Positions 1 to 60,879 of a stretch of DNA of 60,879 nt are shown one piece after another. Location: positions 1 through 60,879 of the forward strand of contig JALSSV010000045.1 in NCBI GenBank assembly GCA_026984045.1, written 5' to 3'. The notes under the pieces are model-generated. The model saw only the letters and a program-made list of their open reading frames with translations. It was not told the origin of the DNA and made no database searches. The translations under genes and the position numbers were made by a program. Each line of letters begins with the position of its first letter. The first letter of the stretch is position 1. Source of the stretch: Chromatiales bacterium (GTDB lineage: Bacteria > Pseudomonadota > Gammaproteobacteria > UBA6429 > Thiohalophilaceae).

Positions 1-1455
1 GAGGCGGTTTTCCAGGTCGTAGAGGTAGCTGGTGGTCTGGCCGGCGACGGTCTTTTGGGTGGTGCTGCCGTTGGCGTCGTGCTGGAGGGTGACGTTGGCG
101 TAGGCTTTGAGGGCGTTGGCGTCGTCGTAGGTCCAGGGGCCGGGCAGGCTGGCGTCAGAGGTACGGTTGCCGGCGGGGTCATAGGTCCAGGCCTCGTCGG
201 GCAGGGTCGGGTTGGCGGCGCGAGTGAGGCGGTCGCGGGGGTCGTATTCGTAGGCGTAGGTGCCGTGTTCGGTGGCCTTTTCGAGAATGTTTCCTACCGG
301 GTCGTACCGGTATTGGTAGTCCTGCACGGGGTTGCCGGCCGGATCGGCGGCGGTGATTCTCTGAATGCGCAGCAGCGGGTCGTGGGCGATCTGGCGGGTG
401 CTGCCGCCGGGGTAGGTAATCTTCGCCGGGGCGGTCCAGATGTAGGCGTTCCAGACGATGGCGCCCTCGCCCGGCAGGCGGACCTGGGCCAGGCGGTTGG
501 CGGCGTCCCAGGCGTAGGTGACGGTGGTGCCCGCCGGATCGGTGAAGCTGGCGGGCTTGCCGTTCTTGTACCAGGTGTAGCCGAGGCGGGCGGTGAAGGC
601 GCCGAAGTCCAGGGTTTCGGTGAGCTTGCGGCCGAGCGCATCGTAAGTGTAGACGGCGCGGGTCTGGCCGTCGGCGTAGCCGGTGAGGCGGCCGGTGGCG
701 TCGTACGTGAAGGTGACGGTCTTGCCGGCGGTGGTGGCGCTGGCCGTGGGGTAATGGGCGATTTGCGTGAGGCGGTTGGCGGCATCGTAGGTATAGCGGG
801 TTACCTGGCCCCTGGCGTCGGTCTTTTCGATGAGGTTGTCGTTGGCGTCATACGCATAGCGGTGCACCTGTCCGGTGGGCCAGGTTTCAGTGCGCAGGCG
901 GTCCTTGCCGTCGTAGGCGTAGCGGCGGATGACGATGCCCTTTTCGTTGGTGACGGACAGGAGGTTGTCGCGGTTGTCGTACCGGTACTGGACGGTGCTG
1001 CCATCGGGCTGGGTGACCTGGAGGAGGCGGTTCAGGGCGTCGTAGGCGTAGCGGGTGGTCTTGCCGGCGGCGTCGGTGACGGCGACGAGATTGCCGGCCG
1101 GGTCGTACTCGCGGCGGGTAAGGTAGGCGGTGCTCGCATCGAGGATGTCGCGGCTGGTGGCCAGCCGGCCCCGGCGGTCGTAGCCCATTTCCTGCCGATA
1201 GGTGGGGTAGTCGATGGCAGCAAGGCGGTTGAGGATGGCGTTGCGGGATTTTTCGACGCCGTAATGAATGTTGATGGTGATTCCGGGAAGCAGGAAGGTT
1301 GTAGCATAAATGGGATCGTTGGCTGGATTGAGCTTACAAGGAACACGATAACCAGGGGCTGGCCATTGCCGTTTTACAGGCAGGGCGGTTTGGAAGCCGG
1401 TATCGCCGATTCGAGAGGCAATCCGTTGTGCCGCAATTTCAGTTCCTTTGGACAA
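1..1455 (-). CDS. Rhs/YD-repeat protein module C (partial, runs off window)
   Basis: This is a reading frame of tandem YD repeats (Y-D-x(3)-G-N/R spaced about 20 residues apart), the shell-forming core of Rhs polymorphic toxins. The frame opens at a TTG at 1455, after an in-frame TAA, and is still open at position 1, so the toxin tip lies outside the window. The first 60 residues share a variable leader with module B (common stretch ALPVKRQW), so both modules seem to have been copied from the same parent. No signal peptide, PAAR or full-length N-terminus is seen. This looks like an orphan, displaced Rhs C-terminal module rather than a complete Rhs protein; whether it is translated from the TTG is uncertain. 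Confidence 0.6.
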   Translation of the reverse strand, partial: MSKGTEIAAQRIASRIGDTGFQTALPVKRQWPAPGYRVPCKLNPANDPIYATTFLLPGITINIHYGVEKSRNAILNRLAAIDYPTYRQEMGYDRRGRLATSRDILDASTAYLTRREYDPAGNLVAVTDAAGKTTRYAYDALNRLLQVTQPDGSTVQYRYDNRDNLLSVTNEKGIVIRRYAYDGKDRLRTETWPTGQVHRYAYDANDNLIEKTDARGQVTRYTYDAANRLTQIAHYPTASATTAGKTVTFTYDATGRLTGYADGQTRAVYTYDALGRKLTETLDFGAFTARLGYTWYKNGKPASFTDPAGTTVTYAWDAANRLAQVRLPGEGAIVWNAYIWTAPAKITYPGGSTRQIAHDPLLRIQRITAADPAGNPVQDYQYRYDPVGNILEKATEHGTYAYEYDPRDRLTRAANPTLPDEAWTYDPAGNRTSDASLPGPWTYDDANALKAYANVTLQHDANGSTTQKTVAGQTTSYLYDLENRL

Positions 1456-1539
1456 GATATTTTCTCTGGCTGGTATTGCTTATTCCTGGATTAGATATTC
1501 CTGGTTTTCACTGCGTTGCATGCGGGCTACACTTACTTG

Positions 1540-2349
1540 TTATTTGATTCGATTATAAATAACAAAAAATTCTCGATAAGCACCATCTTCTTCTAGCTTA
1601 TGGATTGCATCCAAGATACCTTTTGGATCTGTATACCTCGGATATTTTAATATCTTCACGAGTTCAATTTTATTTTCTGTCGAGAGATCATGAAACACCC
1701 TCAAAAAATAACCTGGACAATTAACAGATATCCCCTCAACGATTTCTCGATAGATTTCACAAATATCTGCACATTCATTACAGTTAACCGATCGTTTAAT
1801 TAACAGCTCAGAAACATCAAACGAATAACACATATACAACTTCAATGAATATAAATATTTTTCGTATTCTTTTTTTAGCCCTACATTTGCACAATAGTCA
1901 CTAGAAATATCTTGATTGATAATTTTCTTGATTTTATTAATTCGTTCTTTATTTTTTTTCAAAAAAAATATTACGAAATCGTTTTTTTTATACTGCGCCC
2001 TACATAATGAATCTTTGATTTGATCCAAACTATAATTATAAGGCTCCATCAATAAATCTATAATCGATGATTTCTTTTGAATATCAAAGTCTTTTACTAA
2101 TGCCAAAAAACATTTTGTATCATGCACAATTACATCACCCAACCTCTCTTTTAACATTTCAATGTATTCCAATTCTTCCCTGGCATATTCTCCATACAAA
2201 TTATCAAAATAATAATTTATTTGTTTTTTTATATTTTGGATTTTGGGTTTTGCCAAGCAATCATTGGTGGCGGAGTCTGCAGAAAAAGAAGCAGAATATA
2301 CCAATAGCATCAAACCACAAGAACAACATATCGACAGAAACCTTGGCAT
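1540..2349 (-). CDS. candidate periplasmic immunity protein for Rhs tip B
   Basis: The protein has 269 residues and no recognised family. The chosen ATG gives an N-terminus with a basic start followed by a hydrophobic core (SICCSCGLMLLVYSASFSA), which reads as a Sec signal peptide; a longer start at 2406 would overlap the toxin gene. The mature part is charged, A+T-rich, mostly helical by composition, with several cysteines (N-C-N-E-C-x-x-I-C). It lies directly downstream of the Rhs tip B gene on the same strand, the standard position for a cognate immunity gene. Export to the periplasm fits a toxin that attacks the cell wall. Function is inferred from position and signal peptide only. Confidence 0.6.
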   Translation of the reverse strand: MPRFLSICCSCGLMLLVYSASFSADSATNDCLAKPKIQNIKKQINYYFDNLYGEYAREELEYIEMLKERLGDVIVHDTKCFLALVKDFDIQKKSSIIDLLMEPYNYSLDQIKDSLCRAQYKKNDFVIFFLKKNKERINKIKKIINQDISSDYCANVGLKKEYEKYLYSLKLYMCYSFDVSELLIKRSVNCNECADICEIYREIVEGISVNCPGYFLRVFHDLSTENKIELVKILKYPRYTDPKGILDAIHKLEEDGAYREFFVIYNRIK

Positions 2350-2365
2350 CTTTATGAAAAACAAA

Positions 2366-4066
2366 TCATCGTATGATTTCAATATCGCACTCCTCATTCT
2401 CATCAAGCTTGTCCCACAACCTTTGACATTTACTTTTTCTTATACCAATACATCCTTCAGTTGCTCTCGCATGCGCCCCGCTACAATGGATATGTTTTCT
2501 ATCAGCCTTCTTCTTCAATCCATTCTCTTCTAAATTTCCGCGACCAGGATAATTCGGGTTAAAATCAATTGTATCTACTGGATCGCCTTTGTTTATTAGA
2601 ATATACGGCATGGTAGTCCCATCTCGTCTTCTAAATCCATTTGAATTATATACACCCTTATATTTGCCAGCAGCAATACCTGGGTTCCAACTATTTGGAT
2701 TTGGCCACGTCGACACATCTTCAATCATCAAATACTCGCCGGTTTGGTCATCGTAATATTCAAGAATCGCTTTATAACCCCAGTCATCTTTGCTGCCAAA
2801 CACCCATATCGTTATTTTACAGTGCAACCCGAACATGCCCATATATGTACCAGGGTTTTGGCTTGCATATATATAAACATTCAAGCCACCGAGCAACCCA
2901 ATCGGATCACTGGTGATGTATCTACCTGTCAGGGGATCGTAATACCTGAAGTAGTTGTAATGCATCCCGGTTTCCCGGTCTTCGTACTGCCCCGGAAACC
3001 GCAACGGATTGGCGATGAGGTTGACGATTTCCGTGGTCTCCCCAAAGGCCTTCGCCCGCCCCTGCCAGACGATTTTCCCGCTCTTGTCCGTCAGCACCTG
3101 CGGGGTGCCCAGGTGGTCGAGCTGGTAGTAGGCGTAGCCGATGGTGGTGCGGGTGTATAGCGGGGCGGTGCCGTAGGTGCTCTGGGGGATGTAGCCGTAG
3201 CTCTGGATGACGTTGCCGGTGGCGTCCAGTTCGGCCACGAGGCCTTCTTCGCTGTAGACGAAGTACGTGCGGGTGCCGCCGGTTTCCTTCCAGATCCTTC
3301 GGCCGAAGGGGTCGTAGCCGTAGGTGGCGAGGGTGGCGCCGGTGGGGTCCTTCACTTCCGTGAGGCGGTTTTCCAGGTCGTAGAGGTAGCTGGTGGTCTG
3401 GCCGGCGACGGTCTTTTGGGTGGTGCTGCCGTTGGCGTCGTGCTGGAGGGTGACGTTGGCATAGGCTTTGAGGGCGTTGGCGTTGGCGTCGTCATAGGTC
3501 CAGGGGCCGGGCAGGCTGGCATCACGGGTGCTGTTGCTGGCGGGGTCGTAGGTCCAGGCCTCGTTGGGCAGGGTCGGGTTGGCGGCGCGGGTGAGGCAGT
3601 CGCGCGGGTCGTATTCGTAGGCGTAGGTGCCGTGTTCGGTGGCCTTTTCGAGAAGGTTGCCTACCGGGTCGTACCGGTATTGGTAGTCCTGCACGGGGTT
3701 GCCGGCCGGATCGGCGGTGGTGATTCTTCGAATGCGCAGCAGTGGGTTGTGGGTGATCTGGCGGGTGCTGCCGCCGGGGTAGGTAATCTTCGCCGGGGCG
3801 GTCCAGGTGTAGGTGTTCCAGACGATGGCGCTCTCCCCCGGAATGCGGACCTGGGCCAGGCGGTTGGCGGCGTCCCAAGCATAGGTAAAGGGGGTATCGG
3901 AAAGAAAGGACGGAGCGAAAATTGGATCGTTGGCTGATTTGAGGGTACAAGGCACACAATGGCTGGTGGGTAGCCATTGCCGTTTTACAGGCAGGGCGGC
4001 GTGGCAGCCGGTATCGCTGGTTGGAGGGACAATCCGTTGTCTCGTTATTATAGTTCCTTTTGGCAA
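2366..4066 (-). CDS. orphan Rhs module B with C-terminal toxin tip
   Basis: The 566-residue frame starts at TTG (AAGGA ribosome site 7 nt upstream, in-frame stop before it). Residues about 60-390 are YD repeats ending in the conserved Rhs hyper-region (R-Y-Y-D-P-x-T-G-R-Y, D-P-I-G-L), where tips are cleaved off. The last 170 residues are a different, A+T-rich domain. It ends with an H-I-H-C segment near residue 527 and the motif T-E-G-C-I-G near 536-541. That resembles the [ST]-x-G-C-I nucleophile motif of L,D-transpeptidase-like folds seen in some cell-wall-targeting effectors. The likely role is an interbacterial toxin tip acting on peptidoglycan. The family call is inference; the Rhs part is certain. 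As the module lacks an N-terminus, it may be a silent cassette. Confidence 0.75.
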   Translation of the reverse strand: MPKGTIITRQRIVPPTSDTGCHAALPVKRQWLPTSHCVPCTLKSANDPIFAPSFLSDTPFTYAWDAANRLAQVRIPGESAIVWNTYTWTAPAKITYPGGSTRQITHNPLLRIRRITTADPAGNPVQDYQYRYDPVGNLLEKATEHGTYAYEYDPRDCLTRAANPTLPNEAWTYDPASNSTRDASLPGPWTYDDANANALKAYANVTLQHDANGSTTQKTVAGQTTSYLYDLENRLTEVKDPTGATLATYGYDPFGRRIWKETGGTRTYFVYSEEGLVAELDATGNVIQSYGYIPQSTYGTAPLYTRTTIGYAYYQLDHLGTPQVLTDKSGKIVWQGRAKAFGETTEIVNLIANPLRFPGQYEDRETGMHYNYFRYYDPLTGRYITSDPIGLLGGLNVYIYASQNPGTYMGMFGLHCKITIWVFGSKDDWGYKAILEYYDDQTGEYLMIEDVSTWPNPNSWNPGIAAGKYKGVYNSNGFRRRDGTTMPYILINKGDPVDTIDFNPNYPGRGNLEENGLKKKADRKHIHCSGAHARATEGCIGIRKSKCQRLWDKLDENEECDIEIIR

Positions 4067-4117
4067 GATATTGTCCTTGGCTTATCGTTCGCATTTCAGA
4101 TTAGATGTTCCCATATT

Positions 4118-4540
4118 TTACTTTGCTTCACCCGATCTACGCTTGCTAATGATCCATCCAATTTTAATGATCAAATATACAATCGTCGAAACCGACTGCA
4201 GCATCAAAAACGAATTAACAGAAAGAACATCAAATCTATATCTTACACTTGAAGGTGTCAAAAAAAATAAATAAACCCCATAAAAAAACAGCAACAACGA
4301 AACCACAAAACCCACAGTCAGCGGAAATATTTTAAATAAAGTCTTTTGATTTTTTATAATCAAAAACCCCAAAATAACCGAAACCATTCCATACAAAAGT
4401 AATAAAGTTGACGTTCTTATAAGCGAGACAAACTCCCAGTATTTGGCACCATAATGCACAAACATAAATATCTCATGCAGAATAATCCATAAACCTAAAA
4501 CCACCCAATTGAACCCTAATATTTTTTCTAATTTTTTCAT
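4118..4540 (-). CDS. candidate integral-membrane immunity protein for Rhs tip A
   Basis: The protein has 140 residues with four predicted membrane segments (around residues 9-28, 40-60, 68-95 and 112-132), little else, and a basic C-terminus. It is A+T-rich compared with the Rhs core on either side. It starts 66 nt after the stop of the Rhs tip A gene on the same strand. Multi-pass immunity proteins usually guard against toxins that act in or at the inner membrane or periplasm. No sequence family is recognised; the role is inferred from position. Confidence 0.6.
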   Translation of the reverse strand: MKKLEKILGFNWVVLGLWIILHEIFMFVHYGAKYWEFVSLIRTSTLLLLYGMVSVILGFLIIKNQKTLFKIFPLTVGFVVSLLLFFYGVYLFFLTPSSVRYRFDVLSVNSFLMLQSVSTIVYLIIKIGWIISKRRSGEAK

Positions 4541-4606
4541 TAATCCAACTCAGGATCTTGGTTGTCTTTTTTCTGAGCACATGATGAGCATGTATCAGTT
4601 CTATCA

Positions 4607-5818
4607 TCACTTGGATCCCCGTTTAACGGGGGGGCGCGATAAATCAAACTTCTTTAAACAATCATCTACCGTATTAAAGCAGTCGTTAGAGAACGGTACA
4701 TATATACCTTTTTTCCCACGTTTTTTACAACAATTAATAATTTTTTCTTCAATACCTTCGCTACCGGCCACTGGATAACATTCATCACCATCAGGGTTAT
4801 AAATATTTTTTGGGCCTTTCTCAAAACAATCCTTAAATGGGTCTGCAAAAGGCGCCCGACCACAACAACTTTTCTTCTTATCATTCCAAAAATATGTATG
4901 GTTGTAATCTTCCAATGCTTTGATTCTCACTTTTCGATAACAGACCCATATTTTTAGGTCTTTTGGATCTAAAAAAGCATTAGGATTTGCAAACGTGTAT
5001 AAAAACGTATTCACCCCTCCTTCCAATCCAATCGGATCACTGCTGATATAACGCCCGATTTCCGGATCGTAATACCTAAAGTAGTTGTAATGCAGCCCGG
5101 TTTCGTTGTCTTCATACTGCCCCGGAAACCGCAACGGATTCGCGACAAGGTTGACGATTTCCGTGGTCTCACCAAAGGCCCTGGCCCTCCCCTGCCACAG
5201 TATTTTCCCGCTCTTGTCCGTCAGCACCTGCGGGGTGCCAAGGTGGTCGAGCTGGTAATACGCATAGCCGGTGGTGGTGCGGGTGTATAGCGGGACGGTG
5301 CCGTAGGGGCTCTGGGGGATGTAGCCGTAGCTCTGGATGAGGTTGCCGGTGGCGTCCAGTTCGGCTACGAGGCCTTCTTCGCTGTAGACGAAGTACGTGC
5401 GGGTGCCGCCGGTGTCTTTCCATAGTCTACGGCCGAAGGGGTCGTAGCCGTAGGTGGCGAGGGTGGCGCCGGTGGGGTCCTTCACTTCCGTGAGGCGGTT
5501 TTCCAGATCGTAGAGGTAGCTGGTGGTCTGGCCGGCGACGGTCTTTTGGGTGGTGCTGCCGTTGGCGTCGTGCCGGAGGGTGACGTTGGCGTAATTCTGG
5601 AGGGCGTTGGCGTCGTCGTAGGTCCAGGGGCCGGGCAGGCTGGCGTCAGAGGTGCGGTTGCCGGCGGGGTCGTAGGTCCAGGCCTCGTCGGGCAGGGCCG
5701 GGTTGGCGGCGCGAGTGAGGCGGTCGCGGGGGTCGTATTCATAGGCGTAGGTGCCGTGTTCGGTGGCCTTTTCGAGAATGTTGCCCACCGGGTCATACCG
5801 GTATTGGTAGTCCTGCAC
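4607..5818 (-). CDS. 5'-truncated Rhs module A with cysteine-rich toxin tip
   Basis: The frame contains YD repeats, the Rhs hyper-region (L-G-T-P-Q-V-L-T, F-P-G-Q-Y, R-Y-Y-D-P-E-I-G-R-Y-I-S-S-D-P-I-G-L) and a variable tip of about 120 residues rich in cysteine (CYRK, SCCGR, DCFEKG, NCCKKRGKK, NDCFNTVDDC). The GTG at 5818 is only the first available start. Upstream, a deletion has joined the segment for T-x-A-W-D-A to a later repeat out of frame (about 5880-5895), and a stop follows near 5934. The module is therefore decayed at its 5' end. The tip family is not recognised; the downstream membrane protein is its probable immunity gene. Confidence 0.65.
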   Translation of the reverse strand: MQDYQYRYDPVGNILEKATEHGTYAYEYDPRDRLTRAANPALPDEAWTYDPAGNRTSDASLPGPWTYDDANALQNYANVTLRHDANGSTTQKTVAGQTTSYLYDLENRLTEVKDPTGATLATYGYDPFGRRLWKDTGGTRTYFVYSEEGLVAELDATGNLIQSYGYIPQSPYGTVPLYTRTTTGYAYYQLDHLGTPQVLTDKSGKILWQGRARAFGETTEIVNLVANPLRFPGQYEDNETGLHYNYFRYYDPEIGRYISSDPIGLEGGVNTFLYTFANPNAFLDPKDLKIWVCYRKVRIKALEDYNHTYFWNDKKKSCCGRAPFADPFKDCFEKGPKNIYNPDGDECYPVAGSEGIEEKIINCCKKRGKKGIYVPFSNDCFNTVDDCLKKFDLSRPPVKRGSK

Positions 5819-5999
5819 GGGGTTGCCGGCCGGATCGGCGGTGGTGATTCTTCGAATGCGCAGCAGTGGGTCGTGGGCTATTTGATGGCGTCCCAGGCGT
5901 TGGTGACTGTGGTGGTGTATCGCCTGGGTGCGTCACCCCGTCTAAATGAACATCAGTAATAAACGCAAAATATTGATATTACTGCAATATTTTTCGGTT

Positions 6000-6090
<91 letters not shown>

Positions 6091-6502
6091 ATGAGGGGTG
6101 GAAAAATGTAAATGGAAGGAGGAGATTTTTCGGGGCGGGATCATACCGCAGTTTCAGGTGGATTGCGGGAATTCAAGGCATATTATTTTTACGTGTTTTG
6201 GGAGAGTGGCTGGGAAGTGGTGTTTTTTACTCAGAAATGCCGAAGACGAAGCATGTGACAATTTTTCACGTTCGGTTTATTCTCGTTTATTTACACATAC
6301 TTACGGTTGCATTCACAAGCAATTCCTTAGTTAAATACTCCGATTTGGCTATGGAAACTGTATATTAGAAACCTATAATAAAGTATGATCGATTTCCATG
6401 TTCCCCCGCATGGCACTGCCGGAATGGCGGTCCGATCAGGTTCGACTGTTCAGAAAAGTGTGAACCAGTCGATATATTTTCGGAATTCACGGTCAGCCGG
6501 AT
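6091..6502. other. A+T-rich intergenic region upstream of mltF
   Basis: No convincing gene is present. A 78-codon plus-strand frame at 6098-6334 has no family features and is probably chance. A perfect TATAAT lies at 6374-6379, but no good -35 element is seen at 16-18 nt, so a promoter for mltF is only a suggestion. Confidence 0.4.
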
Positions 6503-7915
6503 ATGCGGAAACTTCTTTTCTCCAGCTTCGTTGCAATTGCTGCCCTGGTGGCATTGGCACTGAACGCCTGCGCGCCCCAGCGCAGTACACTGGAAGAGGT
6601 TCTCGCATCGGGTGAACTGCGTGTCCTGACCCGGAACAGCCCGACCACGTATTACCTCGGGCCCCATGGTCCGACGGGACCAGAATACGATCTGGTTCAG
6701 GCATTTGCGGATTCGTTGGGGGTAAAGGTTCGGCTCATCGAGGAAGAGAACCTTCCACTCCTTCTCAAGCGCATCGCCCGGGGAGAGGCTCACCTGGCCG
6801 CCGCCGGCCTCACGATCACGGAAAGCCGCAAGCGCTTTCTGCGTTTTGGCCCCGGCTACCAGACCATCACCCAACAGGTCGTCTATCGCCGGGGCGGCGT
6901 TCATCCCCGCAGCATTGCCGATCTGGTCGACGGTCAGCTTGAAGTGGTGGCCCACAGTTCGCACGTGGATCAGCTCAAGGCCCTGCAGACGAAATATCCC
7001 GACCTGGATTGGACCGAGAGCGAGGATACCACCAGTACCGAATTGCTGAATCTGGTCGCCGAGGAAGTGATCGATTTTACCATCGCCGACTCCAATGAAG
7101 TGTCGCTGGTGCGCCGTTATCATCCTGAAGTGCAGGTGGCCTTTGACATTTCCGGCGAGCAGCAACTGGCTTGGGCGTTTCCCCGCCGCGGTGATGACAG
7201 TCTGCTTCTGGCCGCGCAACGTTTTTTCAAAAAGTTGCGCAAGAGCGGGGAACTCAAGCATCTTTTGGCCCGGCACTACGGACACGTAAGCAATTACGAC
7301 TACGCCGGCACACCCACCTATCTGCGCCATGTGAACCGGCGCCTGCCCAACTACCGTGAGCTGTTCGAAAAGGCGGCCCGCGAGAACGCTCTTGACTGGA
7401 TGCTGCTCGCGGCTGTGGCCTACCAGGAATCCCACTGGAATCCACTGGCCGTCTCGCCCACGGGCGTGCGCGGCATGATGATGCTGACCCGAACCACCGC
7501 CCGTCAGCTCGGCATCGCGAAGCGCACCGATCCGGCTCAGAGCATCGAGGGTGGCGCGCGCTATCTGCGGGACCTGATCGACCGCTTTGCCGACATTCCC
7601 GAACCGGATCGAACCTGGTTTGCACTGGCCGCCTACAACGTGGGGTACGGACATGTGCGCGATGCCATGTGGATCACCGAGCAGCGCGATGGCGATCCGA
7701 CACGCTGGGCCGACGTGAAAGAAAGTCTGCCTCTTTTGCGGCGCAAGAAGTGGTATCGCAAGACCAAATATGGTTATGCCCGTGGACACGAGCCGGTGCG
7801 GTATGTGGAGAACATCCGCAGTTATTACGAAATCCTGCGCTGGCTCATCAAGCGGGATGCACCACCGCAGAAGACGCCCAAGTCGATCCTGGTGTTCTCG
7901 TCGCCAGTGCTTTAG
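6503..7915 (+). CDS. mltF: membrane-bound lytic murein transglycosylase F
   Basis: MltF cleaves the MurNAc-GlcNAc bond of peptidoglycan with formation of 1,6-anhydro ends, from the outer membrane. The 470 residues begin with a lipoprotein signal peptide whose lipobox ends in L-N-A-C (about residues 22-25). Residues about 35-270 form a periplasmic amino-acid-binding (SBP3-like) regulatory domain (starts E-L-R-V-L-T-R-N-S). Residues about 290-440 form the lysozyme-like SLT domain, with the catalytic Glu in Y-Q-E-S-H-W-N-P and the motifs G-V-R-G-M-M-M-L and A-A-Y-N-V-G-Y-G. Length and domain order match the family. A terminator hairpin follows. Confidence 0.95.
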   Translation: MRKLLFSSFVAIAALVALALNACAPQRSTLEEVLASGELRVLTRNSPTTYYLGPHGPTGPEYDLVQAFADSLGVKVRLIEEENLPLLLKRIARGEAHLAAAGLTITESRKRFLRFGPGYQTITQQVVYRRGGVHPRSIADLVDGQLEVVAHSSHVDQLKALQTKYPDLDWTESEDTTSTELLNLVAEEVIDFTIADSNEVSLVRRYHPEVQVAFDISGEQQLAWAFPRRGDDSLLLAAQRFFKKLRKSGELKHLLARHYGHVSNYDYAGTPTYLRHVNRRLPNYRELFEKAARENALDWMLLAAVAYQESHWNPLAVSPTGVRGMMMLTRTTARQLGIAKRTDPAQSIEGGARYLRDLIDRFADIPEPDRTWFALAAYNVGYGHVRDAMWITEQRDGDPTRWADVKESLPLLRRKKWYRKTKYGYARGHEPVRYVENIRSYYEILRWLIKRDAPPQKTPKSILVFSSPVL

Positions 7916-7990
7916 CAGGCTGTTGAAAACCGCGTTTTCCATTCCCGGGGTGAAAAAAAGCCTCGGGAGGGCTTTTTCAACCGCCTGTTA
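7913..7990. repeat. imperfect inverted repeat flanking the mltF terminator
   Basis: The 18-nt arms at 7913-7930 and 7973-7990 are complementary at 15 positions and enclose a smaller hairpin. The outer arm overlaps the mltF stop codon. It may be a small palindromic (MITE- or REP-like) element or simply an extended terminator. Confidence 0.5.
7952..7980 (+). terminator. Rho-independent terminator after mltF
   Basis: The arms AAAAAGCC (7955-7962) and GGCTTTTT (7970-7977) form a perfect 8-bp stem with a short loop, and the 3' arm ends in a T run. The A-rich 5' arm means it could also act for the opposite strand. Confidence 0.7.
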
Positions 7991-8054
7991 GGTAAAACCC
8001 TCACCAATTGTTCACCGCGGCTTGCGCTGCTCCTGCTTCCCTCCGTGAGGATTG

Positions 8055-9035
8055 TTATTCCAGCATTTCCGCTTCCATTGAGAGATAGACCTGATAGGCA
8101 TTGCGGCGGTGGGCGGCCTTGAAGGCGGGAAGTTTTTCGAACTCTGACCAGTCGGCGCTTTCATAGGCTTCCTCGAAGGGGATCATTTCCTCCACGGCTT
8201 TGCCCATGACTTCCCGGATCCGTTCCAGGTAATGGCGGGTAGCGCGGATGGCCTGGTCAGGATTCCGGGCGGCGGGGCCATGCCCCGGGATCAGGGCCAC
8301 AAGTCCTTGCGTTTCCATGCGCTTGAGTGTCTCGAGCCAGCGTTTGGTATCGGCATCGCCCAGATAGGGCACTCGACCTTCGAAGATGATGTCACCGGAA
8401 AAGAGCACCCGATCCGGCTCGACATGAATGGTCATGTCGCCATCGGAATGGGCCGCGCCTACCGGTACGAGCTGGAAACGCACATCCCCCAGGTCGAAAC
8501 GCATGTTCTCCTTTGCATAGACGTCAGGAGCGACGAGGTAGGTCTGTTCGTTGACCCAGGGATCGAGCGAGAAACGCCGCTCTTCCAGCCGGGCCTCAGC
8601 ATTGGGCTTGTTGAGATAGTCCAGCGCCCCGGCCGGTGCGATGATTTCGGCGCCCAGTTCCTTGAAGACCTGCAGGCCATAAATGTGATCGGCGTGATAA
8701 TGGGTAAGGATGACCTTGACGATGGGCTGGTCGGTCACCTTCCGAATCCGCTGCAGCAGCATGGCCGCCAGGGAAGGTGTGCCCAGCGCATCGATGATTA
8801 CCACCCCCTTGCCGGTGATCACTACCCCGGCGTTGGAGATGAAGCCTTCGTTCTCGATGGCGGTGCCTGCTGCTCCCTGCACGTAATACACGTGCTCGCT
8901 GACCTTGCGCAGGGTCATCTCCACCGGCGCGGGCGGATACTTCTTGAGGATGGCGGCCAAATCCTCGGCGGCCGCGCGAACGAGAGTGGGTAGCATCAGA
9001 CTCATGACGAACAGGGAAGTGACGACGGATTTCAT
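8055..9035 (-). CDS. exported MBL-fold metallo-hydrolase (SoxH-like)
   Basis: The 326-residue protein starts at the ATG at 9035, which gives a typical signal peptide (basic MKS, hydrophobic core, cleavage near V-R-A-A-A). The metallo-beta-lactamase fold is shown by the zinc motif T-H-Y-H-A-D-H near residue 115, a later H-S-D-G-D metal ligand, and G-H-G near residue 245. Periplasmic MBL hydrolases of this type include quinoprotein-relay/SoxH-like proteins and broad thioesterases; the substrate cannot be told from sequence. It is a single gene, convergent with mltF. Confidence 0.85.
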   Translation of the reverse strand: MKSVVTSLFVMSLMLPTLVRAAAEDLAAILKKYPPAPVEMTLRKVSEHVYYVQGAAGTAIENEGFISNAGVVITGKGVVIIDALGTPSLAAMLLQRIRKVTDQPIVKVILTHYHADHIYGLQVFKELGAEIIAPAGALDYLNKPNAEARLEERRFSLDPWVNEQTYLVAPDVYAKENMRFDLGDVRFQLVPVGAAHSDGDMTIHVEPDRVLFSGDIIFEGRVPYLGDADTKRWLETLKRMETQGLVALIPGHGPAARNPDQAIRATRHYLERIREVMGKAVEEMIPFEEAYESADWSEFEKLPAFKAAHRRNAYQVYLSMEAEMLE

Positions 9036-9168
9036 CAGGCGGGTTTCTCCATGAACAGAGGGGCTGGCATTATCGCCGCTGGGCACGGCCGTGCAACAAG
9101 GCGTTGGACCACGGCAGGGGAAGCCCGGTTCCCCGTTGCATTCCGCACCCCTCCGGCGTGCGGGCCGT

Positions 9169-10858
<1,690 letters not shown>

Positions 10859-10862
10859 GGCG

Positions 10863-12440
10863 TCATTCCCATTCGATGGTGCCCGGCGGCTTGCCGGTCA
10901 CGTCGTACACCACGCGGGACAGGCCGGGCACTTCGTTGACGATGCGGGTAGAGACCTTCTCGAGAAACTCCCAGGGCAGGTGGGCCCAGCGGGCAGTCAT
11001 GAAGTCCACCGTTTCGACGGCGCGCAGGCTCACCACGTGCTGGTAGCGGCGGCCGTCGCCGGTCACGCCCACCGATTTCACCGGCAGAAAGACCACGAAG
11101 GCCTGGCTCACCTGGTCGTAGAGATCCTGCTTGCGCAGTTCCTCGATGAAGATATGATCGGCCAGGCGCAGGGTATCGGCGTATTCCTTCTTCACCTCGC
11201 CAAGGATGCGCACGCCGAGACCCGGGCCCGGGAAGGGATGGCGGTAGACCATGTCATAGGGCAGCCCCAGCTCCACGCCCAGCTTGCGGACCTCGTCCTT
11301 GAACAGCTCGCGCAGGGGTTCGAGCAGCTTGAGCTTCATGAACTCGGGCAGGCCGCCCACGTTGTGGTGGGACTTGATCAGATGGGCCTTGCCGGTCTTG
11401 GCGCCGGCCGATTCGATCACGTCCGGATAGATGGTGCCTTGGGCCAGCCATTGCACGTCCGGCAGTTTCTCGGCTTCTTCCTCGAATACCTCGATGAACA
11501 GGTTGCCGATGATCTTGCGCTTCTGTTCCGGATCGGTGACGCCCTTGAGGGCGCGCAGGAAGCGATCCTCGGCATCCACGCGGATCACCTTCACACCCAT
11601 GTGACGGGCAAAGGTGGTCATCACCTGATCGCCTTCCTGATAGCGCAACAGGCCATTGTCCACGAACACGCAGGTGAGCTGGTCGCCGATGGCCTTGTGC
11701 AGCAGGGCCGCCACCACCGACGAGTCCACGCCACCGGAGAGGCCCAGCAGCACCTGATCCGAACCCACCTGTTCCCGGATCTTCGCCACGCTGTCCTCGA
11801 TGATGTTGTCGGCGGTCCACAGGGCAGCGCAGCCGGCGATGTCGAGCACGAAACGCTCGATGATGCGTTGGCCCTGGCGGGTGTGAGTCACCTCGGGATG
11901 GAACTGGATACCGTAGAAGTGGCGCGCCTCGTCGGCCATGCCAGCGATGGGGGCGCTGTCGGTGGAAGCCATGAGCTTGAACCCGGGCGGCATCTCCACT
12001 ACCCGGTCGCCATGGCTCATCCACACGTCCAGCAGGCCATAGCCCTCGGGGCTGGTGTGATCCTCGATGTCGCGCAACAGGGCGGTATGGCCACGAGCGC
12101 GCACCTGGGCGTAGCCGTATTCGTGGTGCTCGGCCATCTCCACCTTGCCGCCGAGCTGGGCGGCCATGGTCTGCATGCCGTAGCAGATCCCCAGCACCGG
12201 CACGCCCAGTTCGAAGACCACCTCGGGAGCCCTGGGCGCCTCCTCGGCGGTGACCGTCTCCGGCCCGCCCGAGAGGATGATGGCCTTCGGCGCGAAGGCC
12301 CGGATATCCTCCTCGGCCATGTCCCAGGGATGGATCTCGCTGTAGACCCCCGCCTCGCGCACCCGGCGCGCGATGAGCTGGGTGTACTGGGAGCCAAAAT
12401 CGAGGATCAGGACGCGATCGGCATGGATATCCGTGGACAT
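10863..12440 (-). CDS. guaA: GMP synthase (glutamine-hydrolysing)
   Basis: GuaA converts XMP to GMP. The 525 residues match the family's normal length when the ATG at 12440 is used. The N-terminal class I glutamine amidotransferase shows G-I-C-Y-G-M-Q (nucleophile Cys) and H-P-E. The ATP-pyrophosphatase domain has L-S-G-G-V-D-S-S, and the C-terminus ends in the conserved G-T-I-E-W-E. First gene of the guaA-serB-tadA run, divergent from nfo. Confidence 0.97.
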
Positions 12441-12584
12441 GGGCAGGAAATCTCCGGAAACGGGATGGGACGGATGGAGGCGCAATGATCGGGGAAATCG
12501 GTGCACAATTCAAGCAACCGTTCTGCCGGCAGGACGTTCGAATCCGGCTTGCGGCGGGCAGCGGGGTTGCGGATACTTCGCGCC

Positions 12585-13436
12585 ATGAAATACGTCGGCG
12601 CCCACGTCAGTATCGCCGGCGGGGTGGAAAACGCCCCGCTCAACGCCCGGGAGATTGGTGCCCGGGCCTTCGCCCTGTTCACCAAGAACCAGCGCCAGTG
12701 GTCGGCCCCGCCCCTCGCGGAGGCTGCCATCGCTGCCTTCCGGCAAAACCTCGACGCGGCGGGCATCGAGCCCCGCCACGTGCTGCCCCATGACAGTTAT
12801 CTCATCAACCTTGGCCATCCCGACCCGGACGGACTGGCCAAGTCCCGCGCCGCCTTCATCGACGAAATGCAACGGGTCGCGCAACTCGGGCTGGACCGGC
12901 TCAATTTCCACCCGGGTGCCCATCTGGGGCGGCTCCCTGAAGACGCCTGCCTCGACCGCATCGCCGAATCGATCAACCTTGCCCTGGAGCAGGTGCCGGG
13001 CGTGACCGCCGTGATCGAAAATACCGCCGGTCAGGGCACCAACCTGGGCCATCGGTTCGAGCACCTGGCCCACATCATCGACAAGGTGACGGACAAGTCA
13101 CGCGTCGGGGTCTGCCTCGACACCTGCCATACCTTCACCGCCGGATACGATCTGCGCACGCCACAAGCCTGCGAGGCCACCTTCGCCGAGTTCGACCGGG
13201 CGGTGGGATTCGATTACCTGCGGGGCATGCACCTCAACGACAGCAAGCCGGAACTGGGCAGCCGGGTGGATCGCCACGCAAGCCTGGGCAAGGGCCATCT
13301 GGGCATGGCCGTGTTCGAATACATCATGAACGATCCGCGCTTCGACGATTTGCCCCTGATCCTGGAAACCCCGGATCGCCAACGCTGGCCTGCGGAAATC
13401 AGGCGGCTATACGGGCTCACCCGCGACCGGGACTGA
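12585..13436 (+). CDS. nfo: endonuclease IV (AP endonuclease)
   Basis: Nfo incises DNA at abasic sites with a tri-zinc centre. The 283-residue TIM barrel shows [12 protein letters not shown] at the N-terminus, [26 protein letters not shown] and H-L-N-D-S-K, all metal-binding or family motifs. The ATG at 12585 was chosen for the canonical MKYVGAHVS start. Confidence 0.97.
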
Positions 13437-13574
13437 TCGGGCCATCCGTCCGGGGCTGTCCCTTCGGAAAACGGCGTTGATGGCCCGATACGGCCACGCC
13501 TGTTGACCTGCATCAAAATCCCGTTCCGGCTCTGGCGCTAAACTGCCCGCTCGGCCGTTACGGGATCACTGGAC

Positions 13575-14498
13575 ATGATAACAGCTCATCCGCAAGCCAC
13601 GCTCCCTCGCCCCAATCCCTTTCACCTGGATGACGAGGACGCCTACCGCTACTGGCGGGATCGCAAACTGCAGGACTATCCGCGGGATCTCGGCGATCTG
13701 GTCGTGGAACTGGACGATCCGCGGCGCCTGAAGCCGCAGGAATTCGACGCCCTGCTGGCACGCTGCCGCAAGACCAACATGGCCCTGTATGCCAGCCGCA
13801 CCGGCACCGATCCGGATCCGGAGATTCCCCTGTCCCTGGCGCGGCACTTCAGGCTGACCGGCATGGATCGCAACTGGCTGGCCGACGATACCGGCCTGAC
13901 CTCGCTCACCGTGCGCGAAGACGGTGTGCGGCGGCATTACATTCCCTATACCAACCGGGCCATACAGTGGCACACCGACGGCTACTACAACCCGGCGGAT
14001 CGCCAGATCCAGGCATTGCTGCTGCATGTGGTGCAACGGGCCGCGCAGGGCGGCGAGAACGCCCTGCTCGATCACGAGATCGCCTACCTCCTGCTGCGCG
14101 AGCAGAATCCCGACTATATCCGGGCCCTCATGGCCCCCGACGTGCTGACCATCCCGGCGCGCATCGAGGACGGCCGCATCGCCCGCCCCGAGGAGACGGG
14201 GCCGGTGTTCCGCATCACCCCCCAGGGCAACCTGCACATGCGCTACACCATCCGCGTGAACAATGTGATCTGGAAGGAGGACTCGCTCACCCGCGAGGCC
14301 CTGGATGCCCTGCAGGCCATCCTGCACGGCGATTCACCCTGGATTTTCCGCGGCCGGCTCGAACCGGGCATGGGACTGGTGAGCAACAATGTGCTTCACG
14401 ACCGCGCCGCCTTCAACGACGACGAACAACACCAGCGGCACTATTATCGTGGCCGCTATGCCGTACGTCTGGCTGGAACGGGGCTGGGAGAGTACTGA
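13575..14498 (+). CDS. TauD/TfdA-family Fe(II)/2-oxoglutarate dioxygenase
   Basis: The 307-residue protein contains the H-x-D iron motif in W-H-T-D-G-Y-Y near residue 136, and a distal histidine in V-L-H-D-R-A near 278 followed by an Arg-rich C-terminus. This fits the TauD/TfdA fold. The substrate is not deducible. It is the last host gene before the prophage and is followed by a strong terminator. Confidence 0.8.
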   Translation: MITAHPQATLPRPNPFHLDDEDAYRYWRDRKLQDYPRDLGDLVVELDDPRRLKPQEFDALLARCRKTNMALYASRTGTDPDPEIPLSLARHFRLTGMDRNWLADDTGLTSLTVREDGVRRHYIPYTNRAIQWHTDGYYNPADRQIQALLLHVVQRAAQGGENALLDHEIAYLLLREQNPDYIRALMAPDVLTIPARIEDGRIARPEETGPVFRITPQGNLHMRYTIRVNNVIWKEDSLTREALDALQAILHGDSPWIFRGRLEPGMGLVSNNVLHDRAAFNDDEQHQRHYYRGRYAVRLAGTGLGEY

Positions 14499-14590
14499 TG
14501 CGCACCGGGCGCGATGAGCCGGAAAGGGTGTGTTCCGAAGTCTTTTTGACTAATTCTAATTTATTATCGGAATGTTTATAGGAAAATACG

Positions 14591-14623
14591 CAAAACGGCG
14601 CCATAGGCGCCGTTTTGTTTTCT
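14591..14623 (+). terminator. strong Rho-independent terminator
   Basis: Two 12-nt arms (14591-14602 and 14606-14617) pair perfectly around a 3-nt loop and are followed by T-rich sequence. It ends the dioxygenase transcript and marks the host side of the left prophage junction. Confidence 0.9.
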
Positions 14624-14651
14624 GCAAGTTACTGATTTTACAGTGATAATT

Positions 14652-14672
14652 TGGTAGCGGGGGCTGGATTCG
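14652..14672 (-). other. orphan tRNA 3'-end fragment at the left prophage border
   Basis: On the minus strand these 21 bases read as the end of a T-loop, a C-rich acceptor 3' strand and CCA (ends in CCCCCGCTACCA), much like the end of an initiator tRNA. No tRNA body follows. Such fragments are typical attL scars, but this one does not match the tRNA-Thr at the right end. Confidence 0.5.
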
Positions 14673-14743
14673 TCTGTTGTCATTACAGAATTCCGCTAAT
14701 AAAATCAAACAGTTGAACGCATGCTCTGTAATGTGTGCTGGAC

Positions 14744-14757
14744 GTTTCCCGGGAAAC
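14744..14757. promoter_or_regulatory. ParB/Noc-like palindrome, site 1
   Basis: A perfect 14-bp palindrome GTTTCCCGGGAAAC in the non-coding left end of the prophage, between the terminator region and the last DGR-side gene. It is one of seven such sites in the prophage. Confidence 0.7.
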
Positions 14758-14866
14758 TGGTGCATGCCGGTGTACATGAGGCAGGCCTGCAGAGTTGACA
14801 TCCCCCGCATCTGCACGGTCGCCCTCTCTTTCCTTGAATGGTGTCCTGAGTGCTAGTCAACTCAGC

Positions 14867-14992
14867 TCACCAGACCACCGTCTGGATTGCTGTGACCTTC
14901 TCATCCGTGGTGAGCGTGGTGTCATCGACAATCGACTGAATCTCAACCGCCCTCAGGTTGTGCGCGCCACAACGATTGCGACTGAGCGTCAC
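14867..14992 (-). CDS. small protein translationally coupled to the DGR reverse transcriptase
   Basis: This 41-codon frame begins with a GTG that overlaps the TAG stop of the reverse transcriptase (TAGTG), a typical coupling arrangement. It ends D-E-K-V-T-A-I-Q-T-V-V-W. The composition (acidic/hydrophobic helix-like second half) looks protein-like, but no family is recognised and it may be chance. If real, it is the last gene of the DGR transcript. Confidence 0.4.
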   Translation of the reverse strand: MTLSRNRCGAHNLRAVEIQSIVDDTTLTTDEKVTAIQTVVW

Positions 14993-16062
14993 TAAATTTT
15001 CGACGCCATGTTGCCCAGCTTGCGCGCCCCATCGCCCCGCGTAAACCGTGCTCCACCAAGGACGGCGGCCCTTACTCTGGCGGTGTCGGCATGTTTGGCA
15101 TGAGCCACCCACGACGCGATTGTGGCGTGGACGCGGTCCAGGCCGATTATGCCAGCTTGAAATTGCCTTTGCAGGACCTTTAACCGCCGCTTCATGGCAA
15201 CCACTGATTGGCGCCGCAGCAGGCGGTGGTCGTGCCAGATGCGGTAGCCGACGAAGTTGAGGCCTCGGCCTGCTGGCAAGATACTGGTCTTGCTGAATGT
15301 CATACCCATACCGGCGAGGCGGGCTTCGAATTGGGCGCGGACGGTAAGAGCCTGCTCCTTGCTCCAGCACAGCACCACCATGTCATCCATGTACCGAATA
15401 TAGCGCTTGAGGCGCAGCTCGCGCTTGGCCCACTGGTCCAGCTCATTGCCGACGAGATTGGCGATCCATTGGCTTGTGAGGTTGCCGACCGGGATGCCAG
15501 CCGGCTCCAGCTCGTCGCTGCCGGCGGTGCTGTCGACGATGGTATCGAGCAGGCGGAGGGTGGCAGGGCAGCTGATTTTCCGGCGGATGACCTGCTTGGC
15601 CAGGCGGTGGCTGATGGACTGGAAATACTTGCTCACGTCCATCTTCAGTACCCACACCGAGCGGCCGCTCTTGTGCATGTCGCGCAGCCAACGCTGGGCG
15701 CGATTGGCGGCGGCATGGGTGCCTTTGCCGGGGCGGCAGGCGTATGTGTCCAGGAGCATAGCCTGGTGCCAGATCGGGGTGCAGATGTTGCAAATAGCGT
15801 GCTGCGCCACGCGGTCACGGTATGGCAGCGCGGCTATCTCCCGGCGCTTCGGTTCGCGGACCACGAATGTGCGGTACCAGCCTGGCTGGTAGGTGCCCCA
15901 GAGCAGCTCCATTTGGAGGCGGCCCAGCTCCTCCAAGAGGTTGGCCTCGAAGCGGATCACCTCTTCGCGGTTACGTTTCCCGCGGCGGGCGAGCCGGTGG
16001 GCCTCAATGAGGTTGTCCCAATCCACGATCTGCTTGATGAGCCGCTTGTGTTTCTTGCCCAT
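14992..16062 (-). CDS. DGR reverse transcriptase
   Basis: This 356-residue enzyme would reverse-transcribe the template-repeat RNA with errors at adenines. Motifs: M-D-V-S-K-Y-F at 141-147 (first catalytic Asp), I-P-V-G-N-L-T-S-Q at 190-198 (DGR RTs carry IGxxxSQ-like sequence here where group II and retron RTs have QG) and Y-M-D-D at 224-227 (catalytic Asp pair). A thumb-like basic region follows (K-R-R-L-K-V-L-Q-R). It lies downstream of TR and avd in the canonical order. Frame intact, all catalytic residues present. Confidence 0.96.
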   Translation of the reverse strand: MGKKHKRLIKQIVDWDNLIEAHRLARRGKRNREEVIRFEANLLEELGRLQMELLWGTYQPGWYRTFVVREPKRREIAALPYRDRVAQHAICNICTPIWHQAMLLDTYACRPGKGTHAAANRAQRWLRDMHKSGRSVWVLKMDVSKYFQSISHRLAKQVIRRKISCPATLRLLDTIVDSTAGSDELEPAGIPVGNLTSQWIANLVGNELDQWAKRELRLKRYIRYMDDMVVLCWSKEQALTVRAQFEARLAGMGMTFSKTSILPAGRGLNFVGYRIWHDHRLLRRQSVVAMKRRLKVLQRQFQAGIIGLDRVHATIASWVAHAKHADTARVRAAVLGGARFTRGDGARKLGNMASKI

Positions 16063-16247
16063 AGACTCCCTTTCTTATTCATTCTTGAAGGGCGGCCGCG
16101 CCGGGCTTTCGCCTCTCGGCTACTCGCGCGGCGCGACCCTTTTCAAGTCTTCGGCCTGGCCAGAAGGCCAGGACCAGGACGGACAGGCTGACCCCCTGTG
16201 GGGTGCTGGGTGACGGCGAACCCTCGCCGCCCTCTCGCAGTATGGTG

Positions 16248-16390
16248 GTCACAGGCGCCGCGCAGGCCGACATTGCCATTCGCATTCCACGGATTGGCAT
16301 TCGAATTGAGGCAGCGCGCACCGGCGTGAACGCCATCATTCCAATTGCCGCCGCCGATGAACGCACGCCAGGCCGCGTGGTTCACGTAGC
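16248..16390 (-). repeat. DGR template repeat (TR), with RT-proximal spacer
   Basis: The 143 nt match the target's variable repeat at 16775-16917 at 130 positions. All 13 mismatches lie where the TR coding strand has A. Nine codons of the implied frame are AAY (Asn), the design that yields maximal amino-acid variety without stops. The following 185 nt to the RT start (16063-16247) hold no gene and match the position of the spacer RNA needed for cDNA priming in the Bordetella phage DGR. A short open frame over TR is not considered a gene. Confidence 0.97.
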
Positions 16391-16409
16391 GCCGAAAACC
16401 CCATCCGAC

Positions 16410-16769
16410 CTATTTGAACCGCTTCCGCCAGGCGCCGACCATCGCGCCAATCTCGGCCAGCTGGCGGGCGGCTTCGCCCACCCGCTTCGGCCCGATCAGC
16501 TTGCGTTCGGCGCCGTGGCGAAGCAGTGCATGGATGAACCGGATCTGTTCATCGACCCGATACACCTTGCTCTTTTGGCCGCTCACTGCGGCCTTAATGA
16601 TGTCGTCGACAAGATGCCACAGCGCACCCTCCAGCCGAGCGGCGTAGCGGTAGCGCTGGTGCCTCGGGATCTTGTCAATGGCCGGCGCGAGATCGATGAT
16701 TAGGCGCTCGGCCTTGGTCAGTAACACAAGGCCCCGCTGCCGCGGGGCCGCATCAAGCTCCACGCTCAC
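16410..16769 (-). CDS. avd: DGR accessory variability determinant
   Basis: Avd proteins are small basic four-helix bundles that form a pentamer, bind the RT and the template RNA, and are needed for mutagenic retrohoming. This 119-residue protein is helical and basic (K-I-P-R-H-Q-R-Y, A-R-L-E-G-A-L-W-H, final W-R-K-R-F-K). It sits between target gene and TR as in the Bordetella phage. Its GTG start overlaps the target's TGA by 4 nt. If translation begins at this GTG, the DGR hairpin lies within its first codons; a second GTG at about codon 14 would avoid this. Confidence 0.9.
   Translation of the reverse strand: MSVELDAAPRQRGLVLLTKAERLIIDLAPAIDKIPRHQRYRYAARLEGALWHLVDDIIKAAVSGQKSKVYRVDEQIRFIHALLRHGAERKLIGPKRVGEAARQLAEIGAMVGAWRKRFK
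16730..16749 (-). other. DGR target-recognition hairpin/cruciform
   Basis: An 8-bp perfect stem, GGCCCCGC/GCGGGGCC, closes a 4-nt loop GGCA on the coding strand, 25 nt downstream of the VR. DGR hairpins downstream of the VR have stems of this size and a GRNA-type loop, which this loop satisfies. In the Bordetella phage the structure is needed for efficient retrohoming. Confidence 0.85.
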
Positions 16770-17989
16770 AGGGCGTCACAGGCGCCGCGCAGGCCGACAG
16801 TGCCAGTCGCACCCCACGGACCGGCAGACGAACCGAGGCAGCGCGCACCGGCGTGAACGCCATCAGTCCAATCGCCGCCGCCGATGAACGCACGCCAGGC
16901 CGCGTGGTCCACGTAGCCGCGGGGCGTGGCGCTGTCTTTGCCGACGTTGACGACGGTGTTGTCCCATGCAAAAGTGCCGCCAAGGTCATGGTGGTTATCG
17001 AGCCAGTCCCAGAGGTTTCCGACAGCATCGACGACATTGTACTGGCTCACCGCCTTGGCCACGGCGCCCGTGGTGGTCGGGCCGGTGTTCGTGGTGGCTG
17101 TCCAGGCTTGGTCGTTGCTGGCATCGAGGCCGGCAGGCGCGCCTTCCGCATAGCGCAGGAATTCCTCGATTGTCGGCAGGCGTTTTCCCGCGTTGGCGAT
17201 GAGCTGATGAAAGTCCGCCCTGGCGTAGACGTCATCCTTGATGGGTGTTGCGCCGTAGGCCGAGATGGGAATGTTCTCGGGCCACACGCCAGACCCTTCC
17301 GAGTTGAGGTAGATGTCCACCCAGAGGCTGCCAGGGATAACTTCGACCATGCCAGTCGGGTCGCATGTGGGGCGGTGCTGCAGGTCCCAGCAACTGTTCG
17401 GCACGATCTGCGCGGTGGGCACGAAAGCCGTGTCGTAGCGGTTGGCGATGGGGCGCACGTAACCGAAGTGGAAGCCGCCGACCTTGCGGCTGGTGGCCGC
17501 TGTGTAGCCGTTGGGCACGGTGCTGTTGTAGCTGGCCACCCACTTTGCGATGCCGGATGGATCCTGCACGGCGTAGATGTAGACGTTGTCGCCGAGCGCG
17601 AGGGCCGTGATGCTGCCGTCCTGGTTTGCGGCCAGCACAGGATCCCAGTCGGTCTGAGCGGTCAGCAGGTAGCCCAGGCCGTTGCCGCCGATGTTGATCT
17701 GGCCTTCCGGCAAGTTCAGGGTGTCGCCTGTACCCTTTTCGATCTGCCCCATCAACCACACGCTGCCGGCCGGTTGACCGACGAGGCGGATGGCGCTGAT
17801 GAGCTGCGCATCGTTGGCCGGATCCAGCGTGCCGCCGTTGTGCTCGGCGATGGCCACCAGCTCGCGCTGGACCGTGTTGAGGAAATCGGCCTTGAGGATC
17901 GTCGCCGGCGTGCCCGCCTGCGGATCACCTTCGGTCCACTCCCCCTGGGCGTCGGCGTTGGAGCCGGCCACGTCTCCGATTTTCAGCAT
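16766..17989 (-). CDS. DGR target: variable tail-fibre/receptor-binding protein
   Basis: The 407-residue protein is the last structural gene of the tail operon, in the tail-fibre position. The N-terminal part (about 1-120) looks like a fibre attachment/trimerisation region; the C-terminal part (about 200-407) resembles the formylglycine-generating-enzyme/C-type-lectin fold used by DGR variable proteins (L-P-T-I-E-E-F, N-L-W-D-W, G-L-R-G-A-C-D). The VR covers residues 358-405. Residues that differ from the template are 361, 373, 375, 386, 388, 390, 393, 395 and 397, and would lie on the ligand-binding face. It ends two codons after the VR. Confidence 0.93.
   Translation of the reverse strand: MLKIGDVAGSNADAQGEWTEGDPQAGTPATILKADFLNTVQRELVAIAEHNGGTLDPANDAQLISAIRLVGQPAGSVWLMGQIEKGTGDTLNLPEGQINIGGNGLGYLLTAQTDWDPVLAANQDGSITALALGDNVYIYAVQDPSGIAKWVASYNSTVPNGYTAATSRKVGGFHFGYVRPIANRYDTAFVPTAQIVPNSCWDLQHRPTCDPTGMVEVIPGSLWVDIYLNSEGSGVWPENIPISAYGATPIKDDVYARADFHQLIANAGKRLPTIEEFLRYAEGAPAGLDASNDQAWTATTNTGPTTTGAVAKAVSQYNVVDAVGNLWDWLDNHHDLGGTFAWDNTVVNVGKDSATPRGYVDHAAWRAFIGGGDWTDGVHAGARCLGSSAGPWGATGTVGLRGACDAL
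16775..16917 (-). repeat. DGR variable repeat (VR)
   Basis: Relative to TR, nine Asn codons have become GAC, GAT, ACT, GGT, TCT, GGT, GGT, ACT and ACT: 13 base changes, all at A in TR, with every C, G and T kept. The 3' end (coding strand) is G+C-rich and identical to TR, as expected for the initiation-of-mutagenic-homology segment. Confidence 0.97.
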
Positions 17990-17992
17990 GTC

Positions 17993-18331
17993 TTATCCTC
18001 CCAGTTCGGCGATCTTCTGCTGCACGTCCGCTTCGGTGTAACCTAGACGATCCATGCGGCTGCTGGTATCGCGGGTGAGCTTGTGTTGCTGGCGCACGAT
18101 GCTGCCGTCAGGCTGCTCGACGTCCAGCACGATGAAATCCGGCTCCGGGCCATCCGGCGCTTCGGTGGCCGCGAGATCGCGGTCGTAGCGGTAGCTGTAG
18201 GCACCGGCCAGCAGGCCGCGCCAGGCCTTGATACCGAATTCTGCCGGGATCTGGCCTGCGAGCGCGAGCTGGTGCATGCCCTCGCAGTCATCTTTCGTAT
18301 TGAGGTATCGGGGTATTCCGATCATCGTCAT
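17993..18331 (-). CDS. tail-associated protein of unknown function
   Basis: The 112-residue protein (ATG chosen at 18331; the next upstream gene ends at 18328) lies between the gp48-like baseplate gene and the DGR target, 3 nt before the latter's ATG. It contains an acidic middle with a short beta-rich segment (P-D-F-I-V-L-D-V) and a helical C-terminus (Y-T-E-A-D-V-Q-Q-K-I-A-E-L). Position suggests a fibre connector or assembly factor, but no family is recognised. Confidence 0.75.
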   Translation of the reverse strand: MTMIGIPRYLNTKDDCEGMHQLALAGQIPAEFGIKAWRGLLAGAYSYRYDRDLAATEAPDGPEPDFIVLDVEQPDGSIVRQQHKLTRDTSSRMDRLGYTEADVQQKIAELGG

Positions 18332-18918
18332 CCTCCGTAGCTGAACAGAACCGTGGTGTGCGCCGGGCGCCGGGCGCGCAGGACGCATTCGAGCAGCTCG
18401 TTGCCCCACGCCCGCAGCGGCTCGCCAGCGCCAGACGAGCCAGCCACGGCGTCCGTGACCGTGGTTTGCGGCGCATTCACCTGCCAGGCGAACCGCCAGG
18501 GCTCGCCATTGATGGCGTCACCCGCCACCGCCGCACCGGCATCTGCGGTGCGAAACTCGGTGATGGTGACGCTGTAGCCAAGATCGGCGGCGAGCCAGAT
18601 GAAATAGGCCGCGCTCTGGCCGCCGATGCCGGCGATGCGGCCAGTGAGCGCATCGCGGCGAGCGTCGACCGTATGCCCATCTGGCGTACAAGCATCTGGC
18701 AAGCCTGCGACGCGCTCCCAGTCCGGCAGCAGCTCGTAGGTGGTACGCGGATCGGCCTCGTCCACCAGATCGTCGGCACGGCCGTCGATCCTGGCGAGCT
18801 CGTCTGCCAGGGCCTGCAGCAGACGCCCCCAGGTGCTGTCCGGATCGACCGGCAGCGCCGCGCCTGGCGGCTGCAGCGCCAGGAGCTGGTCGCGGTAGTC
18901 CTCTGCCGTCATTGCCAT
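18328..18918 (-). CDS. Mu gp48-like (YmfQ) baseplate/tail protein
   Basis: The 196-residue protein matches the Mu gp48/YmfQ pattern: Y-x-x-Q-L-L-A-L-Q-P-P-G-A-A near the N-terminus, then a helical W-G-R-L-L-Q-A-L-A-D-E-L-A-R-I region and a C-terminal beta domain. Mu gp48 is a baseplate component linking wedge and fibre. It overlaps gp47 upstream by 10 nt and the small gene downstream by 4 nt, so it is co-translated in the baseplate operon. Confidence 0.88.
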   Translation of the reverse strand: MAMTAEDYRDQLLALQPPGAALPVDPDSTWGRLLQALADELARIDGRADDLVDEADPRTTYELLPDWERVAGLPDACTPDGHTVDARRDALTGRIAGIGGQSAAYFIWLAADLGYSVTITEFRTADAGAAVAGDAINGEPWRFAWQVNAPQTTVTDAVAGSSGAGEPLRAWGNELLECVLRARRPAHTTVLFSYGG

Positions 18919-19964
18919 GTGATGGTCCCGAGCACGGCGATCTCGCCGGTGTTGTGGGTCACGTCTGCCGTCGGGCTTGTGAGATCGTGATCGGTCTCGC
19001 CAGCGGCGATGCTGATGGCCTCACGGATGTGGCTGAGCAGGATGGTACCGCCGGGCTCGGCCTCGCGCGTGAGCAGATCGGCAAGCTCGGCTTTTACTGC
19101 GGCCTGCACGGCGCTGGTGTTGGGCGTGAGCGCGATCGTCAGATCCAGCGGCACGGCGACCGGCGCGACCACCGTCAGATCAGCCGTGACCGGGCGCACG
19201 GCATCGATATAGTCCTGCACCGCCTGCACGTCGGCGGCCTGGGGAATGCCGTCCGCGTAGGCATCGTCCATCATGAATCGCAGCGTGATCGTCCCGAGGC
19301 CCAACTCGGCCGGATAGACCCAGGCGCGCGTCACGCCGGAGACCTCGAGCGCCCAGGCCACGTAATCCGCCTGGGCGCCGCCGTGCGGCGGGTTCTGGAT
19401 CCGGGCCAGCAGCCGCTGGCGCAGGCTGGCGTCGGTTTCCGTGTCTGCGCCGCCGGTGAGGCCAGCGCTGTTCACGGTCGCTGCGCTGTTCACGCCACTG
19501 ACCGGAGACACCAGGGTAAGGCCTGTCCCGCCTGCCGCGTTGCTACTCTCGCCAGGCTGGCTTGCCGTAACGCCTGCGCTGGCGGAACCTGCGCTGATGG
19601 TCGCCTCCGCATCGGTGGCGTACTTGATGCCATCGGCGCGCTGCAAAGCGGTGCCTTGCGGGATGACGGCGCCATCCGTGCCTGTGAAGGTGACCGTGCC
19701 CGTGGCCGGCATTGCGGCCTTGCGCGATACGCCCCAGATGGATGCGTGCCGCTCCAGGTGCTCAGCATCTGCCGTGTCGATCATGAGCTGCTTCGACACC
19801 CAATCCAGATAACCGTACAGGCCGTGGACGGTGCCGGCGTGCATGCGGGCGAGCACGCCAAGCAGCGAGCGGCGCAGCCTGGCGTCGGCGCCGGGCAGGC
19901 GGCTCTCGATGTCGGCCTGGGCGCGCTCGATCAGGGTGGCGAGATCGGGGCGTTGAAACGGCAT
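18909..19964 (-). CDS. baseplate J-like protein (Mu gp47)
   Basis: The 351-residue protein starts M-P-F-Q-R-P-D-L. It carries the baseplate-J pattern: an alpha-helical N-terminus, V-T-F-T-G-T-D-G-A-V-I-P-Q-G-T near residue 100, G-G-A-D-T-E-T-D-A-S-L-R-Q-R-L near 175, then beta-rich C-terminus. It forms the wedge of contractile baseplates. Order gp46-gp47-gp48 is exactly that of Mu. Confidence 0.93.
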   Translation of the reverse strand: MPFQRPDLATLIERAQADIESRLPGADARLRRSLLGVLARMHAGTVHGLYGYLDWVSKQLMIDTADAEHLERHASIWGVSRKAAMPATGTVTFTGTDGAVIPQGTALQRADGIKYATDAEATISAGSASAGVTASQPGESSNAAGGTGLTLVSPVSGVNSAATVNSAGLTGGADTETDASLRQRLLARIQNPPHGGAQADYVAWALEVSGVTRAWVYPAELGLGTITLRFMMDDAYADGIPQAADVQAVQDYIDAVRPVTADLTVVAPVAVPLDLTIALTPNTSAVQAAVKAELADLLTREAEPGGTILLSHIREAISIAAGETDHDLTSPTADVTHNTGEIAVLGTITWQ

Positions 19965-20411
19965 TTACAAGGTCTCCCAAAGACGGTTGAAGCGGTATTC
20001 CACCGGATCAGTATCCGGCCGTTCTATGGATACGTGAAGGCCGAGTACGCCGCGCCCCTGAATCAGCGCCTCGACGCGAACGGCGCCGGCGATACCGTCC
20101 TCCACCAGCCAGGCCAGCGCCTCTTCGGCGTACTCGCGCGCCCGTTCGGCCACGACCGGCAACTGCTTTTCCCGGGAAACGAGCCAGAGCCGTGAGCCGA
20201 GCCGGTCGCTGTCCGCCTCAGGCCAGGCATCGGCCCAGAACCCGCGCCGGTCACCGCCATCGTCCGGCAACACGTCGTCCGGCTCGGCGCGCCGATCCGT
20301 GAACAGGCTCAGGATCACGGCGGTGCGCAGGCCGTCGTCGGTGGCCAGGTCGTAGCCGCCCAGCTCGATGTCGCCGCCGGTTTCATGCCAGACGATGGCC
20401 AGATCGGTCAT
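19965..20411 (-). CDS. Mu gp46-like baseplate protein (gpW/gp25-related)
   Basis: The 148-residue protein has the gp46 signature, with G-G-Y-D-L-A-T-D-D-G-L-R-T-A-V-I-L-S-L-F-T-D-R-R-A at residues about 18-42 and R-G-F-W-A-D near 57. It is a wedge component. Adjacent on both sides to gp45 and gp47 homologues. One of the dispersed palindromes (20167-20180) lies within the gene and encodes V-S-R-E. Confidence 0.9.
   Translation of the reverse strand: MTDLAIVWHETGGDIELGGYDLATDDGLRTAVILSLFTDRRAEPDDVLPDDGGDRRGFWADAWPEADSDRLGSRLWLVSREKQLPVVAERAREYAEEALAWLVEDGIAGAVRVEALIQGRGVLGLHVSIERPDTDPVEYRFNRLWETL
20167..20180. promoter_or_regulatory. ParB/Noc-like palindrome, site 2
   Basis: TTTTCCCGGGAAAC: the 12-bp core is perfect, one outer base differs from the consensus. 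It lies inside the gp46-like gene. Confidence 0.6.
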
Positions 20412-20989
20412 TGCGGGCCTCCCGTGCTGTCAGCGCCGGCAGTGACGCCGCCGTGGGTGTGGGTGCCAAGCTCCAGCGCGCCGATTGACACCCCGGTATC
20501 ACTCGACACCTGGCCGCTGGCCGAGATGGCGCCGTTGACCTGCAGATTGCCATTGAGCGTGATGTTGCCATTGTGCTCGGTGGCGGCGTTGACGGTGACG
20601 GCGGGGGCGGTGACTTCCACCAGGCTTGCGCCGTTGACCAGGATGCGATCGCGACTGAGGTGGACGACGTTGCCGAGATCGTCGTAAAGCGCCACCTCAC
20701 CCTGAGCCAGGCCTGCGAGGCGATAGCGCCTGTCGTCGACAGACACTGCCACAGTGTGGGCGCGCTGACCGCAGACGGCGAGCGCAACCGCCTCCGCGCC
20801 GGGATGCGGGTGCGAGCTGAATCCGTACTCCTGGAACCGCTCGATGCCGTCCATCGTCTCGCCGGCCAGCATGTCGATCTGCACGGTCTGCAGCTTGCCG
20901 CCGTCATCCACCAGCCGGACGACCGCGCGCGATACAATCAGCCGCACCCGCCGCGCCAGGGGCGCAAGCAGGCTACGCAGCCCAGCCAT
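20408..20989 (-). CDS. Mu gp45-like baseplate spike protein
   Basis: The 193-residue protein has the gp45 pattern: basic N-terminus, an OB-like domain (about 30-110, with F-Q-E-Y-G-F-S-S-H-P-H-P-G-A-E) and a C-terminal beta-helix tip rich in N-G and V-N-G repeats (H-N-G-N-I-T-L-N-G-N-L-Q-V-N-G). This trimeric spike pierces the outer membrane. It overlaps its neighbours on both sides by a few bases. Confidence 0.9.
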   Translation of the reverse strand: MAGLRSLLAPLARRVRLIVSRAVVRLVDDGGKLQTVQIDMLAGETMDGIERFQEYGFSSHPHPGAEAVALAVCGQRAHTVAVSVDDRRYRLAGLAQGEVALYDDLGNVVHLSRDRILVNGASLVEVTAPAVTVNAATEHNGNITLNGNLQVNGAISASGQVSSDTGVSIGALELGTHTHGGVTAGADSTGGPQ

Positions 20990-22010
20990 CGCTCACCTCC
21001 TTCTCCGGCAGTGGCTCCGGCTCGAAGGCCTCCGGCGGCATCAGCGTCAGCTCCGTGCGGCTGCCGTTGCGATCCAGCACATGCGCCACGCCGACCACCA
21101 GCAGCCAGGCATCCAGTCCAAGGAAATCGTCGCGCACAAGCACCCGCCGGTTCGGCTCCCACAGCCCTTCCGCATGACGCCATCCGGCCACGGTGACCTG
21201 CACGGTCATGGAGCGGCCATAGGCCACGCTGCTTTGCCACCGCGCGCGCGTGGCGGCAGCCTGCGCATCGATGGGATCTTCGGCAACCAGCAGCGTCGGC
21301 CGGTGCCGCGTAATCCGCGGATCGTTCGCCGTGCCAAGCACCTGAGCCGCGTTCTCGCCAAACAGAAAATCACCGCCAGGCTGCTGGCCAAGCACCCGCG
21401 TCTCGCTGAAGCGGCCCGCATGGCTGTAACTGGCGGCGACGGAGAGGATGTTCTTCCCAAGCTCAAGCGCCGTGGGCGCGCGCGTCTTTCCCGTCCGGGT
21501 GATTTCGATGGCGCCGTTGCCGTCTGACACGAGCAGCAGACCTCTCAGCCTTGCGGCCCGCTCCAGCAGCTCGAAGACGGTCTCGCCAGGCTCCGTCTTG
21601 AGCCGGCGAAACGGCGTCTCGTCGCCAACGTTGTCCGTGACGGCAATCCCGAACGGCTCGCACAACTCCTGCGCCACGCCGGACAGCGTGCGCCCGCTCC
21701 ACTGGCGGAGCGGCGCCGAGCAATCGACCAGATCGCCGGCGCGATCGCGACCGCGAATCGTCACCTGGTGCTGTGCATCGTTGTACTCGATGATCACCTC
21801 GTCCACGTAGCCCGTGATGGCCTTGTCGCCATCCAGCATCAGCGCGCAGGCCGCGCCGGGGCGAATCGCCGTGGCCGTATCCCTGTCCTTCCAGCGGTTG
21901 GAGACGACGAGTTCGAAAGCGCCCGCCAGGCGATCGATGCCGCGCTCGATTCGCGCCTCGGACCAGCCGGAATAGGCACGGCCATCGATCAAAAGACGCG
22001 CATCAGGCAT
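20973..22010 (-). CDS. baseplate hub protein (Mu gp44/gpP-like)
   Basis: The 345-residue protein resembles the gp44/late-control-D hub: I-E-R-G-I-D-R-L-A-G-A-F-E-L near residue 20, G-Y-V-D-E-V-I-I-E-Y-N near 65, I-R-G-R-D-R-A-G-D-L-V-D-C-S-A near 85. Such hub proteins connect tail tube to spike. It lies between gpN-like and gp45-like genes as in Mu. Confidence 0.9.
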   Translation of the reverse strand: MPDARLLIDGRAYSGWSEARIERGIDRLAGAFELVVSNRWKDRDTATAIRPGAACALMLDGDKAITGYVDEVIIEYNDAQHQVTIRGRDRAGDLVDCSAPLRQWSGRTLSGVAQELCEPFGIAVTDNVGDETPFRRLKTEPGETVFELLERAARLRGLLLVSDGNGAIEITRTGKTRAPTALELGKNILSVAASYSHAGRFSETRVLGQQPGGDFLFGENAAQVLGTANDPRITRHRPTLLVAEDPIDAQAAATRARWQSSVAYGRSMTVQVTVAGWRHAEGLWEPNRRVLVRDDFLGLDAWLLVVGVAHVLDRNGSRTELTLMPPEAFEPEPLPEKEVSDGWAA

Positions 22011-23196
22011 CGCTCAGCACCTCGATGGCCATGCCGCCGGGCACGAACCCGGGATGGCGGATCCGGTTTCGCACCACGACTTCGTCTACCCGCTTCGGAT
22101 CGCCATGGATCCGGTGCGCAAGCACCAGCGCAGGCAGTGTCGCCGGAGGGACGACACTGACGATCCTGGCAAGGTCTACGCCGCGCTCGCGGATGTCCTG
22201 TACAAGTGCGGCACGCAGCTCGGCCAGTGCCTGGTACACGTCGTCAGGCGCGGTATCCATCTCTGCATCGAGGCGATCGGCCAGCTCATCGCGCACCGCG
22301 GTGGCATCCTCGAAAGCCTCGAACCGCATGCCGGACGCCGCCCGCGCCGCCTCGACGATGGCGGCACGTCGCACCATGCCGTTCACCTCGTCACGGTTTC
22401 GTGCCTGACGCCTGCGGTTCGGCGTGGTGCGCGGTAGCGGCTTGTCCGTGTCTCCGAAGTTGAACAGGCCGCGATACATGCCGAGCGCTGCTTCCGGGCG
22501 CGCCGTCAGCCCGGCCAGAGCGCCGATCAGGCTCGTGGCACTGCCGGCCAGCGAAGCAGGTGTGCGAATCAGCGACGCCAGCGACCCGGAAAACACGCCG
22601 AGATCGCGCGCAAATGCCGATGCGCCGGCCGGATCGGCAGGAATACTCCCTGCCAGTGCATCGAGACGCGCGCTCATGCGCTGCAGCGTGCTGGTCGCAT
22701 CGGCGGCAACGAACTCCGGCCCGCTCACATCGAAACGCTCGGCAAATCTCCCGGCGATGGCGGTGATCGCCGCGTCGGCGCGGCTGCCGACGATGGCTGA
22801 CGTATCGGCAGAGGCGCGCGGCTGAAGATTTTGGCCGGCCTCGACGAAGCGAATCGAAAACCGCGCAATGCCGCCTTCCGCGGAAGACTCCCGCAACCGG
22901 AAGCCGAGCACCTGCACCCTGCGCGTGCCGAGGTAGGGGTGCACCAGCGTACCGGGCCCTTCCTTTTCCAGGGCGGCAATCAGCGCGTCACGGGCCGCCA
23001 TGTAATCGGCGCCGATCACATGGCATTCGATGGAAAACTCCTGCTGCCGCTTGCCCATGTCTTCGGCATACGGCTTCTCGCCTTTCGGATACTGGTGCTT
23101 TGCCGCCTGCCGGCCGCTGCTCAGATCGTGGCTGTCGAGCAGGAAATCCGCGTCGCGGAAACGGCCGCCGCGCATGCGTTCGCGCCACATGGTCAA
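22003..23196 (-). CDS. tail/DNA circularisation protein (Mu gpN, gp43-like)
   Basis: The 397-residue protein begins with the conserved gpN region: F-R-D-A-D-F-L-L-D-S-H and G-R-Q-A-A-K-H-Q-Y-P near residues 15-40. The C-terminus is helical, then beta-rich. The family is named for DNA circularisation, but its tail-operon position in Mu-like phages points to a structural baseplate/tail role. It overlaps both neighbours. Confidence 0.9.
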   Translation of the reverse strand: MTMWRERMRGGRFRDADFLLDSHDLSSGRQAAKHQYPKGEKPYAEDMGKRQQEFSIECHVIGADYMAARDALIAALEKEGPGTLVHPYLGTRRVQVLGFRLRESSAEGGIARFSIRFVEAGQNLQPRASADTSAIVGSRADAAITAIAGRFAERFDVSGPEFVAADATSTLQRMSARLDALAGSIPADPAGASAFARDLGVFSGSLASLIRTPASLAGSATSLIGALAGLTARPEAALGMYRGLFNFGDTDKPLPRTTPNRRRQARNRDEVNGMVRRAAIVEAARAASGMRFEAFEDATAVRDELADRLDAEMDTAPDDVYQALAELRAALVQDIRERGVDLARIVSVVPPATLPALVLAHRIHGDPKRVDEVVVRNRIRHPGFVPGGMAIEVLSDA

Positions 23197-24839
23197 GGCC
23201 CCGCCATCGCCATGCCGGTTTCCACCTCGATGCCGACTGCGCGGCTGGCACTCGCCACCTCGCGCACCCGTGGCCGGCCTTCGCTGTCAATCTGCACGCG
23301 GATCATGCCTCCCACCTGCGTCGTCGCCACCGGACCCGCCAAATCCCTTCGCGGGCCGAACCTGTCCGCGTCACGGTTAAGCGCCTGTTGCGCCTCCGTG
23401 CTGCCGAGCCCGGCCATCAATGCCGCCACGCCGCGACCGATGCTTTCCTTGACCCTGGTGCCAAAGGCGCTGTCGAAGAAACTCATCGCCTTGTCGGCAA
23501 TTCCGGAAACCATGTCGAACAGGCCCTTGATCGGCGTCCAGACGACATCGATGACCTTGCCAATGGCTCTGAATACAGAAACGGTGGCCTTGCCGAGCGA
23601 CCAAATCACCTCGACGGCACGCACCACTGCATCGCTGATCTGCACGGCCATGCGCTTCAGCTCGCCGGACTTCGCCATCCGGTCCACCGCATCGAGGATC
23701 GTGGCCAGCTTGGCCTTCATGGCGTCGAAGGCGCCGGACTCCATGACCAGGTTGACGAACCGCGTCCAGTGATCGGCGAGATTCGACATCATGCCGGACC
23801 AGGTCTTCGACTGCTTGGCCATGGCCCCGGCGTACTTCTCGTTCCAGATCGATTCCAGAGTGGACTGGATCATCGCCCGGTTGCTCGAGTCGGCCGTCTT
23901 CTTCATGGTCTTGCCGTTGACCGAATACTCATAGACGATCTGCTTGCCCACGGTGCGGGCCTTGATGCCGAACTCCTTGAGCCGCTCGTTCTCACCGGTC
24001 ACCGCATCCGCGATCGCCTCCACGGCCTGCTCGATGGGCTTGCCCATGGCGGCGGCCGTATCGCCCAGGGTGCGCAGCAGGCCGCCGGTCGGCTCAAGCC
24101 CGTATGCGCGCAGCTTCACGAACGAGCCCATCACCTCGTCGATCTCGAACGGCGTCCTGGCGGCGAACTCCGACACCCAGTCGAACGACTTTCGCGCCTT
24201 CTCGGAGCTGCCTTCGACCGTTTCGAGGATGGTCCTGTAACGCTCGAACTTCGCCGCCGTGCCCACGAACAGGCGGCCGAACGCCGCGCCGGCCCCGCCC
24301 ACCATGGCGGCCGCGCCGCCGGCCACCAGCCCCGCCGCGCGCAAGGCAGCGCCGAACCTGCCGACCATTTTGCCAGCCGCACCGCTCATGCGCCCCGTCA
24401 TGGCCTTGAGCCGCTCGAGGCGCTTGAGCCTGCCAGACAGCCGTTCAGACTCGCGCGCCAGGCGCTGCTGGTGCTCGGCCAGGTTGCGGGTATCGATGCC
24501 CGCGCCGCGCAGCTCGCGGCGCAGTGCCTCCAGCCTGGCCTGCTGCTCGCCCAGGGCGCGCTTGTAGCGCCCGGCCTCCAGCCTGGCCTTCTCGAACGAG
24601 GCCCGCAGGCGGCGCGAAGGCTTGGCGGCGCCGGCCATCTCCCTGGCCAGGCGGGCGGCCCGTTCCTGGGCCTCGCGCAGCTTGCCGGCGGTGGCCACGG
24701 ATTCCTGCTTGAGCTTGCGGAAGCCCTCGACCTTCGCCGCCGTCTCCTGCACGCTCTTGAGCGCGGCGCGGGTGCGCGCCAGCGGCCGGCTCATGCGGTC
24801 CACCAGATCGAGAATGACCGAGGTTTTCAGTTGCGCCAT
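23193..24839 (-). CDS. tail tape measure protein
   Basis: The 548-residue protein has a long N-terminal coiled coil (about 1-160, Arg/Glu/Ala/Leu-rich), a glycine/alanine-rich hydrophobic stretch near 180-210, and the tape-measure core with G-S-F-V-K-L-R-A-Y-G-L-E-P and D-A-V-T-G-E-N-E-R-L-K-E-F-G-I-K-A near 270-320. It sets tail length. At this size the tail is short to moderate for a myovirus. Located directly after the tail assembly chaperone as usual. Confidence 0.93.
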   Translation of the reverse strand: MAQLKTSVILDLVDRMSRPLARTRAALKSVQETAAKVEGFRKLKQESVATAGKLREAQERAARLAREMAGAAKPSRRLRASFEKARLEAGRYKRALGEQQARLEALRRELRGAGIDTRNLAEHQQRLARESERLSGRLKRLERLKAMTGRMSGAAGKMVGRFGAALRAAGLVAGGAAAMVGGAGAAFGRLFVGTAAKFERYRTILETVEGSSEKARKSFDWVSEFAARTPFEIDEVMGSFVKLRAYGLEPTGGLLRTLGDTAAAMGKPIEQAVEAIADAVTGENERLKEFGIKARTVGKQIVYEYSVNGKTMKKTADSSNRAMIQSTLESIWNEKYAGAMAKQSKTWSGMMSNLADHWTRFVNLVMESGAFDAMKAKLATILDAVDRMAKSGELKRMAVQISDAVVRAVEVIWSLGKATVSVFRAIGKVIDVVWTPIKGLFDMVSGIADKAMSFFDSAFGTRVKESIGRGVAALMAGLGSTEAQQALNRDADRFGPRRDLAGPVATTQVGGMIRVQIDSEGRPRVREVASASRAVGIEVETGMAMAGP

Positions 24840-24860
24840 CTGCTACACTCTCACCAAACC

Positions 24861-24874
24861 GTTTCCCGGGAAAC
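24861..24874. promoter_or_regulatory. ParB/Noc-like palindrome, site 3
   Basis: A perfect 14-bp GTTTCCCGGGAAAC, intergenic, 22 nt upstream of the tape measure start, in the 135-nt gap after the tail-assembly-chaperone extension. Confidence 0.7.
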
Positions 24875-24974
24875 GCCATGCTCAACGCCGTTGCGCAAAC
24901 ATTCGTCTACGCCATGATCCTGCTGGCCGCCCTGCTCGCCGCTGCCGTGCTGGACGCCGCCTGGCTGTTCTGGC

Positions 24975-25136
24975 TCACCATGCTGGCGCTGTTTCTTCAC
25001 GCGGCGCGATCCGCTTCAGGCGCTCGTGCCAGAAGGCCAGCTCGTGGTCGTCCAGGGCCAGAATGTCGGCGCGGCTGAAGCCGTAACCCGCCGCCACCTC
25101 GGCGGTCATCAGGTCCCAGTTGCCTGGCCAGCATCC
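24975..25136 (-). CDS. tail assembly chaperone, -1 frameshift extension
   Basis: This frame has no start of its own. After a -1 slip at TTTTTTG (25142-25136) it adds 53 residues, including W-D-L-M-T-A-E-V-A-A-G-Y-G-F-S-R and A-L-D-D-H-E-L-A-F-W-H-E-R-L. That resembles the E' extension of P2 and the gpGT equivalents in other phages. The fusion would be about 131 residues. The extension ends 135 nt before the tape measure gene, the expected position. Confidence 0.8.
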   Translation of the reverse strand, partial: GCWPGNWDLMTAEVAAGYGFSRADILALDDHELAFWHERLKRIAPREETAPAW

Positions 25137-25366
25137 AAAAAACCGGAGACCACCTCCGAGGCACGCATGAAATCCGCCGCGTCCATCTGATCGATTACCG
25201 GCCGTGGCAGCCCGGCCAGCTCGGCGATCAGCGCCGCCATCTTGGCCATCTCGCCCTGTTCCCGGTCGTAGGCCATCAGGTGTTTCACCTTCGGCCTATC
25301 CACCTCGATGGCATCGATGCGCTCGTCGCCCATCGTGATCGGATGCGCCAGCTCGATGCGCGTCAT
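25109..25366 (-). CDS. tail assembly chaperone, zero-frame product
   Basis: The 85-residue protein fits the short tail-chaperone family found between tube and tape measure genes of Mu/P2-like phages: I-T-M-G-D-E-R-I-D-A-I-E-V-D-R-P near the start, then a helical C-terminus with D-A-A-D-F. It binds the tape measure during tail assembly. It overlaps the tube gene's stop by 4 nt. Ribosomes that slip near its end make the longer form. Confidence 0.85.
   Translation of the reverse strand: MTRIELAHPITMGDERIDAIEVDRPKVKHLMAYDREQGEMAKMAALIAELAGLPRPVIDQMDAADFMRASEVVSGFLDAGQATGT
25136..25142 (-). promoter_or_regulatory. programmed -1 frameshift site TTTTTTG
   Basis: The heptamer is in the correct zero-frame phase (T TTT TTG) at codons 77-78 of the chaperone and opens directly into the long -1 frame. 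The same heptamer is used by phage P2 gene E. Confidence 0.85.
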
Positions 25367-25731
25367 CCGCTCACCTCCTCGACGGCCACGCCGTTGAAGG
25401 TCACCTTCACTTCGCCGTCACCCACGGTCAGATCTAGCGATTCCGGATCGCACCAGGCCTCGCGCAGAATGTAGATGGGCCCGGTGTCGCATTCGAACAT
25501 GATCGTGGCGCCGACGATGTTCTGCAGCTCCTCGATGGACAGCTCGTTGTTGTGGCTCAGGGAACACTCGATGGACGGCGACAACACCTTTTCCACATAG
25601 CCGTGCACACCGTCGGCGCCGATGACCGGCTTGCGCGACACCATCCCGGGCTTGAGCACCGCGCCGTCGCGCGATGGATACTGCTTGCCGTCGACGCGGA
25701 CATAGGCCCGTCCCGTGATCTGCTTGCTCAT
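25363..25731 (-). CDS. tail tube protein (Mu gpM-like)
   Basis: The 122-residue protein lies directly after the sheath gene. It has the Mu-type tube pattern: G-R-A-Y-V-R-V-D-G-K near residue 10, K-P-G-M-V near 28, V-L-S-P-S-I-E-C near 52, G-D-G-E-V-K-V-T-F-N-G near 110. It forms the inner tube of the contractile tail. Confidence 0.92.
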   Translation of the reverse strand: MSKQITGRAYVRVDGKQYPSRDGAVLKPGMVSRKPVIGADGVHGYVEKVLSPSIECSLSHNNELSIEELQNIVGATIMFECDTGPIYILREAWCDPESLDLTVGDGEVKVTFNGVAVEEVSG

Positions 25732-25746
25732 GCGTCATTCCTCCTC

Positions 25747-27225
25747 TTACTTGCGGAACCGGACCTGTTGCGCGTGGACGCGGTACTGGCCCACCAGGCG
25801 CGGCGAATCCTGCACGTTCAGGCGGTTGCGGTCGCCGCCACCGGCGCCGTCGCCAATCTCGACCACCAGGCTGGCCTTGTAGCCGTCGTAGTCCTGCACC
25901 CAGCCACGGGCCTCCAGCGTCCGGTACAGCGCCAGCAGCTCTGCCATGGCCAGCTTCGGCTGCATCACCGCCTGCCCGGCGCCGATGCGCGCGTCGTTTT
26001 CCGCCAGCTTGTGGCGCGGATACTTGCTCGAGAACAGCTTGCGCTGCTCGAAGCGGATCCGCTCCAGGGTCTCCGGCACGTTGATGTCCAGGTAGGAATC
26101 GTCGGCGATGCCGGCGGCATTGACCTGGTACATGGTGATCTGGCGCTCGATCATCACCTTGCCGTCCGGCGCCACCTTGTGGGTGGCAATGCCGTCGAAC
26201 AGCAGCAGGTTGCGCTCGCTGTCGGTCCAGCGGTCGGCGATGTCTGGCGCCATGATGCCGGTCAGCGTCAGGGTCTGCAGCGGCCGGGCCGGATCGATGG
26301 CCAGGGAGCGCGCCGCCACCGCCGCATTGACCGCCGCCCAGATGTAGGGTGGCTGCGGCGCGATGTTGGTGCCCATGCAGGTCACGTGCGGGTTGTTGCG
26401 CGAGTCGCCGAAGGTGGTGGTGGCGGCATGATTGCCGCGGTAAGCCACGAAAGCGCGCGCCCCGATCTGGCGGGTCGGCCCCCAGCGGCTATCCAGCTCG
26501 GTCTCGAGCGCGGTCATGTTGGCCGCGTCGGTGTAGGGGCAGACAATCCAGTTGTACCACTCGTCGCCCATGGCGGCGATGGCCGTGGCGATGTCCGGGT
26601 TCGCCGTGCCGCCGGCCATGGCGCCGATGCCGACCGTGAGGCCCTTGGGCGTCTTCTCGCCGTAATAGTTCAGGCGAATGTCGATGTCGTTGCCGGTCTC
26701 GCCCTTCCAGCGGCAGGTGAGATTTACCTGGTTGAGCACCGTACCGTCCACGGCGGCCGTGACCGGCAGCGTATCGTCGGCGTTGATGGCATCGGCGATG
26801 GCCGTGGCCACGGCATCCTGGCTGTCGCCTGAGACCACCGGCACGCGCACCTGCTGACCTGCGATGTAGAGCGCAAGCGTTGCCGTTTCCACGGCCGTGC
26901 CGGCGGGCGTGATGGTGCCGGTGGCGGCGGCGCCGGTGGCGTCCTCGTCAAGGGCGATGGCGGTCAGATCGATCCACTGGTTCGCGGCCAGCAGGTGCTT
27001 GATCTGCTCGGCCAGCATCGAGCCGCGGCCGAAATAGTCCTCGGCCTGACCGGCGCTGGTGACCTTCGTCGGCACGCCCTGCGCCACGCTGCCGGCGGCC
27101 AGGCGCTGGCCGATCACCAGCAGCTTGAACTGCGGATCGGCGTTGTTGGCCAGCGAGTTGTCGAACTCGACATAGACGCCCGGGATGCGCAGCGCCTGCG
27201 GGATCTCGTTGAATGCGATTGCCAT
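25747..27225 (-). CDS. contractile tail sheath protein (Mu gpL-like)
   Basis: The 492-residue protein begins M-A-I-A-F-N-E-I-P followed by I-P-G-V-Y-V-E-F-D-N, typical of Mu-type sheath. Further signs are V-I-G-Q-R near 38, F-G-R-G-S near 65, and the C-terminal domain with I-T-M-Y-Q and D-I-N-V-P-E-T-L. Its presence classifies the phage as a myovirus. A ribosome site and the small DUF2635 gene lie just upstream. Confidence 0.95.
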   Translation of the reverse strand: MAIAFNEIPQALRIPGVYVEFDNSLANNADPQFKLLVIGQRLAAGSVAQGVPTKVTSAGQAEDYFGRGSMLAEQIKHLLAANQWIDLTAIALDEDATGAAATGTITPAGTAVETATLALYIAGQQVRVPVVSGDSQDAVATAIADAINADDTLPVTAAVDGTVLNQVNLTCRWKGETGNDIDIRLNYYGEKTPKGLTVGIGAMAGGTANPDIATAIAAMGDEWYNWIVCPYTDAANMTALETELDSRWGPTRQIGARAFVAYRGNHAATTTFGDSRNNPHVTCMGTNIAPQPPYIWAAVNAAVAARSLAIDPARPLQTLTLTGIMAPDIADRWTDSERNLLLFDGIATHKVAPDGKVMIERQITMYQVNAAGIADDSYLDINVPETLERIRFEQRKLFSSKYPRHKLAENDARIGAGQAVMQPKLAMAELLALYRTLEARGWVQDYDGYKASLVVEIGDGAGGGDRNRLNVQDSPRLVGQYRVHAQQVRFRK

Positions 27226-27228
27226 GGC

Positions 27229-27399
27229 TTATTTCCCCTTCTTGGCGGGCCGCGCCTCCACGACGCTGCCATCCTTCACCCGGCGCAGCCAGTACGTGCT
27301 GCGCGCCACCTCGGCACCTTCTTCCGGCAGAAAGCCCCTGCCGTCTTCCAGGTGCACCTTCTGTCCCGGCATGGCCGGTTTCACGTAGAACTTGCTCAT
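27229..27399 (-). CDS. small tail-operon protein (DUF2635-like)
   Basis: The 56-residue basic protein (F-Y-V-K-P-A-M-P-G-Q-K-V, then S-T-Y-W-L-R-R-V-K-D-G) matches the DUF2635 family that precedes the sheath gene in Mu-like phages. The ATG at 27399 was chosen because the longer frame overlaps the upstream tail gene. Function unknown. Confidence 0.85.
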   Translation of the reverse strand: MSKFYVKPAMPGQKVHLEDGRGFLPEEGAEVARSTYWLRRVKDGSVVEARPAKKGK

Positions 27400-27403
27400 C
27401 GCC

Positions 27404-27970
27404 TCACCCCTTCGGTTGATCGGGTAACAGAACCTCGTCCTCGGCCGGCGGCTCGTTGCCGTCAGCCAGCACATGCTTCAGGCCGGCGCTGTCGAAGTCG
27501 CCCACCACGCCCGTGATGTCCACCACGCTCACGCCTGCGGCCGGATCGATGCGCCACTCGCGCTCGCCGATCCGCACGCCCGTCCGGAACGACACCGCCC
27601 ACACCAGATAGCCTTCGAGGTCCGGGTTGAAGTCGTCCGGCGACACCCGCAGCACTTCTGCCCGGCGCAGCGTTTCGGCATAGCCGAAGTCCTCCTCCTG
27701 GTGCACACGCGCCGCAACGGTGGCCGCGAGGTTGCGCACCTCGAGCATCGCCGAAGGCAGCGACGGATCGTGCACGCACCAGGCCGTGAACTCGGCCCAG
27801 GCGCTGAAATCCGGCCAGCCGAAATCCTCCGGCGTCAGCTCGTCAAGTTCGACGATCACCGCGGGCAGGGTGATCCGCCGCTCAAGCTGCGGATAGGCCG
27901 CCACGGTGGGCACCGTCGGCAGGTCGGCAGCGAGCCTGTCCACGATTGCCGTGTGCAGCGTGTCAAGCAC
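27404..27970 (-). CDS. tail terminator/completion protein (gpU-like position)
   Basis: The 188-residue protein lies between the gpZ-like gene and DUF2635. Features include I-V-E-L-D-E-L near residue 37 and an E-D-F-G-Y-A-E motif near 93. This size and place fit the tail terminator capping the tube; residue-level similarity is weak by eye, so the name is mostly positional. Confidence 0.7.
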   Translation of the reverse strand: MLDTLHTAIVDRLAADLPTVPTVAAYPQLERRITLPAVIVELDELTPEDFGWPDFSAWAEFTAWCVHDPSLPSAMLEVRNLAATVAARVHQEEDFGYAETLRRAEVLRVSPDDFNPDLEGYLVWAVSFRTGVRIGEREWRIDPAAGVSVVDITGVVGDFDSAGLKHVLADGNEPPAEDEVLLPDQPKG

Positions 27971-28562
27971 GTTGCGCCCTCCGCACTTCCAGATCCAGCT
28001 CCTTCATCAGCAGCGTATTCAGGTAGGCCTCCATGCGCGCCGTCCAGTACACGAAACGGCTTTCCGCCTCCTCGAGCTTCACCCTCACCTTCACGACCGG
28101 AAAGCCATGCGGCGCGCCGCGATCGCCGGGTCGAACCCTGGCCGGATACAGATCCGGGTCGAACCACTTGCTGTTGCGCCGGATCCACACCTTTTCCCCG
28201 CCGCCATAGATCCGCGCCCGGAACGCGCCGCGAAAGAAGAACTTGCCGACGCGCACGCCAGACCGCTGCTGCCGCGCCCTGCCCAGCTCATCGGCGGAGA
28301 TGGCATTCAGGCCAAGCCACAACTTCGCGCGCATGCTTCGCTGGGTGGTGCGGTAGGCCTTCAGGCGCTTGCGCAGGGCCTTCATCGGGATCCCCGTGGT
28401 GCCGTTCACGTCTTTCGCCACCTGCCGCTTGAGCCAGGTGAGCGTCTTGTCAGCGGCGCGGCGATAGGCGCGTATGGCGGCCTTCTCGGTGATCCCGAGC
28501 CGCCGGATCAGCGCCTCGAACTCGGCGGAATTCACATCGACCCGTGGCGCAAGCACGCTCAT
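27963..28562 (-). CDS. phage tail protein gpZ-like
   Basis: The 199-residue, strongly basic protein fits the gpZ minor tail family: A-L-R-K-R-L-K-A-Y near residue 61, W-L-G-L-N near 80, G-A-F near 113, C-terminal helical segment. In lambda, gpZ acts at the end of tail assembly. It overlaps the gpU-like gene by 8 nt and the upstream membrane-protein gene by 4 nt. Confidence 0.8.
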   Translation of the reverse strand: MSVLAPRVDVNSAEFEALIRRLGITEKAAIRAYRRAADKTLTWLKRQVAKDVNGTTGIPMKALRKRLKAYRTTQRSMRAKLWLGLNAISADELGRARQQRSGVRVGKFFFRGAFRARIYGGGEKVWIRRNSKWFDPDLYPARVRPGDRGAPHGFPVVKVRVKLEEAESRFVYWTARMEAYLNTLLMKELDLEVRRAQRA

Positions 28563-28909
28563 CCGAACAGCCTCTCCACCACCACGCCGACGATGACGCC
28601 AATCATCACGAACACCGACTGGCGCACGATGGAATCGAACAGCGTCATGCTCTTCACGTTGCCGGCCACGTTCACCTCGAGGGTGCGCACCCGCTCGTCC
28701 AGCTCGCGGGTTTCCTCTCGCACCAGGCTGAACAGCGCGTCGACGTCCTTTACCAGCCGCTCGATCCGGGTATCGATGCGCGCCAGCCCATTGATGGCCT
28801 TCCCAAGTTCGCGAATGTCGGTACGCATCACCTTCAGCGCGTCGGCCACGTCGTTGCGCAAGTCATTAAGGCCGGCGCGGATTTCCTCCACCTGGTCCTG
28901 TGCCATCAA
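28559..28909 (-). CDS. coiled-coil membrane protein (lysis-associated candidate)
   Basis: The 116-residue protein is a long heptad-rich coiled coil (about 5-80, L-N-D-L-R-N-D-V...) followed by a C-terminal membrane segment (F-V-M-I-G-V-I-V-G-V-V-V-E). It is adjacent to the holin-like gene, overlapping by 4 nt. It could be a holin partner or spanin-like factor; no signature settles this. Confidence 0.6.
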   Translation of the reverse strand: MMAQDQVEEIRAGLNDLRNDVADALKVMRTDIRELGKAINGLARIDTRIERLVKDVDALFSLVREETRELDERVRTLEVNVAGNVKSMTLFDSIVRQSVFVMIGVIVGVVVERLFG

Positions 28910-29436
28910 CTCTTTCCTTTCCCGCTGAACGCATCCAGCGTGCGCATGGTCATGTAAAAGCCCACCGGCCCGAACAGCACGCCCAGCAGCGCCGTGTCCG
29001 CGCCAGCCCCGAATCCGGCCAGCTTTGCGGCCTCCATCGCCATGGCATACGCCGCGCCCGAGTAGAACGACATGCGCGCGATGCGCGGGCGGGTCTCCTT
29101 CACGTAATCGGTGCCGTAACGGGCCTCGGTGCGGATGGTTTCCTGCGCCTGGGCATGGCGCGCGCTCTCCGCATCCAGCCCGGCCCGGTAGCGCTCGAGC
29201 GCCAGCTCCTCCAGGCGCTCCCGGTGACGCAGCTCAAGCTCGCGCAGCTTCGCCGCCGCCTGCGGGTCCTGCTGCACAGCCGCAGCGATGGCCCGCGGAT
29301 CGTCCGCCGGCGCCCCGAAAGCCGACGCCACCAGTTGCCCGATGGCCGCTCCGCCCGGGCCGCCGATTGCGCCACCGAGCAGCGGCGCGAACTTCGCCAC
29401 CTGTTGTCCAAGCGTTTTCCAGATCTCCGCCATCAT
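28906..29436 (-). CDS. holin-like protein (GTA/3TM type)
   Basis: The 176-residue protein has an N-terminal hydrophobic glycine-rich segment (L-L-G-G-A-I-G-G-P-G-G-A-A-I-G), a central amphipathic coiled coil with R-H-R-E-R-L-E-E-L and two C-terminal membrane segments (S-F-Y-S-G-A-A-Y-A-M-A and L-L-G-V-L-F-G-P-V-G-F-Y). This matches the 3TM holin family found in gene-transfer agents and Mu-like phages. The endolysin is far away, in the plus-strand operon. Confidence 0.75.
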   Translation of the reverse strand: MMAEIWKTLGQQVAKFAPLLGGAIGGPGGAAIGQLVASAFGAPADDPRAIAAAVQQDPQAAAKLRELELRHRERLEELALERYRAGLDAESARHAQAQETIRTEARYGTDYVKETRPRIARMSFYSGAAYAMAMEAAKLAGFGAGADTALLGVLFGPVGFYMTMRTLDAFSGKGKS

Positions 29437-29753
29437 TCCGGCCTCAACACCAGTTTCATCATGCCGTCGTCACCGGGCTCGACATCGATGACCCGGTAGG
29501 TCCTGCCGTCCACCGTAAGCAGCGAGGTGCCGGAGACGGCCCCGCCCAGATCGGCGCTGAACCCGATGAACGTCGGCTCCACGACCCGCGTGCGCAAACG
29601 CCCGATCTCGGGCTCGCGCCAGGGCGTCTCGAACACCCCGCGCACCGCCACAGGCGCGGTGCCGTCGCCGGCCGCGTCGAACACGGCATCATCGGCAACT
29701 ACATCCACCACGGCCGCATCGAGATCGGCAAGCGTCTGCGACCAGAGGGCCAT
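29433..29753 (-). CDS. head-tail joining protein (FII-like)
   Basis: The 106-residue protein is beta-rich, with V-R-G-V-F-E-T-P near residue 38 and L-L-T-V-D-G-R-T-Y-R-V-I-D-V-E-P-G-D-D-G near 78. This pattern is that of lambda FII/ATP-binding-sugar-transporter-like head-tail connectors. It lies between capsid-side genes and tail genes, as expected for a connector. Confidence 0.75.
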   Translation of the reverse strand: MALWSQTLADLDAAVVDVVADDAVFDAAGDGTAPVAVRGVFETPWREPEIGRLRTRVVEPTFIGFSADLGGAVSGTSLLTVDGRTYRVIDVEPGDDGMMKLVLRPE

Positions 29754-30121
29754 CAGCGATACTTCTTCATCGCCATCATGGTCAGCGAGCGGGCGAACGA
29801 CGGCGCGGTGCCGGCGATCGTCTCCGTGGCGCGGATGTACCGGCCAAGCCGGTCGAGATCCACGATCAGGCGCTCGAAGGCCTGGCCTGCCGCCGTCACC
29901 TGGGTGAACGCACCGCCGGGCACGGCAATCCAGGTCACGCCGTCATCGCTCTGCTCTAGCGCCACGTCCAGGGTGCCGTCACCGCCGGCGTCGGCAGAGC
30001 TGTCCAGCACGAAGGCGGCCACGCCCTCGTAGTCGCGCACGTCCACCTGGGCGCCGCTGGCGCTTGCGGTGGCCGCAGCGGCTGGCAACACGGACACGGA
30101 ATCGGTATCAATCACGCTCAT
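29753..30121 (-). CDS. head-proximal structural protein, unknown
   Basis: The 122-residue, beta-rich protein (V-D-V-R-D-Y-E-G-V-A-A-F-V-L-D, then L-D-V-A-L-E-Q-S-D-D-G and R-Y-I-R-A-T) sits between the small basic gene and the FII-like connector. Its Ig-like composition suggests a capsid decoration or connector protein. No family name is assigned. Confidence 0.7.
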   Translation of the reverse strand: MSVIDTDSVSVLPAAAATASASGAQVDVRDYEGVAAFVLDSSADAGGDGTLDVALEQSDDGVTWIAVPGGAFTQVTAAGQAFERLIVDLDRLGRYIRATETIAGTAPSFARSLTMMAMKKYR

Positions 30122-30351
30122 TTGTCATCCTCCAGTTCGATGGCCCGGCCCATGCGCACCAGCGCCCGGGCATCCTGCTCACTGATTTCCCGGGAAACGC
30201 GCAGGATGCCCTTTTCCACCGGCTCGCCGCGCACGGCGCAGGCCTTCACAATCCGGATCCGCGGCTCTTTCGCCTTGCGGGCCGCCGCTTTCTTCGGCTT
30301 CGCCGCCTCGGTCTGCTCTGCCGCATTTGCGGGTTTGATTTCGTCGTTCAT
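30118..30351 (-). CDS. small charged protein downstream of the capsid gene
   Basis: The 77-residue protein has an Ala/Lys/Glu-rich disordered first half (K-P-K-K-A-A-A-R-K-A-K) and a compact second half (E-Q-D-A-R-A-L-V-R-M-G-R-A-I-E-L). Such proteins after capsid genes are often head-completion or decoration factors. It contains palindrome site 4, again encoding V-S-R-E. Confidence 0.7.
   Translation of the reverse strand: MNDEIKPANAAEQTEAAKPKKAAARKAKEPRIRIVKACAVRGEPVEKGILRVSREISEQDARALVRMGRAIELEDDK
30185..30198. promoter_or_regulatory. ParB/Noc-like palindrome, site 4
   Basis: ATTTCCCGGGAAAC: perfect 12-bp core; the left outer base is A, as in the Bacillus Noc site, and the right outer base is C, as in parS. 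Within the small gene after capsid. Confidence 0.6.
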
Positions 30352-30397
30352 GGTCTCCTCCTTCAGCGCCGGCGCGTCCCTGTGCCGGCGTCAGTCA

Positions 30398-32233
30398 TCA
30401 GGCGTTGATGCAGAAGCTCTCGGCGTGGCGGACGGCGATGTCCACGTCCTGGAACACGCGCAGCACCAGGCCGCCGCTGGCCGCCTTGGCGGCGGTGTCG
30501 GGCATCACGTCGAGGATCCCCCACATGCCGATCAGCACGTCGCTCCAGTTGCCGAACACGATCCGGTTGGCGGTGATGCCGTTGCGCACCCGCACCGGAT
30601 AGCCGTTTGCCTCGTTGCCTTCCACCAGGAACAGGCCGGAGCCGGCATCCTTGGGCGTGACCTTCAGCTTGCCGAGCACGGCGGAGGTGGTCAGGTAGGC
30701 CAGCGCGCCGTCCAGCGCCTCGTCGTCGGCCACGGCGGTCTCGAAGCCCACCAGCTCGTCCCAGGTGGGCGCGCCGGGCGTGTCCACGGCCTGGGTGTTC
30801 ACGCCGGTCACGTTCACCACGCCCTGGGGCTGGTTGTTGGTGCCAGAACCTTCCAGGGCGGCCAGGTCGATGGCCAGGGCCGCGCCGCGCTGCAGATCGG
30901 CCAGCACCAGCGCCTCGATGCTGGGGCTGGACTGCTTGAGCAGGCGGCGGCTCATGGGCACGCTGCCGGCCACGGTCTTGGGCGAGAGGTTCACGCTGCC
31001 GAAGGCCGGATCGGAATCGGTGACGCTGTCATCGTCCGCCAGCCAGTAGAACGCGGCATTGCCGTTCTTCTTCGGGATGCTCACGTTGCCGCGCAGGCCG
31101 TCGAGCACGGTGGCGCCCAGGCTCATCACGGCGGAGCGCGGCCGCAGCGTGTCGATGAACTGATCGGCCATGTGATCGGTGCCGATCAGATCCGTGCCGG
31201 TGGTGGTGTTGAGCACGCGCTGCTGCACCTGCAGCGGCACGAAGAAACCACGCGCATCGCGGCCCACCCGCTCCTCGATGGCGCGGGAACATTCCAGCTC
31301 GAAACCGGCCTTGCTCCAGTCGTTGTTGATGGCGGCGTTGATGGCGCGGATCAGGCTGTACTGGCGCATCTCGCGCTCGCTCATGTCAAGATCAGAAGCC
31401 GGTTCGCCGCGCACTGCGGAAACGTCCTCGCCGCTGGGCAGGCGCTCCAGAATCGCACTCTGCAGGTCCTCCGGCTGCTTGCCGGAGCGGATGTACTCCT
31501 GGGCCAGCTCCATCGCGCCGTAGCGCGCGAAACGCTCGCCCATGGCCAGCAGATCCGCCACGCGGCGCTGCTCGGCCGCGCGCACCTCGGCCTCGATGGC
31601 GCCGCGATCGACCGTGATGGCCGGTTCGTTGCGCTGTGCCTCGCCGGTTCCGTTTTCGGCGCCGGCGCCTTCTTGCTGCTGCTTGTCAGTCATCGATCTC
31701 TCCTCGATTTCGACCTCGAACACATCGCCGGACGAACGCCCGACGCCTACGGTAATGTCAGCCGGCACCGTCACCAGGCTGATCTCCAGCGGTTCCCAGT
31801 CCACCACGCGGAAGACATCGGGCCCGTTGTCCTGCTGTTCATCGAGCACCATGCGGTGCGTCTTGTACGCCAGCGACACGTTCGCCAGCACGCCGTCCTG
31901 CACGTCCTGAAACTTCTCCTCGGCCAGCGGCGAGTTGCCGAAGCGCACCGTGGCCAGGCCGCGGCCGTTCTCGATCCGCACGCTCTCGATCACGCCGATG
32001 TGCTTGTCAGGGTCGTGATTGAACAGCAGCGGACCGCCGCTTCTCAGCCGCTCGAGCCGTACCGACGACGGCTTGTGATCCAGCACCTCGATGCCGAAAA
32101 ACCGCTCCACGTCCCGCGTCTCGGACGAAAAGCTCAGCTCGACCGTGCGGTTCTCCGTGTCGATGGCCCGTTGCGAGATCCGCATCGTGCGCATCAGCGG
32201 GCCGCGCACCTGTACCTTGCTCATCTGTGTCAC
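30398..32233 (-). CDS. fused prohead protease and HK97-type major capsid protein
   Basis: The 611-residue protein has an N-terminal prohead-protease-like domain (about 1-180; F-N-H-D-P-D-K-H-I-G near residue 70, L-A-N-V-S-L-A-Y near 117, E-I-S-L-V-T-V-P-A-D near 150). A Gln/Glu-rich scaffold-like linker follows (180-270), then the HK97 capsid fold (about 300-611; S-I-P-K-K-N-G-N-A-A-F-Y near 400, S-R-R-L-L-K-Q-S near 435, C-terminal V-F-Q-D-V-D-I-A-V-R-H). The GTG start overlaps the portal's TGA; an ATG lies three codons on. The fusion presumably self-processes during maturation. Confidence 0.9.
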   Translation of the reverse strand: MTQMSKVQVRGPLMRTMRISQRAIDTENRTVELSFSSETRDVERFFGIEVLDHKPSSVRLERLRSGGPLLFNHDPDKHIGVIESVRIENGRGLATVRFGNSPLAEEKFQDVQDGVLANVSLAYKTHRMVLDEQQDNGPDVFRVVDWEPLEISLVTVPADITVGVGRSSGDVFEVEIEERSMTDKQQQEGAGAENGTGEAQRNEPAITVDRGAIEAEVRAAEQRRVADLLAMGERFARYGAMELAQEYIRSGKQPEDLQSAILERLPSGEDVSAVRGEPASDLDMSEREMRQYSLIRAINAAINNDWSKAGFELECSRAIEERVGRDARGFFVPLQVQQRVLNTTTGTDLIGTDHMADQFIDTLRPRSAVMSLGATVLDGLRGNVSIPKKNGNAAFYWLADDDSVTDSDPAFGSVNLSPKTVAGSVPMSRRLLKQSSPSIEALVLADLQRGAALAIDLAALEGSGTNNQPQGVVNVTGVNTQAVDTPGAPTWDELVGFETAVADDEALDGALAYLTTSAVLGKLKVTPKDAGSGLFLVEGNEANGYPVRVRNGITANRIVFGNWSDVLIGMWGILDVMPDTAAKAASGGLVLRVFQDVDIAVRHAESFCINA

Positions 32234-33786
32234 CTCGTCATTCCGACAACCTGGCGCGCCGGTGGCGCCTGTGTCGATCCGTTCCCGCCGGAGGCGGGTT
32301 CGATGATGGGAAACGTCACGCCCTTCTCTGCGGCCATCTCCTGCCAGCGGGCGATCTGCTCAAGCACTTCCTCGTAGTCCAGCCCCATTTCCGACGCCAC
32401 GCGCTGCGGACTGGTCAGCCCGGCATTGATCGCCATCACCGTGGCCTTGATGTCCTTCTCCGGGTCCACCCAGGCCCAGCGCCGGCCCTGCCAGCGGTGC
32501 TGCGTGTAGCGCTCGAGCTGCATGCCCACGCCCACCGCCGAGCCGAGCTGGCGGTTGAGCGCCGCGTTGTTCAGCCAGCGCAGGTAGATCCGCCGCAGCA
32601 CGCAGGCCGCGAACGTCTCCTGCCGCACGCGCCAGCGGTCCCGCTCCTCGAGCGAACCGGCGCGCATGGAGCTGTAGTTGACCTCGGTGAGATCGCCGGT
32701 GAGGCTGTGGTAGGACACATCCAGTCCCACCGCGATGTCGCGCTCCGTGGTGCGGATGAACGGCTCGTAGTTCTCGTGCGGATACTTCGGATCCCAGCCC
32801 ACGAAATCCACGCCGGGCGGCAGCTCGTCGATCTGGCCGGGCTCGAACTCCTTGAGCTCGTAGCCGTCCAGATCCACGTCGCTAGCCTGGTCTGCCGCGG
32901 CCGCCGCCAACGCACCGAGCCCGCCGTCGCTCTTCAGGAAGCCCATCTTCGATGCCCCGGCGCGCGCGGCGATCTCGGCCGCCTTGCGGTACTTGCGCGT
33001 CTGGTGGATGGTTTCGATCACGCTGGCCATGCGGCTCACGCCGCGAAGCTGCTCTGGCCGCTCCGGCTCGAAGAAATGAATCATGTCTTCCGCAGGCACC
33101 CGCACGTAGCCGTCCGGCCAGGCCAGCGTGTGGTCGTTGCTGTCGCGCAGCCAGTAGGCCACCGCCCGGCCCGCGCCGTTGAGCTCGATGCCGAGCCGGA
33201 TCAGGTTGCCGTTGTTCAGGCGGTCTTCGTTCAGGCGGTGGTCGAGCCGCGCCGGATCGATGATCTCGAGCACGAACCCCCACGGATTGCTCTCGGTGGG
33301 GCGGGCATCGTGCATCCGCAGCAGTGCTTCGCCGTCACGCGCCTCGGTGCGCGCGGTCAGGCGGCACAGGCCAGGGAAGTCGAGCCTGCCTGACAGCTCG
33401 CACACGCCCATGTGGCACCACTCGTGGAACGACTTCTCCACCGCCGCATTGCCGCGGGTGTCAAGCGAGCCGTCGCGGCGCTTGCCCTGCACCTGCAGCA
33501 TGAAGCCGTCCGGGCCGACCACGTGGGTTTCCACCAGGGAAAGGTAGGAGCGGGCGATGCTGGAATTGTGCTCCAGCCAGCGCGCCTTCTGGCGCACCGC
33601 CTCGAGCTGGGCGCGCAGCTCCTGGTTGATGTTGCCGCCGCCGAGCTGCCAGTCGGCGTTCAGGCGATCACGCTGCGCCGCCTCCCAGTACCGCAACATG
33701 GCGCGCCCGGCCCGGCGCGCAATGCCGGGCCGGCGGCCTTGCGGCGTCCGGGAAGCGTTTTTGCGAATGGCGTCGAACAGGCCCAT
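32230..33786 (-). CDS. lambda-type portal protein
   Basis: The 518-residue protein matches the lambda gpB portal family: an early R-N-A-D-W-x-like region (here L-N-A-D-W-Q near 43), W-L-E-H-N-S-S-I-A near 70, R-D-G-E-A-L-L-R near 148, D-M-I-H-F-F near 235, and D-V-S-Y-H-S-L-T-G-D-L-T-E-V-N-Y-S-S near 355. The dodecameric ring is the DNA entry point and docks the terminase. Followed directly by the capsid gene. Confidence 0.95.
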   Translation of the reverse strand: MGLFDAIRKNASRTPQGRRPGIARRAGRAMLRYWEAAQRDRLNADWQLGGGNINQELRAQLEAVRQKARWLEHNSSIARSYLSLVETHVVGPDGFMLQVQGKRRDGSLDTRGNAAVEKSFHEWCHMGVCELSGRLDFPGLCRLTARTEARDGEALLRMHDARPTESNPWGFVLEIIDPARLDHRLNEDRLNNGNLIRLGIELNGAGRAVAYWLRDSNDHTLAWPDGYVRVPAEDMIHFFEPERPEQLRGVSRMASVIETIHQTRKYRKAAEIAARAGASKMGFLKSDGGLGALAAAAADQASDVDLDGYELKEFEPGQIDELPPGVDFVGWDPKYPHENYEPFIRTTERDIAVGLDVSYHSLTGDLTEVNYSSMRAGSLEERDRWRVRQETFAACVLRRIYLRWLNNAALNRQLGSAVGVGMQLERYTQHRWQGRRWAWVDPEKDIKATVMAINAGLTSPQRVASEMGLDYEEVLEQIARWQEMAAEKGVTFPIIEPASGGNGSTQAPPARQVVGMTR

Positions 33787-33894
33787 GCGTGGAGTATGGG
33801 CCGGTGAATTGACACATCTTGCAACAAAACGAAAATTTTTTTCGTATTGCGATGATTCCTGTTGCGAGGTTGACTGCCTGGCGCGGCGCGGGCA

Positions 33895-34923
33895 TTACGG
33901 TTTCCCGTGCGCCTCCCCGCACAACGGGCATGACATGCCGAGCTCGCGAACGGCCATGTGCAGCCAGTCCGGCCGGGGCGGCAGCGTTTTCTTCATGCGC
34001 GCGCGCCACTTGCGGGTCACGACCGGCGTCCACGGCGTGCCGGCGCCGATGACCTCGCGGTGCAGGAACTCCCGCATTTCCGCGCGGAACTTGTAGTATT
34101 CCGGCAGGTCATGTTCGCGCAGCCTGGCCAGCTCCGCATCCACCACGGCCAGGTCATCACGCCGCAGGTCATCGATGTTCCGCACCCGGCACAGCACCCG
34201 GATGCGGTTGGTGAGCGCCATCATCGCGCCATTGCCGTCCTCGAGCCCGGCCAGCGCGGTGCGCATGGCGCCGAGCAGCCGCTCGCGCTCCTTCGGCGTG
34301 AGGCGCTCGCTGTCTGGGTCCGCTGACGGCTCCGGATCGTCGCGGTGCAGGTATTCGCCTTCGAGCACCACCTTCTCCAGCATCTCGCCGGCGATGGCCA
34401 CGCCGCGCTGCACCTGCTCCACGGTCATGTGCGCCACGTCCGCCACGCCGAGCTTGAGGTTCACGATGGCGTGCGCCTCGTCGTATCCGAGCTTGCGGCC
34501 CCGGCGCTCGGCCATCTTCACCACCCGGCGGATGGCCTTCACCAGCGGCTCGCGCTGCTCCTTGCTGGCGTAGGCCAGGGCCGGGGCGGGCTCAGGTTCA
34601 GGCCGCCCGCCGCTCACCAGCGCGTCGAAGGCGCGGATCACGGCCAGGTGGAACTTCGCGCTGATCCACATGGCGTAGGCATAGACCAGCTCCTTGCAGG
34701 CGTAGGTGCCTCCGCTGCGGCCTTCTCGGGTGGCGACGGCTTTACTGTGCATATCTGCACAGTTTTCGATTTCCTCGATCAGCGCCTTGGTCTGATCTGT
34801 GCGCAGGAAGAAGGTCGGGCGGTGCTTGTCTTCGCCACCAGCGGCGCGGTGCAGGTCGTTCAGGGAGTAGAGGCCGTCGTGGATGCGGATCTCGGTGTAG
34901 AGGACGGAAAGGGATTGGGTCAT
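33895..34923 (-). CDS. KilA-N-domain protein (antirepressor-like)
   Basis: The 342-residue protein starts at the ATG at 34923, with AAGGAG 8 nt upstream. Residues about 1-105 form a KilA-N domain (S-L-N-D-L-H-R-A-A-G-G near 25, T-Y-A-C-K-E-L-V-Y-A-Y-A-M-W-I-S near 75). A basic helical region follows, then a C-terminal W-L-H-M-A-V-R-E-L-G-M-S-C-P-L-C-G with a possible zinc knuckle. Phage KilA-N proteins are DNA-binding antirepressors or host-takeover factors. It is inserted between terminase-side genes and the portal, and its long structured leader suggests RNA-level control. Confidence 0.85.
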   Translation of the reverse strand: MTQSLSVLYTEIRIHDGLYSLNDLHRAAGGEDKHRPTFFLRTDQTKALIEEIENCADMHSKAVATREGRSGGTYACKELVYAYAMWISAKFHLAVIRAFDALVSGGRPEPEPAPALAYASKEQREPLVKAIRRVVKMAERRGRKLGYDEAHAIVNLKLGVADVAHMTVEQVQRGVAIAGEMLEKVVLEGEYLHRDDPEPSADPDSERLTPKERERLLGAMRTALAGLEDGNGAMMALTNRIRVLCRVRNIDDLRRDDLAVVDAELARLREHDLPEYYKFRAEMREFLHREVIGAGTPWTPVVTRKWRARMKKTLPPRPDWLHMAVRELGMSCPLCGEAHGKP

Positions 34924-34984
34924 GTCGGTTCTCCTTGGCTGAGATTCGAGAACCGCCACGCTTTCGCTGTCAATCAAAAGGGTG

Positions 34985-35145
34985 GCGGGATGCACGGGTT
35001 GACAGACCGGGCCAAGGACCGGCGAGCCTTGCGGCTCCCCGCGCACCCCACCGTTGAGCGGGCACAAAAAACGCGCTCGAGCGGCGCGTGGTGCGCCTTG
35101 GCTTCGGGCTGTCAAACCCGGTCACCGATTTTGCGGTGACGGGGA
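34985..35145 (-). ncRNA. candidate C4-like antisense RNA in the KilA-N leader
   Basis: The region upstream of the KilA-N gene contains a strong 7-bp hairpin (35121-35127 with 35134-35140). It also has nested long-range complementarities: 34995-35005 with 35109-35120, 35011-35017 with 35095-35102, and 35041-35047 with 35090-35096. P1/P7-type C4 RNAs have this layout upstream of antirepressor genes and block their translation. The family assignment is by layout and appearance, not by model search. Confidence 0.45.
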
Positions 35146-35184
35146 AAGCGTAGACCCGATGGGCGCTGAATGTCAAACGGCGGC

Positions 35185-35212
35185 TTGAATGCTGTAATCA
35201 TTCGGTTACAAT
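35185..35212 (+). promoter_or_regulatory. sigma70-like promoter for the toxin-antitoxin pair
   Basis: TTGAAT (35185-35190) and TACAAT (35207-35212) are separated by 16 nt. The interrupted palindrome TGTAA...TTACA (35193-35210) overlaps the spacer and -10 and is a likely operator for autorepression. Transcription would start at about the ATG (35219), so the toxin mRNA may be leaderless. Confidence 0.55.
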
Positions 35213-35218
35213 TAACCC

Positions 35219-35515
35219 ATGTTCCGAATCAGGCAGACACCCGAGTTCGCCGCATGGCTGGACGGCCTGAAGGACGGCAAAACGCGAGGCCGCCTTGTTC
35301 GCCGGCTGGAACGGGCCGCTGGCGGCAACCTGGGTGACGTGAAGCCTGTTGGCGATGGCGTTTTCGAGATGCGGGAGTTCTTCGGGCCCGGATGGCGCAT
35401 GTATTACACCCTGCGCGGCGAGACATTGATCGTGATGCTGGGCGGCGGTGACAAGTCCAGCCAGCGCCGGGACATCGCCCGCGCCATCGCGCTGGCCAAA
35501 ACACTGGAGGACTGA
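35219..35515 (+). CDS. RelE/HigB-like addiction-module toxin
   Basis: The 98-residue protein matches the phage-derived Gp49-like/HigB killer family (T-P-E-F-A-A-W-L-D-G-L-K-D near residue 7, G-N-L-G-D-V-K-P-V-G-D-G near 37, E-M-R-E-F-F-G-P-G-W-R-M-Y-Y near 50, L-L-G-G-G-D-K-x-S-Q near 74). These toxins cut mRNA at the ribosome. The gene runs against the surrounding late genes and is followed by its antitoxin after 3 nt, so the pair is an independently expressed cargo. No ribosome site precedes the ATG. Confidence 0.9.
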   Translation: MFRIRQTPEFAAWLDGLKDGKTRGRLVRRLERAAGGNLGDVKPVGDGVFEMREFFGPGWRMYYTLRGETLIVMLGGGDKSSQRRDIARAIALAKTLED

Positions 35516-35518
35516 CCC

Positions 35519-35833
35519 ATGAGCAAGAAGACTCGCGTTTCCGATTTGCCGGATTTCGACCCGGCAGAGTATCTGCGCGACCCGGAAGACATTGCCGGCT
35601 ATCTCTCGGCCGTGCTGGAAGAGAACGATCCTGACGCCGTCATCGAGGCGCTCGGGACGATTGCCCGTGCGCACGGCATGACGGAAATCGCCCGCGAATC
35701 CGGGCTGGCCCGCGAGGCGCTCTATCGTGCGCTGCGTGGCGGCGCGGCGCCGCGCTTTGACACGGTAATGCGCGTGATGCGGGCGCTTGGCGTGCACCTC
35801 GTCGCCGAACCGGACACGCGCCAGGCCTCCTGA
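35519..35833 (+). CDS. HigA-like antitoxin
   Basis: The 104-residue protein has the addiction-antidote family pattern: D-F-D-P-A-E-Y-L near residue 13, an A-Y/G-Y-L-x(2)-A-L/V-L-E segment, and a helix-turn-helix T-E-I-A-R-E-S-G-L-A-R-E-A-L-Y-R-A-L near 55-73 that binds the promoter. Toxin-first order is usual for this family. The pair may stabilise the prophage. Confidence 0.9.
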   Translation: MSKKTRVSDLPDFDPAEYLRDPEDIAGYLSAVLEENDPDAVIEALGTIARAHGMTEIARESGLAREALYRALRGGAAPRFDTVMRVMRALGVHLVAEPDTRQAS

Positions 35834-35835
35834 AC

Positions 35836-36129
35836 TCAGAACCACGTCTCGCGCCGCCGGGCCCTGGCGATGGTGCTGCGGCTGACGCCGCGCGTCTCGG
35901 CCAGCGTGGCGCAGCCCAGGCAGCCGAGGCCCGACCGGAGCCGCTCCACGAAGGCCGGGTCGAGCCGGCTGTCTGCCCTGGGCGCGCGCACCCGGTGCTC
36001 GCGCATCCGCCGCTGGAAGGTTTCCCGGGAAACGCCGGCCAGCTTCGCCGCCCGGGCCCGGTGCCAGCCGGCCATGTCGAGATACATGACCAGCTCGCCG
36101 CGCCCGAGCTCGATCTTCCTGCGCGGCAT
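35836..36129 (-). CDS. small helix-turn-helix protein (Fis-like)
   Basis: The 97-residue basic protein has two HTH-like units: A-R-A-A-K-L-A-G-V-S-R-E-T-F-Q-R-R-M near 24-42 (Fis-type) and T-L-A-E-T-R-G-V-S-R-S-T-I-A-R-A-R near 73-90. It overlaps the upstream virion gene at TGATG. It could regulate late genes. The first HTH contains palindrome site 5 in its coding sequence. Confidence 0.7.
   Translation of the reverse strand: MPRRKIELGRGELVMYLDMAGWHRARAAKLAGVSRETFQRRMREHRVRAPRADSRLDPAFVERLRSGLGCLGCATLAETRGVSRSTIARARRRETWF
36020..36033. promoter_or_regulatory. ParB/Noc-like palindrome, site 5
   Basis: Perfect GTTTCCCGGGAAAC inside the Fis-like gene, in the frame encoding V-S-R-E. Confidence 0.65.
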
Positions 36130-36677
36130 CAGAAGCGCACCCGCCAGCCGCGCGTGCCCTCGCCCCGCGCCAGCTTCTCGGCCCGCTCTTCGGCGTACAC
36201 CTCCTGCTGATACCGGTCACGGGCGCGCATCAGGATTTCCGGGTTGATCTCGCCGCCGCGCACGCCGAACTGGTAGCGCAGCATGTCGAGCTGACCCTTG
36301 TCGGCGCGGCCCTCGAGCGCCGCCTCGATGGCGTCCAGCATGCGCCTGGCAAAGCTGCGCCCGTCCAGGCCCGCGGTGATGGCCGCCGGGTCCGGCTCGA
36401 TGATCAGCCCGTGGGTGACGATGGTCTTCTTGCGCCCGTCCGGGTGCGACACATACCCGGCAATCTCGTACCGGCCCGGAGACCAGCTCGCCGTGTCCGT
36501 GGCTGCCACTGACACCACGTGGCCGTCCCCGTCGGCCACGGCCTGGATTGGGTAGCTGGCATTGGCGTTGTAAATCACGTAGCGCAGGCTCCATCCCGCG
36601 CTGGCCGGGTAGTCCGGCAGCGTTTCCCGCCACTCGAGGCTGTCTCCAGCCACAATCTTGCTCGGCTCGCTAGTCAT
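36129..36677 (-). CDS. phage protein downstream of terminase, unknown
   Basis: The 182-residue protein (ATG at 36677 overlapping the terminase stop) has an N-terminal beta-sandwich-like domain (W-R-E-T-L-P-D-Y-P-A-S-A-G-W-S-L-R-Y and S-P-G-R-Y-E-I-A-G-Y-V) and a helical C-terminus ending near E-V-Y-A-E-E-R-A-E-K. Genes of this type sit between terminase and portal in some GpA-type phages. Probably a head-completion or packaging accessory, but no function is known. Confidence 0.75.
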   Translation of the reverse strand: MTSEPSKIVAGDSLEWRETLPDYPASAGWSLRYVIYNANASYPIQAVADGDGHVVSVAATDTASWSPGRYEIAGYVSHPDGRKKTIVTHGLIIEPDPAAITAGLDGRSFARRMLDAIEAALEGRADKGQLDMLRYQFGVRGGEINPEILMRARDRYQQEVYAEERAEKLARGEGTRGWRVRF

Positions 36678-38667
36678 CGAATCCTCCCACGAAGCCGCCG
36701 CGCCGGGCCCGGCGCCGCGACGGCCTCCGTCTGCGTTGCTGGATGGGTTTTTCGGGCCGTGATTGTTGTTGGGGTTGCCCTGCGTCTTCGTCCGCCTGTA
36801 CGGCTTCTGAGGCCGTCTCAGGCGCTGCCGTGGCGAACATGTCCTGGATGCGCGGCTGCACCCGTTCCTCAATTTTCTTCCAGTCGTGCTCGCGCAGCTT
36901 GTCCACGCGGATGGAGGGATGGCAGGCCGCGGCCAGCGCATACACCGCGCAGTCGAGAAACTCGTTGCGCTGGTGCCGTTGCTTGACCCAGCGGCTGCGC
37001 TCGGTGTCGTAGCGCTCGGCGGTGAGCTGCATGAAGAACTCGTCCGGCAGGTCGCTGGCGAAATGGAAGCGCCGCTCGTCCGGCTCCAGGCCGGCGTCGG
37101 CTACCAGCTTGGCGAAGATGGCGCCCTTGGCCGTGTCGGTGCCCACGTGCCACAGATCCACGCCGGCGCGGTAAATCTGCCCGCGCACGTTCACGTCCTG
37201 CGGGCTGGGCCGCGACGGCAGGATAGGCCGCCCCTGGTAGCGCGAGCCCTTCATGGCCAGCACGCGCTTGTGCTTGCGCGTGCGGCAGTACTGGTAGGCC
37301 ATGTGCGTGTGGTGGCCGCCTGTGTCGATGCCGGTGGCCAGAATCGGCAGCTCCACGCCGTAGCGGTTCACGAAGCGCATCTCCACCACCTCGTCGAGCT
37401 TCGCCCACTCCTCCTCCAGGCCGGGCTGCCCGGGGATTTCCCAGGCGTCGATCACCCACACCCGACCGTTTCTGCCAAAACCCAGGATCTCGATGGCCCA
37501 GCGGTCGTCCTGCGTGTCGATGCCGCAGGTCAGGAACAGGCAGCCCTCGGGGATCTCGCGCGTCCGGTAGCCGCCGCGCCGATCGGCGATCTCGCGCCAG
37601 TCCAGCTTGCCGCGCTCGTCCCGGTAGGGCCGCGCCATGATGGTGTTGGTGTAGGTCTTGATCTTCTCCGGGTCGTCCCTGGATGCCTTGCGCATCTCGG
37701 CAATCTCGGCCCAGGTGTAACCGAGGCCGATCGGCGCGTAGTAGCTCGGCAGATGAAAGCCGGGCACGTCGCTGTCCGGGTTGCGCGCCACCCACCGGCC
37801 CGCGGCCAGCATCCCGGTCTTGTGGTGTTCCTCGAGGAACGCGCCGCAGTGTGGGCAGGCGAACATCCCGTCATCCGTCAGGCGCTCGTCTTCCAGCACG
37901 TGGTACTCGCCGCACTCCGGGCACGGCACCTCGTACTCGCGCTGGTCAGAGCGCTGCCACTCGTCCCAGATGGCCGACTCGCCCTCGATGGTCGGCGTGG
38001 AGGTCAGCAGAATCTTGCGCCGCGGAAACGTGCTGGTGCGCCGCTCGGCCAGGTCGATGGGATCGCCTTCCCCGTCCACGTCCTGCGGGTAGGCGTCGAT
38101 CTCGTCCATGAACAGAAACCGCACCGGCATCGAGCGCAGGCCTGCGGCGCTGTTGGCGCCGGTGATCACCATCACCCCGCCAGGGAACTGCTTCATGCTC
38201 GCCGTGTTGCCGCCGTCGCGGCTGCGCGCCGGCGCAATCAGCTCGCGCAGCGCGGGCGTGTGCTCGATCATCGGGTTCAGGCGCTGCTGCACCCAGCGCT
38301 TGCCCAGGTCCACGGTGGGCTGCACCACCATCATCGGCCCGGGCGTCTGGTGGATCACCGAGCCCACGAAGTTGTTGCCCGTCTCTGTCTTGCCGAGCTG
38401 GGTGCCGAAGATCATCACCACCCGCCGGCACGGATGCTGCGTCGAGAGCACCTGCATTGGCTCGCGCAGGTACGGCGTGCGCACCGTGCGCCAGCGGCCG
38501 GGCTCTGAACTCGCGTCACGCGGCAGAAAGCGGTGCTGGTCCGCCCATGCGTCGATGGGCACAGGGTCCGGCACACGCAGGCCGCGCGCGAAGGCCTCGG
38601 CGAAGACCGCCGCGCCATCGTCCATCGCGAACTCGTCGTCCACCACCGGCTGCAGTTGCGCGTTCAC
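36670..38667 (-). CDS. terminase large subunit (lambda GpA family)
   Basis: The 665-residue protein cuts and packages phage DNA. It has the GpA layout: P-x-P-I-D-A-W-A-D-Q-H-R near 38, a deviant Walker A G-T-Q-L-G-K-T-E near 90, M-D-E-I-D-A-Y-P (Walker B) near 190, zinc-finger pairs C-P-E-C-G and C-P-H-C-G near 250-280, and nuclease-domain aspartates (G-I-D-T-Q-D-D near 390, G-I-D-T-G-G near 450). Intact. A GpA-type enzyme predicts cos-type packaging. Confidence 0.96.
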   Translation of the reverse strand: MNAQLQPVVDDEFAMDDGAAVFAEAFARGLRVPDPVPIDAWADQHRFLPRDASSEPGRWRTVRTPYLREPMQVLSTQHPCRRVVMIFGTQLGKTETGNNFVGSVIHQTPGPMMVVQPTVDLGKRWVQQRLNPMIEHTPALRELIAPARSRDGGNTASMKQFPGGVMVITGANSAAGLRSMPVRFLFMDEIDAYPQDVDGEGDPIDLAERRTSTFPRRKILLTSTPTIEGESAIWDEWQRSDQREYEVPCPECGEYHVLEDERLTDDGMFACPHCGAFLEEHHKTGMLAAGRWVARNPDSDVPGFHLPSYYAPIGLGYTWAEIAEMRKASRDDPEKIKTYTNTIMARPYRDERGKLDWREIADRRGGYRTREIPEGCLFLTCGIDTQDDRWAIEILGFGRNGRVWVIDAWEIPGQPGLEEEWAKLDEVVEMRFVNRYGVELPILATGIDTGGHHTHMAYQYCRTRKHKRVLAMKGSRYQGRPILPSRPSPQDVNVRGQIYRAGVDLWHVGTDTAKGAIFAKLVADAGLEPDERRFHFASDLPDEFFMQLTAERYDTERSRWVKQRHQRNEFLDCAVYALAAACHPSIRVDKLREHDWKKIEERVQPRIQDMFATAAPETASEAVQADEDAGQPQQQSRPEKPIQQRRRRPSRRRARRGGFVGGFDD

Positions 38668-39158
38668 GCGAACAGCTCCTCCGCCTGTTTGGCCATGTCG
38701 TTCATCACTCCGCGCAGCTCGTCCGAAAGCAGCTCGTGCGCCTTCGCCGCGTCGCTCTCTGCGGCCAGCACGGACGCCAGGCGATCTGCCACCGCAATCA
38801 CCGCCTCCTGGGTCTGCCGCGCCAGCGTGAAGGCCGCACGCTCCACGCTCTTGCGCTCCAGAAGCTCCCCGGCCCGCTTGCGCGTCTCAAGCTCCTGCCG
38901 CGCGGCACGGGCCCGCATCTCGCGCGTCTTTGCCTCCAGGTATGCGTTGGCGTCGGCCGGCATGGCGGCCTCGCTGGTGCGGTCGCCGCCGCGCACCTCG
39001 TCCAGGAACGCATCCAGGTTTGCGTCCGAGGCGGCCACGTCCACCTTGCCGGCCTCGGTGAGCACCAGCAGGCCGCGGTGCTTGTACTCCGTGATCGTCT
39101 TGCGCGCCACGCCGCGATAGCGCGCGTACTCCGCCTGGTTCATCACCTTCGCGGTCAC
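38664..39158 (-). CDS. terminase small subunit (Nu1-like)
   Basis: The 164-residue protein starts with a winged HTH (Q-A-E-Y-A-R-Y-R-G-V-A-R-K-T-I-T-E-Y near 8-25) and continues as a long helix, typical of lambda Nu1-type DNA-recognition subunits. It overlaps TerL by 4 nt. Confidence 0.85.
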   Translation of the reverse strand: MTAKVMNQAEYARYRGVARKTITEYKHRGLLVLTEAGKVDVAASDANLDAFLDEVRGGDRTSEAAMPADANAYLEAKTREMRARAARQELETRKRAGELLERKSVERAAFTLARQTQEAVIAVADRLASVLAAESDAAKAHELLSDELRGVMNDMAKQAEELFA

Positions 39159-39583
39159 GATGCCTCCCGCACCTCACGCACGAACCGCACCGCGTTGCAG
39201 CCGTCCTGCACGCTCCGGCCGGTCACCCGATAGCCGCGGTACATCAGCGACTTCACGATGCGATCGTCAGGCCGCTCGTCCTCGGGCGTCACCAGCACCA
39301 GCCAGGAGTGCGAACGCGGGTCTTCCTCCTGCGCATCGCCACTGGCGGCGCGCCTGAGCTTCTCGCTGGCATGCGCCACCAGGACGAACTTCGACGGCAT
39401 GTCGCGTTTCTTCGCTTGCGACGGAATCTCGATGGCCAACCCCCTGCGCACCAGCGCCCGCATCGCGCACTCGATGTTCTCTGGCGTGAACCTCAGGCTG
39501 CGCGCCCGCTCGTGCAACTGCCTTGCCGTGACCGGCTCCCGGATCACGTGCATCGCCTCGAAAACCTGCTTCCTGACCCCCAT
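39155..39583 (-). CDS. winged-helix-like phage protein
   Basis: The 142-residue protein has an N-terminal HTH-like unit (T-A-R-Q-L-H-E-R-A and A-M-R-A-L-V-R-R-G-L-A) and a small C-terminal domain (Y-R-G-Y-R-V-T-G-R-S-V). It is the first gene of the late minus-strand operon, overlapping the small terminase gene. It might regulate late transcription. Family not recognised. Confidence 0.6.
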   Translation of the reverse strand: MGVRKQVFEAMHVIREPVTARQLHERARSLRFTPENIECAMRALVRRGLAIEIPSQAKKRDMPSKFVLVAHASEKLRRAASGDAQEEDPRSHSWLVLVTPEDERPDDRIVKSLMYRGYRVTGRSVQDGCNAVRFVREVREAS

Positions 39584-39691
39584 GCCTGTCCTAACCCCCT
39601 GTTACACAACGAAAAACGTCACACACTGGCAAAACCGCGCGGTGTCCAGACCCCCGGGTAAAACGCCTGGGAAGGACCCGCGCCATTACCC

Positions 39692-40393
39692 TCAGGCCTG
39701 GCCGCCACCTGCCGGGCAGCAGCCGAGCCGCGCCCGCATCTCGGCGATGGCCGCCCTGGCCGTGGCGCTGGCCCGTTGCCGCTCGACCGGCGTGACGGCC
39801 TTGCCGGTCCGGTCTTCCAGTCCGCCGCTGGCGTCTTCCGCCGGCCAGGTGTGCCGGCCTGCGGCGATGCGCCTGTACAGCGGCGCGAAGCGGCGCAGGC
39901 CTTCCCGCTCGGAAAGCTGCGACCAGCAGAACACGTCGCAGTCCGGATGGCGCGCGGCGGCCAGCACGGCCGGGTGCCGATACCGCTGGCGCAACGTGCC
40001 TGGCATGCCGATGGCACGGCAGATGATGCGCCAGGCCTCTGCGGCATCCGGAATGCCGGCGGCCTCACGGCAAAGCCTGGCGAACTCATGCGCCGATGGC
40101 GGCCAGTCGCTGTCCAGCGCTTCCAGGCCGAGCCTGATGGCATCTCCGTCTAGCCCAGCAAGAACTTGCGCCCACTCGTTCACGGCTTCGTCTTCGTTGC
40201 CGTCGATGAACGTCAGCCACTTGTGCCCATAGCGCAGACGGAACTTGTCGAACAACGCGGCCACCCAGTGTTTCGGCAGCTCAGGTTTCGTCGAGCCTCT
40301 CGGCGAAGCCGTTGCGTGCGATGTCTTCTGCGGCGATTGCCTTGAGCCTGTCCCTGACACGACTCGAGCGGCTGCTGTGCTGACGTGCTGCAT
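39692..40393 (-). CDS. replication protein P-like
   Basis: The 233-residue protein begins at an ATG with a strong GGGGGA ribosome site, overlapping the O gene's end by about 110 nt. The lambda P-like part runs from P-K-H-W-V-A-A-L-F-D-K-F near 51 through W-P-P-S-A-H-E-F near 120 to a C-terminal helix. P recruits the host DnaB helicase to O. The large overlap is unusual and the true start could be downstream. Confidence 0.75.
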   Translation of the reverse strand: MQHVSTAAARVVSGTGSRQSPQKTSHATASPRGSTKPELPKHWVAALFDKFRLRYGHKWLTFIDGNEDEAVNEWAQVLAGLDGDAIRLGLEALDSDWPPSAHEFARLCREAAGIPDAAEAWRIICRAIGMPGTLRQRYRHPAVLAAARHPDCDVFCWSQLSEREGLRRFAPLYRRIAAGRHTWPAEDASGGLEDRTGKAVTPVERQRASATARAAIAEMRARLGCCPAGGGQA

Positions 40394-41204
40394 GACGTGT
40401 TCCCCCTTGCGTCTTGCGATAGGCCCGCTCGTTGGCGAGCCACTTGCGAAACTCTGCATCCCAGTTTTCCCGCAACGTGCCGCGCGCCTGGTGATGCGCC
40501 ACGAAGGCCAGCACGCATTCGTGCGGGTCTGGAAACCGGTGAGCCCGTGCGTATTCCACGTGCTGCTCTGTGACAGCGAAATCGTCTGGCATCGGCGTTC
40601 TTTCGCGTGTGAGCGAATCAACGCGCGCGCGCGATCTAAGCCGTTCGTTACCCTCGCTGGTAGTAGAATCCGTATATTCCCGGATCCCCGGAGGTATGCC
40701 CTTCCTCCCATGCCCCTCACATGCCCTTCCTGCCTGTGGATAACACTGTTCAGGCCGCATGAATACGACGTTTCCGCCATGCCCCTCACATGCCCCTGCT
40801 TTCATGCCCTTCCTATGCCCTTCCTCATTCGGACGGACTTCTCCTGAATGGCCTGAATCTTCCAAAAATTTTGGGTCTACAGAGGCTTTTGGCAGGCGAA
40901 TAATCATGTCCTCGAAGCGCGCACTCCTGACGAACTCGACCAGGCCGGCAGACTCAAGCTGTTTCAATGCAATGCGCAGCTTCTTCTTCGTTATGTAGGC
41001 TTCGTCATCGCGCTTCGTGCTGCCGTTCTTTCGCTCGACCGTAAGAACTTCACGCATCATCTGGTACGAGATTTTTCTTCGTTCGCCGACGAGGCCTGTG
41101 CGGTAATCCATGCATCTTCGCAGCCCACGCAAGTACAACAGTTGCGCGAAGTGCGGCAGACCCTGTAGGGCCTCGTCTTCCCCTTCGTTCCATTGCGTGT
41201 TCAT
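40281..41204 (-). CDS. replication initiator O-like protein
   Basis: The 307-residue protein has an N-terminal winged helix domain (L-P-H-F-A-Q-L-L-Y-L-R-G-L-R near 15, T-K-K-K-L-R-I-A-L-K-Q-L-E-S-A-G-L near 72) and a C-terminal DnaT-like domain (M-P-D-D-F-A-V-T-E near 204, W-D-A-E-F-R-K-W-L near 250). Between them the coding DNA holds iterons and a DnaA box, as in lambda O. Confidence 0.88.
   Translation of the reverse strand: MNTQWNEGEDEALQGLPHFAQLLYLRGLRRCMDYRTGLVGERRKISYQMMREVLTVERKNGSTKRDDEAYITKKKLRIALKQLESAGLVEFVRSARFEDMIIRLPKASVDPKFLEDSGHSGEVRPNEEGHRKGMKAGACEGHGGNVVFMRPEQCYPQAGRACEGHGRKGIPPGIREYTDSTTSEGNERLRSRARVDSLTRERTPMPDDFAVTEQHVEYARAHRFPDPHECVLAFVAHHQARGTLRENWDAEFRKWLANERAYRKTQGGTRHAARQHSSRSSRVRDRLKAIAAEDIARNGFAERLDET
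40696..40825. other. phage replication origin: iterons and DnaA box
   Basis: Seven copies of ATGCCC(T/C)T-type iterons start at 40696, 40710, 40721, 40779, 40790, 40804 and 40815, several exactly 11 bp apart. They include four copies of ATGCCCTTCCT. A perfect DnaA box TGTGGATAA is at 40735-40743, and A+T-rich DNA lies at about 40860-40873. The array is inside the O gene, as in lambdoid origins. Confidence 0.85.
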
Positions 41205-41340
41205 GTTTCGCGCTCCGGTTTCATTTGACCTTGCACCGACTTCCGATTGTGATAAACATAAGTGAACAAGGTTGGGCAGGCGGTGCACCACCACCGCCTG
41301 CCCCATCCAGCCCCATTCCACTTGCTTTTCGGAGGAAAAA

Positions 41341-41835
41341 ATGGAGCCGAATCTCGAAAACTATGTGCGCATGATTCCGCGCACGGTTTGGAATATGGTG
41401 GGTGAAATGCCGTTCATTCTCTTCATTCTGGCTCTTCCGTTCGCCTGGTGGTACACGGGCAGCTTTTACGAGGCGATTCCCTATGCGATGTTCGCTGTCG
41501 TTCCCGGCCTTGCATACACGCTGTGGAATCTTTTTCCGGAGCATATTTGCTGCGGCGTACGATGGGACAGGCGAGGCAAGCCGCGCTGCCCTTTTTGCAA
41601 GACTCGGCTTGTTGCGGCGCCGACAGCTGTCGTCAAGACAAGCATCGAGGAACACCCTACCAAAACAAACTGGGTGACCGGCGCGCCGAGCAAAGTCGTG
41701 AAAAAGGAACGCCATTACAAAATCACCACGCTCAAATGCCCAGGGTGCAAGATGGTGCACCAGCTGCATGACGAAAAAGGCAGGCCTGTTGAGCTGGCCG
41801 ACGCAAAGCGCCTGGCCGCCGAAACGCGGCTGTAG
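41341..41835 (+). CDS. membrane protein with zinc ribbon
   Basis: The 164-residue protein has a GGAGG ribosome site before the ATG at 41341. Two membrane segments (about residues 22-42 and 47-68) are followed by a cytoplasmic zinc-ribbon-like domain with C-P-F-C and C-P-G-C pairs. It is divergent from the replication genes and convergent with CII. Function unknown; possibly a superinfection-exclusion or host-interaction factor. Confidence 0.75.
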   Translation: MEPNLENYVRMIPRTVWNMVGEMPFILFILALPFAWWYTGSFYEAIPYAMFAVVPGLAYTLWNLFPEHICCGVRWDRRGKPRCPFCKTRLVAAPTAVVKTSIEEHPTKTNWVTGAPSKVVKKERHYKITTLKCPGCKMVHQLHDEKGRPVELADAKRLAAETRL

Positions 41836-41841
41836 CCAGTC

Positions 41842-42291
41842 TCAGCAAATCTCATTCCTCTTCACCTCTTCGCGCAGCGTGTTTTCCAGTACCGCCAGGG
41901 CATGGCGGGCTTCCCGGATCTCGCGCATGATGCGCATGTGCTCCTTGGCGTCGATGACACCGTCCGTCAGCGCCTCTTCAACCGCTTTTGACACGTCGCC
42001 GGTTTCGCTGGCGGTGTGAATTACGGCCAGGGCCGCGCTGCTGTTGCGCTCGTGCGTGGATGTGACCACGCGCGCGCCGAACATGCCGGCCAGGGCCTCC
42101 AGTGGCGAAAGATCGCCCGTGTCATCAATGATGGCCACCAGCTCGCCGACGTGTGGCATGTGCATCTCGTCGGCCGGGTTCAGCTTGTTGATGAGGGTCT
42201 GCTCGCGCTTGCCAAGGCGGCGCGCCAGGCCGCAGATCCCGCCTCTGGCCGCCTTGGCGCTCTGGTGCAGCGCCATCAGAAACTCGTCCAT
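41842..42291 (-). CDS. CII-like phage regulatory protein (CP76 family)
   Basis: The 149-residue protein (ATG at 42291) has the phage regulatory CII family pattern: A-L-H-Q-S-A-K-A-A-R-G-G-I near residue 6, L-A-R-R-L-G-K-R-E-Q-T-L-I-N-K-L-N-P near 23-40 (HTH), and H-M-P-H-V-G-E-L near 45. It is second in the transcript from the Cro promoter, a place suited to lysogeny control. Confidence 0.85.
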   Translation of the reverse strand: MDEFLMALHQSAKAARGGICGLARRLGKREQTLINKLNPADEMHMPHVGELVAIIDDTGDLSPLEALAGMFGARVVTSTHERNSSAALAVIHTASETGDVSKAVEEALTDGVIDAKEHMRIMREIREARHALAVLENTLREEVKRNEIC

Positions 42292-42373
42292 CGACTCCCT
42301 CCCGTGTTCGCGGCGCAGGAAAAACCCTGCGCATGTTGTGCATATTTGCAAGAATTCATGACGAAAACGCAGC

Positions 42374-42625
42374 TCATGCCGCCTCCTCACGCTCGCGCAG
42401 GCAGGCAGGACACTGGCACCAGGCCTCTTTTGGATAGAGGTCAGGGCGCAGGTCATGGCGGCTGACCTGGTAATCGGTGGCGGCTTCGATAGCGAGGACG
42501 CGCTCTGCAGGTATTGGTTTATCGCTATGTTTCCATTCATGTATTGCCTGACGCGACACTCCGGCATATTTGGCAAGTAGCGCTCCAGAGCCAATCATCT
42601 CTACTATCTGCTTACGAGTAATCAT
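42374..42625 (-). CDS. Cro-like repressor (YdaS type)
   Basis: The 83-residue protein has an HTH A-L-L-A-K-Y-A-G-V-S-R-Q-A-I-H-E-W-K near 13-30 and a C-terminal C-Q-C-P-A-C pair. It is divergent from CI across a 73-nt operator region, and followed by CII, which together form a lambda-like switch. Confidence 0.85.
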   Translation of the reverse strand: MITRKQIVEMIGSGALLAKYAGVSRQAIHEWKHSDKPIPAERVLAIEAATDYQVSRHDLRPDLYPKEAWCQCPACLREREEAA

Positions 42626-42632
42626 ACACCAA

Positions 42633-42648
42633 ATGATAGGCATACCAT
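42633..42648. promoter_or_regulatory. CI/Cro operator candidate 1
   Basis: The 16-bp partly symmetric site ATGATAGGCATACCAT (12 of 16 positions symmetric) is in the divergent cro-cI region, just upstream of cro. It shares the half-site ATGATAGG with candidate 2. Confidence 0.5.
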
Positions 42649-42690
42649 ACACTCCACGTCAAGCTTCCTTTCCTCCTGTCAATGTAACTT

Positions 42691-42714
42691 CACCTATCAT
42701 GGCTAGCATAGGTG
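42691..42714. promoter_or_regulatory. CI/Cro operator candidate 2
   Basis: Perfect 7-bp arms CACCTAT (42691-42697) and ATAGGTG (42708-42714) flank 10 bp that include the CI start codon. CCTATCAT at 42693-42700 is the same half-site as in candidate 1. Confidence 0.55.
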
Positions 42715-43169
42715 ACAGAATTAGAGAGGCGAGAATTCGTGCGGGATTCTCTATAGCTGAATTGGCCAGACGTGTTGGTGTCTCAAGAGCATCTGCTCAG
42801 CAGTGGGAATCAGGCGCTTCAAAAGGGTTAAAACCTGAAAATTTGATACGCGTTGCGGATGCGCTTGGCGTTCAACCGAAATGGCTTGCGTTAGGAAAAG
42901 GGCCGATGTCCTTAGATAACGTATCAGACAGAAACATCCAAGCTAGCGTAGGGCTCGCGAGAGCGGGAGAACCAATTTCTATTTCGCTGACAGAGTATTT
43001 AGAAAATCTTCGCCAGCGCGTTCACACGGCGCCGGAGAGCATTCGCCACGATGCGAGCCAGCTCATCATGAAATACCTTGAGAGCGACGACGAGGGTTCG
43101 TCCTCACGCCTGCTGCACGCCATCGAGGCGCTGTTGAACGAGGAAGAAAGCGCCAACGGGCCTGGTTGA
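42699..43169 (+). CDS. CI-like repressor (HTH only)
   Basis: The 156-residue protein carries an HTH-XRE domain (residues 3-62: I-A-E-L-A-R-R-V-G-V-S-R-A-S-A-Q-Q-W-E) and a C-terminal dimerisation region. It lacks the S24 self-cleavage peptidase, so induction probably depends on an antirepressor rather than direct RecA-stimulated cleavage. Antirepressor-like genes exist at 33.9 and 45.2 kb. Divergent from cro. Confidence 0.9.
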   Translation: MASIGDRIREARIRAGFSIAELARRVGVSRASAQQWESGASKGLKPENLIRVADALGVQPKWLALGKGPMSLDNVSDRNIQASVGLARAGEPISISLTEYLENLRQRVHTAPESIRHDASQLIMKYLESDDEGSSSRLLHAIEALLNEEESANGPG

Positions 43170-43178
43170 CGCCATGGT

Positions 43179-43192
43179 GTTTCCCGGGAAAC
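43179..43192. promoter_or_regulatory. ParB/Noc-like palindrome, site 6
   Basis: Perfect GTTTCCCGGGAAAC, intergenic, 10 nt after the CI stop and directly before the terminator. Confidence 0.7.
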
Positions 43193-43221
43193 AAAAAACC
43201 CCGCACAAGGCGGGGTTTTTG
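43193..43221. terminator. bidirectional terminator between cI and cargo genes
   Basis: AACCCCGC (43197-43204) and GCGGGGTT (43210-43217) pair across a 5-nt loop, with an A run on the left and a T run on the right, so it can serve both converging transcripts. Confidence 0.85.
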
Positions 43222-43240
43222 TTGATTGTTGGTGTTCGTA

Positions 43241-43396
43241 TTACGCCGCTTTTTCCAGTTCAGAATCGGCATATCGATCCGTATTCCAGGTGAACCACCC
43301 GGTATTTCGCAGCTCGGCATGGCTCATTTTCTCGAGTTCGTGTTCAATCGCGGTCCTGATGAATGCGAAAAACTCGCTATCAGTCTTGATTTCCAT
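43241..43396 (-). CDS. small acidic cargo protein
   Basis: This 51-residue protein starts immediately after the stop of the 43397-43960 gene, with that gene's 3' end supplying a GGAGG ribosome site. It is acidic, with aromatic residues (E-F-F-A-F-I-R-T-A-I-E and N-T-G-W-F-T-W-N-T-D-R-Y). The pair is transcribed toward cI and probably forms a lysogen-expressed cargo operon. No family is recognised. Confidence 0.6.
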   Translation of the reverse strand: MEIKTDSEFFAFIRTAIEHELEKMSHAELRNTGWFTWNTDRYADSELEKAA

Positions 43397-43960
43397 TTAG
43401 TTTCCTCCAGAGGATTCAATAACCAGCCATTTATATTGACGATAAACTTGGTACTCGCCCCAGTCGCCAGCCGTCGCGACGAGCGAATCGAACATGTTGA
43501 GCAATTCCGGCGAACGGCCGTAGATTTTGAATTTCCGCACCCCATTCTGGTATGCGAGATTCATCGCCGAAACGATCGCGAAACCAATGATATGAATGGC
43601 TCCACCGATGGTATTCGAATCGACTTCTTCTTCGAGCTGAAAAAGCAAAATCGGCTGTAAATTGAAATCCAGCAACTTCAATGACGGATCCTTTGATTTA
43701 TGCGCATCCGTCATGTCAACGACGGCCACCGGTATATCATGGCCGCCAGAACCATCCTTGGTTGTTACAACATATAGACGCCAGTCACCGTTTTCGGTTC
43801 CTGGGTCGGCATAACCTTTCCACCAACTAAGTTGGCGCTCCAGCATCGGCCAGAAGACATCGGCCTTCTCCGCTGGCATGCTTTCGATCTGCTCTGTCCA
43901 TGTTTCTTCTATGCGCTTCAGCAGACGCGCATCTAACTCGTGAAACTCTAAATCATCCAC
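43397..43960 (-). CDS. prophage cargo protein, GNAT-like candidate
   Basis: The preferred GTG start at 43960 follows a GAAGGA site and gives 187 residues; a longer frame reaches 44113. The protein has a helical N-terminus with several Trp, a beta strand W-R-L-Y-V-V-T, and a region I-H-I-I-G-F-A-I-V-S-A-M-N-L-A-Y-Q-N-G-V followed by K-F-K-I-Y-G-R. It vaguely recalls an acetyltransferase fold. It is less G+C-rich than its neighbours and sits in the spot behind cI where lysogenic-conversion or anti-phage genes are often found. Function not known. Confidence 0.65.
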   Translation of the reverse strand: MDDLEFHELDARLLKRIEETWTEQIESMPAEKADVFWPMLERQLSWWKGYADPGTENGDWRLYVVTTKDGSGGHDIPVAVVDMTDAHKSKDPSLKLLDFNLQPILLFQLEEEVDSNTIGGAIHIIGFAIVSAMNLAYQNGVRKFKIYGRSPELLNMFDSLVATAGDWGEYQVYRQYKWLVIESSGGN

Positions 43961-44190
43961 TCGCGTCGTTCCTTCTCCGTTTTCGGATTCACGATATTTA
44001 GCGGCGCGCCGTGGACCGATCTTGAGTCTTCCGGGAAATCCTGATCGCCATCCTTTGCCACAAAAATAGTAAGCCAACAATGACCGATGTATATACGCAT
44101 TGTATATACACAATCATAGCCACGCAAAGCGAATTTCCCACTAAACCCTCCCCGCCAAGAACGCAATTCCACTTGAGATGTATTGCTTAC

Positions 44191-44219
44191 TTGACGGAAG
44201 ATGTACGGTATGCTTTACT
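44191..44219 (+). promoter_or_regulatory. promoter candidate for the plus-strand operon
   Basis: TTGACG (44191-44196) and TTTACT (44214-44219) are spaced by 17 nt, 34 nt before the first gene of the 44.25-48.4 kb operon. The -10 is weak. Confidence 0.45.
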
Positions 44220-44252
44220 CTGTAGCGCAATCCAACTACCAAGGAGGTCGCC

Positions 44253-44432
44253 ATGCACGCCACCGATGCAAACCCGCTGCGCAACTACGTGATCCGCCAG
44301 CACCGCGACTACGCCCAGACAGCCCTGAACGACGCGCGCTACGCCCGCTGGGTGGCGCGCCGCGAGGCCTGGCTGCGGGCCCGGGCCGAGGGCCTGAGCC
44401 TGCGTTTTCCCCTTGAGCTGGTCGAGGCCTGA
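44253..44432 (+). CDS. small Arg-rich phage protein
   Basis: The 59-residue protein is preceded by an ideal AAGGAGG. It is helical and rich in Arg and aromatic residues (Y-V-I-R-Q-H-R-D-Y, R-Y-A-R-W-V-A-R-R-E-A-W). First gene of the plus-strand operon. Function unknown; may be an early host-takeover peptide. Confidence 0.7.
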   Translation: MHATDANPLRNYVIRQHRDYAQTALNDARYARWVARREAWLRARAEGLSLRFPLELVEA

Positions 44433-44435
44433 GCA

Positions 44436-44669
44436 ATGGATGGCGAGAAATTGCTGCTGGCGATGCTGATCTGGGTGCTGGCGAGCCTGCCTGCTGGCGT
44501 GCTGCTTGGCACGTTCATCGCCCGGGCGAATGATGAGGGCGAGCCACGGCCCAGGCCAGGCGTTCGGCCGCGCCACGGCAACGCCAACGTAATCAAGTTC
44601 CCGCGCCGCAAGCGCCAGTACCACGGCGCGCGGCTGCCGGAGCCTCCCGAACCGCCGGAGGCGGCGTGA
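44436..44669 (+). CDS. small membrane protein next to the endolysin
   Basis: The 77-residue protein has one membrane segment (about 6-29, L-L-L-A-M-L-I-W-V-L-A-S-L-P-A) and a basic, Pro-rich tail. It overlaps the endolysin start by 4 nt. It may be a pinholin or lysis regulator; a second holin candidate lies at 28.9 kb. Confidence 0.65.
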   Translation: MDGEKLLLAMLIWVLASLPAGVLLGTFIARANDEGEPRPRPGVRPRHGNANVIKFPRRKRQYHGARLPEPPEPPEAA

Positions 44670-45211
44670 TGATGGCGTCCACTTTCGACGTGGCTATGAA
44701 CTGGCTGGTGGGCGTGGAGGGCGGCTTTTCCGCCGATCCTGACGACCCCGGCAACTGGTCTGGCGGCGAGCTGCGCGGCACCAGGTACGGAATCAGCGCG
44801 GCGCGCTACCCGGATCTGGACATCGCCTCCATGACTCTGGAACAGGCGAAGGTCCTCTACCGGCGCGACTACTGGGGCCGCTACCGCTGTGGAGAGCTGC
44901 CCGCGCCGCTGGGCGTGGCGCTGTTCGATGCCGTGGTGCAGCACAGCCCGCGCCAGGCGATCCGCCTGCTGCAGGATGCCGTGGGCGCTGCCACCGACGG
45001 CCTGTTGGGGCCGGCCACGCTGGCTGCCGCGAATGATGCGGACCGGCATCTTGCCGCTCGCCTGTTTCTGCGCAACCGGCTCGGCTACTACCACCGCATC
45101 ATGGTGCGCCGCCGCTCGCTCGAGAAATTTCTGCGCGGGTGGTTCGACCGCGTGCTGCGGCTGGAAGCCTTTCTCATCCACCACCAACTGATGGAGGCGC
45201 GGTATGACTAG
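44666..45211 (+). CDS. endolysin (GH108-type lysozyme with peptidoglycan-binding domain)
   Basis: The 181-residue protein has the GH108 catalytic motif V-E-G-G-F-S near residue 16 (acid Glu), Y-G-I-S near 40, a D-Y-W-G near 68, and the C-terminal predicted peptidoglycan domain (D-G-L-L-G-P-A-T-L near 112). It cleaves cell wall for release. No signal peptide, so it needs a holin. It is upstream of parB rather than in the late tail operon. Confidence 0.92.
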   Translation: MMMASTFDVAMNWLVGVEGGFSADPDDPGNWSGGELRGTRYGISAARYPDLDIASMTLEQAKVLYRRDYWGRYRCGELPAPLGVALFDAVVQHSPRQAIRLLQDAVGAATDGLLGPATLAAANDADRHLAARLFLRNRLGYYHRIMVRRRSLEKFLRGWFDRVLRLEAFLIHHQLMEARYD

Positions 45212-45476
45212 CAAAACCTACACGGTCCAGGAGGCCGCCCACATCCTCGGCGTGGGCCAGCGCGAGCTGTTCCGCTACCTGCGCGAGCACCGCGTGATCG
45301 ACGCCGGCAACATTCCCTATTCCTACTACCTAGACAACGGCCTGATGAAGGTGCGCTATTCGAGCTGGGCCAAGCCAGGCGATCGGCGTGCGCACCATCA
45401 CGCGCGGCCGCTGGTAACGCCGCGCGGGCTCGACTGGCTGCGCGGCCGGCTGGCCGAAGAAAGGAAGGCGTCATGA
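45204..45476 (+). CDS. phage antirepressor KilAC-domain protein
   Basis: The 90-residue protein fits the KilAC domain: T-V-Q-E-A-A-H-I-L-G-V-G-Q-R-E-L-F-R-Y-L-R near 7-27, then R-Y-S-S-W-A-K-P-G and V-T-P-R-G-L-D-W-L. Usually this domain is the C-terminal part of Ant proteins; here it stands alone. It may relieve CI repression or act on host regulators. Confidence 0.85.
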   Translation: MTSKTYTVQEAAHILGVGQRELFRYLREHRVIDAGNIPYSYYLDNGLMKVRYSSWAKPGDRRAHHHARPLVTPRGLDWLRGRLAEERKAS

Positions 45477-46039
45477 GGGGCGTGATTCTCGATACGGAAA
45501 CCACGGGTCTGCTGCCGGAGCGCGGCCACCGCATTATCGAGCTGGCCGCCATCGAGATCCGTGAGGCCTTTCCGCCAGCCGGACAGGCCATCGAGCCGAC
45601 CGGCATGGCCTTCTACGCGCGGCTTGACCCGGAGCGCGACAGCGACCCAGGCGCCATGGAAGTGCACGGCATCACCAGAGAGATGACGCTTGGCCAGCCG
45701 CGGTTCTCCGACGTTGCCGATGCATTTCTGGCCTTCGTGCGCGGCAGCATGGTGATCATCCACAACGCGCCGTTCGACACGGGCTTCATTGACGCCGAGC
45801 TTGCCAGACTTGGACCGGACTACGGCCGCCTGCACGATCACGCCATGGTGCTATGCACGCGCCAGATGGCCTATGAGCGCCTGCCCGGCATGCGCCACAG
45901 CCTGGACGCCCTGTGCCTGCACTACGGCATCGACACCAGCCACCGCGCCCTGCACGGCGCGCTGACTGACGCGATGCTGTTGCTGGAGGTGTACAGGCGC
46001 CTGGTGGCAGAACCCGGCCGTGAGGAGGTCAGCGCATGA
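45473..46039 (+). CDS. DnaQ-like 3'-5' exonuclease
   Basis: The 188-residue protein is a DEDDh exonuclease: L-D-T-E-T-T-G near residue 6, H-G-I-T near 64, H-N-A-P-F-D near 98, and a final H-x(4)-D (H-G-A-L-T-D-A) near 162. It resembles DNA polymerase III epsilon. Likely used in replication or degradation of invading/host DNA. Overlaps the neighbouring genes by 4 nt. Confidence 0.92.
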   Translation: MRGVILDTETTGLLPERGHRIIELAAIEIREAFPPAGQAIEPTGMAFYARLDPERDSDPGAMEVHGITREMTLGQPRFSDVADAFLAFVRGSMVIIHNAPFDTGFIDAELARLGPDYGRLHDHAMVLCTRQMAYERLPGMRHSLDALCLHYGIDTSHRALHGALTDAMLLLEVYRRLVAEPGREEVSA

Positions 46040-46224
46040 CAATGAGTAACCTGCGCACCCGGCTCATGGCCAGGCGCATCTGGCGGCGGCACGCACGGCA
46101 CCGTCTTCCGCGCCCTCTCAGACACCGCACCTTTCTCCGACGTTACTCCGGCGTGGGCTGGGGCCGCGGCACGGAGTTTCACCTGCGCAGGCGTTTTCAA
46201 ACCTTAGCAAGGAGGAAGCCATGA
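46036..46224 (+). CDS. very basic small protein
   Basis: The 62-residue frame is coupled to both neighbours by 4-nt overlaps and is about one third Arg. It could be a nucleic-acid-binding peptide, but high G+C antisense effects can also yield Arg-rich frames, so reality is uncertain. Confidence 0.4.
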   Translation: MTMSNLRTRLMARRIWRRHARHRLPRPLRHRTFLRRYSGVGWGRGTEFHLRRRFQTLARRKP

Positions 46225-46523
46225 ACATCTACGACCATGCCAGGAGCGTGCTGTACCAGGAGTGGCGCCACAACTGCGCTCTGGTAGACGAGTACGATGC
46301 CAACAGCAACACGCTGCGCCGCCAGACGCGCGACGACACCTTTTCCGGCTGGCTGTCCGGCTGGTGCGAAGCCATGCGTCTTGCCGCTGACACCAACCCG
46401 GCCTGGTGGCCGGTGCTGGACGATGCGCGCGCCCTGCGCGACCTGTGGCTGTTTCGCGCCAACCAGAGCATTTTCGATTACCTGGACAAACTGGAGAAGA
46501 ACCATGCTCGTTCTGTCGCGTAG
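46221..46523 (+). CDS. phage protein upstream of csrA, unknown
   Basis: The 100-residue, Trp-rich acidic protein (Y-Q-E-W-R-H-N, F-S-G-W-L-S-G-W, N-P-A-W-W-P-V-L) has an AAGGAGG ribosome site. It overlaps csrA by 20 nt, so the two are coupled. It might work with or control the phage CsrA; no family known. Confidence 0.75.
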   Translation: MNIYDHARSVLYQEWRHNCALVDEYDANSNTLRRQTRDDTFSGWLSGWCEAMRLAADTNPAWWPVLDDARALRDLWLFRANQSIFDYLDKLEKNHARSVA

Positions 46524-46686
46524 GCTCGGCCAGGCCATTGTGGTGAATGGCAACGTGGAAATCCGCGTGCTTGGCCAAAACACGGACGGCTCCATCCGCA
46601 TCGGCATCATCGCGCCACCGAATGTCACCGTGCACCGCGAGGAAGTCCAGATGCGGATCAACGCCGAGAAAGCCGAGAACAAATGA
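46504..46686 (+). CDS. csrA: phage-encoded CsrA/RsmA-like RNA-binding regulator
   Basis: CsrA dimers bind GGA motifs in mRNA leaders and control translation and stability. The 60-residue protein aligns along its full length: M-L-V-L-S-R-R-L-G-Q start, I-R-I-G-I-I-A-P-P-N-V-T-V-H-R-E-E-V at 31-48 (conserved R44-like Arg in V-H-R-E-E). It is embedded in the plus-strand operon between a small unknown gene and parB. A phage copy could redirect host translation, motility or metabolism. Confidence 0.93.
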   Translation: MLVLSRRLGQAIVVNGNVEIRVLGQNTDGSIRIGIIAPPNVTVHREEVQMRINAEKAENK

Positions 46687-46687
46687 C

Positions 46688-46701
46688 GTTTCCCGGGAAA
46701 C
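46688..46701. promoter_or_regulatory. ParB/Noc-like palindrome, site 7 (parB leader)
   Basis: Perfect GTTTCCCGGGAAAC between the csrA stop and the parB ribosome site (AGGAG at 46702-46706). The position suggests ParB autoregulation or a nucleation site. Confidence 0.75.
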
Positions 46702-46712
46702 AGGAGATGACC

Positions 46713-48215
46713 ATGCAAAACACTGCAGAGCAGTTTTTCGACGCGCCACCAGGCGCTCTCTTTGACCTGCCGCTGGACCTGATCGATTTCGACCCTGACC
46801 AGCCGCGCAAGGATTTCGACGAGGCCTTCATTGCAGAACTGGCCGATGACATTGCCGCGCACGGCGTGCTCCAGCCCATCACCGTTCGGCCAAACCCGGA
46901 GGCGCCGGGCCGGTATGTGGTGGTGTTCGGCGAAAACCGGACCCGCGCCTCGCGCGCTGCAGGGCTGGCAACCATCCCGGCCGTTTTGCGCGAGGATGAC
47001 CAGACCGAGGATCCGCTGGCGCGGATGCTGGCTCAGGTCAAGGAGAACCACCTGCGCCGCGACCTCAACCCCATGGAGTGGGCCGAGGTGCTGCGCAGAA
47101 TGCGCGAACAGCACGGCAAGCGCAACCTGGCCGAAGTCGAGGAGGCGCTGGCTGGACACGGCATTAAGATGTCGCGCCCGCAAATCTCCAACCTCATGCG
47201 CCTTGCCGAGCTGCCAGACTGGGCCCAGGACCTCGTGCGCCGCGGCGAGATCACCGCCGCCCACGGCAAGCACCTGCTCACCGCCAAGGCCTCCGAAGCC
47301 GTGCTGGCCGAGCTCGAGGAGGAATACCGTTCTGACGACTACCGCCCCAGCGTGCGCGAACTGCATGAAGACATCTACAGCCTGTTCATGCGTTGCCACG
47401 TGCGCCTCGACGGCTACTACATCCGTTTCAACCATGAGCAGGAATGCGACGGCTGCCGCAAGCGAGTCAAGATCTCGAACGAATGCGCCAGCGGCCTCCC
47501 TTTCTGCCTCGATGCCGAATGCCACGAGCGGAAGAACGAAGCCGCCCGCAAGGCGAGACTGGACGAATCGCAGGCGGAGCTGGAAAAAGCGCGCTCCGGT
47601 CATGACCATGACGAACCCGCCGGACAGCCGGTGATCGTGCCCGGCAGGCGCTCGCGCAACCCCTTCGCCAACGAGCATGCCGACATCGCCCGCTGGCTGC
47701 GCACCGACGCCCTGCCCGGCTACGTCAGCCTGCACCCGGGCGTGCAGCTCATGCTGCTGGTGCTGGCCGTCACCGATGACGACATCGTCTGGGAATCGCA
47801 GGATGCAGTGCTCAGGGCCCTCGAGGAAGCCGGCGTGCGCGTCACCGACGAAGACGACGTATACGACGTGAACGCCGTCATGGCCATCCGGTTCGACGGC
47901 GAGTTGCAGGCCACCGTCGCCCTGGCCGTGCTCACCGTGCTGCGCCCCGAGCACCTGGCCCACCTCGCCCTGAGCGCCGAAATCGACATCGACGACTGGC
48001 GACCTGACGCCACATGGCTCGCGCAGTTCAGCAAGGCCGAGCTGGTGGACCTGCTCATCGAAATGGGCGTGTACGACGAGGACGACCGCCCCCGCCTCGG
48101 CAAGCTGAACACCGACGAGCTCGTCGAGCGCATCGTCGAAGACGGCGACCGCCTCGATCCCCCCGAACGCCTGCGCGAGGCCTGGGACACCTTCATCGCG
48201 CTGGAGAACGGCTGA
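46713..48215 (+). CDS. parB: ParB/Spo0J/Noc-family DNA-binding protein
   Basis: The 500-residue protein starts at 46713, six bases after AGGAG. The ParB N-domain has the CTP-binding motifs G-E-N-R-T-R-A-S (73-80) and E-N-H-L-R-R-D-L-N-P-M-E (111-122). The central HTH is M-S-R-P-Q-I-S-N-L-M-R-L (153-164), followed by the usual R-R-G-E-I-T-A-A-H-G-K-H-L-L. After that comes a cysteine cluster (C245, C248, C258, C265, C270), as in PRTRC-type ParBs, and a long acidic C-terminus. No ParA is encoded nearby. It probably binds the seven dispersed palindromes. Confidence 0.93.
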   Translation: MQNTAEQFFDAPPGALFDLPLDLIDFDPDQPRKDFDEAFIAELADDIAAHGVLQPITVRPNPEAPGRYVVVFGENRTRASRAAGLATIPAVLREDDQTEDPLARMLAQVKENHLRRDLNPMEWAEVLRRMREQHGKRNLAEVEEALAGHGIKMSRPQISNLMRLAELPDWAQDLVRRGEITAAHGKHLLTAKASEAVLAELEEEYRSDDYRPSVRELHEDIYSLFMRCHVRLDGYYIRFNHEQECDGCRKRVKISNECASGLPFCLDAECHERKNEAARKARLDESQAELEKARSGHDHDEPAGQPVIVPGRRSRNPFANEHADIARWLRTDALPGYVSLHPGVQLMLLVLAVTDDDIVWESQDAVLRALEEAGVRVTDEDDVYDVNAVMAIRFDGELQATVALAVLTVLRPEHLAHLALSAEIDIDDWRPDATWLAQFSKAELVDLLIEMGVYDEDDRPRLGKLNTDELVERIVEDGDRLDPPERLREAWDTFIALENG

Positions 48216-48218
48216 GCC

Positions 48219-48425
48219 ATGCTGTTTCTGACTCGTGAGGAACTCGTCGAGCTGACCGGACGCAAGCGCGTCTCGAAACAGATCGAATGGCTGCGCGAGC
48301 ACCAGTTTCCGCACGAGCTCACCGCCGCCGGCCGGCCGGTGGTGCTGCGCGCGGAAGTGGCGCGACGCCTGAGCGGCGAAACCGACACCCGCCAGCGCTC
48401 GCCAAGATGGGACAGGGTGGCCTAG
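48219..48425 (+). CDS. excisionase-like small protein (DUF4224)
   Basis: The 68-residue protein has L-T-R-E-E-L-V-E-L-T-G-R-K-R near residue 4, the DUF4224 pattern, and lies 4 nt before int. Such proteins are commonly paired with tyrosine integrases and are candidate directionality factors. Confidence 0.8.
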   Translation: MLFLTREELVELTGRKRVSKQIEWLREHQFPHELTAAGRPVVLRAEVARRLSGETDTRQRSPRWDRVA

Positions 48426-48429
48426 ACTC

Positions 48430-49470
48430 ATGGCCATGGGACGCCGCCGCACCAAGCACAAGGACCTCCCCCCGCGCCTGCACCGCAAGGGCCGCGTCTG
48501 GTACCACGTGGCCCTGGTGGACGGCAAACGCCGCTGGACGCGCCTCTCCGACGACTACGCAGAAGCCCTCGGCATGTGGGCCAAACTCGAGGCCCGCGAG
48601 ACGGTGCCGGGCGCCACGCCGGGCACCGTCGCCGCCGCCATCGCCCGCTACCGCGGCGAAGGCCTCCCGCAACTGCGCGAAGCCACCCGGGCCGATTACG
48701 CGCGGATCCTCGACCGGCTCGACGGCGTATTCGGCGAAATGATGCTCGAGGAACTGCGCCCGTCCGACGTGGCCGCCTACCTGGACCGGCGCAGCGCCAA
48801 GGTCGCCGCGAACCGGGAAGTCGCCGTCCTCTCCACCGTATTCAACCACGCCATCCGCTGGGGCTGGTGCGAAGCCAACCCCTGCCAGGGCGTGCGCCGC
48901 AACCGCGAACGGGCCCGCCGCCGCTACATCGGCGACGACGAATTCCGCCGCCTTCTCGAGGCCGCCGACGAGCAATGGCGCTGCATCATCGAACTGGCCT
49001 ACCTCACCGCCCTGCGCCGCGGCGATCTGCTTCGCCTTCGCCTGTCGGACATCACCGACGCCGGCCTCGAGGTCGAGCACGGCAAGACCGGCGCCCGCGT
49101 GCTCTACCAGCGCACCCCCGCGCTGGACGACGTACTGGCCCGGGCCCGCAACCTGCGCCGCCGCACCTCGTCCATGTACCTGTTCGCCACCCGCGACGGC
49201 ACCCCCTATACCCCGAGCGGCTGGGACTCCGCCTGGCGCCGCCTGGTGCGCCGCTCCGGCATCGAGGACCTGCACTTCCACGACCTGCGCGCCAAATCCC
49301 TCACCGACGCCGCCCGCCGGGCCGGCCGCGACTACGCCCAGGCCCTGGCCGGCCACGCCGACGTGAGCATGACCGAAACCTACATCCGGGCCCGGGAATG
49401 GACGGAAGTGCAACCGCTGGAGAGGATTTTTGTAGAAGAACCTTCTACAAAACGCCAACAAAAAGACTGA
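48430..49470 (+). CDS. int: tyrosine-type phage integrase
   Basis: The 346-residue recombinase has an N-terminal arm-binding part, a SAM-like core-binding domain (about 60-150) and the catalytic domain with A-L-R-R-G-D-L-L-R-L (catalytic Arg near 198), H-F-H-D-L-R (His-x-x-Arg near 280), G-H-A-D (His near 313) and the nucleophile Tyr in M-T-E-T-Y near 322. It ends 27 nt before tRNA-Thr, the likely attachment gene. Confidence 0.95.
   Translation: MAMGRRRTKHKDLPPRLHRKGRVWYHVALVDGKRRWTRLSDDYAEALGMWAKLEARETVPGATPGTVAAAIARYRGEGLPQLREATRADYARILDRLDGVFGEMMLEELRPSDVAAYLDRRSAKVAANREVAVLSTVFNHAIRWGWCEANPCQGVRRNRERARRRYIGDDEFRRLLEAADEQWRCIIELAYLTALRRGDLLRLRLSDITDAGLEVEHGKTGARVLYQRTPALDDVLARARNLRRRTSSMYLFATRDGTPYTPSGWDSAWRRLVRRSGIEDLHFHDLRAKSLTDAARRAGRDYAQALAGHADVSMTETYIRAREWTEVQPLERIFVEEPSTKRQQKD
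49428..49452. repeat. perfect 11-bp inverted repeat at the int 3' end
   Basis: TTTTGTAGAAG (49428-49438) and CTTCTACAAAA (49442-49452) surround a 3-nt loop within the last codons of int. It may be an int terminator on both strands or an integrase-binding site near att. Confidence 0.6.
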
Positions 49471-49497
49471 GGATTCCCCTCAAGTCATTGAAAAATA

Positions 49498-49573
<76 letters not shown>

Positions 49574-49607
49574 GACGCGGGCACGAAGTATACCGGATAC
49601 GGGGATT

Positions 49608-50048
49608 TCAGTGCGCGGCGTCGCGCGAACGGATGCGGAAAATCACGTCGATGCCGGCCGATTCGGTTCCCGGGGGGAGTTCGGGCATCCGGGTCAGAAT
49701 CAAATCGTCGGACGGAATGTCGGTGAGCTCGCCGGTATCCACATTGAAGAAGTGATGATGAACCGCCGTATTGGAGTCGTAGAACACCTTGCTCGGATCG
49801 ACGATCACTTCCCGCAGCAGTCCCTTGCGGGCGAACAGCCCCAGCGTATTGTAGATGGTGGCCTTGGAAGCGATGGGCCCATCGCGGTTGACCACCGCCA
49901 GCACCTGATCGGCCGACATGTGGCGGGGACGGGCGAACAGGATTTCGGCGATCTGGACCCGCTGCTGAGTCGGCGTGATGCCCACCTTGCGTAGCTGGCT
50001 GGCGATGTCCTGTTGCGGATCGATCTTGAGGATGGTCCGTTCGTTCAT
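49608..50048 (-). CDS. Fur-family metal/peroxide-responsive repressor
   Basis: The 146-residue protein has the Fur winged helix (G-I-T-P-T-Q-Q-R-V-Q-I-A-E-I-L near residue 23, A-T-I-Y-N-T-L-G-L-F near 62) and the metal-site segment A-V-H-H-H-F-F-N near 94. The usual C-terminal CxxC zinc pairs are absent, as in Irr/PerR-like members. Start at 50048 chosen; an upstream ATG 10 codons earlier is possible. Host gene bordering the prophage. Confidence 0.88.
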   Translation of the reverse strand: MNERTILKIDPQQDIASQLRKVGITPTQQRVQIAEILFARPRHMSADQVLAVVNRDGPIASKATIYNTLGLFARKGLLREVIVDPSKVFYDSNTAVHHHFFNVDTGELTDIPSDDLILTRMPELPPGTESAGIDVIFRIRSRDAAH

Positions 50049-50222
50049 GGCGTGAGTATAGGTCATGGTTTTGTACAAAGTCTAGAAAATGCCCCTTATT
50101 ACCACAATCAAAATGAATGAATTTAATTCTCCGCAGACAAATATCCTTGCCATTCAGTGACTTGAATATTTCCTGCCACTAACCTGAGTAATTTTCGCGG
50201 TTTCTGGCCGGATTCTCAAAGG

Positions 50223-51350
50223 TCAAACGGGGATTGCCTGATCGGGATCAATATCTCCCCCGATTGCGTAGGGCGATGGATCGAGGATGGGTTCCCGTTT
50301 CAGGATCAAATCCGCCAGCAGGCGGGCAGAAGCCGGCCCCATGACCACACCATTGCGGAAATGGCCGGCATTGACGAACAGGCCCTCGATATGGGGATGG
50401 GCAGTTATATAAGGTATCCCGTGGGGTGACCCGGGACGCAGGCCTGCCCAGTGGCGCTCGATGGGGTAATGGGCCAGTGCCGGCACCAGTCGTGCCGCCG
50501 CCTCGCGCAGAGTGGCCAGGGCCTCGCCGGTCGTGGACTTGTCGAATCCGACCCGCTCCATGGTACTTCCCACCAGCACCCGACCATCCCGGCGGGGTAT
50601 CACGTAATGGGCGGCATCCAGCAGGATCCGCTTCACCACCCCCGGCTCGGCGCGATACAGCAGCATCTGTCCCCGCACCGGCTCCACCGGCAGCGGGATT
50701 CCGGTGGAGGCCAGCAACTGCCCGCTCCAGGCGCCGCTGGCCACGACCACGGTGCCCGCGGCAATCTCACCTTCCGGCGTCTCCACGCCCACCACCCGGC
50801 TCCCGCGCAGGCTGAAACCGGTGACCGGACGCTGCTCCAGCACCGTCACCCCGTGCCGCTCGAGCGCACCGCGCAATGCCTGCCCCAGCCGGGGATTGCG
50901 CACCTGGCCGACGGACGGAAGCCAGGCCGCGGCTTCCCCGCCGCTGCCCAGCGACGGTTCCAGCGTCCGTGCCTCCGCCAGCGTCACGAGTTCCAGCGGT
51001 CGCGCCCACCGCCCGGCCCATCGTTCGGCCACGGACGGCTCGAAACCGTCCACGATCAGCAGACCGCTGCGCACGTATTCGGGATCCGTCCCACTCTCCT
51101 CCTGCAGGGCCTGCAGCAGTCCCGGATAGCACTCCTGGCTCCAGGCCGCCAGGGCATTGACCGCCTCGGGATAGCGCCAGGGATGCAGCGGCGACAGGAT
51201 CCCGCCCCCGGCCCAGGTGGATTCCCGACCGACCGCCTGCCGCTCCACCAGCGCCACGCGCAGCCCCGCCCGGCGCAGCTCGCGGGCCGTGAACATGCCG
51301 ATGAGCCCGCCACCAACGACGAGACAATCGAAAGGAGCCGGATTGACCAT
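50223..51350 (-). CDS. thiO: glycine oxidase / thiamine-pathway FAD enzyme
   Basis: ThiO makes the iminoglycine used in thiazole synthesis. The 375-residue protein has a Rossmann GXGXXG-type start (V-V-G-G-G-L-I-G near 13-20), the ThiO segment S-T-W-A-G-G-G-I-L-S-P near 45, and V-G-S-T-M-E near 265, G-L-R-P near 303. Divergent from the pilus operon. Confidence 0.9.
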   Translation of the reverse strand: MVNPAPFDCLVVGGGLIGMFTARELRRAGLRVALVERQAVGRESTWAGGGILSPLHPWRYPEAVNALAAWSQECYPGLLQALQEESGTDPEYVRSGLLIVDGFEPSVAERWAGRWARPLELVTLAEARTLEPSLGSGGEAAAWLPSVGQVRNPRLGQALRGALERHGVTVLEQRPVTGFSLRGSRVVGVETPEGEIAAGTVVVASGAWSGQLLASTGIPLPVEPVRGQMLLYRAEPGVVKRILLDAAHYVIPRRDGRVLVGSTMERVGFDKSTTGEALATLREAAARLVPALAHYPIERHWAGLRPGSPHGIPYITAHPHIEGLFVNAGHFRNGVVMGPASARLLADLILKREPILDPSPYAIGGDIDPDQAIPV

Positions 51351-51523
51351 CACCACCTCGCATTGCAGCAAAGACCGGCATTGTGGATCAGCCTCACGCC
51401 GGGCGGAAGGGGGCTGTGAAGCGGTTCACGATTCGGCACGATCCCCTCGCCACTCGTCCGCCATTTGCGCCGTCTGGTCCGATTCCCCCTGCAACGGCCG
51501 GGGGAATCTTCTATATAGGACTC

Positions 51524-52102
51524 ATGAAGACGGAAAACGGTTTTACCCTCATTGAACTTCTGGTCACCGTCGCGGTGGTCAGTATCCTGCTGGCAGTGGG
51601 CGTGCCGGAGTTCAAGCGCATGACGGAAGGCAACCGGCTGGTAGCCATCATCAACAAGCTGGCAGGGGATTTGAATCTCGCTCGCAGCGAATCCATCAAA
51701 CAGGGCCGCGCTGTCACCCTTTGCGCCTCCAGTAATGGAACGGGTTGCAGTGGCACCACAGATTGGACCAGTGGATGGATTGCCTTCATCGACCAAAATC
51801 GAGACGGCACTGTCGATGCCAATGACACCCTCATCGCACGCCAGAACGCCCTGAGCCCGGGTGTGCAATTGCGGGCCACCCAATTCGACGACAACACGCA
51901 ACTGCTCTATCTGCCTTCAGGCCGGTTGGCCAATACCGCCGATCCGGACGGCACTTTTGTTCTCTGTGAAACGCGCAACAAGGACCCGAAGCGGGCGCGC
52001 GCGATCAACGTCAACGCCCTGGGTCGTGTCAGTCTGGCGCAAGACACCGACAATAGCGGTACACGCAATGATGTCGAAGGAAATGATGTGACATGTCCCT
52101 GA
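51524..52102 (+). CDS. fimT: minor pilin, FimT/GspH family
   Basis: The 192-residue protein has a type III prepilin signal K-T-E-N-G/F-T-L-I-E-L-L-V-T-V (cleavage after Gly, Glu5 conserved) and a GspH/FimT C-terminal domain with two cysteines (T-L-C-A-S-S and F-V-L-C-E-T). First gene of the minor pilin operon; the ATG at 51524 fits the prepilin leader. It could also be named fimU. Confidence 0.9.
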   Translation: MKTENGFTLIELLVTVAVVSILLAVGVPEFKRMTEGNRLVAIINKLAGDLNLARSESIKQGRAVTLCASSNGTGCSGTTDWTSGWIAFIDQNRDGTVDANDTLIARQNALSPGVQLRATQFDDNTQLLYLPSGRLANTADPDGTFVLCETRNKDPKRARAINVNALGRVSLAQDTDNSGTRNDVEGNDVTCP

Positions 52103-52581
52103 CCTTTCTGCCAACAAAAACAGCAACAGCGGGTTTCACTCTGCTCGAGGTCATGATCGCGCTGGTGATCTTTTCCATCGGCTTGCTGGGCCTTGCCGGT
52201 CTGCAGGCGCGGGGGCTGCAAAGCAATACCGTTGCGCAATATCGCACCATGGCCGTCATACAGGCTTATGACATGGCAGAACGCATCCGCGCCAATCCTC
52301 AAGGTGTCGCCAACAATGACTACGATGCCCTAGACGCAGCAGCTGGCATCGCGCCTGCCCCAAATTGTGTTACCGCCAGTTGCAATCCGGACGAGCTCGC
52401 TGCCCACGATTACTACGAGTGGCAGGTTTCGAATGCCGCTACCATGCCATCGGGTTACGGAACAGTTCAGCGACTTGGAAGCCAATTCTCCATTACCGTG
52501 CGCTGGGACGAAGCTCGCACAAACCCAAGCACCAAAAATTGTTCAACCATGAAATGTTACATCCTGGTTTTTGAACCATGA
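52093..52581 (+). CDS. pilV: minor pilin PilV
   Basis: The 162-residue protein has the prepilin segment T-A-G/F-T-L-L-E-V-M-I-A-L-V-I-F-S-I-G-L-L-G, diagnostic for PilV, followed by L-A-G-L-Q-A. It overlaps fimT by 10 nt and pilW by 4 nt. Part of the pilus-tip priming complex. Confidence 0.93.
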   Translation: MSLTFLPTKTATAGFTLLEVMIALVIFSIGLLGLAGLQARGLQSNTVAQYRTMAVIQAYDMAERIRANPQGVANNDYDALDAAAGIAPAPNCVTASCNPDELAAHDYYEWQVSNAATMPSGYGTVQRLGSQFSITVRWDEARTNPSTKNCSTMKCYILVFEP

Positions 52582-53774
52582 ATTTTGATACACAATCCTT
52601 TATGCGAGTTCGCGGCGTCACGCTCGTTGAATTGATGATCGCCATGGTCATCAGCCTCATCGTCATGATCGGCGTTGCCACGGTATACGCAACCAGCAAG
52701 CGCGCATACAAGGTCCAGGAAGAAATGTCGCGCCTGCAGGAAAATGCCCGCTTCGCATTCGAGGATTTGACTCGCAATCTCCGCCAGGCCGGCTATTACG
52801 GGAGCACGCCTACTGTCAAGAGTTTCCTCCAAAACAGCACCAGTGAAAGTTTCAATCTCAATGCCGGAGTCAGCGGTTTCGAGTTCCGGGGAACAGCCCC
52901 TGGAGCGAGCTATACCATCACCTCCCTGTCCAATACCGGAGCTGCAGGTGACTGGACGGCCGTTGACGGTGATGACAGTGACAGCAGCCCTGACAATCTA
53001 CCTGGATGGCTGAGCGGAAAGGTACTTTCCGGCAATGACGTTATCCGGGTTGTCTATGCCACTTCGACCGGCGGTGCCTGTCAGATCAACGGAGCAGCGT
53101 TCAATGGTACAGCGGCTGCGTTGCCCCTGAATGGTTCGTGCAATATTTCCAAAGGCAGTCTGGTCTTCGTATCCGATGGATTGAACACAAACCTTTTCCA
53201 GAACGTCGCCAACAACAATGCATCGACACTGAGTCGGGGAGTCGCTACAGGCACACTGGCGCCGGGAAACATTTCCCCCTCCAGTGATTCCTGGAGCGTC
53301 AAGTGTGAAACGAACGGCTGTACCGCTCTGGAGGCGGCACAATATGCCTATTACATCGGGCGCGGGGCGAGCGGGGAACCGGCATTGTTTCGTGCCGACC
53401 TGTCTCAGGGAACGGGAACCAACGAAATCCGATACCAGGAACTGGTCGAAGGCGTGGAAAACATGCAAATTCTTTATGGTATCGACACCAATCCCACGGA
53501 TGACAATTTCCAGCCGAATCGATACGTCACCGCTGACAATCCTGTACTGCAGTTCGACAATGTCGTCGCGGTCCGCATCAGCCTTCTCCTGCGCACGCCA
53601 CAGGAACTCAATCGCAACCCGGCTGCCGGTACGTTTCGTCTGCTGGGAGTGGAAAACAGCACTGGTGTCGATATCACGACATTGGCCGATCGTCGCATAC
53701 ACAAGATTTTTACTACCACCATACACCTGAGGAACAAGGCGCTCTATCGCCGGGACTTCAAGGCAGAACTTTGA
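52578..53774 (+). CDS. pilW: minor pilin PilW
   Basis: The 398-residue protein has the prepilin segment V-R-G/V-T-L-V-E-L-M-I-A-M-V-I-S-L and the PilW-typical A-R-F-A-F-E-D-L-T-R-N-L-R-Q-A-G-Y-Y-G near 60-80. Large beta-rich C-terminus. Works with PilV, PilX and PilY1 at the pilus tip. Confidence 0.93.
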   Translation: MNFDTQSFMRVRGVTLVELMIAMVISLIVMIGVATVYATSKRAYKVQEEMSRLQENARFAFEDLTRNLRQAGYYGSTPTVKSFLQNSTSESFNLNAGVSGFEFRGTAPGASYTITSLSNTGAAGDWTAVDGDDSDSSPDNLPGWLSGKVLSGNDVIRVVYATSTGGACQINGAAFNGTAAALPLNGSCNISKGSLVFVSDGLNTNLFQNVANNNASTLSRGVATGTLAPGNISPSSDSWSVKCETNGCTALEAAQYAYYIGRGASGEPALFRADLSQGTGTNEIRYQELVEGVENMQILYGIDTNPTDDNFQPNRYVTADNPVLQFDNVVAVRISLLLRTPQELNRNPAAGTFRLLGVENSTGVDITTLADRRIHKIFTTTIHLRNKALYRRDFKAEL

Positions 53775-53776
53775 TA

Positions 53777-54355
53777 ATGATGAACAGTACGACATCTCCA
53801 CTCACTTCTCAGAAAAGACAGACCGGTGCTGCGCTGGTCACCAGCCTCGTCATCCTCTTGGTTCTGACTCTGCTCGGCGTTGCCGCCATGAGTGGTTCCA
53901 GTCTGGAGGAGTTGATGGTGGGTAACCTTCGCGATCAGACCATCGCCCTGGATGCCGCCGAATCGGCTCTGCGGGAAGGAGAACGTCAAATCGAGTCCTG
54001 GGGTGCAATACGCCCGACTGCCGCCACGAGCATTGCCACCACGAGTAGCGTGTATCAGAAAGACATCTTTTTCTCGGCGCCAGGTGAAGACTTCAATGAC
54101 CATGTCTTCGATACCGCCGTCTGGGGTACTGACAGCAACCCCTCGCCGGCCCAAAGTTATGCCGGTGGCAATCTGGGCACCAGTCAGCCTCCGCGTTTCA
54201 TCATCGAAGAACTTGGTGACATCGGTGGCAGTGCCGATTATCGCAACAACATCAACCGTTCAGCAATTACACTCTATCGTGTTACTGCACGAGCCACCGG
54301 ATTGTCACCCAATAGTGTCATCCTGCTACAAACCACCTATGGCAAACGCTACTGA
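53777..54355 (+). CDS. pilX: minor pilin PilX
   Basis: The roughly 192-residue protein has the PilX N-terminus: Q-K-R-Q-T-G-A-A-L-V-T-S-L-V-I-L-L-V-L-T-L-L-G near residues 13-35, then E-L-M-V-G-N-L-R-D and A-L-D-A-A-E-S-A-L-R-E-G-E. The start is taken at ATG 53777, after a possible TTG at 53771. Confidence 0.9.
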   Translation: MMNSTTSPLTSQKRQTGAALVTSLVILLVLTLLGVAAMSGSSLEELMVGNLRDQTIALDAAESALREGERQIESWGAIRPTAATSIATTSSVYQKDIFFSAPGEDFNDHVFDTAVWGTDSNPSPAQSYAGGNLGTSQPPRFIIEELGDIGGSADYRNNINRSAITLYRVTARATGLSPNSVILLQTTYGKRY

Positions 54356-54395
54356 TCTTTGTTTTGTCAACCGCCGTACGCCAGGCAATGGAGTC

Positions 54396-57300
54396 ATGAA
54401 CATGCGAAACCCACGACAATTTGCACAACTTTCCGTGATCCGCCGCCTGCTTGCCTTCACCATAAGCATCGTTCTCGGATGCGGTTCGTACAATGTCTCG
54501 GCCACGCCATTGGGTCTCAGCGACCTCCCACTCGAAGTGAAGGAAGGGGTTCCTGCCAACATCATCCTCACCATGGACGATTCAGGCAGCATGGCCTGGG
54601 CCTATTTGCCGGATGATCGCTGGGGTTACCGGTTTACCAACCGCTTCCGGTCCTCCACCTTCAACAGCATGTATTATGACCCGAATACCACCTATCTCCC
54701 CGGCGTAGACCAGAATGGCAACTCCCTGGGCAACGCCTCCTTCACCAACGCTTGGATCAACGGATATGTCCATTCGATCGGAACTGTCAATCTGGCAAAC
54801 AACTATCGAGTGACGGTCGAGGATTATCGCCCAACATCCAATTGGTCCTATTATGTCGGGCCCGGCGGTGGTGAGCCTGCGCACTATTATGTTTTCGACA
54901 GCACATTGACAACCGGCGGCGTCAGCTGCAACATCAACAATACTGCGCATGTCGACGATGACAACTGCTATCGCCGAGTCGTCGTTAGTGCAACATCCGG
55001 ACGGTCACGTTACTCACCAGAAACCACAGGCTGCATTCCGGTGAGTCAGACCAACACAGCCTGTTATACCGGGCCAGATGAACGCCAGAATTTCGCCAAC
55101 TGGTATTCCTACTACCGTATTCGACACCTGCTGGCAAAGACTGCCACGACACGGGCTTTCTCGGGCCTGAGCACGAGCGTGCGGGTCAGCTGGCAAACAC
55201 TCAACGCCTTGACCAGTGTCGCCAATCCGCTGCCGTTTGGCGGCGCACATCGTGCAGCATTTTTCAACTGGCTCTACACCGCACCGACGAGTGGCTGGAC
55301 CCCGCTTCCCGATGCTTTCTGGCGCGCCGGTGTGAAATACTCGCAGGCTGCCGCCTACCGCAAGGATCCCAACAACAGCGCCTCACCTGAATATTCATGC
55401 CGGCAGAATTTCCATTTTGCCTTCACCGATGGCTACTGGAACGTCAACAACAACAGTGCCGGCAATTACGACGCCCAGAATCATACCCTGCCCACTACCG
55501 GCAACAGCAAGTATGGCGATATCAATTATCAGGCCAATAGCGGATCGTCCAGCTCCAACAGAACCCCTCCGATCTATCGGGATGGCAACAGCAACAACCT
55601 GGCGGATATCGCCTTGTATTTCTGGGCACATGACTTGCGATCGTCTTTGCAAAACGATGTGCCTCACTTCATCACGGACAATTCGACCGATATCGACGGC
55701 GACAGCGATTCCGACAATTACGATATTTTCTGGAATCCCAACAATGATCCTGCCGAGTGGCAACACATGGTAAATTTCACCGTGGGTCTCGGCATCGATG
55801 GTTCACTGGCGTATAACAATACCACCTACCAGGCACTTCTTGATGGGAGCCAACATTGGAATGGCAACCATGTCGATGACCTCTGGCATGCCGCGATCAA
55901 TAGTCGCGGCCGTTATTTCAGCGCCTCGAATCCTCAAGAGCTTCTGGACGGCTTTCAGGGAGTTCTCGACTCCATAGATGAGCGCAAGGGTTCCAGCAGT
56001 TCCGTGGCCACGACCAGCAGCCAGTATCAGGCTGGCACCCTGATGTTCCAGGCGATCTATGATCCCAGCAAATGGTCGGGAGACGTCGAGGCCAAGGATG
56101 TCATAACGCTCAACCCGCAGTGGAGCGCCGCCACCCGACTGAAAGCGCTTCTGCAGTCTGGCACCGCCCGCAATATCATTACCAACAGCCCAACCTCCGG
56201 ACCGATTCCCTTCCTCTGGAGCGTTCTGGATACCAGCCAGCAAAATGCCCTTGATACATTGAACGGCGTTACCGATGGAAAGGGCAGCCTCCGTCTGGAC
56301 TGGCTCCGTGGTGATGATAGCCAGGAAATTCGTAATGGCGGTTCATTCCGGAACCGGACTTCTCCCCTGGGTGATATCGTTCACTCCGATCCGGTCTTCG
56401 TGCCGCCACCCGGGCCGCCTCTGTATTTCTATCCAGACAATCTCGAAACCGCCGCCTACAGCTCGTTTGCGAGCACATATGCCAACCGCACCAAAATGTT
56501 ACTGTTTGGCGCAAACGATGGCATGTTGCACATTTTGGACGCAAGCAACGGTAATGAACTGCTTTCCTACGTGCCGTCCATGCTGTTCAACAAACTCAGC
56601 AAACTGACCGATCCTGCCTATCGCCATGAATTCTATATCGACCAGCCGGTCAGCGTCTGGGACGTGTTCTTCAATGGCGATTGGCACACGGTGGCCATTG
56701 GCGGACTCGGCAAAGGTGGTCAGGGCTTGTACGCTCTCGACATTACCAATCCTGCTGCCTTTGCTGAGAGCAATGCGGCCAATCTCGTTCTTTGGGAATT
56801 CTCCGATGCGGACGATGCCGACCTCGGCTACTCCTATACCCGACCCTATATCATGCGCATGAACAACGGCAAATGGATGGTTGCATTCGGGAATGGTTAC
56901 AACTCCATGGAACCCGATGCCAATCCATCGAGCACCGGTGATGCCATTCTTTATCTCCTGGATGTGGAACATGGTGGGAAAGGCGCATCCGGAATATTCC
57001 GCAAAATCTCAACGACCGTCGGGGCTGCCGAGGATCCCACCGGCAATGGTCGTGCCAACCGGCTTTCCGACATTACCGCCGTCGACGTCAATCATGATTA
57101 CATGGTGGATTTCATCTATGCCGGCGACCTGTTCGGCAATCTTTGGAAATTCGATGTTCGTGATCCCGACCCCAACAACTGGGATGTCTATAAGCAGGGG
57201 AATACACCGACCCCCTTGTTCGTTGCACGCGACCCATCCGGTAATCCGCAACCCATCACCATGGCCCCCGCCGTGCAATACCACCAAAAGAAACACGGCT

Positions 57301-58019
57301 TCATGGTATTTGTCGGTACCGGGAAATACGTCGAAGACAGCGATCCGTCCGATCTCAGCCTGCAAACATTCTATGGCATCTGGGATCGCCAGGAATCGAA
57401 CATCAATACCATTACCCGCAACTACCTCCTGCAACAGCAAATGCTTGGAGAAAACAATAGTCAGTTTTCTGACAACGATGCTCGCCTGACCAGCAACAAT
57501 GTTCTCAACTGGTACAATGGGTCGGGTTTGCCAACCGGTAATCCGTTAAATGAATTCCTTGGCTGGTATATCGATCTGGCCAATATCGACAGCAATGGAA
57601 ATCCGATTCTCACTGGAGAGCGCGCTGATGACCATATCTATGTCTTCGGTAATCGTGTCGAATTCCAGACTCTGATCCCGTCAACGGACCCCTGTGTCAG
57701 TGGTGGCGAATCATGGCTGTTTGCACTCAATGCAACTACCGGAAGCCGCTTCGAGAACACAACCCCATGGGACTACAATAACGATGGCTCATTTTCGGAC
57801 GCGGACAAGGTAAACTTCGGTTCCGGCCAGATATGGGGTAGCGGTATTCGCAAACGGACGGGAACCAAGATGTTCCGCACCACCAAGCTTCTCGTGCCCA
57901 ACCAGTGCCAGGAAATCAATATCCTCAACATGACTGACGGGACAACAGACACCATCACAGGCAACTGTACCGTCAAGGAAGTTGGCCGTCGCTCGTGGCG
58001 ACAGATTGAAATCAATTGA
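54396..58019 (+). CDS. pilY1: PilY1-like pilus tip adhesin
   Basis: The 1207-residue exported protein has a signal peptide, an N-terminal von Willebrand A-like region (M-D-D-S-G-S-M near residue 70, MIDAS type), and a C-terminal PilC beta-propeller (Y-V-P-S-M-L-F, G-L-G-K-G-G-Q-G-L-Y-A-L-D-I-T). Three Ca-binding-type loops are visible: D-I-D-G-D-S-D-S-D near 433, D-V-N-H-D-Y-M-V-D near 900 (conserved in PilY1) and D-Y-N-N-D-G-S-F-S-D near 1126. It controls pilus retraction and adhesion. Confidence 0.93.
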   Translation: MNMRNPRQFAQLSVIRRLLAFTISIVLGCGSYNVSATPLGLSDLPLEVKEGVPANIILTMDDSGSMAWAYLPDDRWGYRFTNRFRSSTFNSMYYDPNTTYLPGVDQNGNSLGNASFTNAWINGYVHSIGTVNLANNYRVTVEDYRPTSNWSYYVGPGGGEPAHYYVFDSTLTTGGVSCNINNTAHVDDDNCYRRVVVSATSGRSRYSPETTGCIPVSQTNTACYTGPDERQNFANWYSYYRIRHLLAKTATTRAFSGLSTSVRVSWQTLNALTSVANPLPFGGAHRAAFFNWLYTAPTSGWTPLPDAFWRAGVKYSQAAAYRKDPNNSASPEYSCRQNFHFAFTDGYWNVNNNSAGNYDAQNHTLPTTGNSKYGDINYQANSGSSSSNRTPPIYRDGNSNNLADIALYFWAHDLRSSLQNDVPHFITDNSTDIDGDSDSDNYDIFWNPNNDPAEWQHMVNFTVGLGIDGSLAYNNTTYQALLDGSQHWNGNHVDDLWHAAINSRGRYFSASNPQELLDGFQGVLDSIDERKGSSSSVATTSSQYQAGTLMFQAIYDPSKWSGDVEAKDVITLNPQWSAATRLKALLQSGTARNIITNSPTSGPIPFLWSVLDTSQQNALDTLNGVTDGKGSLRLDWLRGDDSQEIRNGGSFRNRTSPLGDIVHSDPVFVPPPGPPLYFYPDNLETAAYSSFASTYANRTKMLLFGANDGMLHILDASNGNELLSYVPSMLFNKLSKLTDPAYRHEFYIDQPVSVWDVFFNGDWHTVAIGGLGKGGQGLYALDITNPAAFAESNAANLVLWEFSDADDADLGYSYTRPYIMRMNNGKWMVAFGNGYNSMEPDANPSSTGDAILYLLDVEHGGKGASGIFRKISTTVGAAEDPTGNGRANRLSDITAVDVNHDYMVDFIYAGDLFGNLWKFDVRDPDPNNWDVYKQGNTPTPLFVARDPSGNPQPITMAPAVQYHQKKHGFMVFVGTGKYVEDSDPSDLSLQTFYGIWDRQESNINTITRNYLLQQQMLGENNSQFSDNDARLTSNNVLNWYNGSGLPTGNPLNEFLGWYIDLANIDSNGNPILTGERADDHIYVFGNRVEFQTLIPSTDPCVSGGESWLFALNATTGSRFENTTPWDYNNDGSFSDADKVNFGSGQIWGSGIRKRTGTKMFRTTKLLVPNQCQEINILNMTDGTTDTITGNCTVKEVGRRSWRQIEIN

Positions 58020-58033
58020 ACGGAGCAACCCCC

Positions 58034-58321
58034 ATGCGCATCAAAACAGGTCTGTTTGGCTGCATCCTTGCCGTGCTGGCAACGACTACCACGATCGGAT
58101 TTGCGAAGGATGTCGATACCTACACTGGTATCGTCGACCTCATCTCGATCAAAAGCGGTCAAATCATCGTCAATGACCACACATTTCGTTTGAATCGAAA
58201 TTTTGTCGTAACCAATGCTCAGGGCAAGACCATTTCAGCCTTCAACGTACAACAGGGCTCACGCATCAAGGTACACCTTGATGAAAAGGACAACGTCATC
58301 AAGATCGACATCCTGAAATAA
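58034..58321 (+). CDS. small exported protein in the PilY2 position
   Basis: The 95-residue protein starts at the ATG at 58034 (CGGAG upstream). It has a signal peptide and a small beta domain (T-G-I-V-D-L-I-S-I-K-S-G-Q-I-I-V-N-D). It lies between pilY1 and pilE as PilY2 does in Pseudomonas, but sequence identity is not obvious to the eye. Confidence 0.7.
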   Translation: MRIKTGLFGCILAVLATTTTIGFAKDVDTYTGIVDLISIKSGQIIVNDHTFRLNRNFVVTNAQGKTISAFNVQQGSRIKVHLDEKDNVIKIDILK

Positions 58322-58344
58322 ACGATCACTTCTAGGTACCCCAC

Positions 58345-58830
58345 ATGAAGTCACGGGCAATGGAACACGGCTTTACGCTCATTGAAATGATTGTCACGGT
58401 CGCGATTATCGGTATTCTGGCCGCCATCGCGTGGCCGGCTTACGAGAATCAACAACGAAAGAGCCGTCGTACCGATGGCATCCTGGCGCTGGCGAATGCG
58501 CGACAAGCACTCATCGCTTATCGTTCCGACAATGGCAGTTATCCACCAACTACTGCCATCGCCACGTCGACCCTGTCCAGCTTTCGCCCCTCTGCGCCGG
58601 ATGCGCCGCCCATCGACTGCAAGTCGGGCCGGGGCTACCGTTCGGATCTCACCTCCTGCAACGGCTACTATAAGCTCAGCGTCACGAGTGCCGATGCCGA
58701 CAGCTTCGTGCTGCAGGCCGCCCCCCGGGGGAACTTCACCGATGCCGAATGCGGCAACCTGACCCTGGATCATCTCAACACGCAGGGCCGTTCCGGCACA
58801 GCGCCGCTCAAGCGCTGCTGGGCGCAATAG
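58345..58830 (+). CDS. pilE: PilE-type minor pilin
   Basis: The 161-residue protein has the prepilin segment M-E-H-G/F-T-L-I-E-M-I-V-T-V-A-I-I-G-I-L-A-A-I-A-W-P and the PilE pattern Y-x-x-Q-x-R-K-S-R-R-T-D-G near 33. C-terminal disulfide cysteines are present. Last gene of the pilus operon; convergent with ispH. Confidence 0.92.
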   Translation: MKSRAMEHGFTLIEMIVTVAIIGILAAIAWPAYENQQRKSRRTDGILALANARQALIAYRSDNGSYPPTTAIATSTLSSFRPSAPDAPPIDCKSGRGYRSDLTSCNGYYKLSVTSADADSFVLQAAPRGNFTDAECGNLTLDHLNTQGRSGTAPLKRCWAQ

Positions 58831-58843
58831 GGAGGCTCCGTTC

Positions 58844-59776
58844 TCAGCGCAATTCGCGCGGCAGGGAGAACGTGACCGTTTCACGGGGGTGGCCGCTTTC
58901 CTGCACCACGTGGGCGCCGGCACCCTGGAGACGGGCGATCACCGCCCGAACCAGCACTTCCGGTGCCGAGGCGCCGGCGGTGATGCCGATGCGGGTCTTG
59001 CCTTCCAGCCATTCGGTCTGGATATCGTCGGCGCTGTCGATCAGGTGGGCCGGGGTACCCTGGCGTTCGGCCACTTCCTTGAGCCGGTTGGAGTTGGAGC
59101 TGTTGGGAGAGCCGACCACCAGCACCAGGTCGACTTCACGGGCCAGGCGTTTGACGGCATCCTGGCGGTTCTGGGTGGCGTAGCAGATGTCGTCCTTGCG
59201 CGGGCCCTCGATGGCGGGGAAGCGCGCCCGCAGGGCGTCGATGACGGCGGCGGTGTCGTCCATGGAGAGGGTGGTCTGGGTGACGAAGGCGAGGTGGGCG
59301 GGATCGCGGACCGCGAGCCGGGCCACGTCTTCGGGAGTTTCCACCAGGTGGATCTCGCCGCCGCCGCTGCGCTCGAAACGGCCCATGGTGCCCTCCACTT
59401 CCGGGTGGCCGGCATGGCCGATCAGGATCACTTCGCGGCCTTCCCGACTGTAACGCAGTACTTCCATGTGCACCTTGGTCACCAGCGGGCAGGTGGCGTC
59501 GAACACCCGCAGGCCGCGGCGGTGGGCCTCTTCTTCCACGGCGCGGGAGACGCCGTGGGCGCTGAAGATCACGGTGGCCCCGTCCGGCACTTCATCCAGC
59601 TCGTCCACGAACACGGCGCCGCGGTTGCGCAGATCCTCGACCACGTAACGGTTGTGCACCACTTCGTGGCGGACGTAGATGGGCGGGCCGAACCGTTCCA
59701 GGGCCCGCTCGACGATCTCGATGGCCCGATCCACGCCGGCGCAGAAGCCGCGCGGGTTGGCGAGCAATACGTCCAT
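58844..59776 (-). CDS. ispH: 4-hydroxy-3-methylbut-2-enyl diphosphate reductase
   Basis: IspH makes IPP and DMAPP with a [4Fe-4S] cluster. The 310-residue protein has [12 protein letters not shown] (Cys12), [21 protein letters not shown] (Cys96), T-Q-T-T-L and the third Cys in I-C-Y-A-T-Q-N-R. Stop overlaps nothing; start overlaps the fkpB stop by 1 nt. Confidence 0.97.
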
Positions 59777-60246
59777 CAGTTTTCCCCCTCCCCTTGCGGC
59801 GCTTCGATGGCCAGGATTTCCACGTCGAAGCGGATCTCGTGACCGGCCAGGGGGTGGTTGAAGTCCACCGTCACTTCCTGATCGTTTACCGACACGATTG
59901 CGCCCGGCACTTCCTCGCCCGAAGGGGTGCTGAAGGCCACGATCTGGCCTTCTTCCGGGCGCATGTCCACGGGGAATTCGCTGCGCGGCAAGGTGTGGAC
60001 GTTTTCGGGATCGGGGAAGCCGAAGGTCTGGCGCGGCTCCAGGGTCACGGCCTGCTGCTCGCCGGCCTTGAGGCCGTAGAGGGCCAGCTCCAGGCCTTCG
60101 ACGAGGGTGCCGTCGCCCATGGTGAACTCGATGGGCTCGGCCTCGCGGGTGCTGTCGGCCACGGTGCCGTCGGCGAGGGTGATGGTGTAGTGCATCTTCA
60201 CCCGGCAGCCGGGGGAGATGGTGAGGGCTTCGATTTCGGCGGTCAT
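59776..60246 (-). CDS. fkpB: FKBP-type peptidyl-prolyl isomerase SlpA/FkpB
   Basis: The 156-residue protein has the SlyD/FkpB layout: [12 protein letters not shown] near residue 16, E-F-T-M-G-D-G near 40, G-L-E-L-A-L-Y-G-L near 51, an IF insert, and N-H-P-L-A-G near 134. Usual partner of ispH and lspA in gamma- and betaproteobacteria. Confidence 0.95.
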
Positions 60247-60287
60247 GTCGTTGATGCCTTTCCGGTTTTCAGTGGATGTCGGTTGGT

Positions 60288-60305
60288 GTCGGCCTGAAGG
60301 CCGAC
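60288..60305. repeat. REP-like palindrome between fkpB and lspA
   Basis: GTCGGCCT-GA-AGGCCGAC: an 8-bp perfect stem with a 2-nt loop, followed by CTACG, a form seen as a dispersed repeat in many gammaproteobacteria. Confidence 0.6.
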
Positions 60306-60321
60306 CTACGGGGGTAGGGCT

Positions 60322-60819
60322 TTAGCGACGCGGGCGCAGGGTATCGATCAGCAACAATACCACACCGACGGTGATGGCCGAATCGGCGATGTTGAACGCC
60401 GGCCAGTGGCATTCGCCGCCCACCGGCATGAACAGGGGCAGGCAGGTGTCGGCACGGTAGTAGAAGTCCAGAAAGTCGATCACGTGGCCATGCAGCAGGC
60501 GGTCGATCACGTTGCCCACCGCACCGCCCAGCACCAGCGACAGGCCCGCCGCTTCCAGGCGCTGGGCAGGCCCCAGGCGCCGCAGCCAGAGAACGATGAA
60601 CACGGAGATCCCGATGGCCAGGATCGTGAACAGCCAGCGCTGCCAGCCGCCGGCATCGCCCAGGAAGCTGAAGGCCGCGCCCTCGTTGAACATGAGGGTG
60701 AGGTTGAACAGGGGGAACAGCGGCCGCGGATGATGGGGCTGCAGGAGGGCATTGGCGAAGCCCTTGGTGAGCTGGTCCAGCAGGACGACGGCGGCGGAGA
60801 GCCAGAGCCATTTCAGCAT
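60322..60819 (-). CDS. lspA: lipoprotein signal peptidase (signal peptidase II)
   Basis: The 165-residue membrane protein has four membrane segments and the catalytic aspartyl motifs G-G-A-V-G-N-V-I-D-R (first Asp near 120) and F-N-I-A-D-S-A-I (second Asp near 147). It cleaves diacylated prolipoproteins such as MltF in this window. Confidence 0.96.
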   Translation of the reverse strand: MLKWLWLSAAVVLLDQLTKGFANALLQPHHPRPLFPLFNLTLMFNEGAAFSFLGDAGGWQRWLFTILAIGISVFIVLWLRRLGPAQRLEAAGLSLVLGGAVGNVIDRLLHGHVIDFLDFYYRADTCLPLFMPVGGECHWPAFNIADSAITVGVVLLLIDTLRPRR

Positions 60820-60845
60820 GGGGCGGGCACCATCGGGCAGGGGGG

Positions 60846-60871
60846 TGTCGCGGCTAGCGCCGCTCCTACAG
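60846..60871. repeat. REP element of the GTAGGAGCGG type
   Basis: On the minus strand it reads CTGTAGGAGCGGC then a short loop and GCCGCGACA: stem GCGGC (60850-60854) with GCCGC (60859-60863). This is the Pseudomonas/gammaproteobacterial REP type. It is cut off by the window end. Confidence 0.65.
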
Positions 60872-60879
60872 GGGGGGTG

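Follow-up and report, generated by a model that had tools for sequence, protein, structure and literature searches.

Chromosomes and plasmids are the known settings of ParB clamps, which mostly work together with ParA or, in the case of Noc and KorB, have another defined task. According to passages of PMC7383237, the Bacillus protein Noc is a ParB relative without ParA whose sites (NBS) are scattered genome-wide, and it reads A1 and C6 through Gln173, Lys179/184 and Arg201. The prophage described here resembles this system in its orphan ParB, its scattered sites and the inner CCCGGG, but the outer base of its site is G and not A, and its ParB has Arg, Leu, Glu and Ala at the Noc specificity positions 173, 179, 184 and 201, that is, Arg instead of Gln at 173 and Ala instead of Arg at 201. 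With KorB of RK2, as described in passages of PMC11790492, it shares the ParB-family CTPase clamp fold, sites across a mobile element and a protein that is not a standard partition protein, whereas KorB uses another operator and acts with KorA at promoters. The domains ParB_N and HTH_ParB, the outer arms GTTTC..GAAAC and Arg at 173 are shared with chromosomal ParB/parS. In contrast to that system, the centre of the phage-family site is YYRR and not ACGT, the phage ParB has Lys in place of Arg204, a Cys cluster, a long C-terminal part and no ParA motif, and the sites are spread over the element.

Among phages, Corndog of the cluster O mycobacteriophages has the palindrome TGTTCGGNNNCCGAACA at 34 dispersed positions and encodes the ParB-like gp90, whose coordinates (54424-55932) imply about 500 aa (passages of PMC4351075). 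In the same passages, its authors name gp90 among three possible DNA-binding proteins and regard the ParB-like protein as unlikely to serve genome stability. The likeness to our prophage lies in one palindrome present in many copies genome-wide, partly in genes and mostly off promoters, in a ParB-like protein of about 500 aa, and in the lack of a parAB system; however, the palindrome differs, the cluster O phages are not obviously temperate, and gp90 is likened by description only. The orphan ParBs of a 2025 survey are also prophage-encoded and have no ParA motif, but no binding sites are named in the passages of PMC12704722 considered here, and the main text of that survey does not contain the string GTTTCCCGGGAAAC.

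The window, i.e., the whole stretch of 60,879 nucleotides that was analysed, carries the prophage features listed in Table 1. A sequence-only reading had reported seven palindromes here, five of them full 14-bp ones, and none in about 26 kb of flanking host DNA, and all of this was confirmed by a recount of the window and the host assembly. The 12-mer TTTCCCGGGAAA starts at 14745, 20168, 24862, 30186, 36021, 43180 and 46689, always within the prophage; the earlier 12-mer starts were one too low, being the first base of the 14-mer. The 14-mer GTTTCCCGGGAAAC is complete at five of the seven sites, and the remaining two retain one outer C. These seven copies of the 12-mer are also the only ones in the entire host assembly (2,982,687 bases in 104 contigs), where the reversed control pattern occurred 0 times. 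The 12-mer is the most frequent 12-bp palindrome in the window (seven copies versus one for every other), the exact 14-mer was observed five times but never arose when the prophage (14600-49600) was dinucleotide-shuffled 60 times, and the flanks contained none even when 3 mismatches were allowed. A chance motif is ruled out by the whole-genome count together with the shuffles. The palindrome is also not taken for a target of restriction or methylation, because the centres CTGA, TCAA and TTGA of relatives destroy CCCGGG.

Table 1. Positions of the palindromes and of prophage features in the window
Feature	Position	Strand	Sequence	Description
Site 1	14744..14757		GTTTCCCGGGAAAC	past 3' end of late operon; overlapped by none of 40 called genes
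Site 2	20167..20180		TTTTCCCGGGAAAC	within baseplate wedge gene 19965-20411 (phrog_180, E 4.4e-49)
Site 3	24861..24874		GTTTCCCGGGAAAC	upstream of tape measure gene
Site 4	30185..30198		ATTTCCCGGGAAAC	within 77-aa ORF without PHROG match
Site 5	36020..36033		GTTTCCCGGGAAAC	below head-tail joining gene (gene call uncertain here)
Site 6	43179..43192		GTTTCCCGGGAAAC	directly after CI-like gene, ahead of hairpin and T-run (hairpin read from sequence)
Site 7	46688..46701		GTTTCCCGGGAAAC	between csrA stop codon and parB ribosome-binding site
CI-like gene	42570-43169			
csrA-like gene	46504..46686	+		directly upstream of parB; start read from sequence
parB	46713..48215	+		500 aa; domains ParB_N (CTPase fold) and HTH_ParB, a Cys cluster and a C-terminal part predicted to be helical
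Excisionase (xis)	48219..48425	+		3 bp beyond parB; phrog_4764 E 8.5e-20
Tyrosine integrase (int)	48430..49470	+		PF00589 E 8.7e-22
Prophage extent	13575..49470			extent as in IMG/VR contig 3300026534_000118, 35,896 bp; placed by common offset of all seven sites

An attachment-site repeat of at least 14 bases was searched for and not found. The csrA-like product scored 57.6 and 54.9 bits with CsrA models, under the cut-offs of 73 and 70.1 (scanned from 46507). The distances between the sites are 5423, 4694, 5324, 5835, 7159 and 3509 bp (coefficient of variation 0.23), which is more even than expected of seven random points (P about 0.001 in a post hoc test). The near-regular spacing noted earlier holds in this prophage but is not general: in five others, the evenness gave P values of 0.02 (G060), 0.07 (G004), 0.08 (G052), 0.41 and 0.55, with 0.03 for G004 when its 12 exact sites were used.

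The parB product matched Pfam ParB_N (E 1.5e-20, 73.4 bits) and HTH_ParB (E 1.3e-11, 45 bits), exceeding the curated cut-offs of 26.3 and 22.6, and the ParB/RepB/Spo0J model TIGR00180 with 124 bits versus a cut-off of 58.45. Meanwhile, the NCBIfam Noc model (97.3 bits, cut-off 315) and the PRTRC ParB model TIGR03734 (61 bits, cut-off 278.6, residues 30-133 only) stayed below their thresholds. The predicted structure had a model pLDDT of 88.9. The CTP-binding (CTPase) motifs of ParB, GENRTRA and ENHLRRDLNP, are present and largely conserved in 29 family members. The comparison of the specificity residues in the HTH showed that Arg173, the reader of the parS outer G, is retained as in ParB and mostly kept in the family. 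Since Ala stands at 201, where the Arg of Noc reads the inner C, the inner base is presumably read in some other way. The label of a Noc/parS hybrid fits this phage, but its relatives have a looser site (GTTTCYYRRGAAAC).

The reported absence of ParA was borne out by an AAA_31 search, which gave 10 matches in the host assembly and none on the contig of the window. The ParA-binding motif (L/F/I)G(K/R)G(L/F/I) was found in none of the 29 ParB family members. Because both ParA and this motif are missing, the locus does not qualify as a standard partition system. A separate parAB and parS-like sites belong to the host, and the phage ParB might borrow the host ParA to segregate an extrachromosomal or replicating phage form. 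The ParB fold and the host ParA gene would allow this, and dispersed centromere sites exist in the phage-plasmid N15. We nevertheless regard such a system as very improbable, as the family lacks the ParA-binding motif, the phage encodes an integrase and an excisionase, and the host already has a ParB and parS-like sites of its own.

The association between site and protein was examined in both directions. Fifteen other contigs chosen by their ParB (473 kb) contained GTTTCnnnnGAAAC 36 times, 29 of them with a YYRR centre, while nineteen alternative arms of the same letters occurred 0 or 1 time each in these contigs. From this enrichment and these centres, the family site was derived as GTTTCYYRRGAAAC. 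It was present in 12 of the 15 contigs but not in G051, G055 and G056, and the whole G337 genome contained no GTTTCYYRRGAAAC despite a close ParB family member. Some ParB contigs with sites have quite other structural genes. Matching palindromes thus accompany a related ParB in most other viruses that have one, which makes it likely that the seven copies serve the prophage's own ParB as loading sites.

The association was weaker in the reverse direction. When the motif served as the selection criterion, a ParB relative was found in 12 of 49 other contigs and not in 37, and 7 of the 11 with at least three exact sites showed no ParB, including G004 (12 sites, 72 kb). Such contigs speak for a different DNA-binding protein, be it CI, Cro or a host factor, that uses the palindromes as operators, with ParB as a bystander. 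This is an improbable reading in our view: selection by ParB alone yields contigs in which the site is strongly enriched, ParB relatives in the motif-chosen contigs outnumber TerL relatives (found in 5), the rest of the host genome is free of the site, and the site shares its arms GTTTC..GAAAC with parS, which ParB relatives bind (passages of PMC7383237). The ParB-less contigs may be fragments that lack parB, yet they may also have another binder.

When the 40 proteins of the window phage were compared with 16 motif-chosen contigs, ParB was matched in 7, portal and TerL in 4 each, neck and CsrA in 3 each, and the CI-like and Cro-like proteins in 2 each; the first of these counts is biased toward ParB because four contigs (G015, G020, G029, G040) had been picked for an already known ParB. 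In the 12 contigs picked for sites alone, ParB fares no better than CsrA (3 each; ParB in G002, G003 and G047), and the replication initiator, helicase loader and Cro-like protein were matched in 2 each. No further contig was gained by scanning with P0022, P0027 and P0007 as single relatives. An all-against-all comparison of 15 sequences, aimed at a binder shared by the motif-rich contigs without ParB, showed that G006, G009, G036 and G046 are mutually related, and no shared DNA-binding candidate was seen among the matches listed, up to 12 for each of seven contigs. G004 has only a csrA and one neighbour in common with the others, and ten large ORFs of G004 (one scanned partly) gave one Pfam match, a resolvase. 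The earlier proposal that the phage ParB recognises the sites is thus backed strongly from protein to site, less so from site to protein, and also by the kept Arg for the outer G.

On balance, we think it probable that the seven palindromes are loading sites of the prophage's ParB-type CTPase. At each palindrome, a ParB clamp would close in a CTP-dependent manner, and the closed clamps would slide outward until they cover the phage DNA over its full length, with no ParA partner of the usual kind. With less certainty, the coat may organise and mark the phage DNA as a whole, for compaction or for separating copies after excision. If true, a genome-wide site code of its own would give the virus a means of organising or marking its DNA that does not depend on host ParB. 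Judged by gene order, the sites appear to sit inside genes and operons, none at an operon start. This placement and the position of parB just before xis and int favour whole-genome organising over single-promoter control. As parB lies in the same direction directly ahead of both genes, it may be expressed on induction, and site 7 would let ParB limit its own synthesis. Late-promoter operators were rejected, as sites 2 and 4 lie in ORFs and the gene order places no site where an operon obviously begins.

Alternatively, ParB could load, slide and keep the phage genes of the lysogen silent, in the manner of KorB on RK2, with a CI-like or Cro-like repressor locking the clamps at promoters. KorB was the top structural match by VIA, and it slides to promoters up to 1.5 kb off, where it is locked by KorA, a small DNA-binding protein (passages of PMC11790492). 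The CI-like gene adjoins site 6 with a Cro-like gene near, and a site precedes parB. Still, we find this silencing rather unlikely, since the sites avoid operon starts by gene order and site 2 falls within a structural gene (baseplate wedge), relatives of the CI-like and of the Cro-like protein were each found in only 2 of the 16 contigs, and the grouping of parB with xis and int suggests induction rather than lysogeny. The KorB operator presumably differs from the prophage sites. By sequence, the phage ParB matched KorB (8qa8, E 9.1e-16) more weakly than chromosomal ParB (6t1f, E 9.9e-28).

More tentatively, the coating ParB could belong to a mobile phage-chromatin module, in which an orphan zinc-finger-like ParB that reads a new DNA code, GTTTCYYRRGAAAC, loads at dispersed sites and covers entire genomes of phages with unrelated structural genes, and which may also explain the dispersed palindromes of other phages, a puzzle of long standing. 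It offers a testable answer for phages with many palindromes off promoters, such as Corndog. A general rule that dispersed palindromes go with every orphan ParB of phages found no support, as VarioGold, Kiko and Bowser have neither this motif nor a clear other one; among them, the GC-rich Bowser gave the top count, with a 5-bp arm present in 10 copies. The ParB family also lends itself to the study of DNA specificity as a natural experiment, since Arg173 has mostly been retained, the reader of base 6 is changed, and the site has loosened from A or C to pyrimidine.

The seven places at which the sequence-only reading had put the 12-bp core palindrome were all confirmed, each start being shifted by +1, and the 12-mer proved unique to the prophage in the 2.98-Mb host assembly. 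The flanks, described as free of the motif, contained none even within three mismatches. No second copy of any other 12-bp palindrome was found in the window, and the full 14-bp form was never produced in 60 dinucleotide shuffles of the prophage. IMG/VR also contains this phage; the contig there is 35,896 bp long and carries all seven sites. Two parS-like sites were also seen in the host (contig C13 of assembly G000, 155290 and 155908), ~37 kb from the host parAB.

The ParB family and the site co-occur family-wide. Contigs were gathered by ParB similarity alone and the sites were counted afterwards, giving 15 viral contigs (the phage of the window included) and one genome. In the count suggested for related phages, the motif recurred: GTTTCnnnnGAAAC was present 36 times in the 15 other ParB-chosen contigs (473 kb), while 19 rearrangements of its arm occurred 0 or 1 time each in the same 473 kb. 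The centre was YYRR in 29 of the 36 copies (13 CCGG, 4 TCAA, 3 TCGG, 1 CCAA, and 2 each of TTGG, CTGG, CTGA and TTGA). At least one site was found in 12 of these 15 contigs and none in G051, G055 and G056. Five of the 15 were also matched by the motif scan; the ten outside it contained 19 sites (16 YYRR) versus 0 or 1 for the control arms. Contig G052 had 8 places within one mismatch, and 60 shuffles yielded none. Every site in the G060 and G072 genomes was located on the contig bearing the family's ParB, yet the G337 genome, with a clear family member, had no site anywhere. In 38 other genomes of the host's family (~111 Mb by table), the site occurred three times in total and the reversed pattern nine times. 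The phages differ from one another: at E 1e-8, ParB and early genes of the window's phage have counterparts in G060 and G002, but its recognised structural genes have none there.

A scan of viral contigs with the 14-mer gave at least 120 stretches and at least 80 loci in at least 70 contigs, of which 50 were examined. HTH_ParB was detected in 12 of the 50, and ParB_N in 13 at E 0.001 (11 of these above the cut-off). With the window's own phage set aside, ParB relatives were present in 12 of 49 contigs versus 5 of 49 for TerL relatives (E 1e-6), at least seven of those 12 belonging to the subfamily of the window's ParB. As this subfamily was found in 15 of 2.9 million viral contigs, albeit in an insensitive search, seven occurrences among 49 contigs greatly exceed the background. 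A smaller comparison, in which ParB tied with CsrA at 3 of 12 (16 motif contigs minus four fetched for their ParB), was given no weight. What counts against a ParB site is that a ParB domain was present in only 4 of the 11 contigs with at least three exact sites, and that no ParB was found in G004 (IMG/VR contig 3300028592_000008; L144-L147). This contig has 12 exact 14-mers in 72 kb, 10 of them with CG on both sides (a 16-bp palindrome), and 9 of its 10 tested large ORFs lacked a Pfam match. Such motif-rich contigs may be fragment records, or the same site may be used by another protein. A second group of related phages (G006, G009, G036 and G046) has 2 to 5 sites. Here G006 (L131, L148, L149) combines five perfect sites with a distant 674-aa ParB of another lineage (Thr at 201, Arg at 204), so several ParB lineages may recognise the site.

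In Caulobacter ParB, the outer G of parS is bonded by Arg173, and in Noc the inner C is read by an Arg at 201 (PMC7383237). The suggested comparison of these residues gave a partial match: Arg at 173 of the phage ParB fits the outer G, but position 201 is Ala instead of the Noc Arg, and position 204 is Lys where both ParB and Noc retain Arg. Among the 29 family members, Arg173 is kept in 25, replaced by Asp, Glu or Gly in three and aligned to a gap in one; Lys204 occurs in all 29. On these residues, Arg173 would account for the outer base, while position 201 offers no account of the inner one. VarioGold, Kiko and Bowser, whose distant ParBs have other residues, contained no such site.

The phage is contractile-tailed (sheath, tube, tape measure, baseplate, portal, major head protein, GpA-type terminase). 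In the left half of the prophage the late genes form a single long minus-strand block, and the right part contains replication genes, small repressors, endolysin, an RNase_T-type exonuclease, the csrA-like gene, parB, excisionase and integrase. Both parts carry sites throughout. Relatives of the csrA-like gene occur in G060, G002, G003 and the motif-rich G004.

Features of the window and placement of individual sites
Feature	Position	Strand	Remark
Site			inside baseplate wedge gene
Site			inside 77-aa ORF
Site			before tape measure gene
Site			after CI-like gene
Site			between csrA and parB, directly ahead of ribosome-binding site
csrA-like gene	46504-46686		directly precedes parB
parB	46713-48215	+	500 aa
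Diversity-generating retroelement	14992-17989	minus	reverse transcriptase, Avd, Mtd-like tail protein, template and variable repeats
Template repeat (TR)	16248-16393	minus	
Variable repeat (VR)	16775-16920	minus	
Host-flank repeat	51532-51589		
1355-aa ORF	53952-58019		between the host-flank repeats
Host-flank repeat	58362-58419		

The data show that the sites are confined to the phage and co-occur with the ParB family, that the protein has the domains of a ParB, and that no ParA-type gene lies on the contig, the last in agreement with the sequence-only reading. We infer that the phage ParB would bind the seven sites, close around DNA with CTP and then slide, and that seven loaders ~5 kb apart would cover the entire phage genome. 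Because the sites fall within genes and, by gene order, within operons, simple promoter control seems less likely; together with the span of the seven loaders, this placement favours a whole-genome role, in which ParB organises or marks the phage DNA. The main rival, less likely but compatible with the sequence, is that ParB may silence phage genes in a KorB-like manner. Genome-wide organisation or marking would probably take place after induction, as parB lies directly ahead of xis and int (gaps 3-4 bp).

The near-regular spacing held for the prophage of the window (CV 0.23, P ~0.001 versus random, in a post hoc test picked once the data were seen) but was weak or missing in most of five other contigs. 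Scored with sites at up to one mismatch, G060 gave a hint of evenness (P 0.02), followed by G004 (0.07), G052 (0.08), G006 (0.41) and G002 (0.55); the 12 exact sites of G004 alone gave P 0.03.

The nearest precedent found is Corndog, with 34 dispersed palindromes, most away from promoters, and no parAB; its ParB-like gp90 is one of the authors' candidate DNA-binding proteins, the actual binder being left unsettled (PMC4351075). A 2025 survey of ParB folds mentions orphan prophage ParBs, its consulted sections giving no binding sites for them (PMC12704722). Searches of open-licence literature for this motif, or for phage ParBs with dispersed sites, brought up no paper recognisable as dealing with this system. 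We place it as a new variant within the ParB clamp family, neither Noc nor ParABS.

The prophage also contains a complete-looking diversity-generating retroelement, in which 13 of the 15 differences between TR and VR fall at template adenines. Both repeats in the host flank resemble the N-terminal motif of type IV pilin-like proteins, presumably with a pilus function.
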